Positions 1 through 64,000 of a stretch of 64,000 nucleotides of DNA are shown one piece after another. Location: positions 54,249-118,248 of the forward strand of contig JAULBX010007440.1 in assembly GCA_032358255.1 (NCBI GenBank). Direction: 5' to 3'. The translations under genes and the position numbers were made by a program. The stretch is from Heterotrichella gracilis. Taxonomy: Eukaryota; Sar; Xanthophyceae; Tribonematales; Xanthonemataceae. The notes beneath the pieces were generated by a model. It was not told the origin of the DNA. It saw only the letters and a list, made by a program, of their open reading frames with translations, and did no database searches. How positions within the stretch are numbered: the first letter of the stretch is position 1; the number at the start of each line of letters is the position of its first letter.

Positions 1-282
1 GGATGTGTGAGGATACGCCGGGGGAAAGGGTAAGGGTGTGAGTGGGACGTGTAGGTGGGTGTGCGCTGCGAGGGGAAGGGGAGGTGTGAGGGGGGGGGGT
101 CGAGGGCGGCGGCAGACGGCGCGGGTAAAGAGTAAGGGTGTGGGTAAGGGTAAGGGTGTGAAGTGGGATGTGTGGGTGTGCTGTGCCGCTGGGTTTGCAG
201 CAGGCAGACCTCCTTGCTCTGCTCACCCTAAACAATACCCTTACCCTAACCCCTAGCTATCTACCCTAGCCCTACACCCTAC

Positions 283-600
283 CGTGAGCGGTGCAGCTGG
301 GTCTGCAGCAGGCAGATCTCCTTGCTCTGCTCCCCAATCACCACCTGCTCCCAAGCCAGCTCATCCACAAAGGGCCTTTTCTTGGGGGCAAGGGGGGCGA
401 CCACCGGTGGGCGGTTGTTGGGGGTGAAGCACGAAGTGGCGTTGGCGGAGGTGGGTGTGTCGCACTCAAGGGGGGAGTCGTGGTGGTGGTGGTCGGAGGG
501 GGAGTCCTCGGAGACCGTGCAGGGGAGGTGGTGGTGGTGGTGGTGGTGGTGGTCCGAGTCGCACGAGGGGGAGGGGGAGGAGGGCACCCGGCGCTCGTTG
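283..600 (-). CDS. Exon of an unknown His-rich protein (gene continues past the left edge)
   Basis: One open exon of 318 nt lies between a good acceptor (CCCCACAG at 601-608) and a donor (CG|GTAGGG below 283). It begins NERRVPSSPSPS, runs through a stretch of eight histidines and a second run of four, then Ser/Thr/Pro-rich sequence, then a basic-to-charged tail (PLAPKKRPFVDELAWEQ) ending in a heptad-like stretch, IGEQSKEICLLQTQLHRS, that could form a coiled coil. A partial copy of the exon end (the SKEICLLQTQ codons) lies at about 185-224, as seen at other exon junctions in this window. I do not recognise the family. The low-complexity composition makes non-coding sequence possible, but the matching splice sites and the junction copy argue for a real exon. 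Confidence 0.4.
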
Positions 601-3600
601 CTGTGGGGAGGGGGGTGGGGGGTGGTGAGAGGAAGGAGTGAGTGGGGTGTGGCGGGTAGGTGCACACCCTTCTGTAGGGTTATGGGCACTTGGGGTTTGG
701 GACCAGGGTTGCACAGACTAGGGTGGGCACGGTTTAGACGGGAGTGGCGTAACAAGCATGCGTCATGGTGGTGGCACAAGGGGTGGGTACCCGGATAAGG
801 GGCGGCACGGTGGCCAAGTGGGCGGCATCTCAGACGGGCCTGGTGGAAAGGTATCGAGCTTAACACAACTACCTTCTCGCAGTACAATAGGCCTAGGCAA
901 AAGCGTGGGCGAGGCGAAGGTTCGACGGTGCGCGCGGAAAAACTTTTCGGGGGCCGCTGGGAAAAAGTGCAGGCGCCTGGCCCGCTAGACCCTCCTACAA
1001 CCTCCAACCACGGAAACCATATCCCAAGCTGGACAGCTCAACCCGAGGCCCAGGGACAGACGGGTGAGCCTCCAGCCACGCATTGGGCAAAGACAACGGC
1101 GCGAACGACGCTCGCATCGTCCCCTGACGAATCCATTGTCGCATGTGACTTTTGGGTCCCAAGGCATGCGAGGCGAGTCATGACTAGTCAGCCCACAAAC
1201 CACGTCACTTTGCTCAAGCCGACCAAACTCGATCAAATTCGAAGAAAAGGCAGTGTGCGCCTTCGAGGCAATGGACTAGGCCTGAGAGTTGGGCTTGCAT
1301 GTCAAGGGTAGAGGTGGGCAATTGGCATCGGGATGGCACCATCGCGCCCCATTGCGCACAGCGGCCAAAAGTGGCCCATACGAACGGGGCTGTCAAAGAA
1401 ACTAGTCCAACGAATTAAAGACAGGAAAAGGAAACCAAGCAGCTGACATTCCCGTGTTGGGATAGGGGTACTGGGCATTTGGGTTCACGGGTTGTGGATT
1501 ACTCAGGCAATGCACCCATGCACCCCATGTCCGGTACCACGCCATGGGACACGTGTGTGAGCCAAAAACAGGCGCATTGGCGAAGAAAAAGCGAGCTAGA
1601 CAGCCAGATTACCCACTGAAACGTTCCAGTAGTGCATGGCAGCAAGGGAACGGAGAGTGATGTGGGTTGGCGTGGAGGATACCTGACGCATTGGGGTACC
1701 CAGCGTGCAATGTGGCCAGGGCCACTTTCTGGCCATCTCCCGTTTAAAAAAACCACAAACACTGTGCAAAACCCACAAGGGACTGCTAAACAGGAAGAGG
1801 AACGCGATCCTACCGGATCGTTGCCCAACTACGCGCACCTACTACCTAGCTAGCGTTGCACGCCCAGCATGCTCTCAGGTACAAGCGTTTGAACCCTGGG
1901 CTGACAAGGACCTTGGAAAAAGACAGGCAGCATCTTGGAATCTGGCCAGGAAACCAATTGGGCCGCCGAGTGCGGCGAAGGGTGGGTTTCCCGCGAAGAG
2001 ATGGAAGCATCTGGTGGCATATACCGTACCTCACTGGCGACCTGGTGCGAATTGGGGCTAGGCTCAGGTAGCTGCACATGCTCTCGCCACACTGCTCGGC
2101 CTTGCTCCCCATTTTCCTCGCTTTCTTCTCAAATGACAGCGCCATGGCTGGGAATCGGCAGAATGAGTCTACCGTTACAACCCGTTGTAGTGGATGTAGG
2201 AGCAATCGAGAAATATCTAGCAATGCAGGTCGCGCAATGGCCACACAAGCCTCCAGCACCCACGAACGTGCAGGGGGAACAACACGGCAAACAGGCGCAG
2301 CAAAGCGGATCAACCGGCACAGAAGCAAGGAACGAGTTGGGATCGACGATCTTGGGTGGGTAATGGTGGCAATGTGCATAAGGAAGCCGCCTTACAAGGT
2401 GGACGCAAGTTGGCGTGGGAGGTCCAAACAGGTGCGCGTGAAATTTAAACTGGGCGGCTGGACACGTTTCGGTCCCGCCCGCACCCTTTTTTTTGAATTT
2501 TGAAAACGGTGCGCGCGATTCCCTGCAACGTGGCACAGCCAGGATCTTCCCTGGCTTTCACCGCCCAATAATCACCTGCCACATCAGCGATTATCCACCC
2601 CCTGCCCCGCAGTTAATCGAGTTCAAGGGGAGGATTAACCTCACATTCCACCCCAACGAGGACGTGAAAAGAGCGAAAAGGTCACATTCCACATATGGCC
2701 AGCCCACTTTTCCGCTGACAGGGCAGCTTTTTCACCCGCGGCGCACGCAAGGCACACGCCTGGCACGCTGCCTTGTCACATCAGATCACAAATGAAGGGC
2801 GTCCATAGGCTGCAGCGTTTTGGGCCTGCAGCAGCTGCCCAGCCACCACAAGCCACAACTCCACCCCTTGGCTGTGAGTGGTGCCAGTGACTCAGCACCT
2901 TCTGGACAGGGTGTTCGATGAAAACTCCTTTCATGCCTTGCTCATGCCTCAATGGTGACCAAAAGGTCACCTCAGCTGGGGCCATCAGGGGGGTACATTT
3001 CCTAGCTAGAACCTGGTCTTGAATCAAAACAGTTTTCAAATAAGAACACTTTCTGACCTGGGTGTTGGATTACCGTATATCTTCTTTCATGCCTTGCTCA
3101 TGCCTCATTAGTGACTTAGGGTCACCACAGCGACAGCCATCAGGGGAAGTACTTTTCCTAGCTAGAACCTGGTTCTGAAGCAAGGACAGGTTCAAAGAAC
3201 AAAAACCCACAGGCAGTGTGTAACCCACAGCGGCATGGCCACTACACTATTGGATCTTGTTGCTACCTTGGGCATGGAATGCCGAGTGTGTTGCAGACAC
3301 TGTCTGTACAATACAGGGTGAGCAATTGATAGAGGACCACTTCTCCCAGCATATGTATGTACAGTCCCAAGCTACAATGATACGGGCTGGAGCCATGCAT
3401 GGCGAGTGTGGCCCATGTGGCATGCCCTTGTGCACACTGGCGAAGTAGGATAGCTAGGCGTGCAGCACACTCCCTGTATACCCTATCCAGTCTGAGACCA
3501 TGACGCCATTATTACACTTTATGGTTTCATACATCAAACTATATGGATATCTCACTTGTTGGTGGCAGGCTGTGTGATGTCCAATTATGCAATGGGGGAC

Positions 3601-4344
3601 AACACAAGATTACCTGCGGGGTGTGCGCATATGCAAGCTGTCTTGCCTGTGACTTGTACAGTATTAAACTGAGGGAAAACTGAGGCAGCACAAAGCAAGG
3701 GAAACCAAAGCGTCGGATAACAAGCAGCAAATTTTGGATGGAAAACTGGAACCTGGCGAGCTTTGCACGCCATCACTGGACGTTGCGTTTGGCTGTGCTG
3801 CCTCGCATACGTTGAAAATTTGTCCTAAAAAACTCTGAGCGGGTCTGAAGTAGGTTGCTTAACAACCAACCCTCTCAAACTAATCCAAAACTTGGACACC
3901 CAAGCAAGGAAAACACGCCTGTGCCTGTGCAGGGCCCTATGCCTGCCCACAAAGCATGCGCCCCTGCTAGTTGCTTAGATGCTGCACACCCTCAATTCCC
4001 GCTCTAACACTCAGCAAGGTGCATCTCGCCTAACTGTGCAGCATTAGAACATATAAAAACACTAAACAGCATATAACCAAGTCCAAAATCAGCAAAATCC
4101 CCCGTTCCTCCCGTAGGGAAGTGTGGACAACACGCTCCTCCAAGAAAATATAAGCACCAATGGGGCGAGGGGTAGGGGGGTGAAGTGGGTGGGCTTAAGA
4201 GGGGTGGGGAGAGGGCAATCCATCGCAAGGTGCTGCTCCTTCTGACGGCACAATTGAATATGTGCTGAGGTAGTGTGTTCTTTACACACTATCAGCGCCA
4301 CAGAAGTGCCGCATGCGGGCACGCCAGGAATGGGTCACTTGCCA
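601..4344. other. Gene-free stretch with one direct repeat
   Basis: I find no chain of open exons with compatible splice sites here. The longest open frames (for example 1846-2379 minus, 1935-2363 plus) have no recognisable motif, no matching splice sites and no junction copies. The stretch is poorer in the telomere-like heptamer than the genes around it. It holds a direct repeat at about 2928-3030 and 3083-3190, described separately. Confidence 0.5.
2928..3190. repeat. Two-copy direct repeat of about 100 bp
   Basis: Both copies start with TTTCATGCCTTGCTCATGCC, share a centre with GCCATCAGGGG and end in CCTAGCTAGAACCTGGT. They start about 155 bp apart and differ by scattered substitutions and small gaps. 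No open frame spans them, so this is probably an old local duplication in intergenic DNA. Confidence 0.6.
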
Positions 4345-5471
4345 TCACGCCAGTGCCATCATCTCGCTGAGGTGGCGCACGCGGGCACGCGAGTAATCGG
4401 CCATGTTCTTGATCAGGTCCACTGAGGACGATGTCACCAGGGGTGTGACAGGAGAGATTAGTGCAGGGGAGGTCAGCGAGGACTTGAGCTGCTGCTTGAG
4501 GTTCGCCATCTTGCCCCTGCACCACCCCTCGCACAATCAGAATGCAGTTGAGCGGGGCGTAACTTTGGTATAACCCGTGCCCCATCTGGGGTACGGCACG
4601 CCCTAAGCTTAAGGCCTAAGCCCCTGCAAGCACGTCTCAACATCCATGAAGGAGCCCCAGTCGGGCCAACGTGTGTGCAGAATGCCTGTGAAACTAGCAG
4701 CACTGCTGATCGATGCAGGCTTGATGTGCGAACTCTGCAATCCTTGGACACAAACCCCCCACCTTGCGATCTACACCCTGTATCATGCGCGTGCAGGCCA
4801 TGTTCCTGCTACAAAAATGCATTCCAGCTCCGCACTGCTAAAATCCCCACCCGTACCCATTACATGTACTGTACTCAAAAACACCCCACCACCACCACCA
4901 CCACCACCACCCGCACCTCAACATCCCCATCGCCAGCCGCACCCCACCCATCTCCGCACCGGAGGCGGCCGCGCCATCCCAGGTGGGGTGGGTGGGGAGC
5001 GGACCTGCGGTGGGGGGTTGGGGCCGCCATGCCACAGCCGCCGCCGCCGCAGTGGTCGGCCATAGTGTGTTGTTGAGGGTGGTGGCCAGACGAGTGGGGG
5101 ATGGCCAGCGGGTGGGGGCGGGGCCCAGGTCGTCGTCTGCAGTAGAAAGTGGGGGTAAGGAAGTGGATCAAAAATCGCAGTACGTGTATGATGCAATGTG
5201 GGCGTGGTGGCGAGTGGGTGCATGCGCATCACATGGCATGTACCTGTGTAAGGTATTGGGCGTGCCTCCTTGGGCAGAGCCGGCGGGGGCACCTGCCGCT
5301 GACTACCCAGGTACGTCACCGGACAGGGGCTGGTTAGGGCTTAAAAGTAGGGTTCTAGGGTCCATGCTAGGGTTCCGCACCTATGAGCGGCAGCAGCGCG
5401 TCCCCCTCCTCTGCACCAGGGTACGGGTAGGGGTAGTCTACCAGCTCGGCATCACCAGACAAGAGTTGGGC
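4345..5471 (-). CDS. Unknown protein, 3' part of a multi-exon gene
   Basis: A phase-consistent chain of four minus-strand exons can be read: 5471-5381 (AQLLSGDAELVDYPYPYPGA...), 5292-5244, 5136-5005 (contains QQHTMADHCGGGGCGMAAP) and 4516-4345. The last contains GKMANLKQQLKSSLTSPAL and ends NMADYSRARVRHLSEMMALA before a stop. Donors are GTGCGG, GTACAT and GTCCGC; all acceptors end in CAG. The terminal exon looks convincingly like protein, the middle exons less so: the 5136-5005 exon is also open in another frame that reads DDLGPAPTRWPSPTRLATTL. The start codon and any upstream exon were not found. The family is not recognised. The gene lies just downstream of the tafazzin-like gene on the same strand but is separate, because that gene has its own stop at 5693. 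Confidence 0.4.
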
Positions 5472-5692
5472 CTGCAATGGGGAAGGTGGGGGGGGGGGTC
5501 AGTGGCGGGATGGCAACAGGTGTTGTCAGGGACAATGAGATAACCCTAAAACCCTTAGCCCCAAACACGCATGGTCAGGAACAGGGCAGCAATCTTCCAA
5601 AGTGAGGCCCATGGGGTTTGCAGAGTTGCAAAGTTTTGAACCCCTTGATATGGTTTACCACCCCTGCCCTTCGCAGCAGCCCTCTTGAAACC

Positions 5693-8491
5693 CTACAACC
5701 CCACCTGCAGCGTGTGCAGCGCGCGCCCCACCCTCTCCGCCACCTCCGCGTACAGCCGCTCCTCCCCCCACCCCCCACTCCTGGCAGCATCCAGCAGGTC
5801 GGCCACTGGCACGGGGGGCCCAACAGCCACACGCAGGTGGTGGCCGGGGCGGGGGAGCACGGCGCCCCTACGGGAGAATGGGGGTAGAGGGGGGTTACAG
5901 GGTGTAGAATGGTGATGTGGAGAAGTTGTAGCGTAAACGAGTAAAGGTGTGGCCACGTTGGCATTGGTGGGGTTTAAGACTAGGGTCCTCCACCCGCAGG
6001 GGTTTGGGGTGCGGGGGTGGGGGTGTCACATGGTACGTGGTGGTGCAACAGGATGTAGGGCCAGGTTGACATTGCTAGGTGTGCAGTGGGGTGATTCAAA
6101 GGCCAACCTTCAGGTGTAAGCCTTTCCTACTTGTCTGCACCCAGAACACCAAATAGAGCAATTTAAATGGCTTTTCTACATTGCTTTTGCCAGACTTTCC
6201 ACTAGAATTCACCATAAAATCCCACAGCGTTTCATCAGGCTGGTCACTAGGGTTCACAAGGGTTTCACTGGGGTTTCTACCCCATCCCACCCACCCACCT
6301 TGGGAACACCTCCTCCATCCCCGCGTGCACCCATGGCACCACCACCGGCGGGGTATCGCAGGCAGCCACCAGCCGCCCCACCCCCCTCCGCACCCTCCCC
6401 AGCTTGCCATCCCTTGACCGCGTCCCCTCTGGGAATATGTGTACCCACTCCCCCTTGCGAAGGCGGGATTCCGCTGCCACAAGCCCTGGTTGTGTCAGGC
6501 CCGCACCGCGCTCAAGTGGCAGGGTCTGGGGGGATGGGGCAGGGGGGTGAGGGGAGGGAGGTGCGTGTGTGTGGTATGCAGCGGGGATTGGGGCAACAAT
6601 CCATGCAGACGGCGCCCATGCCCCTCACAGGGTGGACCGACGTGCCTAGCAGTACCATGGAAGCCGATGCCACCCCACACCCACATCCCATACTAGACAC
6701 TCCCTGCCACCCACACCACCCACCCATCTTGGCCGCCCTGAAAAAATCCGCCACAGCCGCGTGCTTGAAGCACCGATCTGAAGCGCACAGCATCCACCGC
6801 ACCCTGTCGGCATGGAGCAGCGTCCCCAGCGGCACTATCACGATCCCCACCACCCCCAGCTTCCCACTAAAAATCACCACCACCACCACACCCACCGCAA
6901 CCCAGCCACCCACCTTTGCCGCCCTGAAAAAACCCGCCACAGCCGCATGCTTGAAGCACCGATCGGAGGCGCACAGCGTCCACCGCACCCTGTCGGGATG
7001 CAGCAGGGTCCCCAGCGGCACTATCGCAGCCGCCACCATAGGGTCATCCAGCGCTGCCACGTGATTGGATACCGTGATCAAGGGGGTGCCGGGTGGGCGG
7101 TCGAGTGCGGCTGCCAGGTGGTGGCCCCCCGTGGTGGTGGTGGTGGAGAGGGTGGTGAGGAAGAGGCGCGAGGCCAGGCCCACGGCTGCGATCACCAGCG
7201 CCTGCGGGTGGGGGTGTGTTGGTTGGTTGGGTGGGTGGGGTGAGCCACAGCCTAGTCCCTCGGGAAGTTGCCTAAGATGGAAACTCAAGAATTGCCAGGC
7301 TCTAGTTTGCAGCAAACCCTTTGCAAATGTCATGATGGAAAACGGTCTGCCCTGAACAATAGCACCAACAAATGAAAGGGCAATGGGCACAGCAGGCGCC
7401 AGATAGCTCTAAACACGAGGATGCACTGTCACACTCTAGCAGCACCCCACTAGACCATAACACTTGAAACCCTCAGCCTTAAACCCTACACGCCACTCAC
7501 CCTGCCCAGCCCGTCTTGCCCATACAGCGATTGGAGGTCAGCAGTGGTCGCTGTTGCTGCTGTGGGTGTGGCTGTGGGGGTGGCTGTGGGTGCGGAGGTG
7601 GATGCGGCTGACCCTGACTGTGCACGTGCAGCGTCCATGGGGTTGAGGTCTACGTGGCGTGCCTGTGAGAGTGGGGGGTAGGGGTGATTTGAGGCACATC
7701 ATGCAATGGATGTGCATGTGGCTTGGGTGAAGCTTGGGTGAAGTGGTGGGCACGGGGATGGTTGTATGGTTGCGGTGAGTAGGGGGCTGGTGCAGCGTAT
7801 TATGTGGGGGTCAATCAATGCCCACAACCTCTTCACCACCGCTCCCCAAATCATCTAGACCACACACACACACACAAAAAAAAAACTCCCCACCCTAGGG
7901 CTGATCACGTTCCCCCCCACCACCCACCACCCACCACCCACCTTGACCGCCCCCAGCGCCAATCGCAGCCGCACCCCCAGCGCTTCCCGAGCCCCACGCA
8001 TCCGCCACCTGGCCTTCGCCACCGCCCTGCGCGGGTCGATGCGGGCTGCACGGGCGCGGTTGCGAGCCACAGCGCGCTGCATCCGGGCACGGGCGGCGGC
8101 AACCAGCCGTTCCGCCATGGCCTGTGGTAGGGGTGGTGGGTTTTAATGTTTTGGGTTGGCGAGTTTCATGGGTAATGGTATGCAGTGGGTTAAGTTTAAT
8201 GTTTCCCCGCCTCCTCCCATTGTATCAATGCTCCCAACTGCAAGGTTGCTTGCCTTGGCACGCAGGCGCATGGAAGCCATGACAGGGTCTGGTTAGGGTC
8301 CGGTATGGGCGTGGCGTAATTTGCCGCACGGTGCGGTCAGCATGTTGGTTACAGTTGGCAAGGGTTTGGTAAGGGTATCACTGCCTCACCGCCTCCTCTC
8401 CCTGTGCCGGCGCCCGCAAGTCCAGGTTGTTTGCCTTGGCGTGGAGTGTGCGCAGTACCTCCCTGTAGGCTCGCACTCCAGCTGCAGCCAT
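5693..8491 (-). CDS. Tafazzin-like lysophospholipid acyltransferase (PlsC superfamily)
   Basis: Six exons join in phase into 377 aa: 8491-8390, 8121-7942, 7662-7501, 7201-6914, 6525-6299 and 5867-5693 (stop). The acyltransferase motif I is VSNHVAALDDP (H195, D200 in the HX4D pattern). It is followed by RWTLCASDRCF, equivalent to the tafazzin block after the HX4D motif, then a Glu-Arg-Gly block (LERGAG) and motif III WVHIFPEGTRSRDG around residues 272-284. A C-terminal block is VAVGPPVPVADLLDAAR...LYAEVAERV. This order matches tafazzins, which remodel cardiolipin and other phospholipids by acyl transfer between lipids, usually in mitochondria. The first two exons are Ala/Arg-rich and helical, so a mitochondrial presequence is possible but not proven. 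Human tafazzin is shorter (about 290 aa); the excess is the N-terminal region and a Thr/Ala-rich linker near residues 112-134. Translation could instead start at the ATG at 8118. An exon copy with a destroyed donor lies in the intron at 6729-6848. Confidence 0.85.
6729..6848 (-). repeat. Echo of tafazzin exon 4 with a destroyed donor
   Basis: This segment repeats the last 40 or so codons of the upstream exon (VPLGTLLHADRVRWMLCASD... against VPLGTLLHPDRVRWTLCASD...). It sits 66 bp below the real exon end at 6914, inside the same intron. Where the real exon has AAAG|GTGGGT, the copy has CAAG|ATGGGT, so the GT dinucleotide is lost. It also lacks an evident acceptor. It is therefore most likely skipped as part of the intron. 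Confidence 0.8.
8205..8281 (-). repeat. Echo of the first tafazzin exon
   Basis: Reads MASMRLRAKASNLAVGS, clearly related to the LRTLHAKANNLDLRAP region of the exon at 8491-8390. The donor side has drifted (GGCGGGGAAA instead of GGCGGTGAGG). It is a decayed partial copy lying in intron 1. Confidence 0.6.
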
Positions 8492-10469
8492 TTGCAGAGG
8501 GGGATAGGGACCCTGCACAGTGGGGATTAGGGATTTCAGATCACACACAGCGGGGATAGGGGTGTGCCTCAGAACAGGCACGGCCACAGGTGGTAGACAC
8601 AGTGCCAGGCAGTGTCAGGGACGGGCTGCGCGTCGCCGCTTGGGCAAGGCTGACTGCTAACCTTCACTGTAACTTGTCAACTACCAATTGACTAAAGAGG
8701 ATTCATCACCACACCAGAGGAAATAACACGTGGGCAGACCGGCTCATACTGTAGATACTACCCAATGGCAGCAATTCACAACGTTGCCAATGCTTTTGTT
8801 GTGCCATCCTAGCAGAAAGGCGTTGATGTCGAGTGTTGGGGACACACCCAGGGTCAAGACCTTGCTGCCACTGGGCCCTCATTGGCAATTAAGGTCCAAC
8901 GACAGCAGGGACTTGACCGTGAGAGTGTTCTCAACAGTCAACTTCTACGTCTTCTTGCTAGGCTGGCATGACAAGCTTGGTGTTTCATGCTTTGTGCCTA
9001 CAAAAATGCCGGGGTCATGGTCTGCGGGGTGTCCAGGCCCATGCCGGCCCCTAAGGATGGAAAGATATAACAAGGAAAAATATATCAAGGCATCAGCTGC
9101 CGCAAGCTGTGCAAGGGTGACCGCTGCTGACCTGGCTGCACTGCCGATGGCACCTACAACCTACCGTCCTACCCAACCTGGCAAGAGCTACTTGTTTGTC
9201 TGCGCTGAACGCTGCATCCAGCAGGGTTGAACGCCGGACTGAGGAACCAGGCCGTTATCTGAAGGTACCGAACAGTGCCCACTGCTCAACTGGTTCCTCG
9301 GCTACTACCCAGGTGATCCCGTGGAAAACAAAAAGGATTGTGCTAGGAGAGATACCTTCTCAAAGCGGCAGGTGAGAATGCAGCTTATCTTGAAAACCGT
9401 GCTGTCTATCAAGGACGGAAGGCAGTGTAGCAAACCAGCAGCCAGAGGCGAAAAAGATTGCATCCCATCAGCATGCATGCATAACCAATTGCTAGCAATT
9501 TCTGCCAACGTGTGGTGCAGACCCGCCGGTGCTACCCGTCGCCACGCCACACTCCAACATCAAACTGAGGCTCACCTGCATGTTCCCAACGGGCAGTTAC
9601 GAGCACTTGCTTTACCTCCTTCCTCGCACTTTCTACTTCAGCGGCTGAGTCAGCGTTACTGATTAACAGCCATCGTTATCCACAGCGTATTGCGGGTGCA
9701 GTAGGTTCGTCATAATTGGCGAATAAGTGGCAGACACTGAGTTTGTAGTGCAGGGCGGAACGTTGCAAGTAGGCTTTGATGGGTTATAACATGTAGTTAT
9801 CTGGTGTGAGGTGGGGCCGCCCTTTCTAAAAGCCCTTAATAAGGGTTTCCGAAAATGCAACGTTTAATATGTTTTTAAAACATGGATTATTGGGATGAAC
9901 ATCCAGCACTGCCGCAACATTAAGAGTAAGCTGCAAAATTGCAAAAAAAAATGTACATAATTCATACTTGGCTACGATGACGGGTGGTGCATAAAGGGCA
10001 CCTTCAGGCAACAGCAATGCGAAATGCTGCACGCGATTGCACACCACCATTCAGTTCTTACAGATATTTTTCAGGACCTGGTGCATGGCGTTCCAGTCCA
10101 AGACTTGTCGCCATGTTGCTGCCTGTAATGTCCAACGACACTCCCAACCATAGTAAGCACTGTGAGGTATGGTATGTTGTTTAGACCCCACCAGAGGTGG
10201 CCGATACACCAGGTATTGGTGGTTGAGCGGCGCCACGCCCGGTGCCCTACATCCCATCCCTATCCCTATCACCCCATCGGCACCCACCCACGGGGTCCAA
10301 CCCCTCTCCTGGCCGGCTAGAATCCCCCTCCCCCTCCCCCTCCCCACCCCCAACCAGCGGCAACCACCAACAGGGTCCACCCACCGCCACCCCACGGGCG
10401 CTGTGTTGCAGGCACTCTACCAGCATCACAACTCAAGAAAAGAAAAAAACCACTACACCTGGGTACATC
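8492..10469. other. Gene-free stretch between tafazzin and ADAT3
   Basis: No supported exon chain. It holds two copies of a dispersed repeat (about 8598-8665 and 9087-9155) and, at its right end (about 10187-10235, minus sense), an echo of the ADAT3 terminal exon reading PLNHQYLVYRPPL. A long open frame at 8730-9230 (plus) runs through the dispersed repeat and shows no domain. Confidence 0.45.
8598..8665. repeat. Dispersed repeat, copy 1
   Basis: Contains AGTGCCAGG...GGGCTG...GGCAAGGCTGACTGCTAA. The same order of short blocks recurs at 9087-9155, 22331-22410, 29918-30020, 47035-47063 and 55886-55975, always in plus orientation and always outside the exons modelled here. The family is discussed under findings. 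Confidence 0.55.
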
Positions 10470-13400
10470 CTACTGCTCCTCCTCAACCACACCCTTTACC
10501 TCCCCACCCCCCCCCAGTGGTAGCCGGTATACCAGGTAGTGGTGGTTAAGTGTGCCCTGCGCCATGAGGCGGGTCCACCCGCCCGCGGCCCCTCGGGCGC
10601 TATCCGGCAGGCAGTAGAACAGGCGGCAGGCACGGGAGTGCACCAACGCCATGGCGCACATGGTGCAGGGCTCCCGAGCAAGGTAGGCATCATACCCCGT
10701 GCACAAGTAGGGCCTACGGAGGGGGGGGATAGGGTGTGGGTGTGGGGGAGAGGCGTGGCGCCACACTGGGCGTGTAGGATGCCCATGTAGAGGCCGTATG
10801 GGGGTTGTTGCCATGCTGTCTTAAGAGGTAGAGAGAACTTCTGCGGGCAGTGGGAATCCCCACCACTACCACCACCACCACCACCACCACCGGGAGTACA
10901 TGACAGATAGGGAGCAGGCAAGTTGGAGTGCACCACTACCCACAGGTGTTGAATACACACGTACTTGGAACCGGCTGCGACCGCCCTTTCCTCCCCTGCG
11001 CCCCCCTCGCAGCAGTCCCCCCCTGGCCCCGCCACATCCTGATGCAGGGCGGTGCGCGCGCGCTTGGCGCTCCCCTCCCCTCCTGCATCGCCCCCTGCAT
11101 TGTATCCCAAAAGGTGTGAAGTGATGTCCAAAACCCTGACCAAACCCTAGACGCAAAACGCAAAACCTTTACATACTCCACTGCAAAACGACGCTGGCCT
11201 AATCCTGCACCACAGGTAAAACCCTAAACCCTACAACCCTATCGCTGTCTGGCTCCCCCCTAGACAACAGCCTGCAGTAACTGTCAGCCACCGTCTCCAC
11301 AGCCACAACGAAAACCCTAACCAAACCCTAGGCCGCAAAACACCAAAACAAATGGATGACCCCTACACGCTCCACTGGCCTAATCCTGGACCACAGTGAA
11401 ACCCCCCTACAAACAAAATGGAATGTTGGAGACCCTACCGTTGTCTTGCTCCCCCTTGGGCCATAGCCTGCGGTCCCTCTCAGCTACCGCTTCCACAGCC
11501 ACCACCACCGCATGGCGCAGGGGGTGGGTGGGGGTTTCGTCGCACCCGCTGCCCACAACCTCGCCTGCGACGTGGGTGAGGTGGTGGTGTGGGTGGAGAG
11601 TGATCGCATGGCGATGGTGTTGGTGTTGTTGTGGGTGAGTGGGTCGCCGTTGCATAGTGGATGAGTGTGGGTTGGGGTGTGCATGATCAATGATGTTTGA
11701 ACCAGCATTGAAGGGGTAGTTGCACAACAAAGGAGCAACCCTTTGGGGGCTTCCGCTGCTGCCTGGGGCTGGACCTACATGCATCATCTGTTAATGGATG
11801 ATGGATCCCCTCCCCATACAGAGGGACTAGCCAGCCACCCTGAGACCCTAAACCCTGAACCCTGAGATACCATCTCCCCTCCATCACCACCACACAACTG
11901 CCACCGCCACCGTCACTTCCCACCGCCACCACCATACTCCCCACCTGTGGCGGGGTCCACAATGAGCGCCGCATTGCACACCCGACCCCGCCGGGGGGGC
12001 CCAAATGCCAGCTCCATTGCCTGTGCCATGTGGCGGGAGACCATCGCCAGCTCAGCGGGGTTCAGGGGATTAGGGTTTTTCTTAGGGTCTTTGTCGGGGG
12101 GTTTCCATGATATTGGCCAGATGTCGTTCCACGCTGCCCACTGGGCACGGTTTTCAGGGGGGGTGATGGGGACCTGAGGAATGGGGGGAGGGAGTTGATA
12201 GTGTGGTGGCACCACCAAAAAGCGAAAATAAATTGAAATGAAATAGTGCACTTACGCGAAATGCATATATATGGGTGTTTGAGGGAGCAAATAGATAGCA
12301 GACAGCAAGGCTGATTCTGTAGGTATTTGTAACGAAGTGGGTAAGGTAAGTGCTACTGATTGTAACAGAGATCACATGCATAGGCCCCACACACCCACCT
12401 GCACCCGCACCACCTCGCTCTGCATCTCCCCTAGCAAGGTGGATACTGCAGCAGGAAACCCAAGGGGAGGAAACCCCTCCTCCCCCTCTCCCACCGCCTC
12501 CCCCTCCCTCCCCTCGTCGCCGCCCCCCACCCCCCCACCCCCCACCCCCCACTCCACCGAGCACAGCAGCACTTGAAGGGTGTCGGGGGTGGGGGGTGTT
12601 TTCTCCCCTTTGATTTTCCGTATTCTCTTCACGTGGTTGAGCCCCTTAGGAAGGGGGAGGAGGGGGCCCAGCTTCTTTACCAGGGCGGAGGCCTGCTGGG
12701 GAGGAATTGATGCGCAGTAATATTCCTCCAGCTCCAGGACTGCAGCACAAGGGGGGGAAGTGAGATTCTTGTGGTTTTATTCTCGAGCTGGATCTTTTTT
12801 CTCTATATATGTGTGTGCTGCCCCTGTGCAACATGTCAGGCGGTGCATTATGAATCCTGTCAACCCCCACCTGTAGGAGGGACGTATACACATGTGGAGA
12901 CTGGGTTGTGTGAGTACGCAGACAGGAATAGTAGTGTACTGGGAAGGGTGAGCGTGTTAGCATGGGCCAACCCAAAACCCTAAAGGCCGCAGGGCATGTA
13001 GGGCAAATGCGTGTTTCTGGGACTGCTAACAGCAATTGCAATGGTTTAAATCCCCGCCCAAGGGGGCAGGAGACGGCGGTGGTGGTGCCCACGGTTTGAT
13101 TGCTTGCAGTGCACCATTGGCCAAATAGGTCATATGGTGGAGTGGGGGCAGGGAGGGCGCCGCCCTCTAGGCGGGGGTAGCAGTGTAGTGTACTGGGAAG
13201 GGTGCGCGTGTCTGCGTGCACGACAGCCACACACCTGCATTAGGGTTTAGGGGTTTACTGCGCATAGGGTTGCACCTGGGTATTCGCTGGGGCTTTCTTC
13301 TACGGTTCTGTGCAAGGGGTTTTAACAGGGTTTTGCCTGCCCACCAGCTCCACCAGTGGCGGGTATGTACTGCAGCACATGCCCCACTTGCACCAGGCTA

Positions 13401-13507
13401 CAGCTAGGGGTTTTGCTAGGGTATCACTAGGGCTTTGCCTGCCTACCTGCCTCATCGGTGGCGGGTACGTGCTGCAGCTCGCCAAACTGCCATTCCCTGG
13501 GGCCCAT
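10470..13507 (-). CDS. tRNA adenosine deaminase subunit, ADAT3/TAD3 type
   Basis: Six exons join exactly into 376 aa: 13507-13447, 12739-12399, 12173-11945, 11564-11439, 11094-10965 and 10713-10470 (stop). The sequence parallels ADAT3 throughout: an N-terminal region ([28 protein letters not shown]), then a zinc-deaminase core with [14 protein letters not shown] (H228) and [14 protein letters not shown] (C312, C315), and the [10 protein letters not shown] and LNHHYLVYR blocks. In catalytic deaminases the His is followed by Ala-Glu; here position 230 is Val, the hallmark of the ADAT3 subunit. ADAT3 lacks its own proton-shuttling Glu and works with ADAT2 to make inosine at the tRNA wobble position 34. 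A Gly/Glu-rich insert near residues 70-110 and another near 253-295 make it slightly longer than the human protein (about 350 aa). Duplicates of the first, fourth and last exons lie nearby. Confidence 0.88.
11235..11309 (-). repeat. Echo of ADAT3 exon 4 end
   Basis: Reads [19 protein letters not shown], a diverged copy of [19 protein letters not shown] from the exon at 11564-11439. It lies in the following intron and the donor-side sequence (GATAGGGTTG) is degraded. The distance to the original is about 200 bp. Confidence 0.7.
13343..13400 (-). repeat. Duplicate of ADAT3 exon 1 in intron 1
   Basis: Reads [13 protein letters not shown] before a GTGGGC donor in the same phase (1) as the real first exon, which ends [11 protein letters not shown] before GTAGGC. 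It lacks the initiator Met region. Because phase and donor are kept, it could in principle be spliced to exon 2 from another start. Confidence 0.6.
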
Positions 13508-14474
13508 GCTTCACACCCAAGGGATTTGGCCTCACCCTAGGGGGGTTTTGAACCCCCACCCTAGGATTTCTTGCCGATGGGGTTGCCAGCCGCTGCGAAG
13601 CCTGCCTCGCCCCGCCCTCGCGTGCTCTGCTGGTGATATGCTGCTGATAGTGGCGGGTGGTGGGTGTGGGGGCGTGGAGGTGTGGAGGGTATGTTGCTGG
13701 GGTGGGGGGTATCTTCAGCTGGTGAAGGGCTACACACACTTGTTTTGGCTAGGTTGCGGCCCACGCATGCTACTGCGTGTTTGAGGAGGTGTGGAGAGCT
13801 GGCGGCGGTGGGGGGTAACGGTGGGGCTTGGTGTCACACTGGCGGTGTCGGGGGCTCTGCATGCATCACGCCAGGGGGGGCGGCGTCCGTGGCTGTGGCG
13901 GCGGTGTGGATGGCATCGGCAGCAGTGGAAGGTATTGAGGGGTTCTGAACCTTGAGAGGGCTGCCGCATAGATATGTTTAGGTATCTACACCACGCACGC
14001 AATGCATGCATGCATGCATGCATCCACACGGTCGCCCTGTTTGAGCAGATCTGAACAGTGTTTATCGGAAGGAAAGGGCAGAGGATGCAGAGGAAGGAAG
14101 AGCCCTTCGCCTAACGGTGTGTATCCCTTGTGCCCTAGCGATGTGTACCCTTTGTGGGCGGGGGGGTGGCAAACCCAGTCGTGCTCGAGTGCCTGGCAGG
14201 GACCGCATGCTTGCATGCATGCATATAAGCCAGCACAGGCACAACTGCTGCACATTCTCTGGAGGTCGTAACTCGGGTAGTGCGCAAGACCCCACCCAGG
14301 GTCCTGGAACCAGATTCTGGGCTTAGTCGCGAAGCGGGCACCTAGTTTGGTCACATCACCTGGTGGGGCAGATTACCACAATGCCAGCATAGCTCACCCT
14401 ACACAGAGTTTTGGTTTTCACCCTAGGGTTTTGATTCTCACAGGAAAGCACAGAACCGCAAAGCACGCAGCATC
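13508..14474. other. Intergenic stretch between divergent ADAT3 and FrnE-like genes
   Basis: This is the shared 5' region of two divergently transcribed genes (ADAT3 to the left, FrnE-like to the right), so it should hold both promoters. I see no convincing TATA or other core element. It contains a TGCA tetranucleotide run at about 14001-14024, repeated in shorter form near 14205-14225. Open frames through it are low-complexity and unsupported. Confidence 0.4.
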
Positions 14475-17466
14475 ATGGCGGGGCTGCCGACTGTGCAGGT
14501 GGATGTGTGGAGCGACATAGCATGTCCCTGGTGGGTGGTGCAGGCAGCGAACACCCTAAACCCGACGATCTTGCACACCAAAACCATCAACCCTTGTGAG
14601 GGTGGATGTGTGGGCCGACTCTGGCTGCTTATGCGTGGTGCCAGCCCCACGCAGCAATACCCTTGACACTAAAAGCCTTGCACACCGAAACCCTAAACCA
14701 CGCGAGGGTTCAACGTAGCAGGTCCTTGGCGGGTGGCGCACGCACTTCATCCTAAAAGTGTTTACAAACACTGGACACCCAAAACCCTGAACCTCAGAGT
14801 ATCAAACCCTGGACAACAAAATGGATGACTTAAAACTCCAATAGTGTTTTAATTTCATTAGGGTTTTGAATTCGAACGGGTTGAACGTGTGGACCAAATC
14901 CCGAGCGTTTTAGAGCAAGACAAACAGGATTCTATACCTTGGAGCCCAGCACTGACAGCTTGTGAGTAGAGTGGCGGATTGACTCGAATTGCAAGCCCTC
15001 TTAACCCCAAACACATGCGCTCAGCCCCACAGTTCATCCCAAGCGCTATCTTCAGTGTCCCCAGGTGCTATGTGGGCAAGCGGCGCCTGGAAAAAACCCT
15101 GAAATCGAACCCTAAACCCAAAAATCTTAAAATAAGGCTAACCCCGAGCCCCCCTTCCACCGTCCCCAGGTGCTACGTAGGCAAGCGGCGCCTGGACAAA
15201 GCCCTAGAGGGTTTCCGGGGAAGGGCCACCATCGAGGTGAAATGGTGAGGACAGAGGCATGTGCAACAAGGAAGAAGGGCTATGGGCGAAAGTTTTGAAT
15301 TGTGGGATTGATGCTAGGGCAACGCAGGGATGGGCCCTGTGGAAATGTGTTTATGCAAGACCCTCGCAAGGGTTTGCTCTGCTGCTGCCGCTTCTGTACA
15401 ACCTTGCCAGGGTTTTACAGCGCTGCTGCACCTTGGCGAGACCCTTCTCAAGGGTTTTGCACCGCTGTAGCCATTGGCACAAACCCCACAGGGTTGAGGA
15501 TGGCATAGGGTTGTGTCCTCCCCGTCCTTGTTGACGGTGGCATGATGTCTTTCCCCCCTTGCAGGCACCCCTACATGATTGATCCCAAGACAAATCCCAA
15601 AGGTGAGTCTGGGATAGCAGTTCCCGGTGAAACCCAAATCCCCGATCAAATCCCGGTAAACCCCAAATCCCTGATCAAAAGCCCAGTGAACCCCAAATCC
15701 CTGAGCACGTGTCATTGCAGGTGTGGTACCGCCCACATGCACCAACTGCAATGCACACCCGAACATGTATACAAACATGTAGCACCCTGACATGCATAGC
15801 TACCATGGCATACCCTAACATGTACCCTAACGTGCATACCCTAGCTTTGTATGGCCACAGCTTGGAGCCGGGCCAACCCTAAACCCTAGCATGCGTTTGT
15901 CTACAATTCCACTGTGCAAGGTTTGAAAAGTGTGACCTCACTCCACACACTCATCATCCAGGGGAGGCGTACAAAGGCTACAACCCTAAACCTCTAAACC
16001 CTAAACCCTAAACCCTACATTCTCACCCCACAGGGGAGGCGTACCTAGCCTACAACCCTAAACCTCTAAACCCTAAACCCTACATTCTCACCCCACAGGG
16101 GAGGCGTACCTAGCCTACAATCAGCGCAGGTGGGGGGGTGACGGGTGGACGCACTCCCTCAGAGCCAGTGGGAGGAGGGATGGGGCCTTGTTTGGGAACT
16201 GGGTGTGGTGGCCCAACACGCTGCAGGTAGGGTTTGTACCAGGGTTATGCCTCATCCTAGTGCAGTACAGTCTGCCTACTTGTCTTGCAGGTGTGTGGGG
16301 ACGAGGGTGGAAAGAACGGGGGTTTTGAAGTTTGAGTGCAGTGGTGATGGGGGGACCCACTCCCTCAGGGTAGTGGGAGGATAGATGGGAAGATGTTTGG
16401 GAACTGGGTGTGGTGGCCCAACACGCTGCAGGTAGGATTTTTTATGATTTAGGGTTTAAAATGTACCCTGTGCATGTGTTGCCCTCCCACCCGCACACAT
16501 ACAGACGCATCGCTTGGCAGTGCTTGGCTCAGAGACTGTGGTACAGGGTTGATGGTCTGCTGTTCGTGGTATATTGGCCTGCTTCTATTTCTCACCTTTG
16601 GATGCATGCGCATCGCCTGGCAGTGCGTAATTCAGGGTTTAGGGTCTAGGGGTTAAGTTTTATGGTTTCCATGACGTATACCCCCCCTGGGTACATGCGC
16701 ACCGCCTGGCATTGCTTGATTCAGAGTTTAGGGTTCAGGGTTCAGGGTTTAGGGTTTCCATGAATGACCCATCCCCTGTATGCAGGCGCACTGCCTGGCA
16801 GTGCTTGGTGAGAGGCAGGGCAAGGGGGCAGAGGTGGAGGAAGCGCTGTTTGAAGCAACGTAAGTAGGTGGTGTGGGTGGAGGGGAGAGGGGTATACCCA
16901 GCCGCTTGTTGGAGCAGGCGTATCTAGGGTACAGGGTTTAGGGTTTTGGGGATTCTTGTACATGTGTGCATGTCATGGCTACGGCACGCATGTTCAGTGC
17001 CTCGAGTCTGCAATATCAGGGTGTATGCATAGGTGGATCGCTGCCCGCATGTCCAGGGTTTAAAATGTAGGGTTTAAGATGTAGGGTTTAGGAGCTGTGT
17101 GTGTCTGCATGTGATGGCATTGCGCGTGGTCAAAAATCCCAACATGCCTTACCCCCCACATCCACACCCTGCAGGTACGAGCGGGGCCTAAACGTGTCCC
17201 TCACTCCCACCCTCATCGACATCGGCGCAAATGTGGGCCTCCAAGGGGTGGAAGAATACATGCAGTCTCAGGAGGGGAGGGAAACAGTGCTTCGGGAGGA
17301 CGCACATGCCAAGGGGGAAATGGACATCCATGGGGTGCCATTTTTCAGGATCAAAGGCCCCGGGGAGGGAGGGGGGTATTCACTGTCTGGGGCCCAGGAA
17401 TGCGGCGCAATTTCCAGGGTGGTGGAGCGGGTACTAATGGAGGGCGAGGCGGGGACTGGGGTGTGA
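14475..17466 (+). CDS. FrnE-like DsbA-family thiol oxidoreductase
   Basis: Six exons join in phase into 220 aa: 14475-14530, 15170-15244, 15565-15602, 16099-16226, 16786-16859 and 17175-17466 (stop). The N-terminal strand VQVDVWSDIACPWCYVGKRR carries the CPWC redox motif at residues 17-20, split by intron 1. It is followed by the FrnE helical region (KGEAYLAYNQRRWGGDGW, FGNWVWWPNTLQAHCLAVL) and a C-terminal MDIHGVPFFRI with the conserved cis-Pro after Val, as in thioredoxin-fold proteins, then YSLSGAQ. This order is typical of the DsbA/FrnE group, which includes 2-hydroxychromene-2-carboxylate isomerase relatives and probably handles thiol-disulfide exchange; the substrate is unknown. No signal peptide is apparent, which suggests a cytosolic protein. 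Several introns hold truncated copies of the adjoining exons; the exon set chosen here is the only one that gives a continuous protein. Confidence 0.88.
15957..16725 (+). repeat. Cluster of exon echoes in the FrnE-like gene
   Basis: Two 5' echoes of exon 4 (acceptor plus GGGAGGCGTAC, near 15957-15985 and 16029-16060) precede the real exon; each is cut off by CCCTAAA heptamers. A 3' echo of the same exon lies at about 16349-16432: it keeps the NWVWWPNTLQ codons and the donor but has an in-frame TAG. Three echoes of exon 5 (CGCATCGCTTGGCAGTGC and variants, near 16504, 16606 and 16692) precede the real exon 5 at 16786. An earlier echo of exon 2 lies at about 15063-15100. Confidence 0.75.
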
Positions 17467-18474
17467 AGGCCTTGACTCTGATCCTGCTAATAGCATAGTA
17501 TGAGATAACGCAAACACAAGGGGCCTAGAAAGAAAGAAAGAAAGGGAACGCACAGAGGCGTAGTTAGGGGGCCACTGGCTTGCACCAGGACACCACACCA
17601 GCCAGAACGGCTGGTCAAAGATAGGCCTGAGGCCTATTAGCCAATGCCATCAGGCATGGCGTGCAGGAGGCGTTTAGTGTACACAGCAAAAGAGCCTTGA
17701 ATGTAATTTCAAGTTTTGCAATGGAGACGCACGGGGAGGAGGGGGGCGTATTCTCTGTCGGGGACCCCAGAAATGCGGCGCATTTATTTTCCCTGGTGGT
17801 GGAGCGGGTGCTGGCACAGGGGCCCCCTAGTGTTCCAACCCCTAGGGTCTAAAAATAGGGTCTAGGGTCTATGGCCTGCCCCGGGAGTGTTGCCAGCCTG
17901 ATCAACGCTGCATGGGAGGAATGCTCAGGAGCGCTAATTTAATTTAAAATTAAATTGAGTGCTGCTCCCCCAAAGGGTACACTCGATCCAGCTTTGAGTT
18001 TACCTTACTGCTCTATAGGTATTACAATATGGTTTGCTTGACTGCCTTCCTAACTGGATAAGCAGGTGGTAGCAAAGCTCCCTCGAACTTTCAGGTTAGG
18101 GAGGTGGAATGCACGTGCCGGTACCGGGGCTAAGCAATTTGACCTAGATTGGAAGGGCCGGTGGAGCAATCAGCTGCCCTCGCACTGTGTGACACGCAAA
18201 AGGGCTGACCAGGAAAAAATAAAAATAACCTTTTTTTTGGGGGGGGGGGGGACCAAGAAAATACATATATGACACAACAAGCAACTGATGTGAATGGGAC
18301 AGGGAACCCAACCGCTCAAGGGCTGGTCATGGGTAACATGCAAGGAGCTGGCAAACTGCGCAGGACTGATAGAATGTACCACCCAGAGTCTGACTATTCA
18401 ATCATTCTTGATGCATTGCCAAATGATATTTTGTATTGAACAAAAGAGCTTTCGGACAAGCTCGACCAATCCCC
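17467..18474. other. Intergenic stretch with an exon echo
   Basis: Just after the FrnE-like stop it has a GAAA run (about 17527-17544) and, at about 17700-17852, a copy of the last exon reading GEEGGVFSVGDPRNAAH and LVVERVL. Further right is a run of G (about 18235-18252). It then reaches the 3' end of the minus-strand subtilase-LRR gene. No separate gene is supported. Confidence 0.5.
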
Positions 18475-21400
18475 TTAAGCGCATTGCTGCAGGGGGCCAG
18501 AAGGGTAGGCGAGTATTTCCTTCTCGGACCCATCATAGGTTGAGGAGGGTGGGTCGCTTTCAAATACTTCAATCACAGCCTGGGTCATGTTGGTGGGGAT
18601 GGGGCCGCACAGCCCATAGTTCCCGGGGACGAGGGACATGTATTGCAGGGATGTGAAGGTATTTGGCGGTCCCCAGAGGCGGGGGATGGCGCCTGCATGT
18701 GGGGGTTGGGGTGGATGGCGGGTGGCGGGGGACGCTGTCGGTCCGGCAAAGGGTGTGCAATATTGGTGTATATGTGTAATTTGGTATGCGTGCCGGTATG
18801 GGGCCGCACAGCCCCTCGTTCCCAGGGAAGAGGGACGTGTATTACAGGGATGTGAAGGTATTTAGGGGTGCCCCAGAGGCGTGGGGGGGGGGGTGCCTGC
18901 ATGTGTGGTGTGTGATGTGTGGTGGTGGGCGGTGTGTGATGCTGGTGTGTGGTGTGTGGTGTGTGGTGTGTGGTGTGTGGTGTGTGGTGTGTGGTGTGTG
19001 GTGCCACGATGGGTGTGTACAGGCTGGTGGCTGGTGGGTGGGTGGGTGGTAGGTGCGCCAGGACAGTATGGTGCATGTTGGTGCATGGTCGCTTTATTTA
19101 TATTTATGATTATTCCAATCCTATGAATGCAGGCATGGATGTAGGCAAGCTTGCTGCTTGTAGTTCCTGTCATTTATTGCGGTAAAAAAGGCAATCTGCT
19201 GCGACCAGGTCAGGACAGGTGTGCCAATATTTTATAGGTAGAATTTCACCAGGAAACTAGGGTTTTGCCCAAGATTTAGGGTTCCACCAGGGCCTTAGAG
19301 TTTTGTCCGACATTTTGGGTTTCTCCTTAGCGGAACCCTAAATAATCAAAAACTATCAAACGCCATAGACCGTGAAGGATGCAGTTGCTCTTACCAGTGA
19401 ACCTGTTGTTGTGCAGCCTGACTTTGGAAACCCCAGGTAGGGTTTGGGGCAGCCATTCGGGGAGGGTCCCGCTTAGGAAATTGTGCTCCAATTTCAATAT
19501 CCCCACCGGGAGCTTGACACTGGCCCAGGAGGGGGGGATAGTGCCTGCGAGCTCGCACCTGAGGAAAGGAACAACAACTAAGTAAATATCAAACCAAAAA
19601 TATGAATTGATAATTTACGAATTTACATTAAATAAGGGGATTTGAGCGCTAATCCCGGGAGTCTGATTTGTTGCCCAGGACGGGGGATTGGCACCTGGGG
19701 AAAAAAATAGTGCGTAAATAAAAATTCTGGGGGCGGCAGCGAGGGCCACAAATACCTGGTACATCAGATGGTTGACCGGCCAGTAGAGGTTGGTCACACC
19801 CTTGAATAGGGTTTAGGGTTTAGCGTGTTGCACTCACGTGGCCATCTGGAGGCTAGACTCTTGAACAGGGTTTGGGGATTAGGGTTTTGCCCTCACCTGG
19901 CCAGGGACAGGTCTGACACACCCTCAAACAGACTTTTTCCACTCTGCGCCCCTGGCAATCGCCCCTTGAGAGGGTTTCCAGTGAGGCTCATGCCAACTAG
20001 CTGAGGCATTCCCTCCCTGTTTGCAACAGATGACGGTAGCCCCCCTGTTAGGGTGTTGAACTTCAGCTTCAAAGCCCTAAGGGAGGGGAAGGCCCCGGGC
20101 CCAAACCAGGATGGGGGGAGAACACCTGAGGGGAGATGGGTTAGGAGTTAGGATTCCAGTTTTAGGTTCAGGGTATATAGGCCAGGTTGAGGGTAAATAG
20201 AGCACCTGTGGGGGACATATGTATGTATATACAATAGGGGTGAAGGATTGAAGGTTGGGTTTTAGGCCCTGGGTTCGAACCAGGATGGGGGCAGAGCATC
20301 AGTAGGAGTAAAAAGGTGAGGGCACGTGCCTACAACCGTAAACCCTAAACCACTTAGGCAGGCATGAGCTCAACCCTTAGGCTTCTAGGCAGGTCTCATG
20401 GGGGAGAGGGTTGAGCTCATGCCTGTCTAGGGGGTCTTCTAAGGCTACTAGCTTGAACCACTAGGCAGGCAGTGTCATGGGGACACACCAACCGCAATTT
20501 GGTAGGACATCGAAAAACCCCTAGAAACGTTGAAAAAGTCCCTCAAAGAACCAAACAAGCCTGCTGGGGATTGGCAGGGCACGCACCTCGCAGGCTGTTG
20601 GAGGAAAGGGACAGGTTGAGGGTTTAGGGTTTAAGATTTAGGGATTAGGGTTTAGGGTTTGGCAGGCACGCACCTCGCAGGCTGTTGGAGGCGAGGGACA
20701 GGTTTAGGGTTTAGGGTTTAGGGTTTATGGTTTGGCAGCCACGCACCTCGCAGGCTGTTGGAGGCGAGGGACAGGTTGAGGGTTTAGGGTTTAAGGTTTA
20801 GGGTTTAGGGTTTAGGGTTTGGCAGGCACGCACTTCGCAGGCTATTGGAGGCGAGGGACAGGTCAGTCAGTACGGGGAAGCTGGTAGCCCAGGAGGGGTG
20901 TAGGGTCCCTATGATCTGGTTGAAGGGCAGGATGAGGCTCTCCAGGCGGGGGAGAGAGGATGCTTGCTTCTCAGGGAGGAGACCTGGTAGGGGGGGCGGG
21001 GGATGGGGGGTGAGGTGGAGCGTGAGTGGTGGGGACGGGAGGTGGTGGCTTATGCCACAAGATCGATCCATTGCAGTGACCTACATAAACAGCATACCGT
21101 AGCTGCTCATTTGCCTACGATCACACTGGTGTTCAAGGCGATCACACGGGTGTTCAAGGCGATCACACGGGTGTTCCAGGCGATCACACGGGTGTTCAAG
21201 GCGATCACACTGGTGTTCAAGGCGATCACACCAGTGTTCAAGGCGATCACACGGGTGTTCAAGGCGATCACACGGGTGTTCAAGGCGATCACACAAAGCA
21301 TCGAGGAGGTTCCAGCGCGCACAGTAACATGGGCAACGGCGAGAAAACCCTTATGCAAACCCTTATGCAAACCCTTATGCTGACACGTATGCAAACCCTT

Positions 21401-24400
21401 CCCACGCAGGCAATCACCCTTGTCTGCAACCCCGATGCTTCTGCCGAGTCCACAGCGCCTGCACAGGGTCCCGTGTCCCTACCAAAACCCTAAGAATCTT
21501 CTAAAACCTAGGCAAAATCCTAGCCTGCCAGACCCCAGATCCAACCAGGAGAACTCCAGATGAGCAGCCAAAACAAAACCCTTGGGCAAACCCTAAATGC
21601 GCAGGCAGCGGCCCTTACCTACAACCCCACACTCCGTCAAGTCCATGATGTAAAGTGGATCCGAGCAGAGTACTGTAACCCTACCAAAACCCTAAGAACC
21701 ATCCGAACCCCAGGCAAAACCCTAAAAGTACAGGCCAAAGTCCTTACCTGCAACCCTGCACTCCGCCAACCACATCACTGTGTGACGCGGAGCAGGGTTC
21801 TGTATCACTACGCAAACCCCAAGAACCACCCAAAACCCTAGGCAAAACCCTGGCCGCCCAGGTAGAACCCTTACGTACAACCCCACACTTGGACAAGTCC
21901 ATGATGTAATGCGGATCCGAGCAGAATAATGTAACCCTACCAAAACCGTAAGAACCACCCAAAACCCTAGGCAAAACCCTGGCTGCCCTGGTAAAATTCT
22001 TACTTAGAACCTCACACTTTGACAAGTCCATGAATGTGAGACTTGGGAAGGCATCCTTGGCACACCATGCGGGGGGAAGACTGGCCCAATTGAAAGACCC
22101 TCCCAACCTCCTGCACAGGGGGAGGAAATTGGTTATTCAGGGTTTAGGGTAAATAATTTAGGGTTCAGGGCAAAGGCTGGGCGGGGAGGGTGGGCCCAGA
22201 GAAGGAGACCCCAAATCTCCTGCACCGAGGGCAAGGGGGGAGATTAGGGGCCTTTAGGGTATAGGTAAGCCAAGGGCCACATGCGCCGACTATATCCAGC
22301 AGACCTCAAGTCGTGGGATCAATAGGTGGTTCGAACAGTGCCAGGAAAGAGCTGGCGCTTCATGTGCAAGGCTGACTGCTAATCTGGCTGTACTGCTGGA
22401 ATGCACATATGGAATTTACTAAACAACTAACTAGGGTTTAGGCGTGAGGGTGTAGTGTTTGTTGGTCAGAAGTTGAAGGCTGTTGTTTCCCACGCCTAAA
22501 CATTGTGCAACTGTTTGCGCAACTTGCCATATGGCATGCCAAACCCTTGCCCATGCGAAGGGTTCCCGAACTTGAGCTTGGGAAAAACTCTCGCAAGGGT
22601 GTGAACCCTGAAACACTGGTCCCTGCTGCCATTGCGGGGGAGGGTATGGGATACGGTTTTTCAAAGGCGTCCCCACATGGGGAGCACGCACAGACCAACC
22701 AGCACGGGTTCTAAGGGTTCCTACAGGTTGGCAAAGGGTGATCTAGGATTTTCTAGGGTTTCCTAGGGTTAGCAAAGGGTCTTCTAGGGTTTGGTACTCA
22801 CAGTATTTGTAGGGTTTTCATGGCTGCCAGCTCGCCCGGAAACGCTCCCGGTAACCCTAGCCCACTCGCCACGCGGCCAAGGCTGCCTGATAGATCGCTG
22901 CAAATCCACAAGGAAGAAATAAATACATAAATACATAAATAAGGAAACATGAATGGGGGTAGTATGTGTCAGAATGACGGGTTGCGGTGTGATGCGTGGC
23001 GTGTGGAATCGGATCATGTGGGATCATATGGCATCTGATCATGATTCATGTCCAAAACGCACAATAAGGCAACAACAACAATGGTTTTTTTTATAACATT
23101 ACAATAAAAACAATGGCCAGCACAGTCCTGGACTACCATTGGCACCCTCCCCCACCAACCCCTTGTCCTCCCCTCCAATTACCGTACATCTCTATCACTC
23201 CCCCCTCCGCATTGCAGCGAATTCCGGCCAGATGGCAGGGGTCCTTGTTAATGAGCCCCTCTTCCCGCTGGAATCTGTCCTTCAGTGAGGGGCTCAATTT
23301 CAGGAATGCGCGCAGCGCAACACCTGCGCAAGGAGGGTTTCACTGTGGGGAGGCAATGTTTCCATTAGGGTTTTGTTATAACAGGGACTGCATTAGGGTT
23401 TTGTCCTAAAGGGTTGTGCAGTCAGGTCAGCTTGGTGGTATGGTGGACACAGGGGGTTGCATGCGTAGGGTTTGAGTAGGGTATTCATGGGCCTATGGTT
23501 GGTAATAACCAGATGTGCAATGCCACAGATGTAGGGTTTTACTAGGGTTTCATCACTATATTCACAAGGTTTTCCAAGTGTATGTTGGGTCACCCTAGAC
23601 ACACACACTTGGCTACCGCCTGCAGCATTGGATCCCTAGGGATGCACCAGGGTCTCCATTTGCTAGGGTTTTGACTAGGGTTTCTGCCAGGGTTTCATTT
23701 AGGAGTTTTCCGGGTTGGACCACACAAACTTGGACTCTAGCAACTGGGCAGCCTTCCAAAGTAGAGAGGTTTCACCAGGGTTTTCGCAAGGGTTTATTGA
23801 AAGGGTGTCCACCAGGGTTCTCACTAGGGTTTTCCCAGTCAAGTACCGTCTGCTGCCTTGCTCAGTGTGGTAGGTGGTAGTGGCATGGCCATGTTGGACC
23901 ACACATACTTGGCCTCAAGCAACTGCGCAAGCGCCCTCCCCACGTTCAGCCTCCCCTGGAAACGTGCAAGGGGGGGTAAGCGTCTTGATGCTGGTGCACA
24001 GCCTGGGTTTTACACTAACCTTAACCTTTTCCCTGGGGGATTTCACTTGGTCAACGTGCACATGTGATGCATCAAGTGGATGCTTCCCCTATGTATATAT
24101 TTTATATATATATTCTTTTCTTTTGTTTTCCCTAAACATGGGCAAAGGGGGTTTGGGAGTCTTGATGCTGGTGCCCAGCCCTGGGGTTTTCACTTGATCA
24201 GAATGAACATGTGGTGTATCAAGTGGGTGTACGATTCCGCACCTGTGTCTTTTTATACGTGAATGGTTTTCGCCTGTAGAGCGCGAGTTTGCTCTTTGCA
24301 TGCCTCCCCGGGGTCGGGAAATCGCCCCGCCCGGGAGTTGTCTATGTCGATGTATTGAAAAGTCTTCAATAGTCTTTGAAATTTGACGTTGCAACGGGTT

Positions 24401-27400
24401 TTTTCATTATTCTGTTATTCTGTATCAAGTGGATGCCTCCCCTGCAAACGTGCAAGGGGGGAATGGTGAGGGGGGCACAGCTATCATTAGGGTTGAGTTT
24501 AGGGTTCAAATTCAGCAGCAGGGCAGCCGCCACAACCACCACCAAGCAGTAGGTCTACATCTTTGCCACCCTGGACATTTCCTGTTTTAGGATTTAAGTT
24601 GGGTTTCACGCTCAGCAGCATGGCACTTAATTACACCAAATGACAGCGGGCTCTCTACCGCATCCTGCCACCCTGGAAAAATTCCAGTTTGTAGCAATTT
24701 CCATCTACCCCGCTGGCCGCAATCCCTCGGAAGGCGTCCATTTGATCCACGGTCCCCATGAGAATATCCTTGAGCTGCTTAGGGTTCAGGTTAGGGTTCA
24801 CGCTCAGCAGCAGGGCAGCCGCCCCAGCCACCATAGGGCACGCCATTGAGGTCCCTGATTGCTGGGCATAGGCAGTGGTGTGGGTTACCGTGCTTAAAAT
24901 CCAGTGGCCGGGGGCTGCGATGTGCACCAATTTCCTGCGCAAAGGGAAGGCAGCAGTGGATTCCATGGCTTTTCCCATAGCTTGCGGCAAGCATTTGGGG
25001 GTTGGAATGGGAATGTAAAAGAAATTTCGAAAGAGCAGGCCCCAGGGCACTTGCTTTGTAGCACAGCGCTTAACACCACTGCCTATGCCCAGGAATCTGG
25101 GACCTATAAATAGAGTTTAGGGTTTAATACTCTATACATAGGTCCCTGATCATGATTCCTGGACATGGGCAGTGGTGTTGAGCGCTGTGCAAATAACAAG
25201 TGCTGGGGGACCGTCATGCTGTTTAAAATGTTGCGATGTTTGAAAGTGTTATTTAGTTATGTCGTTTCAAAGTGGTGTGTTCTGGTGTGGAGTGGTGGGG
25301 AGTTGTGCTGGGAAATACGACTCCCTTCAAGGCGGTTTGTAAGGAAAGGGCGGAGGGTGGAGGTGATTCACATAACATAATATACATACGGTAATTGGAA
25401 AGGGGAGAAGGCACTCACTGGTCGTATTGCGAGAAATACGCAAGGCCATCCGAATAGGTGGATGCCGCCACGTTGATCTGCCCCTCCAAATTGTAGCCAT
25501 TTGGGTATCCCAGCAGGCCTAGGGAGGATCCCAGGGCACTGACATTTGCGCCGTCATTTCCAGCCGAGGTAACAAATAGGATGTCTGCAAGGTGGGGAAA
25601 GGGAAGGGTTAGCATGCTGACGTTTGTGGTAGGGTTTGTGGTAGGGTTGGGTCCATATTTTATGGATACTCTATGTATTCACATTTTACATTTGAATGCA
25701 AATTTGGATACCCCAGCAGGTCTAAAGAGTATTCCGGGGCACTGGCATTTGCACCATCATTTCCGGCTGAACTGACAAATAGAATGTCTGCAGGAAAAGC
25801 ACGAGTATTAGGGTTTTGCGTAGGGTTTGGTGTAGGGTTTCAAGGTGTGCGGCACGTAAATACCAGGAAGAAGAATGCAATGGCATGCCACTTTTGGCAT
25901 ATTTCTGGAAGTGTGCGCACTTACATCCATTCTGGGTATAAATGTGTTCATTTTTTTCTTTATGAATATGATATGAGTAAAATGAGACCGGCAAGCGTCC
26001 AATCTCACAATAAAACCAACTCAAATCTACCCAGTGGAGCCAAAATAGATAAATAAATAAATAAATATCTACGCAGTGGGAGCCAGAATAAATAAATAAA
26101 TAAATAGATGTCTACCCAGTGGGAGCCATCCTTGTTGTCTTGCGAGCCCGGGTTGGCTCCCTGAATGTGACTGTCAAATAAAATCTTGTAAAATGAAATC
26201 TTGTTTTCCAAGATATCCCTGGCCGCTGAACTAATTACAAAATTTCTTTTTGAAAATAGAGACAGCATTTACAATGTTTAGTATTTACAAAATTTACTGT
26301 CTCTAGTGGTGAGCCTAGTCTGGATATTCTGTTCAATTATGTTCTTAGGGATTAGGGTTTTTAGTATACATACTGCCCTTGGTGGTGAGCTCAATTAGAA
26401 CATCCTTCCTGAAGCTGTTTAGAGTTTAGTGTTTAGGGTCTAGGGTGTGTAGGTACGTACTGCCTTTGGTGGTGAGCTCTGTTAGAGCATCCTTTTCAAT
26501 GCTCAATTGCTCGGCGGTGAAAGGATTGGAGGCCTGTGCGAACCCCCCAAATGTCACAGTTATGACACGGGCCTTCACACTCCTGCAGCGGGGCCCAAAA
26601 TGCATGTCATCAGGGAGAGTAAAACCCTAGGGAAGGGTTTAGGGAATAGAGGTGGTGGCCTGCATGTATGACACTCCGTGCAGGGGGGTGGAAACCCTAG
26701 GGAAGGGTCCAGTGAGGCGGAAAAAGGGGGAATAGGTGGCAGTGCACCAGGAGATTAAACACCAGATGTAAGATGCAAGGGTTCGAGGGTTTCCCCCGCA
26801 AACCCTACACGCACATCTGCAGTCAATGGGACGTCCAGTGTGTGATGACCCATGTTAATAAGCGGGGGCCAAGCATTTTTTCCTGAATGATGACCAGGTT
26901 TTTCAAGGGTTTAGGGTGGGAGGAGTCACCCTTTCCAACCCTGCACTTTCTGAGAGGTCTACCAATTCCAAAGAACTAGGGTCTAGGGTTTTGGATTACC
27001 TCGAGACCCTAGCTGCGTACCTGCAGTAGCTGTAGCAGGCCAGCATGGCCGATGCGTTGTAGGGTATTCAAGGGCTTAGGGTTTTCAAGGGTTGAGGGTT
27101 GAGGGTTTCCCTCCCAGACCCTAGTCCCGCACCTGCAGTAGCTGTAGCAGGCCAGCACCGCCGATGCGCTGAATGCAGGATCAATGAAATTTGTCACTGG
27201 GGCTCTAGGCCCGACTTTGCAAGGGATGAGCGTGACCTGTGCAGGGAAGGGGTGGATGTAGAATGTAAAAGAGGGGGAGGGGAATGGTGCACAAGGGGGT
27301 AAAAGGGGGGATAAAGGGGTGTGTAGGGAATCAAGGAGGCGCTGACAGGGGGAGTAGGATAGTTCCAATTTCCCTAGCGCCCATCTCCCCATGGCTGCCA

Positions 27401-29279
27401 TGACCTGCTCGCAATATTTTGTAAACAACATTCTGCAATTTAATTGTTTATCTTCTACGTGCTTCTATGTACTGTCATACGTACTACTTCGGTGCACAAG
27501 ATGAACCCACGTATGTAAGACAAACTCGCATTTCACCCCTTGCCTCCACACGCGTTCCATGCCAGTCGCCATCGTACATGCCACGCCCCTTAGGCAGCAT
27601 GCTGTGTCAGACCAGGGGTAACAATTTAAAAAAATTCATGCACTTAAGCACCCCCTCACCCCCACCCCACCACACCCACCTGCTGGTTTGGCCCCCTTGG
27701 CGCAAACCCCGTTATCACAAAATGCATGAAAGCACCCCACCTCCCACCCACCCCACCCGCACCCCACCTGTTGAGTCACCCCCGTGACTCCAATCCCATT
27801 ATCTCCCCTGGCCCCCACGATCCTTGCCACATGCGTCCCATGCGAGTCGTCATCGTACATGCCACCCCCCTTGGAAAGCACATTGTACCACAGACCAGGG
27901 GTGACGTTGTCTCGAATGTCTGGGTGAGTCACATCCAATCCGGTGTCGATGATGCACACCCGCACGCTTTTCTTCCCTATCACCCCCTTGGACCATGCGT
28001 AGGGGGCAGCTATGCGTTCAAGACCCCATTGTTTTGAGAGTAGGGGGTCGGAGGGGGTGTGGAGGTTAGGGGGGGCAGGAGGGGGTGGGTTTTTTGCGTG
28101 TGGGGGTGAAGGGCGTCTGGTGGCGGGGGCCTTTCTTGGTGGGGGCCTGCGCTTGGTGGGGGGTGGGGTGGGGTGCTTGGAGCGTGGTGGGGGCTTGCGG
28201 CGGGGTGGTGGTGGGTGGGAGCGGAGGGGATAGTAATACCAATCAGGTTCGGCCTTGAGCACACCTGTGGAGGTGGTGGGGGTTGGAGGGGGGTTGGAGG
28301 TGTGGGAGGGAGGTGTCAAAGGCACGAGTGGGGAGTGCATGTTTGGTGCAAGGGAGGAATGCGTATTTGGCACAAGCGGGCGGGTGATAAATCGTGGAAA
28401 TGACTGGGGGTAACAAAAGGTGGCATGGCATTGGATCTTGAAGGGGTTTGAAACTCGCAGCGGTAAACCCTAAACCCTCAAAGTCGTTGACTGGCCCCGC
28501 TAAGCCAGAAGTGGATGGCACAGTCTGTAAGCAGCTAGGGGTTTGATGGGGTTTCATGCATCCCCGGATCCCATTGTGTAGGGTATGCGGCCAGGGTTTC
28601 TTGTAACCCCGACCCCACTGCCAGTGTATACCTATAGGGTATACAGCTAGGGTTTCCGAGGGTTTCTCCCCTCCCTACCTTCCAGGGCCAAAGCCTGCTC
28701 TGCTTTCGCCAGTGCGTCCTCCTCCCCCTCAAATGTGACCAAATACAGGCCCTCACCCAGGCTCTTTGTCACATTTACGCCCCCATCAACTGCCATCGAT
28801 TGGGTGCTGTACCTCCCCCCCTGCCGCATTTTTACCACCAGGGAATTTGGGGCATATTTTGGGGCTCCAAGGGGGATGGTGCGCAGGCGGGCAGCCACCT
28901 GTGGGGGGGGGGATCGGTAGGGTTGGTGGATTAGATTGTGGTAGGGTTTAACTTATGGTGAGTGGTGTGGGGGGCACGGGTTTGGCTAGCGACTTGCCGG
29001 CAAATAGGATGTGTATAGGTAGTTTGCTGCATGCATTTCATTCCTGCAGTAAACTTTAAGGTGCAGTACACGCCACACGACAAGGGCAAATCGGAGTAAC
29101 TCCGCACCCTCCCTATTAGGGTATTCGCATTCAATGCAATTTGCATGACCTTAGTGGTTTCCCCCCGCTGCCCCTGCATACCACTTTACCTTGTCACTGG
29201 TCCCCACCACCAGCACCAGCACCACCAGTACCCACTGGCACCAGCCACGTGTGCTACCTCCACCACCACCGCCCCTCAT
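18475..29279 (-). CDS. Secreted subtilisin-type protease fused to leucine-rich repeats (copy A)
   Basis: Fifteen exons join exactly into 877 aa: 29279-29190, 28898-28679, 28264-27768, 27236-27133, 26582-26461, 25584-25419, 24934-24709, 23955-23847, 23323-23188, 22897-22802, 22110-22004, 20983-20834, 20125-19897, 19558-19395 and 18692-18475 (stop TAA). Order of parts: signal peptide with a Val/Leu core (residues 1-30); an I9-like propeptide (about 31-104); a basic proline-rich linker (about 116-175); the S8 catalytic domain with D210 (IIDTGLDV), H245 (DSHGTHVA), N354 (AGNDGAN) and S429 (SGTSMACP); a closing block GRLNVGRALAQLLEAKYVW; an LRR-capping domain (ALRAFLKLSPSL, NKDPCHLAGIRCNAEGG); then LRRs (IEIDLSGSLG, LTDLSLASNSL, LKLEHNFLSGTLP) ending in a cysteine-containing tail (GLCGPIPTN). 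The residue after HVA is Arg (R251) instead of the usual Gly. The protein is probably secreted or wall-bound; targets are unknown. The donor after exon 7 (GTAGAT) is weak. Confidence 0.85.
18785..18895 (-). repeat. Decayed copy of the last exon of subtilase-LRR A
   Basis: Repeats the start of exon 15 (acceptor region, WGxPxxFTSLQ and GxxGLCGP codons). A run of C after the acceptor breaks the frame, and a TAA falls where the real exon has CAA. It therefore cannot replace the real exon at 18692-18475. Confidence 0.7.
18899..19003 (+). repeat. GTGTG-rich microsatellite
   Basis: Imperfect repeats of TGTGGTG / GGTGTGT on the plus strand, inside the last intron of subtilase-LRR copy A. Long open frames on both strands here are a by-product of the repeat. 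Confidence 0.8.
20579..20782 (-). repeat. Three echoes of LRR exon 12 (copy A)
   Basis: Three copies (about 20579-20620, 20661-20704, 20735-20780) of the exon 12 end plus donor follow the real exon end at 20834. Each carries the LSLASNSL codons and ends in GTGCGTGCC or close to it. They are separated by short runs of the heptamer TTTAGGG (plus-strand reading). None has a complete exon body. Confidence 0.8.
21119..21295 (+). repeat. 21-bp minisatellite in an intron
   Basis: About eight units of GATCACACGGGTGTTCAAGGC with few variants, in intron 11 of subtilase-LRR copy A. The unit length is divisible by three, so several frames stay open, which explains the spurious reading frames here. It is followed by three copies of AAACCCTTATGC. 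Confidence 0.85.
21614..21912 (-). repeat. Three echoes of LRR exon 11 (copy A)
   Basis: Three partial copies of the exon 11 end plus donor (about 21614-21655, 21741-21780, 21868-21912) lie in the intron after the real exon (22110-22004). They read variants of FMDLSKCEVL followed by GTAAG or GTAAGG-type donors and are separated by CCCTA-rich spacers. Confidence 0.75.
22331..22410. repeat. Dispersed repeat, copy 3
   Basis: The best preserved copy. It starts near GGTTCGAACAGTGCCAGGA and contains TGCAAGGCTGACTGCTAATC and TACTGCTGGAATGCAC. It lies in intron 10 of subtilase-LRR copy A. GGTTCGAAC resembles an RNA polymerase III B box, but I cannot fold the element into a tRNA. Confidence 0.55.
26047..26104. 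repeat. AAAT tetranucleotide runs within a duplicated segment
   Basis: Two runs of AAATAAATAAAT separated by a repeated CAGTGGGAGCCA motif, in intron 5 of subtilase-LRR copy A. A similar AAAT run occurs at about 32946-32990 in copy B, between two copies of its exon 10. Confidence 0.75.
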
Positions 29280-30085
29280 GCTTTCCCGGGTTTGGCACTG
29301 CCCCCATGGCCAGGCTTTGGGAAGACATCTATGATATATATTATATATATATCTATTATTCCTGAGAAATGGCCAATGGCAAGTCTGGGTCCGCATCCCG
29401 GGGGGCATGCCCGGGACTCCACCTGGTGACAGTGTATGGTGGAAAGGAACTGGCCGTTGCTGCAGTGTAGCACGGCTAGTGCATCGACTTCAATAACAGT
29501 CTGGATGGCGTGGCGTTCAGAGGTCTATTACACTGCTTGCGGCAGTGTTTGAAATATATGCATGCATTAATGGGCTTAGGGTTTAGCTCAGCCCTAGGGT
29601 ATCACCAGCACAACTCCAACTTGTGACAAAATACCAAGAAATGCAGGTTAGATAATGGCATGTCAAAGTAACTTTAAAAACATAATGACATGTCAAAGTA
29701 ACTTTAAAAACTGATTTATAAACTGAGCCCCAAAAAGGTATCATTATAATTAGAATAAAATGAACCCCTGAGCTAACCCCACAGGAGTGGTAGGAGTAGG
29801 GGGAGCCTCGTGACCTCACCGAAAATACCAATCAGCAAAAAATCTTGCAATTATGTCTTTCGCCATAAGAATCATAAGTGCATATGTAAGCCCACAGGGG
29901 AGACATGTATATGGCGTAAACAGTGCCAGGACCGAACACACCAAACTGCTTGGCGCTGCATGCGCAAGCCTGACTAGACTGACTGCTAGCAGGTCTGTAA
30001 AAAATGCTGGAGTGCATACAAGTGACCCAGTTCAACTTTTAGTAAATTGTCCAATTGTCCATAGCAATCACACAGCAATCTCCCC
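29280..30085. other. Intergenic spacer between the two subtilase-LRR genes
   Basis: About 800 bp between the stop of copy B and the start of copy A. It should hold the copy A promoter and the copy B 3' end. It contains a perfect-looking direct repeat of about 30 bp (CATGTCAAAGTAACTTTAAAAAC, first 20 given as CATGTCAAAGTAACTTTAAA) near 29660 and 29692, and the fourth copy of the dispersed repeat (29918-30020). No TATA box or terminator is convincing. Confidence 0.45.
29918..30020. repeat. Dispersed repeat, copy 4
   Basis: Contains AACAGTGCCAGGACCG, GGCGCTGCATGCGCAAGCC, GACTGACTGCTAGC and TGCTGGAGTGCATAC, in the same order as the copy at 22331-22410. It lies between the stop of subtilase-LRR copy B and the start of copy A. 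Confidence 0.5.
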
Positions 30086-33000
30086 CTACGCGCACACTCT
30101 GAGCCCTTTGGGGTAAATGAACCTCTCGTTCTCTGACCCATCATAGGAGGAGTAGGCTGGGTAACCCTCCACCACTTGCACCGCGATTTTGGCCAAGCGT
30201 GCCGGCAGGGGGCCGCACAGCCCCGGGCTCCCAGGGAAGAGCGATACGTATTGCAGGGATGTGAAATTCTTGGGGGCGCCCCAGGAGGGGGGGATGGCGC
30301 CTGCGGGTGGTTAGCGGTAGTGGTGGGTGGCGGGGGACGGCATGCAAAGGTAGCATGGGCGCCTGGAGTGCTTTTCCCCAGTGACGGGTGCGCAATCGAT
30401 CCTTTGCACAGATGCAGTTGCATGTGTTACATATGTATGTATAATCACGTGATATGTGTGCTTGTGCATGCTGGCATTGAGCCACACACGAGTGAATTCA
30501 TAATCCCGGGGATAGCGCTATTTGCTCGACACGTCCTTGAAGGCACCCCCAGCAGGGCGGGATGGCGCTCCCGGATGGGTGGGTGGGTGGTGGACCACTG
30601 GACTTGCTGGACTTAATGAGTCGCGAGGCAGGCCAGGGGTACATGCGGCATTGCTAGGGAGGATTTTACAAAAGGTGTGTAGGGATTGTTGAAGGGCCAA
30701 GGGTCTCAAGCTCGGCAACCCCAGGCAAGGGTTTCCACACAGGGTGTAGGGTTTCTCCAAGGGTTTAGGATTTAGGGTTCCCACCTTTGAAGCTGTTGTA
30801 GTGTAGCCTGAGCTCGGCAACCCCAGGTAGGGTTTGGGACAGCCAGGCGGGGAGGGTTCCGTTCAGTGAATTGTGCTCCAATTTCAGAGTGAACACCGGG
30901 AGCCTTGCGTGTTCCCAGGAGGAGGGGATGGGACCAGTGAGCTGGCACCTGGGGACAACAAAAAAAGACTGTCAACCATTGGAAAAATACGTCATTTTGC
31001 AAGTAGGGTGCCATATGCATGTAGTGGAGTAGTGGCCGTAGTAATAGAGGGTTTCCTGCAGGTGTATTGTTGGCCTTTCTGATAGGGTTTTATCCTCAAC
31101 TACCCTGCTAAAGGTTGGATAAATCCTTGAATAGGGTTTTGGGTTTAAAAATATGCACACACCTACAGTCAAACACGTGGCCACTTGGGGCCCGGCCAAA
31201 CCCTTGAACATATTTTAGGGTTTAGGGTTTGCCCTCACCTGGCCAGGTAGAGGTCTGACAAACCCTTGAAGAGGGTTTTGCCACGCTGCGCCCCTGGCAA
31301 TCGCCCCTTGAGAGGGTTTCCAATCAGGCTCAGCGCATTCAGCTGAGGCATTCCCTCCCTTTGTGCTACGTACGATGGTAGCCCCCCTGTTAGGGTATTG
31401 AACCGCAGGCCCAATGCCCTAAGGGAGGGGAAGGCCCCGGGTCCGAACCAGGAGGGGGGCAGGACACCTGCAGGTGACAATGGATTGGGGTTTAGGATTC
31501 AGGCTTTGGGGTTTTAGTGTTTTTCCGGCCCTGTAAGAAAGTGCTGGGACGGCCCTACTACATGCATTCCAGCCAATTTAGCAATCTGAGAAGCCTAGGT
31601 CCCTAATAATGAAAATCCTAGAATGGGTCGCATACCTTGCAGGGTGTTGTTGGAGAGGGATAGATCAGTCAAAACGGGGAAGCTGGCAGCCCAGGAGGGA
31701 GGTAGGATCCCTGTGAGCTGGTTGTAAGGCAGGATGAGGCTCTCCAGGCGAGGTAGGGAGGATGCATGCTTCACGGGGAGGGAACCTGTTGTGAAATGGG
31801 GATGGGACTAAATGAGACCTTGGTTGGGGACTAGGAACAATGTAGAGCAGGTCTGGGGATATAAATGATTCATAATTTTAGTGCCCATGGTTGGAGGTGA
31901 AGGGTGGGGGGTTGAGCGTGTGGGTAGGGTCAATGGCGTCATGGTTGTAGGGCAGAATGAGGCTCTCCAGCCGTGGGAGGGGACGCATGCATAGCGGGGA
32001 GGTAACCTGTGGGGGAGAGGCAGAGGTGTGTAAGGTGTATGACCAAGGTCAATTTTTGGGGCACCAACGGCAAGAACACCCTTGTGTTAACTCTAATCGC
32101 GCAGGCAATCCACCCCCTTACCCACAACCCAGCACCCCGTCTAGTCCATGGTGTGCAGCGGAGCAGAGTGTTGTATCCATACCAAACCCTAACCGCGTGG
32201 GTAAAAACCCTTACCTACAACCCCGCACTCCGTCAAGTCCATGAAGGCGAGGCGGGGGAATGCACCCTTGGCAAGCCACTGGGCGGGAAAGGTGGCCCCA
32301 GAGAAAGAGCCTCCTAACCTCCTGTGCCAGGAGAAAAGGGGTGGACCGACATTAGGGGCTTGTAGGATAAACTAGGGTTTAGGGCACCAGGGTTTAGGGT
32401 CTAAGCTGGAGCAACTTGTGCACTTACGCCTGCATGCTCCCACACCTTATATTTGTGCAACAAATACTCTCAAATGCAAGCCATAGAATGCACGTGCATG
32501 TGTCAGGTTCCCTGTGGATGGCAGGACCCTACGCAAGGGTTTTAGGGCATGCGGCGGGGGGGCACTGCTAGCAGGGGCGTGCCATGATGACCAGGCCATG
32601 CCAAACCTTGTCACAGGTGCATGGTGACAGAACCCTAAACAAGGGTTTTAGGTGATCATTGCTGCGCTTGTGGGCGAGGGTAATGGTTAGGGTTTTTATA
32701 TCCATTTGACACTGAGAGGACATGCATATCCATTCGCATCTCATAGGAGGGGGGCACGCATAGATGAAATAGCAGGGATTTTGCAGGGTCCCTAGGGTTT
32801 GGCCATGGGGCTGCCTAGGGTTTTGGTGCGCACAGTATTTGTAGGGTTTTCATGGTTGCCAGCTCGCCAGGAAGCCCTCCCGATAGCTCCAACCCATTCC
32901 CCACGCGGCCAAGGCTGCCTGATAGGTCTCTGCAAACCACAAGGAAGGAATAAATACATAAATAAATGGATAAACAAATAAATAAATAAGGAAACAGATG

Positions 33001-36000
33001 GATAATTCTAGCCCATTCCCCACGCGGCCAAGGCTGCCTGATAGGTCTCTGCAACCCACAAGGGGTCAAACACAGGTAAGGAGATGTGAGGTTGAGAGTG
33101 GATAAAGGGGAGGGAACTGGCTGATTATGATCAAGGGGTGTGAAACATGCATGGGAGGGTCATGCAGCTCGACCGGACGAGAGGAGACATTCGGCGCAGG
33201 CTTTTGTGAGGCTAACAATGAAACAATTACACAATTATATGATGTGGGTAACACTTTGTTGACATTGTGCCCGGTCATCACATAAGTGCCAATTCAGAAA
33301 ACGCGAAATGAGGACAAATGCATGGGAAGACCATTATTCCCATTCCACACCCATCACATTTCCTTCCATTCCCACATTGCGCACATTTCTATCACCCCCC
33401 CTGCGCATTGCAGCGGATACCGGACAGCTGGCAGGGATCCCTATTAACGCCCCCAAATTCCTTCCCCTCTTTTCACGCACATTTCTATCACCCCCCCCTG
33501 CGCATTGCAGCGGATTCCGGCCAGCTGGCAGGGGTCCTCATCTAGGAGTCCAAAATCCCACTGGAATGCGTCGGTCAGGGAGGGGCTCATTTGTAGGAAT
33601 GCGCGAAGCGCAGAGCCTGCGCGTGGATGGTTTTGCTTTAGGGTTTTGCGTTAGGGTTTTGCGGTAGGGTTTGTCAGGGTCCAGCAGGGACAGGGCTCAT
33701 CTGCAGGAATGCGCGAAGCGCCGCGCCTGCTTTTGGTGTGGGAGGGTTTTTGGTGTGGGAGGTAGGGTTTGCATTAGGGTATTGCGACAGGGTTTTGCTG
33801 TAGGGTTCAGCAGGGACAGGGTTGAGGCGCGGGTGTGCGGCGGCTGAAGGGTTTGCCTAATTAGGGTTTCAGTTGGGATTGTGTAGGATTTTCGTGCTGG
33901 TGCATGCCTCGGCAGCTGAGCATAGTGAAGAAATATGGCAGGGAACTGTGAGTTCAGCACAGCAGTAGGGTTTCACCAGGGTTTTTTACGATGATTTGAC
34001 AAGGGTGTGCATAAGGGTTTCCGCTAGGGTTTTCCAGCCACGTACGGTCTGCTGCCTTGCTGAGTGTGGTAGGTGGTAGAGGCATGGCCATGTTAGACCA
34101 CACATACTTGGCCTCTAGCAGCTGAGCAACTGCCCTCCCCACATTTAGCCTCCCCTGCGGTATGAGGTGAGATAAAATGGTGTTGACACTTCCTCCCATG
34201 GGTTAAGGCAGGCTACACACAACTGTCAGTTGCTTTAACCCTGAAGGAGCCACAATTTGGGTGTTGACAATGGGATTGCATCATTTCCCCTGATGGCGAG
34301 GGAGGTCCGCCTCGCCTGTACTGTGCCTGAGGGAGACTAGCAACAGCTCAGCTCATAATCATTTCAACCAGCAACATGTGTTTTTCCCCACAGACGTGAC
34401 TCATTTTCTTCTTACTGCCATCCTTTCAGTCATACATTGGTCATTGCCATTGCCAATGCAAATTCCCACAGGCCTGGTATGTAGCCACTGGCGTAGGCTC
34501 TGAATTTTAACGCAAAGTCTATAGTTTTTAATTTTCAAAATGGCCGTCGTACGGTGCTGCCACTTACCCCGCTGGCCACAGTCCCTCGGAACGCGTCCAC
34601 TTGATCCACAGTCCCCATCAAAATGGCCTTGAGCTGCTTAGGGTTCAGGTTAGGGTTTACGCTCAGCAGCAGGGCAGCCGCCCCAACCACCATGGGGCAC
34701 GCCATCGATGTTCCAGACTCCTGGGCATAGGCGGTGGCGTTGGGTACGGTGCTCAAAATCCAGTGCCCCGGGGCTGCAATGTGCACAAGTTTCCTGCGCA
34801 AAGAGGGCAGGTTCAGTAATCAAAGTCGTTGTAGGGTGTTTTACGGGTCTTCGGGGCAGAAAGACCCAAATTATTTAAAATGCGACAATTTTGAGGGGGC
34901 GTGCGATGGATGTTCCGGATTCCTGTGCATAGGCGGTGGCGTGGGGCACAGTTGGATGCAATGTGCACCAATTTGCTGCATTGAAATGTACCATAGCATG
35001 GTGTGTTGGGGTGGGACAAAAAATGGTGTAGCATGGTGCGGTGTGTTGAGAGGGAATTTATGGGGGCAAGCACGAAGGGGGGAGGGGGGGAGCACTCACT
35101 GGCCAAATTGCGAGAAATACGCGATGCCATCCCAATACGTGGAGGCCGCCACGTTAATCTGCCCCTCCAAATTGTACCCGCTTGGGTACCCCAGCAGGCC
35201 CGAGGCTGATTCCAGTGCATCGGCATTGGCGCCATCATTTCCAGCTGCGCTGACAAACAGGATGTCTACAAGAACGGGGAAAGGGAGAGATTAGCATGTG
35301 GAGGGTTTGTGGTAGGGCTTGTGTAGGGTTTGTGGCAGAATTGGTCCTTTTCTACTGGAAACTGAAGATATTCACGTTATAATATTGGGTACCCCAGCAG
35401 GCCCAGGGCATCGGCATTGGCGCCATCATTCCCGGCTGCGCTGACAAACAGGATGTCTACAAGAAGGGGGAAAGGGAGGGATTAGCTTGCGGAGGGTTTT
35501 TGGCAGGATTTGTGGTAGGGTTCGGTCGATTCCCGCAGCATACACATATTACCACAACATATTACCAATAACGTGCTGGTATGTGGTGTGTTTTCCAGCG
35601 AGCACACAAGGGTTTTGGTCCCATGTCTAGGGTTTCTAGGGTACGCACTGTCTTTAGTGGTCAGCCCAGTCAAAACGTCCTTTTCAATGCTCAGCTGCTT
35701 GGCACTGGCAGCATCGGCTGCGATTGCAAAACCCCCATAGGATGCATTTATGACCCGCGCTTTGACACTCCTGCAGGCAAAGAAGGGGATTATGAAGGAA
35801 ACGAAGACCTCAGGAAAGGTCTTAGGTTGAGGGCTTAGGCCTTAGGTTTGAGGGCTTAGGGAATACAGATGGGTGACATGCTTGTATGGCCTGCACCTTG
35901 GCGATCCTGTAGGCAGGTGGGGTAATAAGGGTATTCAGAGGCCCTTTTGATCCTACACCCTTCAGACATCTACTACTCATCAATGTGAAATATTCTTCTC

Positions 36001-38339
36001 CACTAGGCTCACAGACGCTGTAGGGTTTACAGGGGTTCCGCATAGGGTTCAAGGTTGATTGTTCACCTGCAGTGAAGCACTGCAGCACACCAGCACCTCT
36101 GATGCACTGTAGGGTTTACAAGGGTTTAGCTTAGGGTTTAGCGCAGGGTTTAGCGTTTCCGCTTCACCTGCAGTAGCTGTAGCAGGCCAACACTGCTGCT
36201 GCACTGTAGGGTTTACAAGGATTTAGGGTCTAGGGTTTTTCTTCCAGACCCTAGTCCCGCACCTGCAGTAGCTGTAGCAGGCCAGCACCGCCGATGCGCT
36301 GTATGCAGGATCATTGGCCCCTGATACTGGGGCTGCAGGGGCGATCTTGCAGGGGATGAGTGTTACCTGTGTGAGAGGGGAACGGGTGTCAAGGGTGTGG
36401 ACTCACAGGGATCAACTGGTTTTGGGGTTAAGGTTCTAGAGTTCAGACTGCAGGCCTGCGGGCTCGTTGGTGAAGAGGACATGCACGTAGTCAAAACACA
36501 GAGTGCAGCACAGATTCAAATTGTACACTTTGCGCCGTAAACAGCCCAAAATGCAAAAAAAAGTGACATCCACAGTACAAAAATCAAACTAAACCGCTAA
36601 ACCCTAAACACCCCAAAAATGATTAATATCAACGCAATGCACAACCCGCACCCCACCTGTTGATTCACCCCCGTAACTCCGATCCCATTATTCCCCCTGG
36701 CACCCACAATCCCCGCCACATGGGTTCCATGCGAGTCATCATCATACATTGCGCCCCCCTTGGAAAGCGCATTGTGCCACAACCCAGGGGTGACATTATC
36801 CCAAATATCTGGGTGGGTCACATCCAATCCTGTGTCAATGAGACACACCCGCACGCTTTTCTTGCCTATGACCCCCTTGGACCATGCGTAGGGGGCAGAA
36901 ATGCGGTGGAGGCCCCATTGCTGGGGGAATTTGGGGTCGGAGGGGGCACGGAGGTCAGGGGGTGGGGGTTTTGCACGTGGCGGTGGTGGGCGTTTGGTGG
37001 CGGGGGCTTTCCTTGGTGGGGGGCGGCGCTGGGTGGGGACTGGCGGGGGGCGTTTGGAGCGGGGTGGGGGCTTGCGGCGGGGTGGTGGGGATTTGCGGGG
37101 GGGGGGTGGGGGGTGGGAGCTGAGGGGGTAGTAATACCAATCAGGCTCAGCTTTGTCCACACCTGGAATGGGGGTTGGGGTGGGGAGTGTCAACGGGGCA
37201 AGGAGGGATTGTTTCAAGGGCGCAAGGGAGGCATGCATATTTGGTGCCAGCGTGGGGGTTATACTCCAGTAGTGGCTTGGCCTCATCCCTTTGAGGCTTG
37301 TAGACTGACAACAATCAGACTCACGACGCATGCATTAGAAGGCCTAGGCGCTGGGTGCATGGTACCAGGACCGCATGCACAGCGCTCGCCATTCACCACT
37401 GGCACCGCAACAGTACCCTGAACAGAGTATGCATTTAGGGTTTCCAAGGGTAATGGGCTTCACGCCTGACCTGCCAATGCCAACACCTGCTCAGCTTTTG
37501 CCAGTGCGTCCTGCCCCCCCTCAAATGTGACCAAATACAGGTCCTCCCCGAGGCTCTTTGTTACATTTAGGCCCCCATCAACTGCCAGCGATTGGGTGCT
37601 GTACCTCCCCCCCTGCCGCATCTTCACCACCAGGGAATTCGGGGCGTATTTTGGCGCCCCGTGGGGGATGGTGCGCAGGCGGGCGGCCACCTATAGGTGG
37701 TGAAAGTGGTAGGGTTTGTGGTAGGGCTTAGGGTGTGTGTGGAGGGGGCGATTGGACTAGCAAATTGCTGGCAACCACGGCAATGCTTGGGGTACTACAA
37801 TGTTTGAGGACTATCAATGTGACACACTACGAGTGTGTCGCAGTGATTTCAGCAGTACAGCCAATAAGCAGCCAGCCTTGCCAGCACAAGTGCAATACCA
37901 TCTGCGGTCAAGCCAATCAATCCTATGACTCCCTTTATTTGCGTGCTTTCTGCCAAACGTTGTGTGAAAAGGGCCAAGGCACTGTATTGCCCAGCTGGTG
38001 GGCCCACAAGATGTGGGTGATGCACAACCCTTAGGGTTTTGGCGCTGCAGGGAGACCCTACTGTACTAATGGCATGCATCAGCTGTGGCCGTACCGTGCT
38101 GAAAAAGGGCATTGTCTTGCGGCGCATGTGGCATGCATGCAAATAAGGCAATGCAACCCCCGCCATGCGCATAGTAAAACCCCATGAGGGCACCAGAGTT
38201 GGATGCACAAGTGCGAGTCCTCCACACACCCCTCCCTTCCCTGCCGCCTCACCTTGTCAACATCTGCCACCCACAGCACCAGCACCACCAGCAGCCACCG
38301 CCACCAGCCACACACGCCGCCTCCGCCACCGGCCCTCAT
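30086..38339 (-). CDS. Secreted subtilisin-type protease fused to leucine-rich repeats (copy B)
   Basis: Fifteen exons join exactly into 878 aa: 38339-38253, 37690-37471, 37162-36657, 36366-36263, 35770-35649, 35265-35100, 34793-34568, 34154-34046, 33616-33481, 32929-32834, 32321-32215, 31785-31636, 31467-31239, 30948-30785 and 30300-30086 (stop TAG). Every exon has the same phase as in copy A and 12 have the same length. Parts: signal peptide (1-29, core WLLVVLVLWVA); I9-like propeptide (30-103); basic Pro-rich linker; S8 catalytic residues D212 (LIDTGLDV), H247 (SHGTHVAG), N356 (AAGNDG), S431 (GTSMACP), all canonical; a closing block GRLNVGRAVAQLL; then an LRR-cap ALRAFLQMSPSL with DEDPCQLAGIRC, and LRRs (VIEIDLSGSLG, LESLILPYNQLTGILP, LTDLSLSNNTLQ, LTGPIPSSW) ending PGLCGPLPARL. 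The subtilase and LRR parts meet inside a split codon (GAC C|GC) with standard splice sites and no stop or new start between them. Likely an active secreted endopeptidase with a protein-binding LRR arm. Confidence 0.87.
33005..33055 (-). repeat. Truncated upstream copy of LRR exon 10 (copy B)
   Basis: Repeats the acceptor (GGTTGCAG) and first 16 or so codons (DLSGSLGRVGNGL) of exon 10. It breaks off into ATCCATCTGTTTCC and AAAT repeats before the real copy at 32929-32834. Because its acceptor is intact it competes on paper with the real exon, but it has no donor. Confidence 0.7.
33390..33455 (-). repeat. Echo of LRR-cap exon 9 end (copy B)
   Basis: Repeats DPCQLSGIRCNAQG and the following donor region of exon 9. 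The G run is one base shorter than in the real exon, which would put a TGA in frame. It lies in the intron below the real exon end at 33481. Confidence 0.65.
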
Positions 38340-39872
38340 ACTTCCCTGATTGTTTCCCTCCTCTGATACTGCCCCTTGCAGGTACAGTTGAATCAGCCAT
38401 CACATGCCATCCCACCCTTGCGTAAGTGGCCGGTGAGCAATTGGAATTGCCACAGCAGCCTTGGTCGGGTGGCTGTGGCGTGGCGGCGGTGGGCGGGGTG
38501 GTGTGTTGTGGGCGGTGCCACGTGGATTGTGGTGCCACACTCCTTGCCCACCAAACGATCAACCACCTCTAGTCCCACCAGCACACACCCAACGAATATT
38601 GGGACAGTGACTAAGGGCCGCAAATGGAATGGGCGCCAGTAACTGGTCGCTTCAGCAGCGGATTATTGGATTATACACGTGGTCGTAGTGCACAGCTGTC
38701 CTATTGTTCAATGTGTCGACAGCGGCTAGTGCAGTATATGTGTGCGCACGGTTGTGGGACTACGCTTGCTGCTTCTGTACATATGCGCGGTGATGTGTAC
38801 ATGTGCGGTGGTGGTACAACAGTTGCGAGCTTCTTATGTGGGTGGGAAGCTGGCCCAGAGGCCAGATGCACATAATGTGCATATTTTTTTCGGTATGCGG
38901 AGCGGGATCGGAATAATTAGAAGGTAAATTATTGCAGTCCCACATTTTCTGCCTCTGTCTCAGTCGACGCGGGTTGAGGACCTGAGTAGGATCATGCATG
39001 CATCAAACATCTAGAAATATAAAAACTAATTAAAACGAAATCAATATCATTTCACGCTCCCCACCAAGCCGTGAGTCAAACTGAGTGCCCCCCACAACAG
39101 CACCAGATCGCCCAAAGTTGCGCCCAATAATTGCCTATTCAAACGCATCAGTGTGGAAACGGCAACGTAAAACATCGCTATCTGCGATGCACCTGAACCC
39201 CCGCCATCACACCCATCAAGACAACCACACGAGTTTCGGCTAAGGTATGTGTCCTGCGGCGCTTTGAGAAAGCAGATTCCCACAGGGAAAGGTGGTTGAT
39301 CGGCGGGTGCTTTTACGGTGGTAGTGGTAAACTGGGGCGGTGGTGATCGACTGTGAAGGAAAGATACCTTTTCCCCAAACTCTTGCAAGTATGATTTGAT
39401 GTCTCAAAATTTACCGAAATTGACGCCTGATCAACAGATTTCCCCGTCCATTGTGGTCTTGATCGCGCTATCAAGCAGTGCAGCGGTAGTCTTGGGAGGT
39501 GGGATCGAACTCATCCTTCGGGCGTTGATCACATCTCGTGGCTAGGGGACGAGCCGGCCTTATCCAAGAAGCACATTTTCAGAAAGCGGGCACCCGTGTT
39601 GTCTACTATTGTTGCCAACCCGGTCTTAGTACGTAGTTGGCTTGCTATGTCTTGTGTCAGACGGTATTTACCTTGAGGATACTGATGTTCCGAAACCTTA
39701 TGCATGCATGCATTCTGCATCGCCACCGCCCATGGGGAGATATATGCATGCGCTCACGTTTTACGTGCCTTGGCAGGCCAGCGACTGGCCCTGACTTCCT
39801 CTTTCCTGCGCACAGCTGCAGACACACCCACGCCTCCGCCCCCCCCACCACCCACCCACTCGCCCACCGCCC
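38340..39872. other. Intergenic stretch between divergent subtilase-LRR B and branching enzyme
   Basis: Shared 5' region of a minus-strand and a plus-strand gene. Two open frames on the minus strand (39388-39047 and 39726-39529) stand out a little, the second containing TGLATIVDNTGARFLKMC, but neither has matched splice sites or a recognisable domain. I leave them unannotated. No promoter element is convincing. Confidence 0.4.
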
Positions 39873-42800
39873 ATGGGGGTAGCCACAGCCATGGCGCACG
39901 CATACGGCACCGCCACCACAGCCGCCGCCCTAGGGTGCAGGCCCGCGTCCCAGGCTAGGGTTTCGGGATCCCAGGCTAGGGTTTTGGCGTCCGCCGCAAA
40001 ACCCTTCCTGACCGGCACCAGGGTTGAGGCACAGCCAGGGGGTGTGCAGCTGGGGAGGAAGGTGCGTGGGGTGGGATCGACACACACCCTTCCGTGGGTT
40101 GTGGATACTGTCTTCGGCCATCTGCGTATGAGGGTGGTGAAGTGTCTGTGTGTCATACATCTGGCGGAAAAGCATACGCATAGAAATACACAGGTCCGGC
40201 ATAACAGGGTGGGGCAACATGTAACCATGCGATCCTCAGGCCCAAAACATCTTGAAGATTTCCTCTCACCCACGCCTCGGTCCCATGCCCGCAGACCCCA
40301 AAACCCTTTAGGGTTGCCGCGCTCACCGCAGACGTGCTTGCCGAGCCCGTCACTGCGCAGGCCTCCCCAAACCTAGGGGTGGTATTGTACGACGGGGGGA
40401 AATCGGGGGCGTCCTTCCGCGTGTGGGCGCCCCACGCCGCCCATGTGGAGCTGGAGGTAAGGGTTGTGGGTAGGGTCTGGGTAGGGTTTAAAGGTAGGGT
40501 TTTGAGGGGTCGTGTGGGCGGCCAATATAGCCCGCGTGGAGCTGTAGGTGAGGGTTCGCAGTAGGGTTTTGGTTGCAACGTTTCTTGAGGGAATTAGGGT
40601 ATTGAATGGGATGTTTGGGGAAGTGGCATCCTTTTGCAAATTTCCCCTCGTGCACCCCATGTGGAGCTGGAGGTGAGGATTTGGGGTAGGGTCTTCAGTC
40701 ATCCCCATGCTCCATCCCCATGCCACAAATCCTTAACTCGGGATGCCTCCCAATCCCCAGGTGTTGGATTCCGACGGCTCGGAGCTTTCCTTCCCCCTCT
40801 CCCGCGACGCCGACAACTGGGTTGCCCCCCTGCCACCAGGGGCGCTGACTGTGGGGGACCAGTACAGGGTGGTGATCACCGGTGGGTACTGAGGCTGGTA
40901 ATCACCGGGGCTGGTGGGTACTGAGGCTGATGGGGTGGAGGTGGGGATATTGCAACCATGTGACGAAGACCATTACAGGGTGGTGATTACCAAGTGGGTA
41001 CTGAGGGTGTGGGTGTGTGGTAAGGGGCAGATGTGGGTGGGAGGAGGGGGGCAATGCACACATTACAATCCACCTACAGTCGGGCGCCAGCAGCTTTACC
41101 AGGAAACCCACGAGCGTGCATGCGACTTCGTCACACAGTGATGCTACGTGGATGACCAAGTGGCTTACAAGTGGCCCTCTTTTTCATGCAATCTGTTCAC
41201 TTTCTAGATTATTTATCAGAGCTTTTTCCTGTAAATAATTTCCTCTATGTACCACAGCCGAGGATGGACGCAAGCTGCTGCGCCGGGACCCCTATGGTCG
41301 CACACGCGACTATGACACAGAATGGTGCTACGTGGATGACCCAGTGGCTCACAAGTGCCCTCCTTTCCCATGCCATCTTGTCCACCTTCTAAAATCACAG
41401 TAGATCAAATATATCTGTATTTTATGTCAAACTCCATTTCCCATTTCCCAGCCGAGGATGGGCGCAAGCTGCTGCGCCGGGACCCCTATGCGCGCGCATG
41501 CGACTACGATACCGAGTGGTGCTACGTGGATGATCCAGTGGCTTACAAATGGGAGAACGACACCTGGGAGGCGCCTGCCTTTGACAAGTACCTCATCTAC
41601 GAGCTGCATGTGGGGTCGTACACGCCAGAGGTGGGTGCATGCGGTGTGAAAGTGGGAGGGGTGTAACCAGTTTTAGATGCATTGGAGATCTCTTCAGAGG
41701 GTCTGGGTTTGTTTCTATTTATGCCAGCGAGTGGGGGAATGGTGCCTGGGAGGCGCCTGCTTGTGACAAATATCTGATCTACGAGCTGCACGTAGGGTCA
41801 TCCACGCCAGAGTTGAGTTCAAAAAACTCGCCTTAACAGTAATGGATGCGGTGGTAAAACCCTAGGGTTTCGAGCTGGGCTGTTGCCTTAGCTCCCAGCT
41901 GCACGTGTGGTCGTACATGCCGGAGGTGGGTGAAAAGAACCTAAAAACCCTAACGGGTGGGACAGGGCAACCCTAGGTTTTGCAGGGCCTCGTTTTTTGG
42001 CAGACCGTGCGGTCCAACACTTCAATCACCACGCGCTTGGACCACACGCAGGCGAATCCCTTGTGCGTACATACTTCACAAACCACTCAACCACAAACCG
42101 CCATCCAGCGAGCCGTTCACTTTGCATTTTCCTCAAAGCACGGTGACATCCTTGATCCCCCATCCCCCAAATTGGCACAAAGGGTCCCCGCCAAACCCTC
42201 TCCCTTCTCCCCCGCAGGGTACCCTGAAATCCCTGATCCCCAAGCTGGCCCACATCCAGTCCCTGGGGTTCAGCGCCATCCAGCTCATGCCCCTCACCGA
42301 GCACAGCGACAAGTGGGGCTACAACCCCCGCCAGCTGATGGCGCTGCACGGGGGGTACGGCAGCCCCGATGACATGCGGGCGCTGGTGGATGCGGCACAT
42401 GGGTTGGGGTGAGTGGGTGGGAATCACAGTTCTAGGGTTTTGGGAAAGCGATTGATGAAGTGTTCAGATAGTCAACAAGGACAACGCTAGCAACATCGTG
42501 AACGGTGACAAGTGGGGCTACAACCCCCGCCAGCTGATGGCGCTGCACGGGGGGTACGGCAGCCCCGATGACATGCGGGCGCTNNNNNNNNNNNNNNNNN
42601 NNNNNNNNNNNNNNNNNNNNNNNNNNNNNNNNNNNNNNNNNNNNNNNNNNNNNNNNNNNNNNNNNNNNNNNNNNNNNNNNNNNGGTGGATGCGGCACATG
42701 GGCTGGGGTGAGTGGGTGGGGAAATCCCCCTCCAAAAGTAGCTGAAATTTCCGTCAGGAACCCTAAGAAAGCCCTAGTACATCCACTGCTGTTAACTGTT

Positions 42801-45800
42801 AAAATGCCTTTTAACTGTTAACTACGGTAGTTACAACCCACGCCAGCTGATGGCGCTGCATGGGGAGTATGGCAGCCCTGATGACATGCGGGCGCTGGTC
42901 GATGCGGCACATGGCCTGGGGTGAGTGGGTGGGAAAATCCCCCTCCAAAAGTAGCTGGAGCTTCCGTCAAGAACCCTAAGAAAGCCCTAGTACATCCACT
43001 GTTGTTAACTGTTAAAATGCCTTTTAACTGTTAAATACGGTAGCTACAACCCACGCCAGCTGATGGCGCTGCATGGGGGGTATGGCAGCCCCAATGACAT
43101 GCGGGCGCTGGTGGATGCTGCGCACGGGCTGGGGTGAGTGGTAGATTATCGCGCTGGGCAAGAAACGCATGGGGCAACAATAACTCGCGCTCCAGTGATC
43201 ATAGACATTGTGCTGCACCACGGACCCCTGTCGGCAAAACCCTGTGGGAGTGTGTTGTGTGCCTCGCCCCACCCCATGGCATGCCAACCACCACCACTGC
43301 ATACCTGCTATCACACACGTTGTGCCTAACTCCTCCACCCAGACTCACCCACCCACCTTTCACCCGCTATCCCACCCCTTGTAGGATCGCAGTGATCATA
43401 GACATTGTGCTGCACCACGGGGCACCCGATGGCAACACGCTGTGGGAGTATGATGGGTGGGGCCCGGAGGGGAGCGGGGGCATCTACCATGAACTGGCCG
43501 CAGACACCCAATGGGGACGCAACTGGGCATTCTGGAAGGGAGAGGTGCGCGGAAACCCTAGCAAGAAAACCCCTGAAGAACAACATACACAAAAGCGTTG
43601 CCCTGAGCCGGCATCCCATTGGGGTGCAACTATGCGTTCTGCGTTCAATGATATGGAGCCATTGTGTTCCAACTCTGTGACCATGTTCAAAGGTTTTACA
43701 CAGATGCATCCTCTCTGCAGGTGCTCACCCTATCTCCCCCTTTAAAGCGCACATCGTTACTCTGTTCTAACACCCACTTTGCAGGTTGTGAACTGATTAT
43801 CGCCACAATGTGCCACAATGTCTGTATTGATGCCAGTGCATTGTGCTTTCAGATTGTGACAATGCTGGAGGCATCCTGCGAGCTGTGGCTGGGCACCTAC
43901 CGCTGCGACGGGCTGCGATTTGACAGCGGTAATGACCTGCCCACCCAGGTCATCCAGCATCTGACCTGGAAGCTCAAGGAGGCCTTCCCGGGGAGGCTGC
44001 TCTCGGCAGAGGTGGGCTGATGGGCTTGGGATGACTAGGATTTCTTGGTGAATATATGGGCGTTCATTCCGAGGTTTCTGGCGGGGTATTTTTAGGGGTT
44101 TGGGGCTTATGGGTGGGCGGTGATGACCTGCCCACCCAGGCCATTCAGCACCTCACATGGAAGCTCAAGGAGGCATTCCCGGGGAGGCTGCTCTCGGCAG
44201 AGTTGCGCTGATGAGCTTGGGATGACTAGGATTTCTTGGGGAGTATTTAGGCGGTATATTGAGGCTTTTCTCTCCGTGTGTCGAGAAGATTTCAAAGTTC
44301 TTGGATGGCGGCAACGGGCGCCCACCCCGGTTACCCAGCACCTCACTTGGCGGGTGAAGGGCGCATATGTGTAGAATGAACCCGCATCTCCAGTCCCTTG
44401 ATTCTAATCACTTAACCCTAAACCCCCTCCCCCCAGGTCACCCCCAAGAACCCCCAATCCATCCACCACCTGGGCTTCCAAACCCTTAATCCCAAACCCT
44501 AAACCCTAAACCCTAAACACCCTTCCTCCAGGTGACCCCCGAGAACCCCCAGTCCATCCACCACCTTGGCTTCCACAGCGTGTGGGTGCACTCTGGCTAC
44601 TTTGACATCATCCAGCAGCACAAGGCGCTGGGCAGGGGGCACCATGGGGGCGGTGACTGGGCAGCAGGTAAAACCCTAGGGTAGGGTTTGATGCCACCTG
44701 AATTACCCTATAATAGGGTTTTCGGTGCACTCTGGCTACTTTGACATAATCCAGCAGCACAAGGCGTTGGGCAGGGGGCACCACGGGGGAGGCGACTGGG
44801 CAGCAGGTGGGTGGGGCATCCCAGAGTTAAAAGGGTGAAGGGTAATGGCAGTTGATGCACCTACCGTACTGTTGGAAACCCAACGCGCTTTATTAATTAA
44901 TTATTTGCCTGCGCGTTAGTGCGCAGTCATAATTAATTCATTATTTACGGCCTGCGCAGTGGCCGCGCGTTAGGTAAATTAACTACATTTACGATTACCC
45001 GGCCTGCGCGTTAGCTCATAACCTGGAGGCAGAATTTCGAACGACTGCAGTCGGATGAGACGCAAGTGAAAAGCGCGACTTCGTATGATATTAAAGAGTG
45101 CCCGCTTCGACGGCGTTACCTGCACGTCAAAACCCACCGCCACATCGATTCGGGTCGCGATCGTCGACTGCATGGGTTCACAATCGCTGCTGTACTGTTG
45201 GTCGTTGTCTGATAGGCCAAGACTGTCGTTTGATACGAAGGAAGGTATCAACAGCAGGTAGCAACATATACAAATTAGCGTGGGCACTAAACCCTGCTGA
45301 AAGAAAACCCTACACAAACCCTAAACCCTGAAATGAGTTTGGATTCGATATCAAGCAGCTTGATTCAAGCCCCTTTTCACACTCTGCTATTCGTAGCAGA
45401 AGACACCATGACAGACTGCAGTAGAAGCTGCCCCCCACCTGGGCCTGCAGGGCTCAGGTGTGTGGGGTGCGGAGTGGTAATTAATTGGCACTACCCCTGC
45501 GGGTTAGGTGCGCGGTAGATTAATTAATTGTGTTTTGGGGTGCGGGTTAGGTGCACGTTAGGTATATTAATTACGTTTTTTGGGGGTGCGCGTTGGGTTT
45601 CTGACAGTACGGTATGCCCGAGTGCGGATCCAAGCCCAGTGTTTTGGTAGTAAACGTGATAATTCATGCTTATTGAGACCCACTTGTTGCAGTCTGGGAC
45701 CTGTCCGGTTGCGCACCGCTATGTGCCTACACTATGGGCAAACCCTAACCAACACCCCTTTGTTATACTATAATCAAAACCCTGATACAAGATCCTATCC

Positions 45801-48527
45801 CCTCCTGCGCAGGATGGGATCTTCCTCGGCTGCGCACCGCCATGTGCCTGCACTATGGCTTTGACTCACCCACACAGTGCATCAAATACCTGCTGGGTTC
45901 ACACGACCAGGTGAGATGGATGGCTCAAACCCTAAACCCTAAACAAGGCCCACAACACATACACGCCTTACGCACCCACATGCATACGTGTATTCACCTA
46001 CGCCTGCGACTGCGTAGCGATTCAATTAAGGCTCCGCCCGTGCAACCACGCACACACTGTGTGCACAGAAACCCCCTCACATACCCGTACTCCCACCAAC
46101 CGCAGGTGGGCTGCGCTCATGGCCGCAAGTGGTGCACGGGCTACCAGATGACCAATGATGCACCTGTGTCATTACATGCACACTTTGTGTGGCATGCATG
46201 ATACTGAAAATCGCCAGTGCCTCGCATTTCACCGCCTTCCACCCACCCAGAAATACCCACCCCTCACATCCCCCCCTCTTCCCATCCCCCTTTCAGGTGG
46301 GCTGCGCCCATGGCGGCAAGTGGTACGAGGATTACCAGATGATCGGGGGCCAGCACCGATACGCGGTGGACCAATACGGGGCCGGCAGGACCGAAGCCGC
46401 TGCCAGGGCATGCGTGCGCCTGTGGTGAGCCCTAGCTTAGGGTTTTGGTGGGGCCGTTGCACAAATCTAGTCGGGGCGTGGTAACATGTGCTGCAAGCGC
46501 TAGGCTGGAAAGTTCAGTGGCATTATCACAAAGCCTCAGGTTGAGATTGTTGGGCCAGCACAAATGTGCGGTGGATTAATACGAGCTTGTTGTAGGGATT
46601 GCAGTGGCTTGGTAGGTCATTGGGGTTCTGCCACACCCCTGTATCTGTTGGGTACCACAATGAGTTGGGACACACCCAAACCCTACCAAAAACCCTCCAA
46701 AAACCTGTCCCAAAATCCTGGCCAGGCGCCTATCAAACCCCCCACCCCTCCACCTTCACCCCCCACCCCTCCACCTTCACCCTTCACCCTTAACCTTCAC
46801 CCTCCACCCCTCCACCGGCCCCAGGCAAACCGCCAACATTGTGATAATGGGTACCAATTGGATGACACCAAAACCCTACCAACACCCTGTATTAAACCCT
46901 AAATATAAACCCCATACTTCTCCACCCACCCCAGGCACACCGCCAACATTGCGGCTGCTGGCCTGCCCATGGTGTTCATAAGCACCGAGTGGGCAACACC
47001 AAAACCCTACCCAAAACCCTCTGCAAACCCTAAGCCTGGCTGATTGCTGATCTGCTGGAATGCAACTAATAATATTAATAAACAACCTAAATTTAAACGT
47101 CCACTCCTTGCTCCCAGGCACACCGCCAACATCGTGGCAGCTGGCCTGCCCATGGTGTTCATGGGAACCGAGTGGGCGCAAGGGGGGTGGTGGGACACGA
47201 CTGAGGAGAGGAAGCCGCAGTGGGACCAGGCAGCAGACGAGGTGAGGGGTGGTGGCGGTGGTGGTGGTGGTGGTGGTGGCGGTGTGAGGATAGACCCCTG
47301 TGGGCAGTGGCGGTTCAGCCTACTCCAACTCCCACCCGATGCACACACGCACACCTTGCACACGCAGACTGGCGCATACATGGCGCCCTGTTTTAACACC
47401 CCCGCCCACCCTCACACCCTGCCGATCCCCCACAGATTGGCCAAGACATGCAGAAGTTCTTTGGTGCCGCCAACGGCCTGCGCGCCACCCACCCCGCCCT
47501 GCGCAGCGGCTGGGCCAATGTGTTGCATGAGGACCGGCCCAATGGGATCATGGCCATTGAGCGCACGGGGGAGGGTCTGCCGCGCATGGTGGCGGTGGTG
47601 AATGCAGGTGGGCGGTGGTGGTGGCGGCGGTGGTGGTGGTGTGTGTTGGGGTGGTTGGGTGGGTGTCAACGTGTTGCATGAGGATTGGCCCAGTGAAATC
47701 ATGGCGATCGAGCGCACTGGGGAGGGTGTCGTGCATGGTGGCGGTGGTGAATGCAGGTGTGTGGTAATGGTGGTATTCGTGGCGGTTGTGGTGGTGGTGG
47801 TGGCGGTGGTGATGGTTGTGTGTGTTGGGTATTCCAAGGGGGGAAATTTGCTTCACAAGGATAGGCCCAATGCGATCATGGCGTTTGAGCGCAGGGGGGA
47901 GGGTCTGCCGCGCATGGTGGTGGTGGTCAATGCAGGTTGGCGGTGGTGGTGGTGCTCGTGGTAGAGGTGGTGGCGGGTGGATGGAAAGGCCTTAGGTGCG
48001 GTTTGTTGGGCCCAGTTCTCCACCTCCCTAATGGACCAATTCCACCGCCTTGCGCTTACGTCGCCTGTTGCTTGTCTCCTCATGTGCGTAACCCCCACAA
48101 CCTCCCCACCCGCAGGCAAGGGCTTCTGGCAGGGGGACAACCGCTACGGGGTGTGGGTGGGCGGGGGCTCGTTCAAGCAGGTGAGGGTGGGTGGGGGTTG
48201 AGGAGTGGTGGGGGTGGTGTGAAATCCTGTTTCCTGTTCCTGCATTGGTGCCGAAGGCTCTTTTGCACGCTAGGATTGGGAAGCGCTCCATTTGATTTTA
48301 GAGAGGTTACACAAATACCCTCAACCCTACCGCACTCAAGCCCCGGAAAGACCCTAAGCTGTAAACCCTAAACCCTACCGCAGGTGTTCACCAGCCAGGC
48401 GCCCGAGTTCAAGGGGTGGGAAGAGGCCGAGAGCAACGGGGAGGAGGTGTTGTACAACTCGGATGGCCAGCTGTGGATCAAGTTGCCCCAGCAATGCACC
48501 CTGGTGTTTGAAGAGGTGGTAGTGTAG
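39873..48527 (+). CDS. GH13 glucan branching-enzyme-like protein, probably plastid-targeted
   Basis: Fourteen exons join exactly into 675 aa: 39873-40061, 40295-40456, 40761-40881, 41452-41630, 42218-42408, 43385-43544, 43853-44011, 44532-44667, 45813-45910, 46297-46424, 47118-47241, 47436-47607, 48116-48180 and 48384-48527 (stop). The first 63 residues are Ala/Ser/Thr/Arg-rich with few acids, like an algal plastid transit peptide. A CBM48-like block follows (GASFRVWAPHAAHVELE), then the GH13 barrel: region I IIDIVLHH (D287), region II CDGLRFD (nucleophile D358), region III LLSAE (acid/base E387) and region IV GSHDQ (H463, D464), followed by ANIVAAGLPMVFMGTEWAQG and a C-terminal beta domain. 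Branching enzymes cut alpha-1,4-glucan and rejoin it as alpha-1,6 branches in starch synthesis. Between regions I and II it has a Trp/Gly-rich stretch (LWEYDGWGPEGSGGIYHE) where classical plant enzymes differ, so it may belong to a divergent subgroup; substrate not proven. All four GH13 motifs are intact. Confidence 0.85.
41083..41931 (+). repeat. Echoes of branching-enzyme exon 4 on both sides
   Basis: Before the real exon (41452-41630) lie a weak copy (about 41083-41172) and a better one (41262-41360) that repeats the acceptor and GRKLLRRDPYGRTRDYDTE. After it lie two donor-side copies (about 41724-41812 with LIYELHVGSSTPE, and 41897-41931). Only the central copy is complete on both sides. 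Confidence 0.75.
42503..43134 (+). repeat. Array of echoes of branching-enzyme exon 5, interrupted by a gap
   Basis: The last 30 or so codons of exon 5 (YNPRQLMALHGGYGSPDDMR and on) plus the donor GGGGTGAGTGG recur at about 42503-42583 (running into the gap), 42684-42710 (emerging from it), 42829-42920 and 43045-43134. The last two copies are joined by a nearly identical spacer containing TTAACTGTTAAAATGCCTTT. Confidence 0.85.
42584..42683. other. Assembly gap, 100 N
   Basis: Exactly 100 undetermined bases, a conventional placeholder length, so the true size is unknown. It lies inside the array of exon 5 echoes: the same codons are interrupted on the left and resume on the right. The gap is in an intron and does not affect the modelled protein. 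Confidence 0.98.
44124..44365 (+). repeat. Two echoes of branching-enzyme exon 7
   Basis: The first (about 44124-44202) repeats DDLPTQAIQHLTWKLKEAFP and RLLSAE, but its donor is changed from GAG|GTGGGC to GAG|TTGCGC. The second (about 44325-44362) keeps only the VTQHLTWRVKG part. Both lie in the intron after the real exon (43853-44011). Confidence 0.75.
44880..45600. repeat. Recurring TTAATTAA / TGCGCGTTAG motifs in a long intron
   Basis: Within intron 8 of the branching-enzyme gene, blocks of ATTAATTAATTA alternate with CCTGCGCGTTAG or close variants. They occur about five times in two clusters (44885-45012 and 45490-45600). The texture differs from the heptamer-rich introns around it. No open frame is supported. 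Confidence 0.6.
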
Positions 48528-50142
48528 GCGCATGAGAAAGGGGAGGAAACTTACTCGTGCAGTCCTACTAGGGTTTGGAACAAGTCGTTGCAGATGTGTA
48601 GGAGCAGATCACTGGGTCCCCTGCTGGTCTGGGTTGCTATGGGCAGGTGCTACACCACCACAAAGCCCTTGTATCTGTACGCCGTCTGCTGGCTTCCTTT
48701 GGGCCTTTGGGTTTAGGGTTATGGGTTTAGGGTTTTGCTACACGTGGTACCACCAAAGGTCAGGAGGTGCGAAGCCTGTGGCGACAGGCGCTGGGTTACC
48801 AGGAGCAGGGCACAAGTTGTGTCTGCAGGTTGGGGTTTTAGGTTTGGGGTGTGTTGTGTAGTTTGTGACTGCTGTGGCTTGCAAGCGCATTGCTGCATAC
48901 CCTTTTTTGTGCAAGGCGTGCAACTTGTTAAAAAAATCATTTCTCAGAGTCTGCCTGTGGATACAGCTTGAGGCTTGGTAGCCTCTTAGAGAATGTAAAC
49001 TGTTGCCTCTGAAGTACCACCACGCCACACATAAATGCGGGTTCCTTGAACCCATGGGTTGCAACTTTTCATCGATGGGATCCCTGGGCATGAGAGTTTG
49101 CAATGCCACGATGCGCAGCAGCTGATATCCAAGCAGGCCCAGGCCAAGTTCAGCTGGCCTGAACGTGCCCTTTTGCACCCTAAGATTCTGCAAACCCTAG
49201 CTAAAAGCCTTCAAAAAGTTGCCATGTTGCATGATTCCTGATGGTACAACAGCCATGTGGCGGGGCCACCCTCATGCGGGGCAGCATGTGGCTGAAGCTG
49301 CACCGAAGCTGAAACCACGGCTGTGATTGGCCGAGCCCTCCCGCCAAAATAAACCAACAGCGCAAGTGACTGCAGGTGCCGCATGTTCAAAGGCATACCA
49401 CACACAAAGCGTTCGTACTTCTGAAGGCCGATAGGGTTGGGCTGCGTTGGTGTTTCTGTGTTGCGGTGTTATCCAGGCCGTGGCTTGCTTCTACCAGGTT
49501 CGAGAGCAACCTACTACCCGTCACTCCCCATGCCCGCAAGGCACACAAGTCCTACTACCACTGGTGGTACCAGAGGGTATCTTCTGTGCTTGGCTGAGAC
49601 ATAAGGAGGGCGTCCAGCTTTTTCCTCGCATAAACATCGAACTGCGACCCTCGAGTGACGACACATTTGTGAGTCGCTTGGCTGGTGCAATATATTGCAT
49701 AATATTCGGGCCCTATTAGTCAGATTGGGCTTGAGGTGTTAGTCCCGTTGCCAGTGAAAGCTGTAGCTGCTGTCGCCTGCCTTGAACTTACCCAGCACTG
49801 CGATTGCTTCGTTGTAACCTCCCTTTGTCTGTACCGAATTCGAACCTGAGACTACTTGTTGTCTCCGCCACGGTTGCAACAGGTCAACACACGAGGTAGG
49901 GCTTTTCCCAGCGTCCACGTCTCTGCATGGCCCCCTCACCGGTACAACCGATAGGAGACACTTTGCCTACTTAGCCTAGTGCTGCTTATGTCGCTACGAG
50001 ATTGCAAACCCACACCCAATTACCACCTGCCCTTAATAATTCACCTTTGTGTACAGGCAATCGATATCGAGGCAATCCCAACCCACACCCAGAACCCACC
50101 TGATTATCAGGCTGATATTCACTATATTCACCTCTGTTTACA
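48528..50142. other. Intergenic stretch between branching enzyme and ABCG transporter
   Basis: Follows the branching-enzyme stop and precedes the first supported ABCG exon. TGTAA, the polyadenylation signal used in several green algae, occurs near 48994, but I cannot show that it is used here. Near 50049-50142 are two copies of an acceptor with TACAGGCAATC, one directly before the first ABCG exon; the 5' end of that transcript may therefore include a leader exon upstream. Confidence 0.4.
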
Positions 50143-50161
50143 GGCAATCCCAACCGACGCA

Positions 50162-53100
50162 ATGGGGGCACAGCTCGACCCCGCTATCCAGATCCCCGTG
50201 CAAGACCCTCCAGTTGAACCTTCTACCGCTGATTTCCCTTCACCCGTGGGGGCAAACGAGTCCGAGACCGCTCAGCAACTGCAGGAGGTCGCGGTTCCGA
50301 TCATGGATCTGGAGAGCATGCCGTACATCGGCACCATCCCGGGGGTCCCGGAGGTCCCAGCGGCGGGGGGCGTCACGGCCGCCGTGCTCGCCTGGAAGGA
50401 CCTGTCGGTGTTCAGTAAGACCAAGAATACAAAGACGCTGCTCAACAAGGTGAGTATTGCAACTATAAGAGTATCTGGGGCCCTACATTCTGTCAAGGAA
50501 ACCCTTTCATAACCCTAGACAACGGTACCCCATGCAGCTTTAGGTTTAAACCCAGCAAAATACCATGGTGAGACAGCTGTGGCTTTTGGGCGGTCAGGGA
50601 CGTCTCTGGATGGGGCAAACCCACCCTGTTCAATACCCCATTTGCCTGTTCCCCGCCGCAAATACCCAGTCAAAAACACTGAAACCCAGCATCAAATACC
50701 CTAGCAAAACCCTAACAAAAGTAGCAGAGTAACAGACCCCCTCACCCCCTCACCCACCCCAGGTTGCTGGCAATGTCAGCGGTCGGTTCTGGGCGGCCAT
50801 GGGCCCATTTAGATCACACCAAAATTCCATGCTGAATGCGCTTTGGCCTGCCCACCGTTTTCCCCCAATGAATGAACAATTCGAAGAGAAACTCCTTTTA
50901 AAACCCCAGAAAATTCCCACCATATCTGATTTTCGCCCAATCTCCCCTCCCCCAGGTTACCGGCAAAGTCAGCGGCGGGTTCTGGGCGGTCATGGGCCCC
51001 TCCGGGTCGGGCAAAACCACCCTGCTCAACGCGCTTGCCTGCCGCCTGGATGCCAATGTGCGGGTAGAGGGCGAGCTAAGGCTGAATGGGAGGGCCTACT
51101 CCAATGCCGAGCTGAAGCGCATGAGCGGCTATGTCATGCAGGTGGGGGAAGGCTTGGTGCTGAGGGTAATCTAGAATTTTGTTTTGTGTGTGTGTGGTTT
51201 TGGGGGCAATTTTTGGTGTGGTGATGGGCATTTTTTGGTTGGTGTGTGTGGGGAGGGCGAGCTAAGGCTGAATGGGAGGGCCTACTCCAATGCTGAGCTC
51301 AAGCGCATGAGTGGCTACGTGATGCAGGTGGGGGGGTCTGAAGTGGTGGGTGTGGGGGGAGGGAGTTGAGGCGTGTTGTGGGGTTTTGAAAGGGTTTTCA
51401 GAGGCTGAGTTTAGGAGGGTACAACCCGGTATAAGAACCCTCCCAGGTCCCAATAAATCCGCTATCCCCTGGGAATACTGGGACGGTCTCCTGCTCGCGC
51501 ACCTGACCGTTGGATAAACCCTAGGTTAGGGCATTTTATCCCCTAAGAGAACCCTTGTTGAACCTAAAAATATCTAGCCCACACCGCACAGCTGCGGCTA
51601 AGGTCTTTTGAAACCCGGGCAAAACCCTAATTGAACCCTCCTGTGGTGCAGGATGACCTGCTGAATGCGCACCTGACAGTGGAGGAAACCCTAGGGTACA
51701 CGGCAGAGCTGCGGCTAGGGTCCACGCTGGACAAGGCTGAGCGCAGGGCACGGGTGGTCGAGGTGATTGGCCGCATGGGGCTGGAGCACTGCAAGGGGGT
51801 GCTCATAGGATCGCCCATGCGCAAGGGGATATCAGGTAAGGGGGATAGGGAACTGGGGAGGGGTTCATGGACTTTTAGTGCCCTCCGTTCCTGTCATCAT
51901 AATGTTGAACAAGTTCAATAACATTATGCTGTTAAAAGGGTTTGTAAAAGGGGTGTTTTCTCGATAGAACAGGTAATAGCCAGCATACTCCCTGACTTGA
52001 GCACTGCAAGGGGGTGCTCACAGGATCACCCATGCGCAAGGGGATATCAGGTGAGGGGTGAGGGACTACCTAGGAGGGAATTTTAAGGTATTGTTTCAGG
52101 GCAATTAGGGTATTGTTTAGGATAGTAGGTTCTCATGCTGAACCAATCTGGGGACTAGTTTCCACCCGATAGACAAAACACTAGGACAAAACCTGCAAGA
52201 ACCTTCCAATGTCTAGAAAAATCCTCGGAAGACACTGGAAGTCCCTTGTATTGCAGGCGGCGAGCGCAAGCGCGTGAGCGTGGCTATGGAACTGCTCATG
52301 CGCCCCCTGCTCCTCTTCCTGGATGAGCCAACCTCGGGACTGGACTCCACCACCGCCTTGGGGCTGTGCGCCCAGCTGCAGGCGCTAGCGCACTCGGGTG
52401 CCTGCACGGTTGTGTGCACTATCCACCAGCCTCAGTCCAAGATCTTCCGCCAGTTCGACAGCCTCATCCTGCTGAAATCGGGGAGCATCATATACCAGGT
52501 GGGTGGGGTGGTGGAGTGGCGTGGTGGTGGGGTGTAGGGATGTAGATGGGATCCTCCTGCTACCTCGAATCAATTCCACAAATATGAATCCCCACCTGTT
52601 ACCTCAAATCAAACCCACAAACATGTACCATTTCCCCATGTCCCTATCAATAGTCCTAACACCCTAAACAAACCCTAAATCCTTACCCATAAACCCTCTT
52701 GAAAACCCTACCGCAGGGTGTCGCCCAGGAGGCGCTGGCCTACTACGCCGAAGCCGGCTTCCCCTGCCCAGCCCTCACCAACCCCGCAGACCACCTGTTG
52801 GATGTCATCACCCCCGCACTCAACGAGGACAAGGCAGGGGCTGCACAGAACGAGGAGAAGCTGATGGTCAAGTACAGGCGCCCAGAGGTGGACCTGTCAC
52901 ACGGCCAGGAGCACCAGCTGATGCAGCGGTGAGTATTTCTATAATATATTTTATGTAATTAATTAATTGGTTTTATTTAGCCCGGCGGTGGATTTGTCAC
53001 ACGGCCAGGAGCACCAGCTGATGCAGCGGTGAGTATTTCTATAATATATTTTATGTAATCAATTAATTGATGTTATTTAGCCCGGCGGTGGATTTGTCAC

Positions 53101-56100
53101 ACGGCCAGGAGCACCAGCTGATGCAGCGGTGAGTATTTATATAATATATTTTATGTAACCAATTAATTGATTTTATTTAGCCCGGCGGTGGATTTGTCAC
53201 ACGGCCAGGAGCACCAGCTCATGCAGCGGTGAGTTATTATTTATTTATCTAATCATTTAATTTATTGATGTATACCGGTATATGTATGTGTATCTAGCCC
53301 AGAGGTGGATTTGTCACATGGCCAGGAGTACCAGCTGCTGCAGCGGTGGGTATCTGCTTGGCATCAAGATCTTTGTCCAAGTCAGTGAGTCCAAGTCCAG
53401 TGGCAGGGTCCCGGGTTTCCTAGGTTTCCCCTGGCGCTGGCTCCCTTACCCTCAACCTCCACCACCACCCTCACCCCCCCCCCATCCTCACTCCCCTCTC
53501 TTCACATTTGCAGTGACATCACCCACTGGACCACCCAGTAGCCGCTCACTCAAGGAGGTGGCGCGCAAGTGGGGCGTGTTCCTCACCCTAGTGAACCTGA
53601 AATATCCACCTTTCATCACACACATCTGGCCACAACCCAATATAATACTTTCACCTTTTGCTGTCCAAACACAATTCGTTAACCCCCCCATCTCCTCCCC
53701 TCGTATTTGCAGTGACATCACCCCCTGTACCACCCAGTAGCTGCTCACTCAAGGAGGTGGCGCGCAAGTGGGGTGTGTTCCTCACCCTAGTGACCCCATA
53801 ACCCAACCTTTTAAGCCATGTATTTGGCCACAACCCAACCGGGTACTCCCACCTTTTGCTGTTCAAACTGAACTCTAACCGCGCTCCCCTCTCTTCACAT
53901 TTGCAGTGACATCACCCCCTGGACCACCCAGTACCGCGTGCTGTGTAGCCGCTCACTCAAGGAGGTGGTGCGCAAGTGGGGCGTGTTCCTCACACTGGTA
54001 GTGCAGACCATCATCATGGCTGTGCTCATCGGGACTGTGTTCCTGCAAATTGGGGACACCCAGTCGTCGGTGGTGAGGCGCCAGCCGGTGCTGTTCTTCT
54101 GTGTCGTCAACCAGGGTAAGCTTGAGCATCTCATCAGGGTTCTGGGGAGGATAGTATAGAACCCTCCTGAGGAGATGTAGGCTGGGACTGTAGCCTGTTT
54201 TTTGGTGATAGTTTGGGGGTTACGTTGGGATTCGCCCCCACCAGCCCCGATGCAACATCCCACCTACTTCACCTACCCTGTGCCCCTCACCCTAAACCCT
54301 GGAACCCTCACCTAAACCCTAAACCACGCAGGCATGTTCGGCGCCCTCCAGACCATCAACTCCTTCCCATCGGAGCGGTCCCTGGCGCTGCGCGAGCGCG
54401 CCGCAGGCACCTACTACGTCTCTGCCTACTTCCTGGCTAAGACAACCGCTGAAGCAGTGACCCAGCTCCCGGTGCCCATCATCTTCTCAGCCATTGTCTA
54501 CTGGCTCATCGGCCTGCAGGTGGGTGTTATTCAGCATTTAGGGTTTAAGATTTTGGATGTTTAGGGTTTTAGGGTTTAAGCTTTTGGGTGGAAGGTGCAG
54601 CCAAGACCACCGATGAGCCGATGCCCCACATCTTTTCCGCCATTGTCTACTGGCTCATCGGCCTGCAGGTGGGCTTGTTTCTGGTTTAGGGTTCTGATCT
54701 TTAAGGGTTTAGGGTTTAAGGTTTCCCAATCCCCGCCGCGAAGGCTGTTGCCTCCAATTTTTTCCTGTTAACCACTTTCATGGTCCTCTGCTCCTCACTG
54801 GCAGTCACGGTATCCGCCCTGTGCCAAACCACCGACCCCTCGGTCACCACCCTACCCCCTCTTCTCCCCAACCTCATAACAAACCACAAGTTTATACCAA
54901 TTTCCGCAATCCCCTCCGCGCAGGCTGTAGCCTCCGAGTTCTTCCTCTTCACCACCTTCATGGTCCTCTGCTCATACGCCGCAACCTCGCTGGCAGTCAT
55001 GGTCTCCGCACTCTGCCGAACCACCAACCTCTCAATCCCCCTACCCCCCCAACCTCTCAGAAAACGTTTCACATTTTAAAGCCACCAATTTTCCAATCCC
55101 CGCTAATTCCTACCGCGCAGGCTGTTGCCTCCAAGTTCTTCCTCTTCACCACCTTCATGGTGCTCTGCTCATAATTTATCATTTTACCTTTTTTTCATCC
55201 CACCAATCCCCTCCGCGCAGGCTGTAGCCTCCAAGTTCTTCCTCTTCACCACCTTCATGGTGCTCTGCTCGTACGCGGCAACATCCCTGGCAGTCATGGT
55301 CTCCGCCCTCTGCCGCACCACCGACCTCTCAGTCACTGTCCTCCCCATGGCCATGGAGCTTGCCCGCCTCTACGGGGGATTCTTCCTATCCCCAGCCAAC
55401 TTGCCTACCTACTTTGTGTGGCTGGATGCCATCAGCTATGTGAAATACACCTACGTGGGGATTTCCCTGAACGAGTTGTCGGGATTGGAGCTGGTGTGCA
55501 CCCCCGCGCAGCTAGCCAAGGCCAACGGTGAGCAGGAGGATGTTTAGGGGTTAGCGTTGAAAAATATAGGGTTTAGGGTTTAGGGTACATGGAGTTGGTG
55601 TGCACCCCCACGCAGCTGACAAAGGCCAACGGTGAGCAGTAGGGTGTTTAGGGTTTTTTAGGGTAACGTGGACCTAGTGTCCCATGTGTGCCTCTCTGTT
55701 TGATTCTTTGTAGGGTGTTGTGGGGAGGGGAGGGGAGGGGAGGGGAGGGTGTGTGTGTTGAGGGGAGGAAGCGGGAGGGTGTGTGCGCATTTGTTCCTTT
55801 GAAGGCGCACGGTGCACTGCATATATATCAGCGTCATCAGAAATTTCTTATATACTTATGTGCATGTAACACACAAAAATGGTACAAGCAGTGTCAGGAC
55901 AGGGCTGGGTGGCTTGATTGCTTAAGTTTGGCAAGGCTGATTGCTGATCTGGCTTTCTTGCCGGAATGCATGTATATAATATGATTCGAATTGCATTCAC
56001 ACTGTATTTGATTTATTAATGTACTTATTTGGTTTATTGTCCTGCAGGGGTGTGTCCCATGGTGGATGGGCAGCAGAAAATCGACGAGCTGGGGATGGAT

Positions 56101-56196
56101 AGCTACACCATCTGGGGATGCGCGCTGGCCCTGGTGCTGTATATTGGGATCGCCAGGACGGTGGCATTCCTGGGGCTGAGGTATATTAAGTGGTAG
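50162..56196 (+). CDS. ABCG (WHITE-type) half-transporter
   Basis: Nine exons join exactly into 654 aa: 50162-50449, 50956-51141, 51652-51835, 52257-52498, 52717-52928, 53907-54115, 54332-54519, 55221-55527 and 56048-56196 (stop). The nucleotide-binding domain comes first: Walker [10 protein letters not shown] (110-118), signature SGGERKR (219-225, split by an intron), Walker [14 protein letters not shown] (237-249) and H-loop TIHQP (H276). A linker follows, then the membrane domain with hydrophobic segments ([64 protein letters not shown]). NBD-before-TMD order and this length are typical of half-size ABCG exporters, which dimerise to move lipids, sterols or wax precursors; the substrate cannot be read from sequence. 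The upstream acceptor at 50142 shows the reading frame may begin earlier (AIPTDAMG...). Four splice-competent 48-nt exon copies lie in intron 5 and could add 16 to 64 residues to the linker after residue 371. Confidence 0.88.
52981..53345 (+). repeat. Tandem mini-exon array in the ABCG gene
   Basis: Four copies of the last 48 nt of exon 5 sit at 52981-53028, 53081-53128, 53181-53228 and 53298-53345. The first three start exactly 100 bp apart: 48 nt of exon plus 52 nt of AT-rich intron. Each is bounded by an acceptor (TTTATTTAG, or TATCTAG in copy 4) and a donor (CG|GTGAGT; GTGGGT in copy 4). Forty-eight is divisible by three and the boundaries are phase 2 on both sides, so each could be included without a frameshift, adding [16 protein letters not shown] ([16 protein letters not shown] in copy 4). 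Confidence 0.9.
53507..53795 (+). repeat. Two echoes of ABCG exon 6 start
   Basis: Copies near 53514-53595 and 53712-53795 carry the acceptor TTTGCAG, the first codons (SDITxxTTQ), then skip to [18 protein letters not shown]. In both, the segment between CAG and AGCCGCTC is shorter than in the real exon (53907-54115) and a TAG falls after the CAG codon, so neither can replace it. Confidence 0.7.
54599..55173 (+). repeat. Echoes of ABCG exons 7 and 8
   Basis: An echo of the exon 7 end ([13 protein letters not shown] plus donor) lies at about 54630-54669. Three echoes of the exon 8 start (acceptor plus [17 protein letters not shown] and more) lie at about 54742-54838, 54923-55030 and 55121-55173, before the real exon at 55221. 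The middle one extends through [18 protein letters not shown] before running out. Confidence 0.8.
55886..55975. repeat. Dispersed repeat, copy 6
   Basis: Contains CAGTGTCAGGACAGGGCTGG, GCAAGGCTGATTGCTGATCT and TTGCCGGAATGCATG, in intron 8 of the ABCG gene. A short fragment of the same family (about 47035-47063, TGGCTGATTGCTGATCTGCT) lies in the branching-enzyme gene. Confidence 0.5.
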
Positions 56197-58399
56197 ATGG
56201 CAGCGGAGTGATCGGTGGCCCAGCATTGGATGAGGATTCGGAAATCCTAGCTACAGCATTTGGGGATGGAGAGTCAGTAGCGACCATTGTGAGATGGCGT
56301 AGTGCACCATCTGGGGATGCGCGCTGGCGAAGATGCTGTATGTTACCAGCCACACCATGTTGGGGTGGCCACGGTGGCGGCGCTCCTGGGGCTGAGGTAC
56401 ATCGAGTGGTGGGTGGCAGTGGAGTGATGAGGGGTGCTCTCCTCCATTCGCACGGTTGGGATCACTGAACGGTTAGTTGAATGGTGATGCACTGGGTGGA
56501 GGGACTTGATGTCAGGCTGTCATATGGTGGCTGGTGAGGGGATTGATTGAGGTTGGCCATGCGGGAGAGCCATTTAGCATGGCTGGAACTGGTGGATTGT
56601 GCTGATGGGTGTGCATCAAGTGCACTCCATGGGGGGAGATGCATACGCAGGCGATTTTGCGGTGGGTCGTGGGGGATTGATCACTTGGATTGATAGGGGG
56701 ATGGCTAGGGTAAGTCATTCATTTTGGGTAGAAAACCATAATGTATTGCGAATATCTACCACTGATTGAACTCGGTGTGTGCATTATGCACATTGTTGTC
56801 CTGCTAGCCAGGGGTGGCACTGCCAATAGTACTCTTTTTTGCCGCAATCATTGGGCCTCCTCACAGAATCTGTTCAAAACATTATGTAATCTGGGTTGTA
56901 TAGTACATTTTTTGTTGGGCTTAGTCTAGAACTATTATATATTATTCATACGTATTATTTATGCAGTGCAATGCCACCTAACATGCCACCACATTGACTG
57001 GTGAAACTTTCAACAAATGGTGGTACTACGTAGCTAATTACTAGTAGGCGCTCAAGCCGCATGGCATGTGGACGATAGTGTATACTTTGGGCCGTCATAG
57101 ATTTGGCGTGATGGCGGGGCATAATACATTAGAAGTGGGGCCCGGGGGTGGACGACCTTCCCCTCCCTTTGTGTAATACATACTATGAACGCGGGCTTAA
57201 AATTATAGCATGCCATGCTGTGGGCCAATGGATAGGGTTTGGTGTGGCCATCGCCGGCCATCATGGCCACCAGTCCGGGACTAGCCTAGTACTACTTAAT
57301 TTGTTCTGTAAAGTTGTATGAATTGCAAATTTTGCGTGACCCACATGGCCGCGCCAATGGGGGCTATGCATGATAACAACACAAGGTTTCTGGTCCAGGA
57401 TTCATATCAAGAAGATTTTTCCATACTCTGTGTGGTGAAACTACCACACTGATTGTTGCCTGCCTTCCCGACAAATGTGATGGTGGGCAAGCGGATTTGG
57501 CCAGGGCCCAAAGTTAGTGAGAGCAGGGCCAAGAGAAAAGCACACAGGGTTGATCATTCCAAGAATGCATGAAGAAAATGGACAGGGCGTGTGCATAGCT
57601 GCAGGCTTCAATCTGGCTGCATGGCGGTGATTATGACAACAGCTGATGTGAAATATTATTAAAGTTCCTGAAAAAGTCACTGACTACTAGTACCAAGCTG
57701 ATGTGCAAGGTATGCAATGCTCACCGTGCACCAAACTATGCATCAAAATTTGACTCTGAAAATCCTTTTCTACCCAGACTTGTCAACGTTGAATTGGTGC
57801 CAAACTTTGAAAGGCATGCAGCGTGCTAGGCAGCGGCATCTGGGAGCGAATAAAAGTTTCTTCTAAGGATTTCAATCTGATCAGAAGCAATTGGCTTACC
57901 TCGGCAAGAAAATAATAATGGTGTGCACAGTGCAGAAACTTCAAGCGATGGCAAAGTTATACGCATGCACGTCGACGCTGAGGATTCCCTGTCTATTTGC
58001 GAGGCTCCACAAAACACGACCGTTTATTTAATAGTGATGGCCCCAATCCCATCCCACTGGTTGGGTAAGTGTGAGTGGGACACCAAAAGCGACACGCTAG
58101 TCAGTAGGGTGCTGACAAATTGTTCCCGTGCATGCCTATGCTAATTGGTTAACGATCTTGAGGGCCATGTTGACTTGAGCATGACTCCTAAACCCCAAAC
58201 CGCAATGGGGGGCCATGTTGACTTGAGCACAAACCCACCTAGGGCATAACCGTTGTGGTCACTTGATACCATGCACACCCGATGGGTACCAGATGGCATG
58301 GAAGGTGAAGGTGCCTTGGAAGGGCTAGAGCTAATTGCCCTACTTTGCCCTCAGGGCCACTGGGCTGGGAAAATACCCTAACAAAACCCTAGGGAAACC
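56197..58399. other. Gene-free stretch after ABCG, with an echo of its last exon
   Basis: A diverged copy of the terminal ABCG exon lies at about 56300-56412 (TCTGGGGATGCGCGCTGGCG and CTCCTGGGGCTGAGGTACAT); it is partly repeated near 56240-56275. From about 56500 to 58399 I see no supported gene. This is the convergent 3' region of the ABCG gene and the minus-strand RCC1-type gene. Confidence 0.5.
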
Positions 58400-59283
58400 C
58401 TAGTTGCCCCCCAGCGCGCGGCCCACTGGGCTGGCACCAAACCACACAGGCAGGGCCGCCTCACCGACCGACACCATCGGCACCGCCACCTTCAGAGCCG
58501 CCTGCGCCGCCCGCGTGGCCAGCAGCCCCTCGCGCATGCGGCGTAGGGACACCAGCTGCATATCCAACCCCTCACTGCTGGCGGTTTTGGCGGTGATGGC
58601 CGCGCGGCGGACGGCGGGGTAGGTGGTATGTGCGAAGCGTGCATAGGCGGTGGTTGCTCCCAGGATGCCGTCTGTCACCTCGTAGTCTGCATCGCCAGCG
58701 CCCTTGAGCACGTGGCTGCCGTTCACAACCTGCACATATTTGAATAATTTGCAATTTGGAAATTTGAAATCTAAGGGTTTGAATATGAGCCAGCGCGCTT
58801 GAGCACGTGGCTGCTGTCCACAGTATTCCCAGCCTGCGTAGCCTGCGCAGGGGTTGGACTCTGTACACTTAGGTATCCATATGCAAGGTACTATACTCCA
58901 TGTTACTGACTCTTGCAACCACTGCCCCTACTCCAGATGGTACAGGAACTCGTTGCACTGCGGCTACCTACGCAGCGTTTGGATTACGTAAACGGGTCAA
59001 AGCTCAAAGTTGCCGGCATATTGTATATGCATGCATTGACCAATATAATTTCACCTATCATGGCTGGGCCAGACATCAAATTATTGGTCAATGCTGGACC
59101 AAATTTTATGATAGGTAAATTTGACCATTGACCAATATAATTTCACCTATCATGGCTGGGCCAGGCATCAACAGCGTCAACAAGGGGTACTTCGCATGCA
59201 GTTCTATCCCAAACATCACCATGGGATGTGTCAAGATTCACCGCCAGTGTATGCCTGTACCATGCGGGCCTAGCCTACCCTAC

Positions 59284-59396
59284 CTTTGGGTTCACGCCCA
59301 TGCCCCCGACCCATGTCTGCCCCACAATGCCATGCATGTCCTCCAGGTCAGCGCTCAGCAAGTCGATGCCAATGTCAAGCCAAGGCTCACCCGCGG
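59284..59396 (-). CDS. Short internal exon of the RCC1/root-cap-like gene
   Basis: Listed separately because it is easily missed: 113 nt, acceptor GTGCAG, donor AAG|GTAGGG. It reads AGEPWLDIGIDLL, then ADLEDMHGIVGQTWVGGMG. It links the exon ending VYT (phase 1) to the terminal exon starting VVNGSHV (phase 0), and supplies the HGIVGQTW block expected near the end of a VWD/root-cap-like domain. Confidence 0.75.
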
Positions 59397-59719
59397 CTGC
59401 ACAAGGTGAGTGTTTAGGGTTCACGTTAGGGTTTATAAGATTTAGGGTTAAGGCGTCAGAGTTTGGTCATACCGGCTGGTGCAAGAGGGGAGTGTGGCAT
59501 CACATCTCGTTTGGGGTTTACGAATATTAGGGTTTAGGATATTAGGGTTTGGCCACATCATTGCACCAGACACTGCAACATGCTAGTCACCTGGGCGGTG
59601 GAACACGTGCGATTGCATGCGCACCTCATTGGCATACATACATATACATGACCCAGCGCAGATAATACTGCACACCTGCACCCCGGGGATCCCAAAGAAG
59701 TTTCCCCGCCCACCCACCT

Positions 59720-60640
59720 GTGTACACCGTCAGCGCAACATCCTTGGACACCAGCCTGATAGTGGCACCCTAACCCCTACAAAACCCTAAATCCTACAAA
59801 ACCTTACACCCACCTGTGTACACCGTCAGCGCAACATCCTTGGACACCAGCCTGATGGTGGCACCCTAAACCCTACAAAACCCTACACCCACCTGTGTAC
59901 ACCGTCAGCGCAACATCCTTGGACACCAGTCTGATGGTGACACCCTAAACCCTACAAAACCCTAAACCCTACAAAATCCTACACCCACCTGTGTACACCG
60001 TCAGCGCAACATCCTTGGACACCAGCTTGATGGTGGCACCCTGAACCGTACATAATCTAAAACCCTACAAAACCCTAAACCCACCTGTGTACACCGTCAG
60101 CGTAACATCCTTGGACACCAGCTTGATGGTGGCACCCTAAACCCTACATAATCTAAAACCCTACAAAACCCTACACCCACCTGTGTACACCGTCAGCGCA
60201 ACATCCTTGGACACCAGCTTGATGGTGGCACCCTAAACCCTACATTACATAAAACCCTACAAAACCCTAAACCCACCTGTGTACACCGTCAGGGCAACGT
60301 CCTTGGAGACCAGCCTGATGGTGCCACCCTAAACCCTACAAAACCCTAAATCCCACAAAACCCTACACCCACCTGTGTACACCGTCAGCGCAACATCCTT
60401 GGACACCAGCTTGATGGTGGCGCCCTATACCCTAAACCCTACAAAACCCTACACCCACCTGTGTACACCGTCAGCGCAACGTCCTTGGACACCAGCTTGA
60501 TGGTGGCACCCTAAACCCTACAAAACCCTAAACCCTACAAAACCCTAAACCCACCTGTGTACACCATTAGCGCAACATCCTTGGACACCAGCCTGATGGC
60601 GGCGCCCTAAACCCTACAAAACCCTAAACCCTACAAAACC
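59720..60640 (-). repeat. Ten-copy array of one exon end in the RCC1/root-cap-like gene
   Basis: Ten copies of the last 50 or so nt of the exon at 60954-60651, each with its donor (TACACAG|GTGGGT), lie downstream of the real exon in the intron, at roughly 80-96 bp spacing. Spacers are built of CCCTACAAAACCCTAAA-type heptamers. The copies are more similar to each other (VSKDVALTVYT) than to the real exon end (VSRDAALTVYT). Each piece is 52 nt from a possible TTTAG acceptor, so inclusion would shift the frame. Confidence 0.88.
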
Positions 60641-63600
60641 CTACACCCGCCTGTGTACACCGTCAGCGCAGCATCCCTGGAGACCAGCCTGATGGTGGCG
60701 CCCGCCCTGCCGCGGGGGTGCGCGGCGGTCAGCACGGCAATGATTATCACGTCGGGCGCCAGGCGGTAGGCGGTGCCGGGCTGCATCGCGCCGGTGAGGT
60801 CAACCCCCTCCTTCCCCACCAGCCGCACAGCCAGGGTGCCGTTGCCCCCGCCCACCTCCACCACTAAGGCGGCGGCCGGGGTGAGCATGCCGATCCTGGT
60901 CATGTAATTGTTGATGACGCGATCGTTGCCCAGGTTGGAGAACAGCGCGTTGACCTGGGGATAGGGATGTTTAGGGTTTAGGGCTTAGGGTTTAGGATTA
61001 AGGTAAGCCCAGGTTGGAGAACAGCGCCACTATCTGAAGGATGAAGGAGGGATGGTCGGTGCACATTGGCAGAGATGTTAAATGCCATTCACCACCCAAT
61101 ATCATTTTATCGCTTTGGTATCCATCAATCGACATGCAATTGTCATGAGATACAGTCTGCCTTTAAAAGGATGCCTGCATCTTTATTATGTTGGCAGATC
61201 TGATTCCATGATGACCGCTGATGTCATGTCGATGTCATGTACACTCAGCTGCCTCCATGTACACTCAGCTGCCCCCATGTACACTCAGATCCTGATCGGA
61301 TCGCTGAAGCTCAACTCAGATCGGATAAGATCAGATCAGATCAAGGTGAGGGGGGCGCATTACAGCATGGTACTTGACTGCACGCTGAACACGGCCTTAG
61401 GGTTTTAGGGTTTAGGTTTCAGGGTTTGCAAGCACCTTGTACTTGGCAGCTGACAGCACGCTGAACACGGCGTTAGGTTCAGGGTTTAGGTTTCAGGGTT
61501 TGCGAGCACCTGGTACTTGGCTGCTGACAGCACGCTGAACACTGCGTTGGGGTAGCCATAGAAATCAAACCAGGCGCCACCAAAGCCACGGAAGTGGGGG
61601 TCGCCTTCGCCGGATGCACCGGGGGGAGCCGGTGGGGTTGGGGATGGTGGTGTGGGCGGTTCTGGGGATGGTGGCTCAGGGGATAGGGGTTCTGGGGATG
61701 GTGGCTCGGGCGATGGGGGCTCAGGGGATGGTGGCTGTGGTGATGGTGGCTGTGGTGATGGTGGTTCGGGTGATGGTGGTTGTGGTGATGGTGGTTGTGG
61801 TGATGGGGGCTGTGGCAGATGGCGGTTCTGGGGATGGGGGCTGTGGGAATGGCGGCTGGGGTGATGGCGGCTGGGGTGATGGTGGTGGTGGTGGGCATGT
61901 GGACGGGGGGTTGACAACGGGGACTGAAACGGTTGACAGGGCGGTTGTCCCGGGGTCAATGCCGATCCCCAGTGCACCATTGGTGTTGCTCCCCACGCCA
62001 TAGGCGGTGGTGCCGTTCAAAATCACCAATTCCCGTGACATGCCCACAGACACTGCGGGGGCGCCGGTCCACAGCGCGATGTTTGTTGGGGCGGCAACGG
62101 AGGCGGTGGAGAGGGGTAGCGACAGCTGGCCCTGGTCATTCTTACCCCAGCAGTACACCTGGTGGGTGGGGGAGGTCATGGGTGGTTGGGGAGAGGAGGC
62201 GGGGAGGGAGAGGGGAGGGAGAGGGGAGGGGAGGGGGCAGCAGTTGCAATGCACATGGGTGAATGTAATGGAGGGGGGGGAGGGTACGAGTGGGAGGGAG
62301 GGAAGGGGCCAGCTGTAGCAAATGGCATGTCGCTGTCTATTAAAACCCTAAACCCTAAGCAGATGCGCACCATGCTGCCCGAGGCCGACCCGGAGACGTT
62401 GGTGGCCCCCGCAACTCTAAACCCTAACTTTAAGATTTGGGGCTTTAGGCTAAAGCCCTAATCCCTGAGCACATGCTCACCTTGCTGCCCGAGGGTCCCC
62501 TAAAACCCAAAACCCCAAGCAGATGCGCAACTTGCCGTTCGAGGTCATCCCGCAGGCATTAGTGGGCCCCTGCGTCACTAAACCCTAAAATTTAGGGTTT
62601 TGGGCCTTAAGCTGAAACCCTAAACCCTAAGCAGGCGCGCACCTTGCCGTCCGAGGTCATCCCGCAGGCGTTGACCGACCCTGCTTCCACGCGCACAAAG
62701 TTGGTGACGGCGGTCCCGCCGGGCACACTGGCGAGCGCGGTGGGATTGGCGGTGGGGGTTCCGGCGGGCACTGCACTCCCCAGCTGCCCGTTGGCGTTAC
62801 TCCCCCAGCAACAGGCAAGGGTGGCGGTGGAGGGAGCGCACACCGCGCACGTGAACAACTGCCCGCTGGCAATGCTCGTGCAGCCTGACAGGAGCGTGGT
62901 GGGGACGTTGGGGCCCCCGGGGACAAGCGTCGCCACGTTCAGGTTGGTCGACGCGGCGAAGCCCAGGCGGCCGCTGCTGCCTGCGCCCCAGCACGCGGCG
63001 ACGCCGGCGGCCGATGGCGAGGTGGCGACGATCGCGCACGCGTGCGCCGAACCCACGCTCAGCGCGCGCCACTCGGTGTAGCCGGCGGGCTTGGTGGCGG
63101 CGGCGAAGGCGGTGTTTTTGCCGGTGAAGCTGCCAATGCCCAGCTGGCCGGCGGTGTTGGATCCCCAGCGGTAGAGCGAGCGCGCGGAGGCGAGGGTTGT
63201 GTCTGTTGAGGTGGTGGCAAGTGCGCACGTGAACTGCTCGCCGCAGGAGATGTCCACCCACGCCACCTGCCCCGCCGGCAGGGGCACCTCCCCCAAAACG
63301 GGGGACTAATTCGAGCCTGTGGTGCTGGCCGGCAGTACCTACGAAAGAAGCGCCAAATGGTTGTTATGAAACTATTGAACAGAGGGGGAAAGTGCAGCTG
63401 GGTTAGATAGCAGGCCCAATGTACCCAATGCCCTTAACCCTAGCTAGGGTAAGTCAGCAGGTGCGGGCACCAGCAAGCAGACAATTCTCAAGACCCTAAA
63501 CCCCAGACAACAGGGAACAGCATCCAGTCAGGGACAGAACAGCTGCGTATGTACTAGAAGCAGGAGCAGGAACAATAGTGTAGGGTATCATACACAATGT

Positions 63601-63655
63601 AGGGTTTAGGATTGACCGTTGCGTGTAGTGCGCTGGCCCTGCCCACCCAGCGGTT

Positions 63656-64000
63656 TAGGGTTTAGGGTTTGCATGCCCGTTGGCCCCGTTCCCCCAGCAG
63701 TATGCCTTGGTTGCCATGCTGGTGCCGCTGGCCATTAGGGTTTCAGGGTTTAGGCAGGTTCAGGGTTTTGGGGTTTAGGGTTTTACCTGCCCATTGGCCG
63801 CGTTCCCCGAGCAGTATGCCTTGATGACCACGCTGGTGCTGCTGGGCATTAGGGTTTCAGGGTTTTGGTAGTTTTGCGGTTTAGGGTTTTACCTGCCCAT
63901 TGGCCGCGTTCCCCGAGCAGTACGCCTTGATGACCACGCTGGTGCTGCTGGGCATTAGGGTTTCAGGGTTTTGGTAGTTTTGCGGTTTAGGGTTTTACCT
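63656..64000 (-). repeat. 106-bp tandem repeat of an RCC1 exon end, running off the window
   Basis: Copies of the exon end reading YCSGNAANGQ plus the donor GTAAAACCC start at 63781, 63887 and 63993 (cut by the window end), a period of 106 bp. A more diverged copy at about 63665-63735 reads YCWGNGANG, keeps the Trp usual in RCC1 blades and has lost the donor (CATGCAAAC). Which copy is the used exon cannot be decided here. Confidence 0.8.

Follow-up and report, generated by a model that had tools for sequence, protein, structure and literature searches.

Exon-edge echoes in the introns of a green alga and their probable origin in short tandem duplications

Introns of the genes analyzed here carry truncated copies of the edges of their own exons (echoes), which on balance are the remains of recurrent short tandem duplications in transcribed regions, often bounded at or near a telomeric tract and generated by a repair route that we infer. 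Such recurrent tandem duplication probably lengthens the introns, as staggered breaks close to interstitial telomeric tracts are repaired. The window, i.e., the whole stretch of 64,000 nucleotides under study, is nuclear DNA of a chlorophycean (green) alga. It was analyzed together with 200 kb of a second contig (C2); the figure of 334 kb used below is the base total for the intergenic share. Exons were taken from a gene finder trained on the sequence itself. Eight gene models of the window were checked by homology, seven of them with a match, and those of C2 are predictions alone. This yielded 388 confident splice junctions, 76 in the window (40 acceptors and 36 donors) and 312 in C2 (161 acceptors and 151 donors). 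A profile search of the genome with PF00005 was useless for sampling further algal exons because, of the 19 candidates (out of 248) that were scored, the five lying in single frames of more than 600 aa were taken as bacterial contaminants.

Echoes at splice junctions and their orientation

An echo was defined as a copy of an exon edge in the adjoining intron, with a Smith-Waterman score of at least 36 and on the side expected from tandem duplication. Echoes were present at 25 of the 76 junctions in the window (10/40 acceptors and 15/36 donors) and at 41 of the 312 in C2 (16/161 acceptors and 25/151 donors), and exon-edge copies were absent from the introns of other genes (0/1807), i.e., the edges match only their own junction. 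With heptamers masked, 146 local (<3 kb) matches in the window were direct and one was inverted; three windows of first-order Markov sequence contained no local matches, nor did second-order Markov sequence in two rounds for the window and the 200 kb of C2. The sequence-only reading had described truncated exon ends at nearly every splice junction. When exon edges were aligned against their own introns in both samples, the echoes proved real and well above background, but their frequency (33% in the window, 13% in C2) falls far short of that claim.

Echoes are well illustrated by the ABCG-type transporter gene, the spliced protein of which is 61–64% identical to proteins of Chlamydomonas, Volvox, Gonium, and Haematococcus. 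Eight of its 16 splice junctions have an echo, and the acceptor at 51652 scores 35, barely under the cut-off.

50162..56196, plus strand: ABCG-type ABC transporter gene with nine exons, built by hand (50162-50449, 50956-51141, 51652-51835, 52257-52498, 52717-52928, 53907-54115, 54332-54519, 55221-55527, 56048-56196)
50749..50852, plus strand: acceptor echo upstream of exon 50956-51141, spacing 193
51245..51334, plus strand: donor echo of exon 50956-51141, spacing ~188, 91% identical
51996..52058, plus strand: donor echo of exon 51652-51835, spacing 215, 94% identical
52980..53353, plus strand: array of four donor echoes downstream of exon 52717-52928, unit 100 bp
53477..53791, plus strand: two acceptor echoes upstream of exon 53907-54115
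54618..54673, plus strand: donor echo of exon 54332-54519, flanked on either side by heptamers, spacing 149
54722..55173, plus strand: three acceptor echoes upstream of exon 55221-55527
55590..55643, plus strand: donor echo of exon 55221-55527, copies separated by heptamers, spacing 104

The orientation is strict. In all 65 junction-spanning pairs (41 in the window and 24 in C2; pairs inside arrays counted separately), the donor copy lay downstream or the acceptor copy upstream, as the sequence-only reading had reported, and wrong-side copies occurred at one of the 388 confident junctions. That reading did not expect ordinary tandem duplication to break so regularly at one side; tandem geometry alone, however, yields such breaks. 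When a tandem unit crosses an acceptor, the truncated copy always lies upstream, since only the second copy runs on into the remainder of the exon, and by the same geometry the truncated copy of a donor-crossing unit always lies downstream. One-sidedness is therefore no evidence for copying directed at junctions.

Placement of duplications and telomeric tracts

Altogether, 144 duplication sites were found, a count that over-represents arrays and collapses to 119 loci. Their density per 10 kb was 10.9 in the window, 2.2 in C2, and 0–12 in seven further 10-kb stretches. The copies abut at 42 of the 144 sites and are separated by 4–20 nt at 23. Spacing is bimodal, at ~97 and ~190 bp, strongly so in the window and non-significantly outside the window alone; quantized intron lengths were not seen among 196 confident introns. 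The 190-bp spacing may perhaps reflect a nucleosome repeat, but the single figure found is ~160 bp, at two Chlamydomonas promoters in the available text of PMC6952782, and 97 bp would require half a repeat.

The sequence TTTAGGG is the telomere repeat of this genome, as six-unit arrays stand at the first bases of contigs including C70, C140, C609, C717, and C770; further heptamer arrays lie further in from contig starts. Three-unit octamer arrays occur at nine places, none of them a contig start. Heptamers cover 3.1% of predicted introns, compared with 0.9% of intergenic DNA and 0.7% of exons. Of the introns with duplications, 62/104 have heptamers close to an end, compared with 85/316 of those lacking duplications (odds ratio 4.0, P = 3e-9), and heptamer density correlated with duplication density across 48 predicted genes (rho 0.74). 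At the 79 gapped sites, heptamers were found within 30 nt inside the left copy boundary in 28 and inside the right one in 22, compared with 7.6% of background windows. This boundary test was run on unmasked sequence; a masked version gave a larger enrichment but is biased, since alignments of masked sequence stop wherever a heptamer begins. The proposal that heptamers prime the copying fared less well than their association with duplications, which holds: strand polarity gave no signal of telomerase-type priming (heptamer orientation versus copy side 9, 8, 9, 7). Pairing of heptamers across the intron was likewise tried and rejected, as, of the 32 introns with heptamers at both ends, 10 had them on opposite strands and 17 had C-strand heptamers at each end. 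Hexamers of the C-strand heptamer peak 20–30 nt upstream of acceptors, in the region of branch sites.

Among junction-spanning and intron-only duplications taken together, 51–63% span a junction. Random placement predicts 26–31%, or 41–47% after a generous correction in which junction copies are assumed to remain detectable for twice the time, and the excess remaining after correction has P values from 0.034 to 0.001. Intron-only duplications inside gene spans make up 40/117, 49/108, and 37/125 sites under three exon filters. Units spanning a whole exon number 5, 0, and 5, versus 3.3, 1.5, and 5.2 by random placement, so that whole-exon copies are indeed few, as had been remarked, yet not fewer than chance placement yields. 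Both copies lay within exons at 4, 1, and 9 sites (12.3, 11.2, and 12.7 expected inside exons), and at a further 13, 8, and 12 sites, poorly placed by the model, one copy falls within an exon but stops short of its edge. The duplication counts show little direct sign of selection. This, the missing polarity signal, the non-significant bimodality outside the window alone, and the excess of junction-spanning events over uniform placement, even when corrected, are points against the explanation favored here.

Plain random tandem duplication, with telomeric tracts as mere inhabitants of introns that play no part, is possible but unlikely. It accommodates the tandem arrangement of all 65 pairs and the 65 of 144 sites at which copies abut or nearly abut, and the longer detectability of exon-anchored copies brings its predicted junction share closer to the observed one. 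It does not accommodate the junction share still in excess after correction, the fourfold odds of heptamers near the ends of introns with duplications, or the rarity of intergenic sites: only 2 of the 144, where ~17 are expected from the base share (39 of 334 kb), bearing in mind that the intergenic label is the gene finder's and that short intergenic DNA may itself be constrained.

Somewhat less probable still is a mechanism that recognizes splice junctions and copies junction-centered segments, through template switching or through repair coupled to either transcription or splicing. The junction share above the uniform null and the genic bias of the duplications speak for it, as do three recent echoes (C2 189654, window 44667, and C2 minus strand 18759; chosen by eye from ten displayed) in which homology ends at the splice site and filler supplies the splice site beside the intact exon. 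The example in the window belongs to an echo-rich gene:

40295..48518, plus strand: alpha-amylase/CBM48 (glucan-branching-like) gene, from the gene finder (Pfam PF00128, PF02922)
42494..43141, plus strand: donor-side echo array of the exon starting at 42218, the predicted end of which (42385) may be a few codons short; spacings ~199 and 213
44117..44253, plus strand: donor echo of exon 43853-44011, spacing 191, without GT, homology continuing into the intron
44724..44808, plus strand: donor echo of exon 44532-44667 (outside the confident junction set), 94% identical, homology ending at the splice site; a 54-nt heptamer-bearing filler adjoins the intact exon

Against junction recognition stand the modest size of the excess, one-sidedness accounted for by geometry, and the presence of intron-only duplications. 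Moreover, of 64 echoes, 19 have an inter-copy stretch that is homologous to what lies beyond the echo, where ~3 are expected. The other 45 do not show such homology (rank ≤0.05); they include 22 of the 34 echoes that are at least 88% identical, and these 22, for which plain tandem duplication predicts the homology, count against the explanation favored here. Introns devoid of detected duplications also have heptamers near their splice sites, and the junction preference may therefore follow from where the tracts lie. Some preference for junctions thus remains, whereas the inference that one-sided breaks require a mechanism directed at them is not supported.

Decay and history of the echoes

Decay is varied, as had been stated: site identity ranges from 74 to 98% (5th–95th percentile) with a median of 87%, GT is missing at the aligned place in 15 of 40 donor echoes (one owing to an N gap), and AG in 6 of 26 acceptor echoes. 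Copy numbers of up to ten also stand; the largest array comprises ten echoes and the exon's own end, in a gene at 58.4-61 kb that had no Pfam match. The two subtilase-LRR paralogues offer the sole comparison standing in for empty sites.

59711..60703, minus strand: array of ten donor echoes together with the end of exon 60661-60954; unit ~96 bp, containing telomeric heptamers
18475..28898, minus strand: subtilase-LRR gene, paralogue A, which the gene finder had fused with paralogue B
30098..38339, minus strand: subtilase-LRR gene, paralogue B (Pfam PF00082 and LRR families)
26367..26407, minus strand: donor echo, spacing 87, in paralogue A only
33380..33440, minus strand: donor echo of exon 33481-33616, spacing 96, in paralogue B only
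35385..35492, minus strand: acceptor echo, spacing 203, in paralogue B and common to paralogue A (25702-25792)

Each paralogue has one echo absent from the other; at the donor of paralogue B that corresponds to the echo found only in A, heptamers are present and no match is listed. The acceptor echo common to both probably predates the gene duplication, and in paralogue B it is very similar to its own exon.

Selective retention of the echoes, as decoy splice sites or splicing regulators, is very unlikely. The retention of GT in 25/40 and AG in 20/26 echoes and the C-strand hexamer peak before acceptors might suggest as much, but a mean identity of 88% leaves ~77% of dinucleotides intact neutrally, so that donors (62% GT) are no better than chance and acceptors (77% AG) equal to it, and the paralogues differ in echo content. 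Intron gain by tandem duplication at AGGT sites is a recognized model. Such intron birth, or insertion of introners or other mobile elements, is even less credible here: intron insertions of similar size would fit, yet exon-edge copies match their own junction only. The signature of intron birth (exon end repeated at the intron end, or intron start at the start of the next exon) was found in one of 499 introns, and this candidate (27020-27132) was rejected as an echo misread as an exon by the gene finder. Hardly tenable, finally, is an assembly artifact through repeat collapse or expansion: an N gap (42584-42683) lies within the echo array of the alpha-amylase/CBM48 gene, and the contig terminates inside a 98% identical 106-bp array, but the median site is far from identical, spacing and splice-site loss vary, and one echo is common to both paralogues. 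Copy number may be wrong in a few near-identical arrays.

Proposed repair at telomeric tracts and intron growth

In the route proposed for these duplications, a staggered break or stalled fork would arise at or near a TTTAGGG tract, and 50–200 bp would be filled in or re-copied and then joined, giving either directly adjacent copies (A-A) or copies around a filler (A-filler-A). A unit crossing a splice site would leave a truncated exon copy upstream of the acceptor or downstream of the donor, and the gene would presumably survive wherever splicing still uses the intact exon. The echoes would decay afterwards, sometimes perhaps homogenized with the exon, while the intron stays longer. From the interpretation offered by the sequence-only reading, recurrent local copying, its association with heptamers, and longer introns are retained; the need for a mechanism directed at junctions is not.

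According to the portions available of PMC2246262 and PMC7215372, telomeric repeats inserted at breaks in mammals can carry target duplications, plain duplications accompany short interstitial telomeric insertions at 6/130 rodent, 4/25 primate, and 3/66 horse loci, and, for human insertions, the share found in introns fits random insertion. Repeats lying side by side in opposite orientation are found in those rodent, primate, and horse insertions and here. In contrast to the mammalian cases described there, duplications are common here and rare in intergenic DNA, tracts cluster near splice sites, and polarity shows no priming, which the mammalian insertions do show. The copies resemble the fill-in tandem duplications attributed to CST and Pol alpha-primase in the available part of PMC8355091 in being local, direct, and adjacent, but differ in having telomeric tracts at many boundaries and bimodal spacing. 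As with the instability of genic interstitial telomeric tracts, intronic tracts are sites of rearrangement; the cases in the text available from PMC6410037, however, involve large experimental tracts (800 bp, APRT intron) or gross yeast rearrangements, whereas here, tracts are mostly of few heptamers and duplications ~100–200 bp. Introners, as far as PMC9860276 is available, likewise change introns through insertions of similar size; unlike introners or AGGT-type intron gain, no new introns were found here (499 introns), and existing introns are instead lengthened by copies of their own edges.

A more far-reaching joint reading is speculative and rather doubtful: the main engine of intron lengthening in this algal lineage would be repair at telomeric tracts within introns, adding ~97 or 190 bp at a time, with telomerase, CST, and Pol alpha acting at breaks beside splice sites and duplicating the exon edge, and the repeat itself would supply splicing signals (the CTAAA of the C strand as branch site, fillers with a new GT or AG).

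Intron-lengthening events can here be read singly: they are graded by decay, associated with telomeric repeats, and clustered around two sizes. A comparison of strains would make intron growth a measurable mutation process and probe the telomere machinery at intragenic breaks. Volvocine algae have long introns without the usual short-intron peak, by a mechanism left open in the available text of PMC8226300; if true, repair at telomeric tracts would explain them.

Host and gene content of the window

The window is the final 64 kb of contig C76, in an assembly of 68.5 Mb and 903 contigs. Manual splicing of nine exons gave an ABC transporter with 61-64% identity to proteins from Chlamydomonas incerta, Volvox, Gonium and Haematococcus, so the host, as judged from these identities, is a chlorophycean alga; no close relative was found among the best 120 of 7741 matches, from which these are taken. 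Five of 19 scored ABC-transporter matches lay in single open frames of more than 600 aa (contigs C1, C83, C111, C145 and C331), and for this reason the assembly probably includes bacterial contaminant contigs. A locally trained gene finder combined with Pfam indicated further window genes (alpha-amylase/CBM48, subtilase-LRR, deaminase, acyltransferase, DSBA-like and RCC1-like); the gene finder merged some adjacent genes and called some echoes (partial exon-edge copies in the adjoining intron) as exons. Six of seven concatenated-exon proteins from the window had a Pfam domain match and the seventh, from the model at 58400-60954, had none. No echo array in the window is longer than the one in this model, and the tandem subtilase-LRR pair offers a natural comparison for gain or loss of echoes. 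Echo arrays may also have caused assembly breaks.

Window 18475-28898 (-): subtilase-LRR fusion gene, paralogue A
Window 30098-38339 (-): subtilase-LRR fusion gene, paralogue B, in tandem with A
Window 58400-60954 (-): multi-exon gene model
Window 42584-42683: assembly gap within an echo array
Window 63648-64000: contig end within a 98% identical 106-bp array

Frequency, sidedness and placement of the echoes

Self-comparison of the window, with the TTTAGGG-type heptamers masked, returned 146 direct local matches and one inverted; none occurred in three simulated windows, nor in second-order simulations of the window and C2 (200 kb of another contig, used for comparison). For each splice junction the query comprised 10 nt of intron and at most 60 nt from the edge of the exon, and was compared with the adjoining intron on the side expected for a tandem duplication (score at least 36). 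The comparison was confined to confident exons, which were 40 of the window's 100 predictions and 164 of 334 in C2; nine exons of the window that had been predicted on echoes or had no homology support were removed by hand, and those of the ABC transporter were retained regardless of score. Echoes were present at 25 of 76 junctions in the window and 41 of 312 in C2, on the opposite side at 1 of 388, and in none of 1807 comparisons of exon edges with other introns. The ABC transporter carries them at 8 of its 16 splice junctions. The sequence-only reading had placed echoes at nearly every junction; the echoes are real, but their frequency is one third (window) or one eighth (C2) of confident junctions.

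All 65 junction-spanning pairs obeyed the same side rule (window: 31 donor and 10 acceptor pairs; C2: 13 and 11). If a tandem duplication began within an intron and ended within the next exon, its first copy would carry the acceptor and only the start of that exon; because the remainder of the exon comes after the second copy, the acceptor echo would always lie upstream, and we infer that the downstream exon is the spliced one. A donor-crossing duplication would likewise place the truncated copy always downstream. The one-sided breaks had earlier been taken to imply junction-directed copying, an argument that falls away since tandem geometry alone gives the rule to which every pair conforms: neither a junction-directed mechanism nor selection is required. 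Template-switch copies at arbitrary places need not obey the rule, which therefore favors tandem duplication.

Some preference for junctions exceeds this geometry. As a null, each observed duplication was moved to every position of its own gene, the inserted length being subtracted. With three exon filters, the junction share (junction sites over junction plus intron-only sites) came to 0.58, 0.51 and 0.63, compared with 0.30, 0.26 and 0.31 expected; sites with one copy in an exon short of its edge (13, 8 and 12) were excluded from it. Because decay affects a single end of exon-anchored copies, they remain visible for up to twice the time. With this factor of two fully applied, the expected share rose to 0.46, 0.41 and 0.47 (p = 0.015, 0.034 and 0.001), and a modest junction preference was left. 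The placement counts offer little direct evidence of purifying selection: units spanning whole exons numbered 5, 0 and 5 (expected 3.3, 1.5 and 5.2), and both copies were exonic in 4, 1 and 9 pairs (12.3, 11.2 and 12.7 expected inside exons). Of 144 sites, just 2 fell into the 39 kb labeled intergenic by the gene finder, where 17 were expected by base share. Per 10 kb, the window had 10.9 sites and C2 had 2.2; another seven stretches of 10 kb ranged from 0 to 12, and these included some picked for known heptamer arrays and one adjoining the window.

Spacing of the copies and telomeric heptamers

Across 334 kb, the 144 sites collapsed to 119 loci when overlapping arrays were merged. Their spacings formed two groups with means of 97 and 190 bp (two components better than one by 33 BIC units; unimodality rejected, bootstrap p = 0.01). 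The second peak, still provisional, was strong among window loci (18 at 180-219 versus 7 at 120-179) and not significant outside the window alone (11 versus 15). Spacing was tightest for acceptor echoes (179-217 in 17 and 79-109 in 6 of 26). Abutting sites mostly lay near 100 (20 of 42 at 80-119, 4 of 42 at 180-219), and gapped sites populated both spacing groups (25 and 26 of 79). Three of seven small separate loci added eight sites, spaced at 74, 80, 114, 115, 136, 191, 204 and 222.

Copies abutted at 42 of 144 sites and were separated by at most 20 nt at 23; others had filler between them. By eye, three clear cases of ten show homology that ends at the splice site. Beside the intact exon, a heptamer-containing filler of ∼34-55 nt supplies the GT or AG, and the echo retains what looks like an older splice site, or a remnant of one.

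Window 44667: filler, homology ending at splice site
C2 189654: filler, homology ending at splice site
C2 18759 (-): filler, homology ending at splice site

The stretch between copies aligned with sequence beyond the echo in 19 of 64 testable echoes (∼3 expected), as plain tandem duplication predicts. The 45 others contain either new filler or an intron part that diverged while the exon part was homogenized.

The genome's telomere repeat is TTTAGGG, as several contigs begin with six-unit arrays of it; arrays of three units are found at 834 places in the assembly. Heptamers make up 3.1% of predicted intron sequence, against 0.9% of intergenic DNA and 0.7% of exons, and within introns concentrate 0-40 nt past donors and 20-60 nt ahead of acceptors, more weakly so in 316 introns without detected duplication. 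They occurred near an intron end in 62 of 104 introns with duplications versus 85 of these 316 (odds ratio 4.0), and their density correlated positively with that of duplications over 48 predicted genes (rho 0.74). Among the 79 gapped sites, 28 had heptamers no more than 30 nt inward of the left boundary and 22 inward of the right one; outside the copies the counts were 12 of 46 and 6 of 40, and the background was 7.6% of windows. Before acceptors the C strand prevails, its hexamer peaking 20-30 nt upstream like CTNAC branch-site motifs, and G-strand heptamers, which contain the acceptor-like TTTAG|G, are nearly absent; we read this bias as selection on splicing. C-strand heptamers thus positioned, seen in introns of C2 and the other stretches as well as the window, may function as branch sites. 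The same introns are rich in GGG downstream of the donor and in C-rich words upstream of the acceptor.

Timing and possible mechanism

Paralogues A and B have one echo in common, and each has a private one, either gained or lost in the other paralogue.

Window 25499-25792: shared echo and exon in A
Window 35182-35492: shared echo and exon in B

In B the shared echo matches its own exon at 43 of 45 positions, compared with 36 of 45 for A, which suggests that it was homogenized in B by gene conversion between exon and echo; re-duplication in B is a possible alternative. At one donor with an echo in A, B carries heptamers without an echo, so the heptamers may have come first there. Since site identities span 74 to 98%, the duplication process is probably recurrent.

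In mammals, telomeric repeats have been described as insertable at breaks with target duplications (PMC2246262, PMC7215372). Breaks with suitable overhangs have been described as yielding small tandem duplications via CST and Pol alpha-primase, the complex likewise responsible for fill-in at telomere ends (PMC8355091). Telomeric insertion at breaks and CST/Pol alpha-type duplication could form one combined process in this alga; a telomerase-polarity test of the heptamers gave no signal. Open-access titles and abstract openings, partly from searches on repair or nucleosomes, contained no description of the pattern in algal introns, which is weak evidence of novelty. Volvocine introns have been described as unusually long, with unknown advantage and a likely ancient driver of their length (PMC8226300). 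Stated conservatively, telomeric tracts are markers of sites at which introns undergo duplication.
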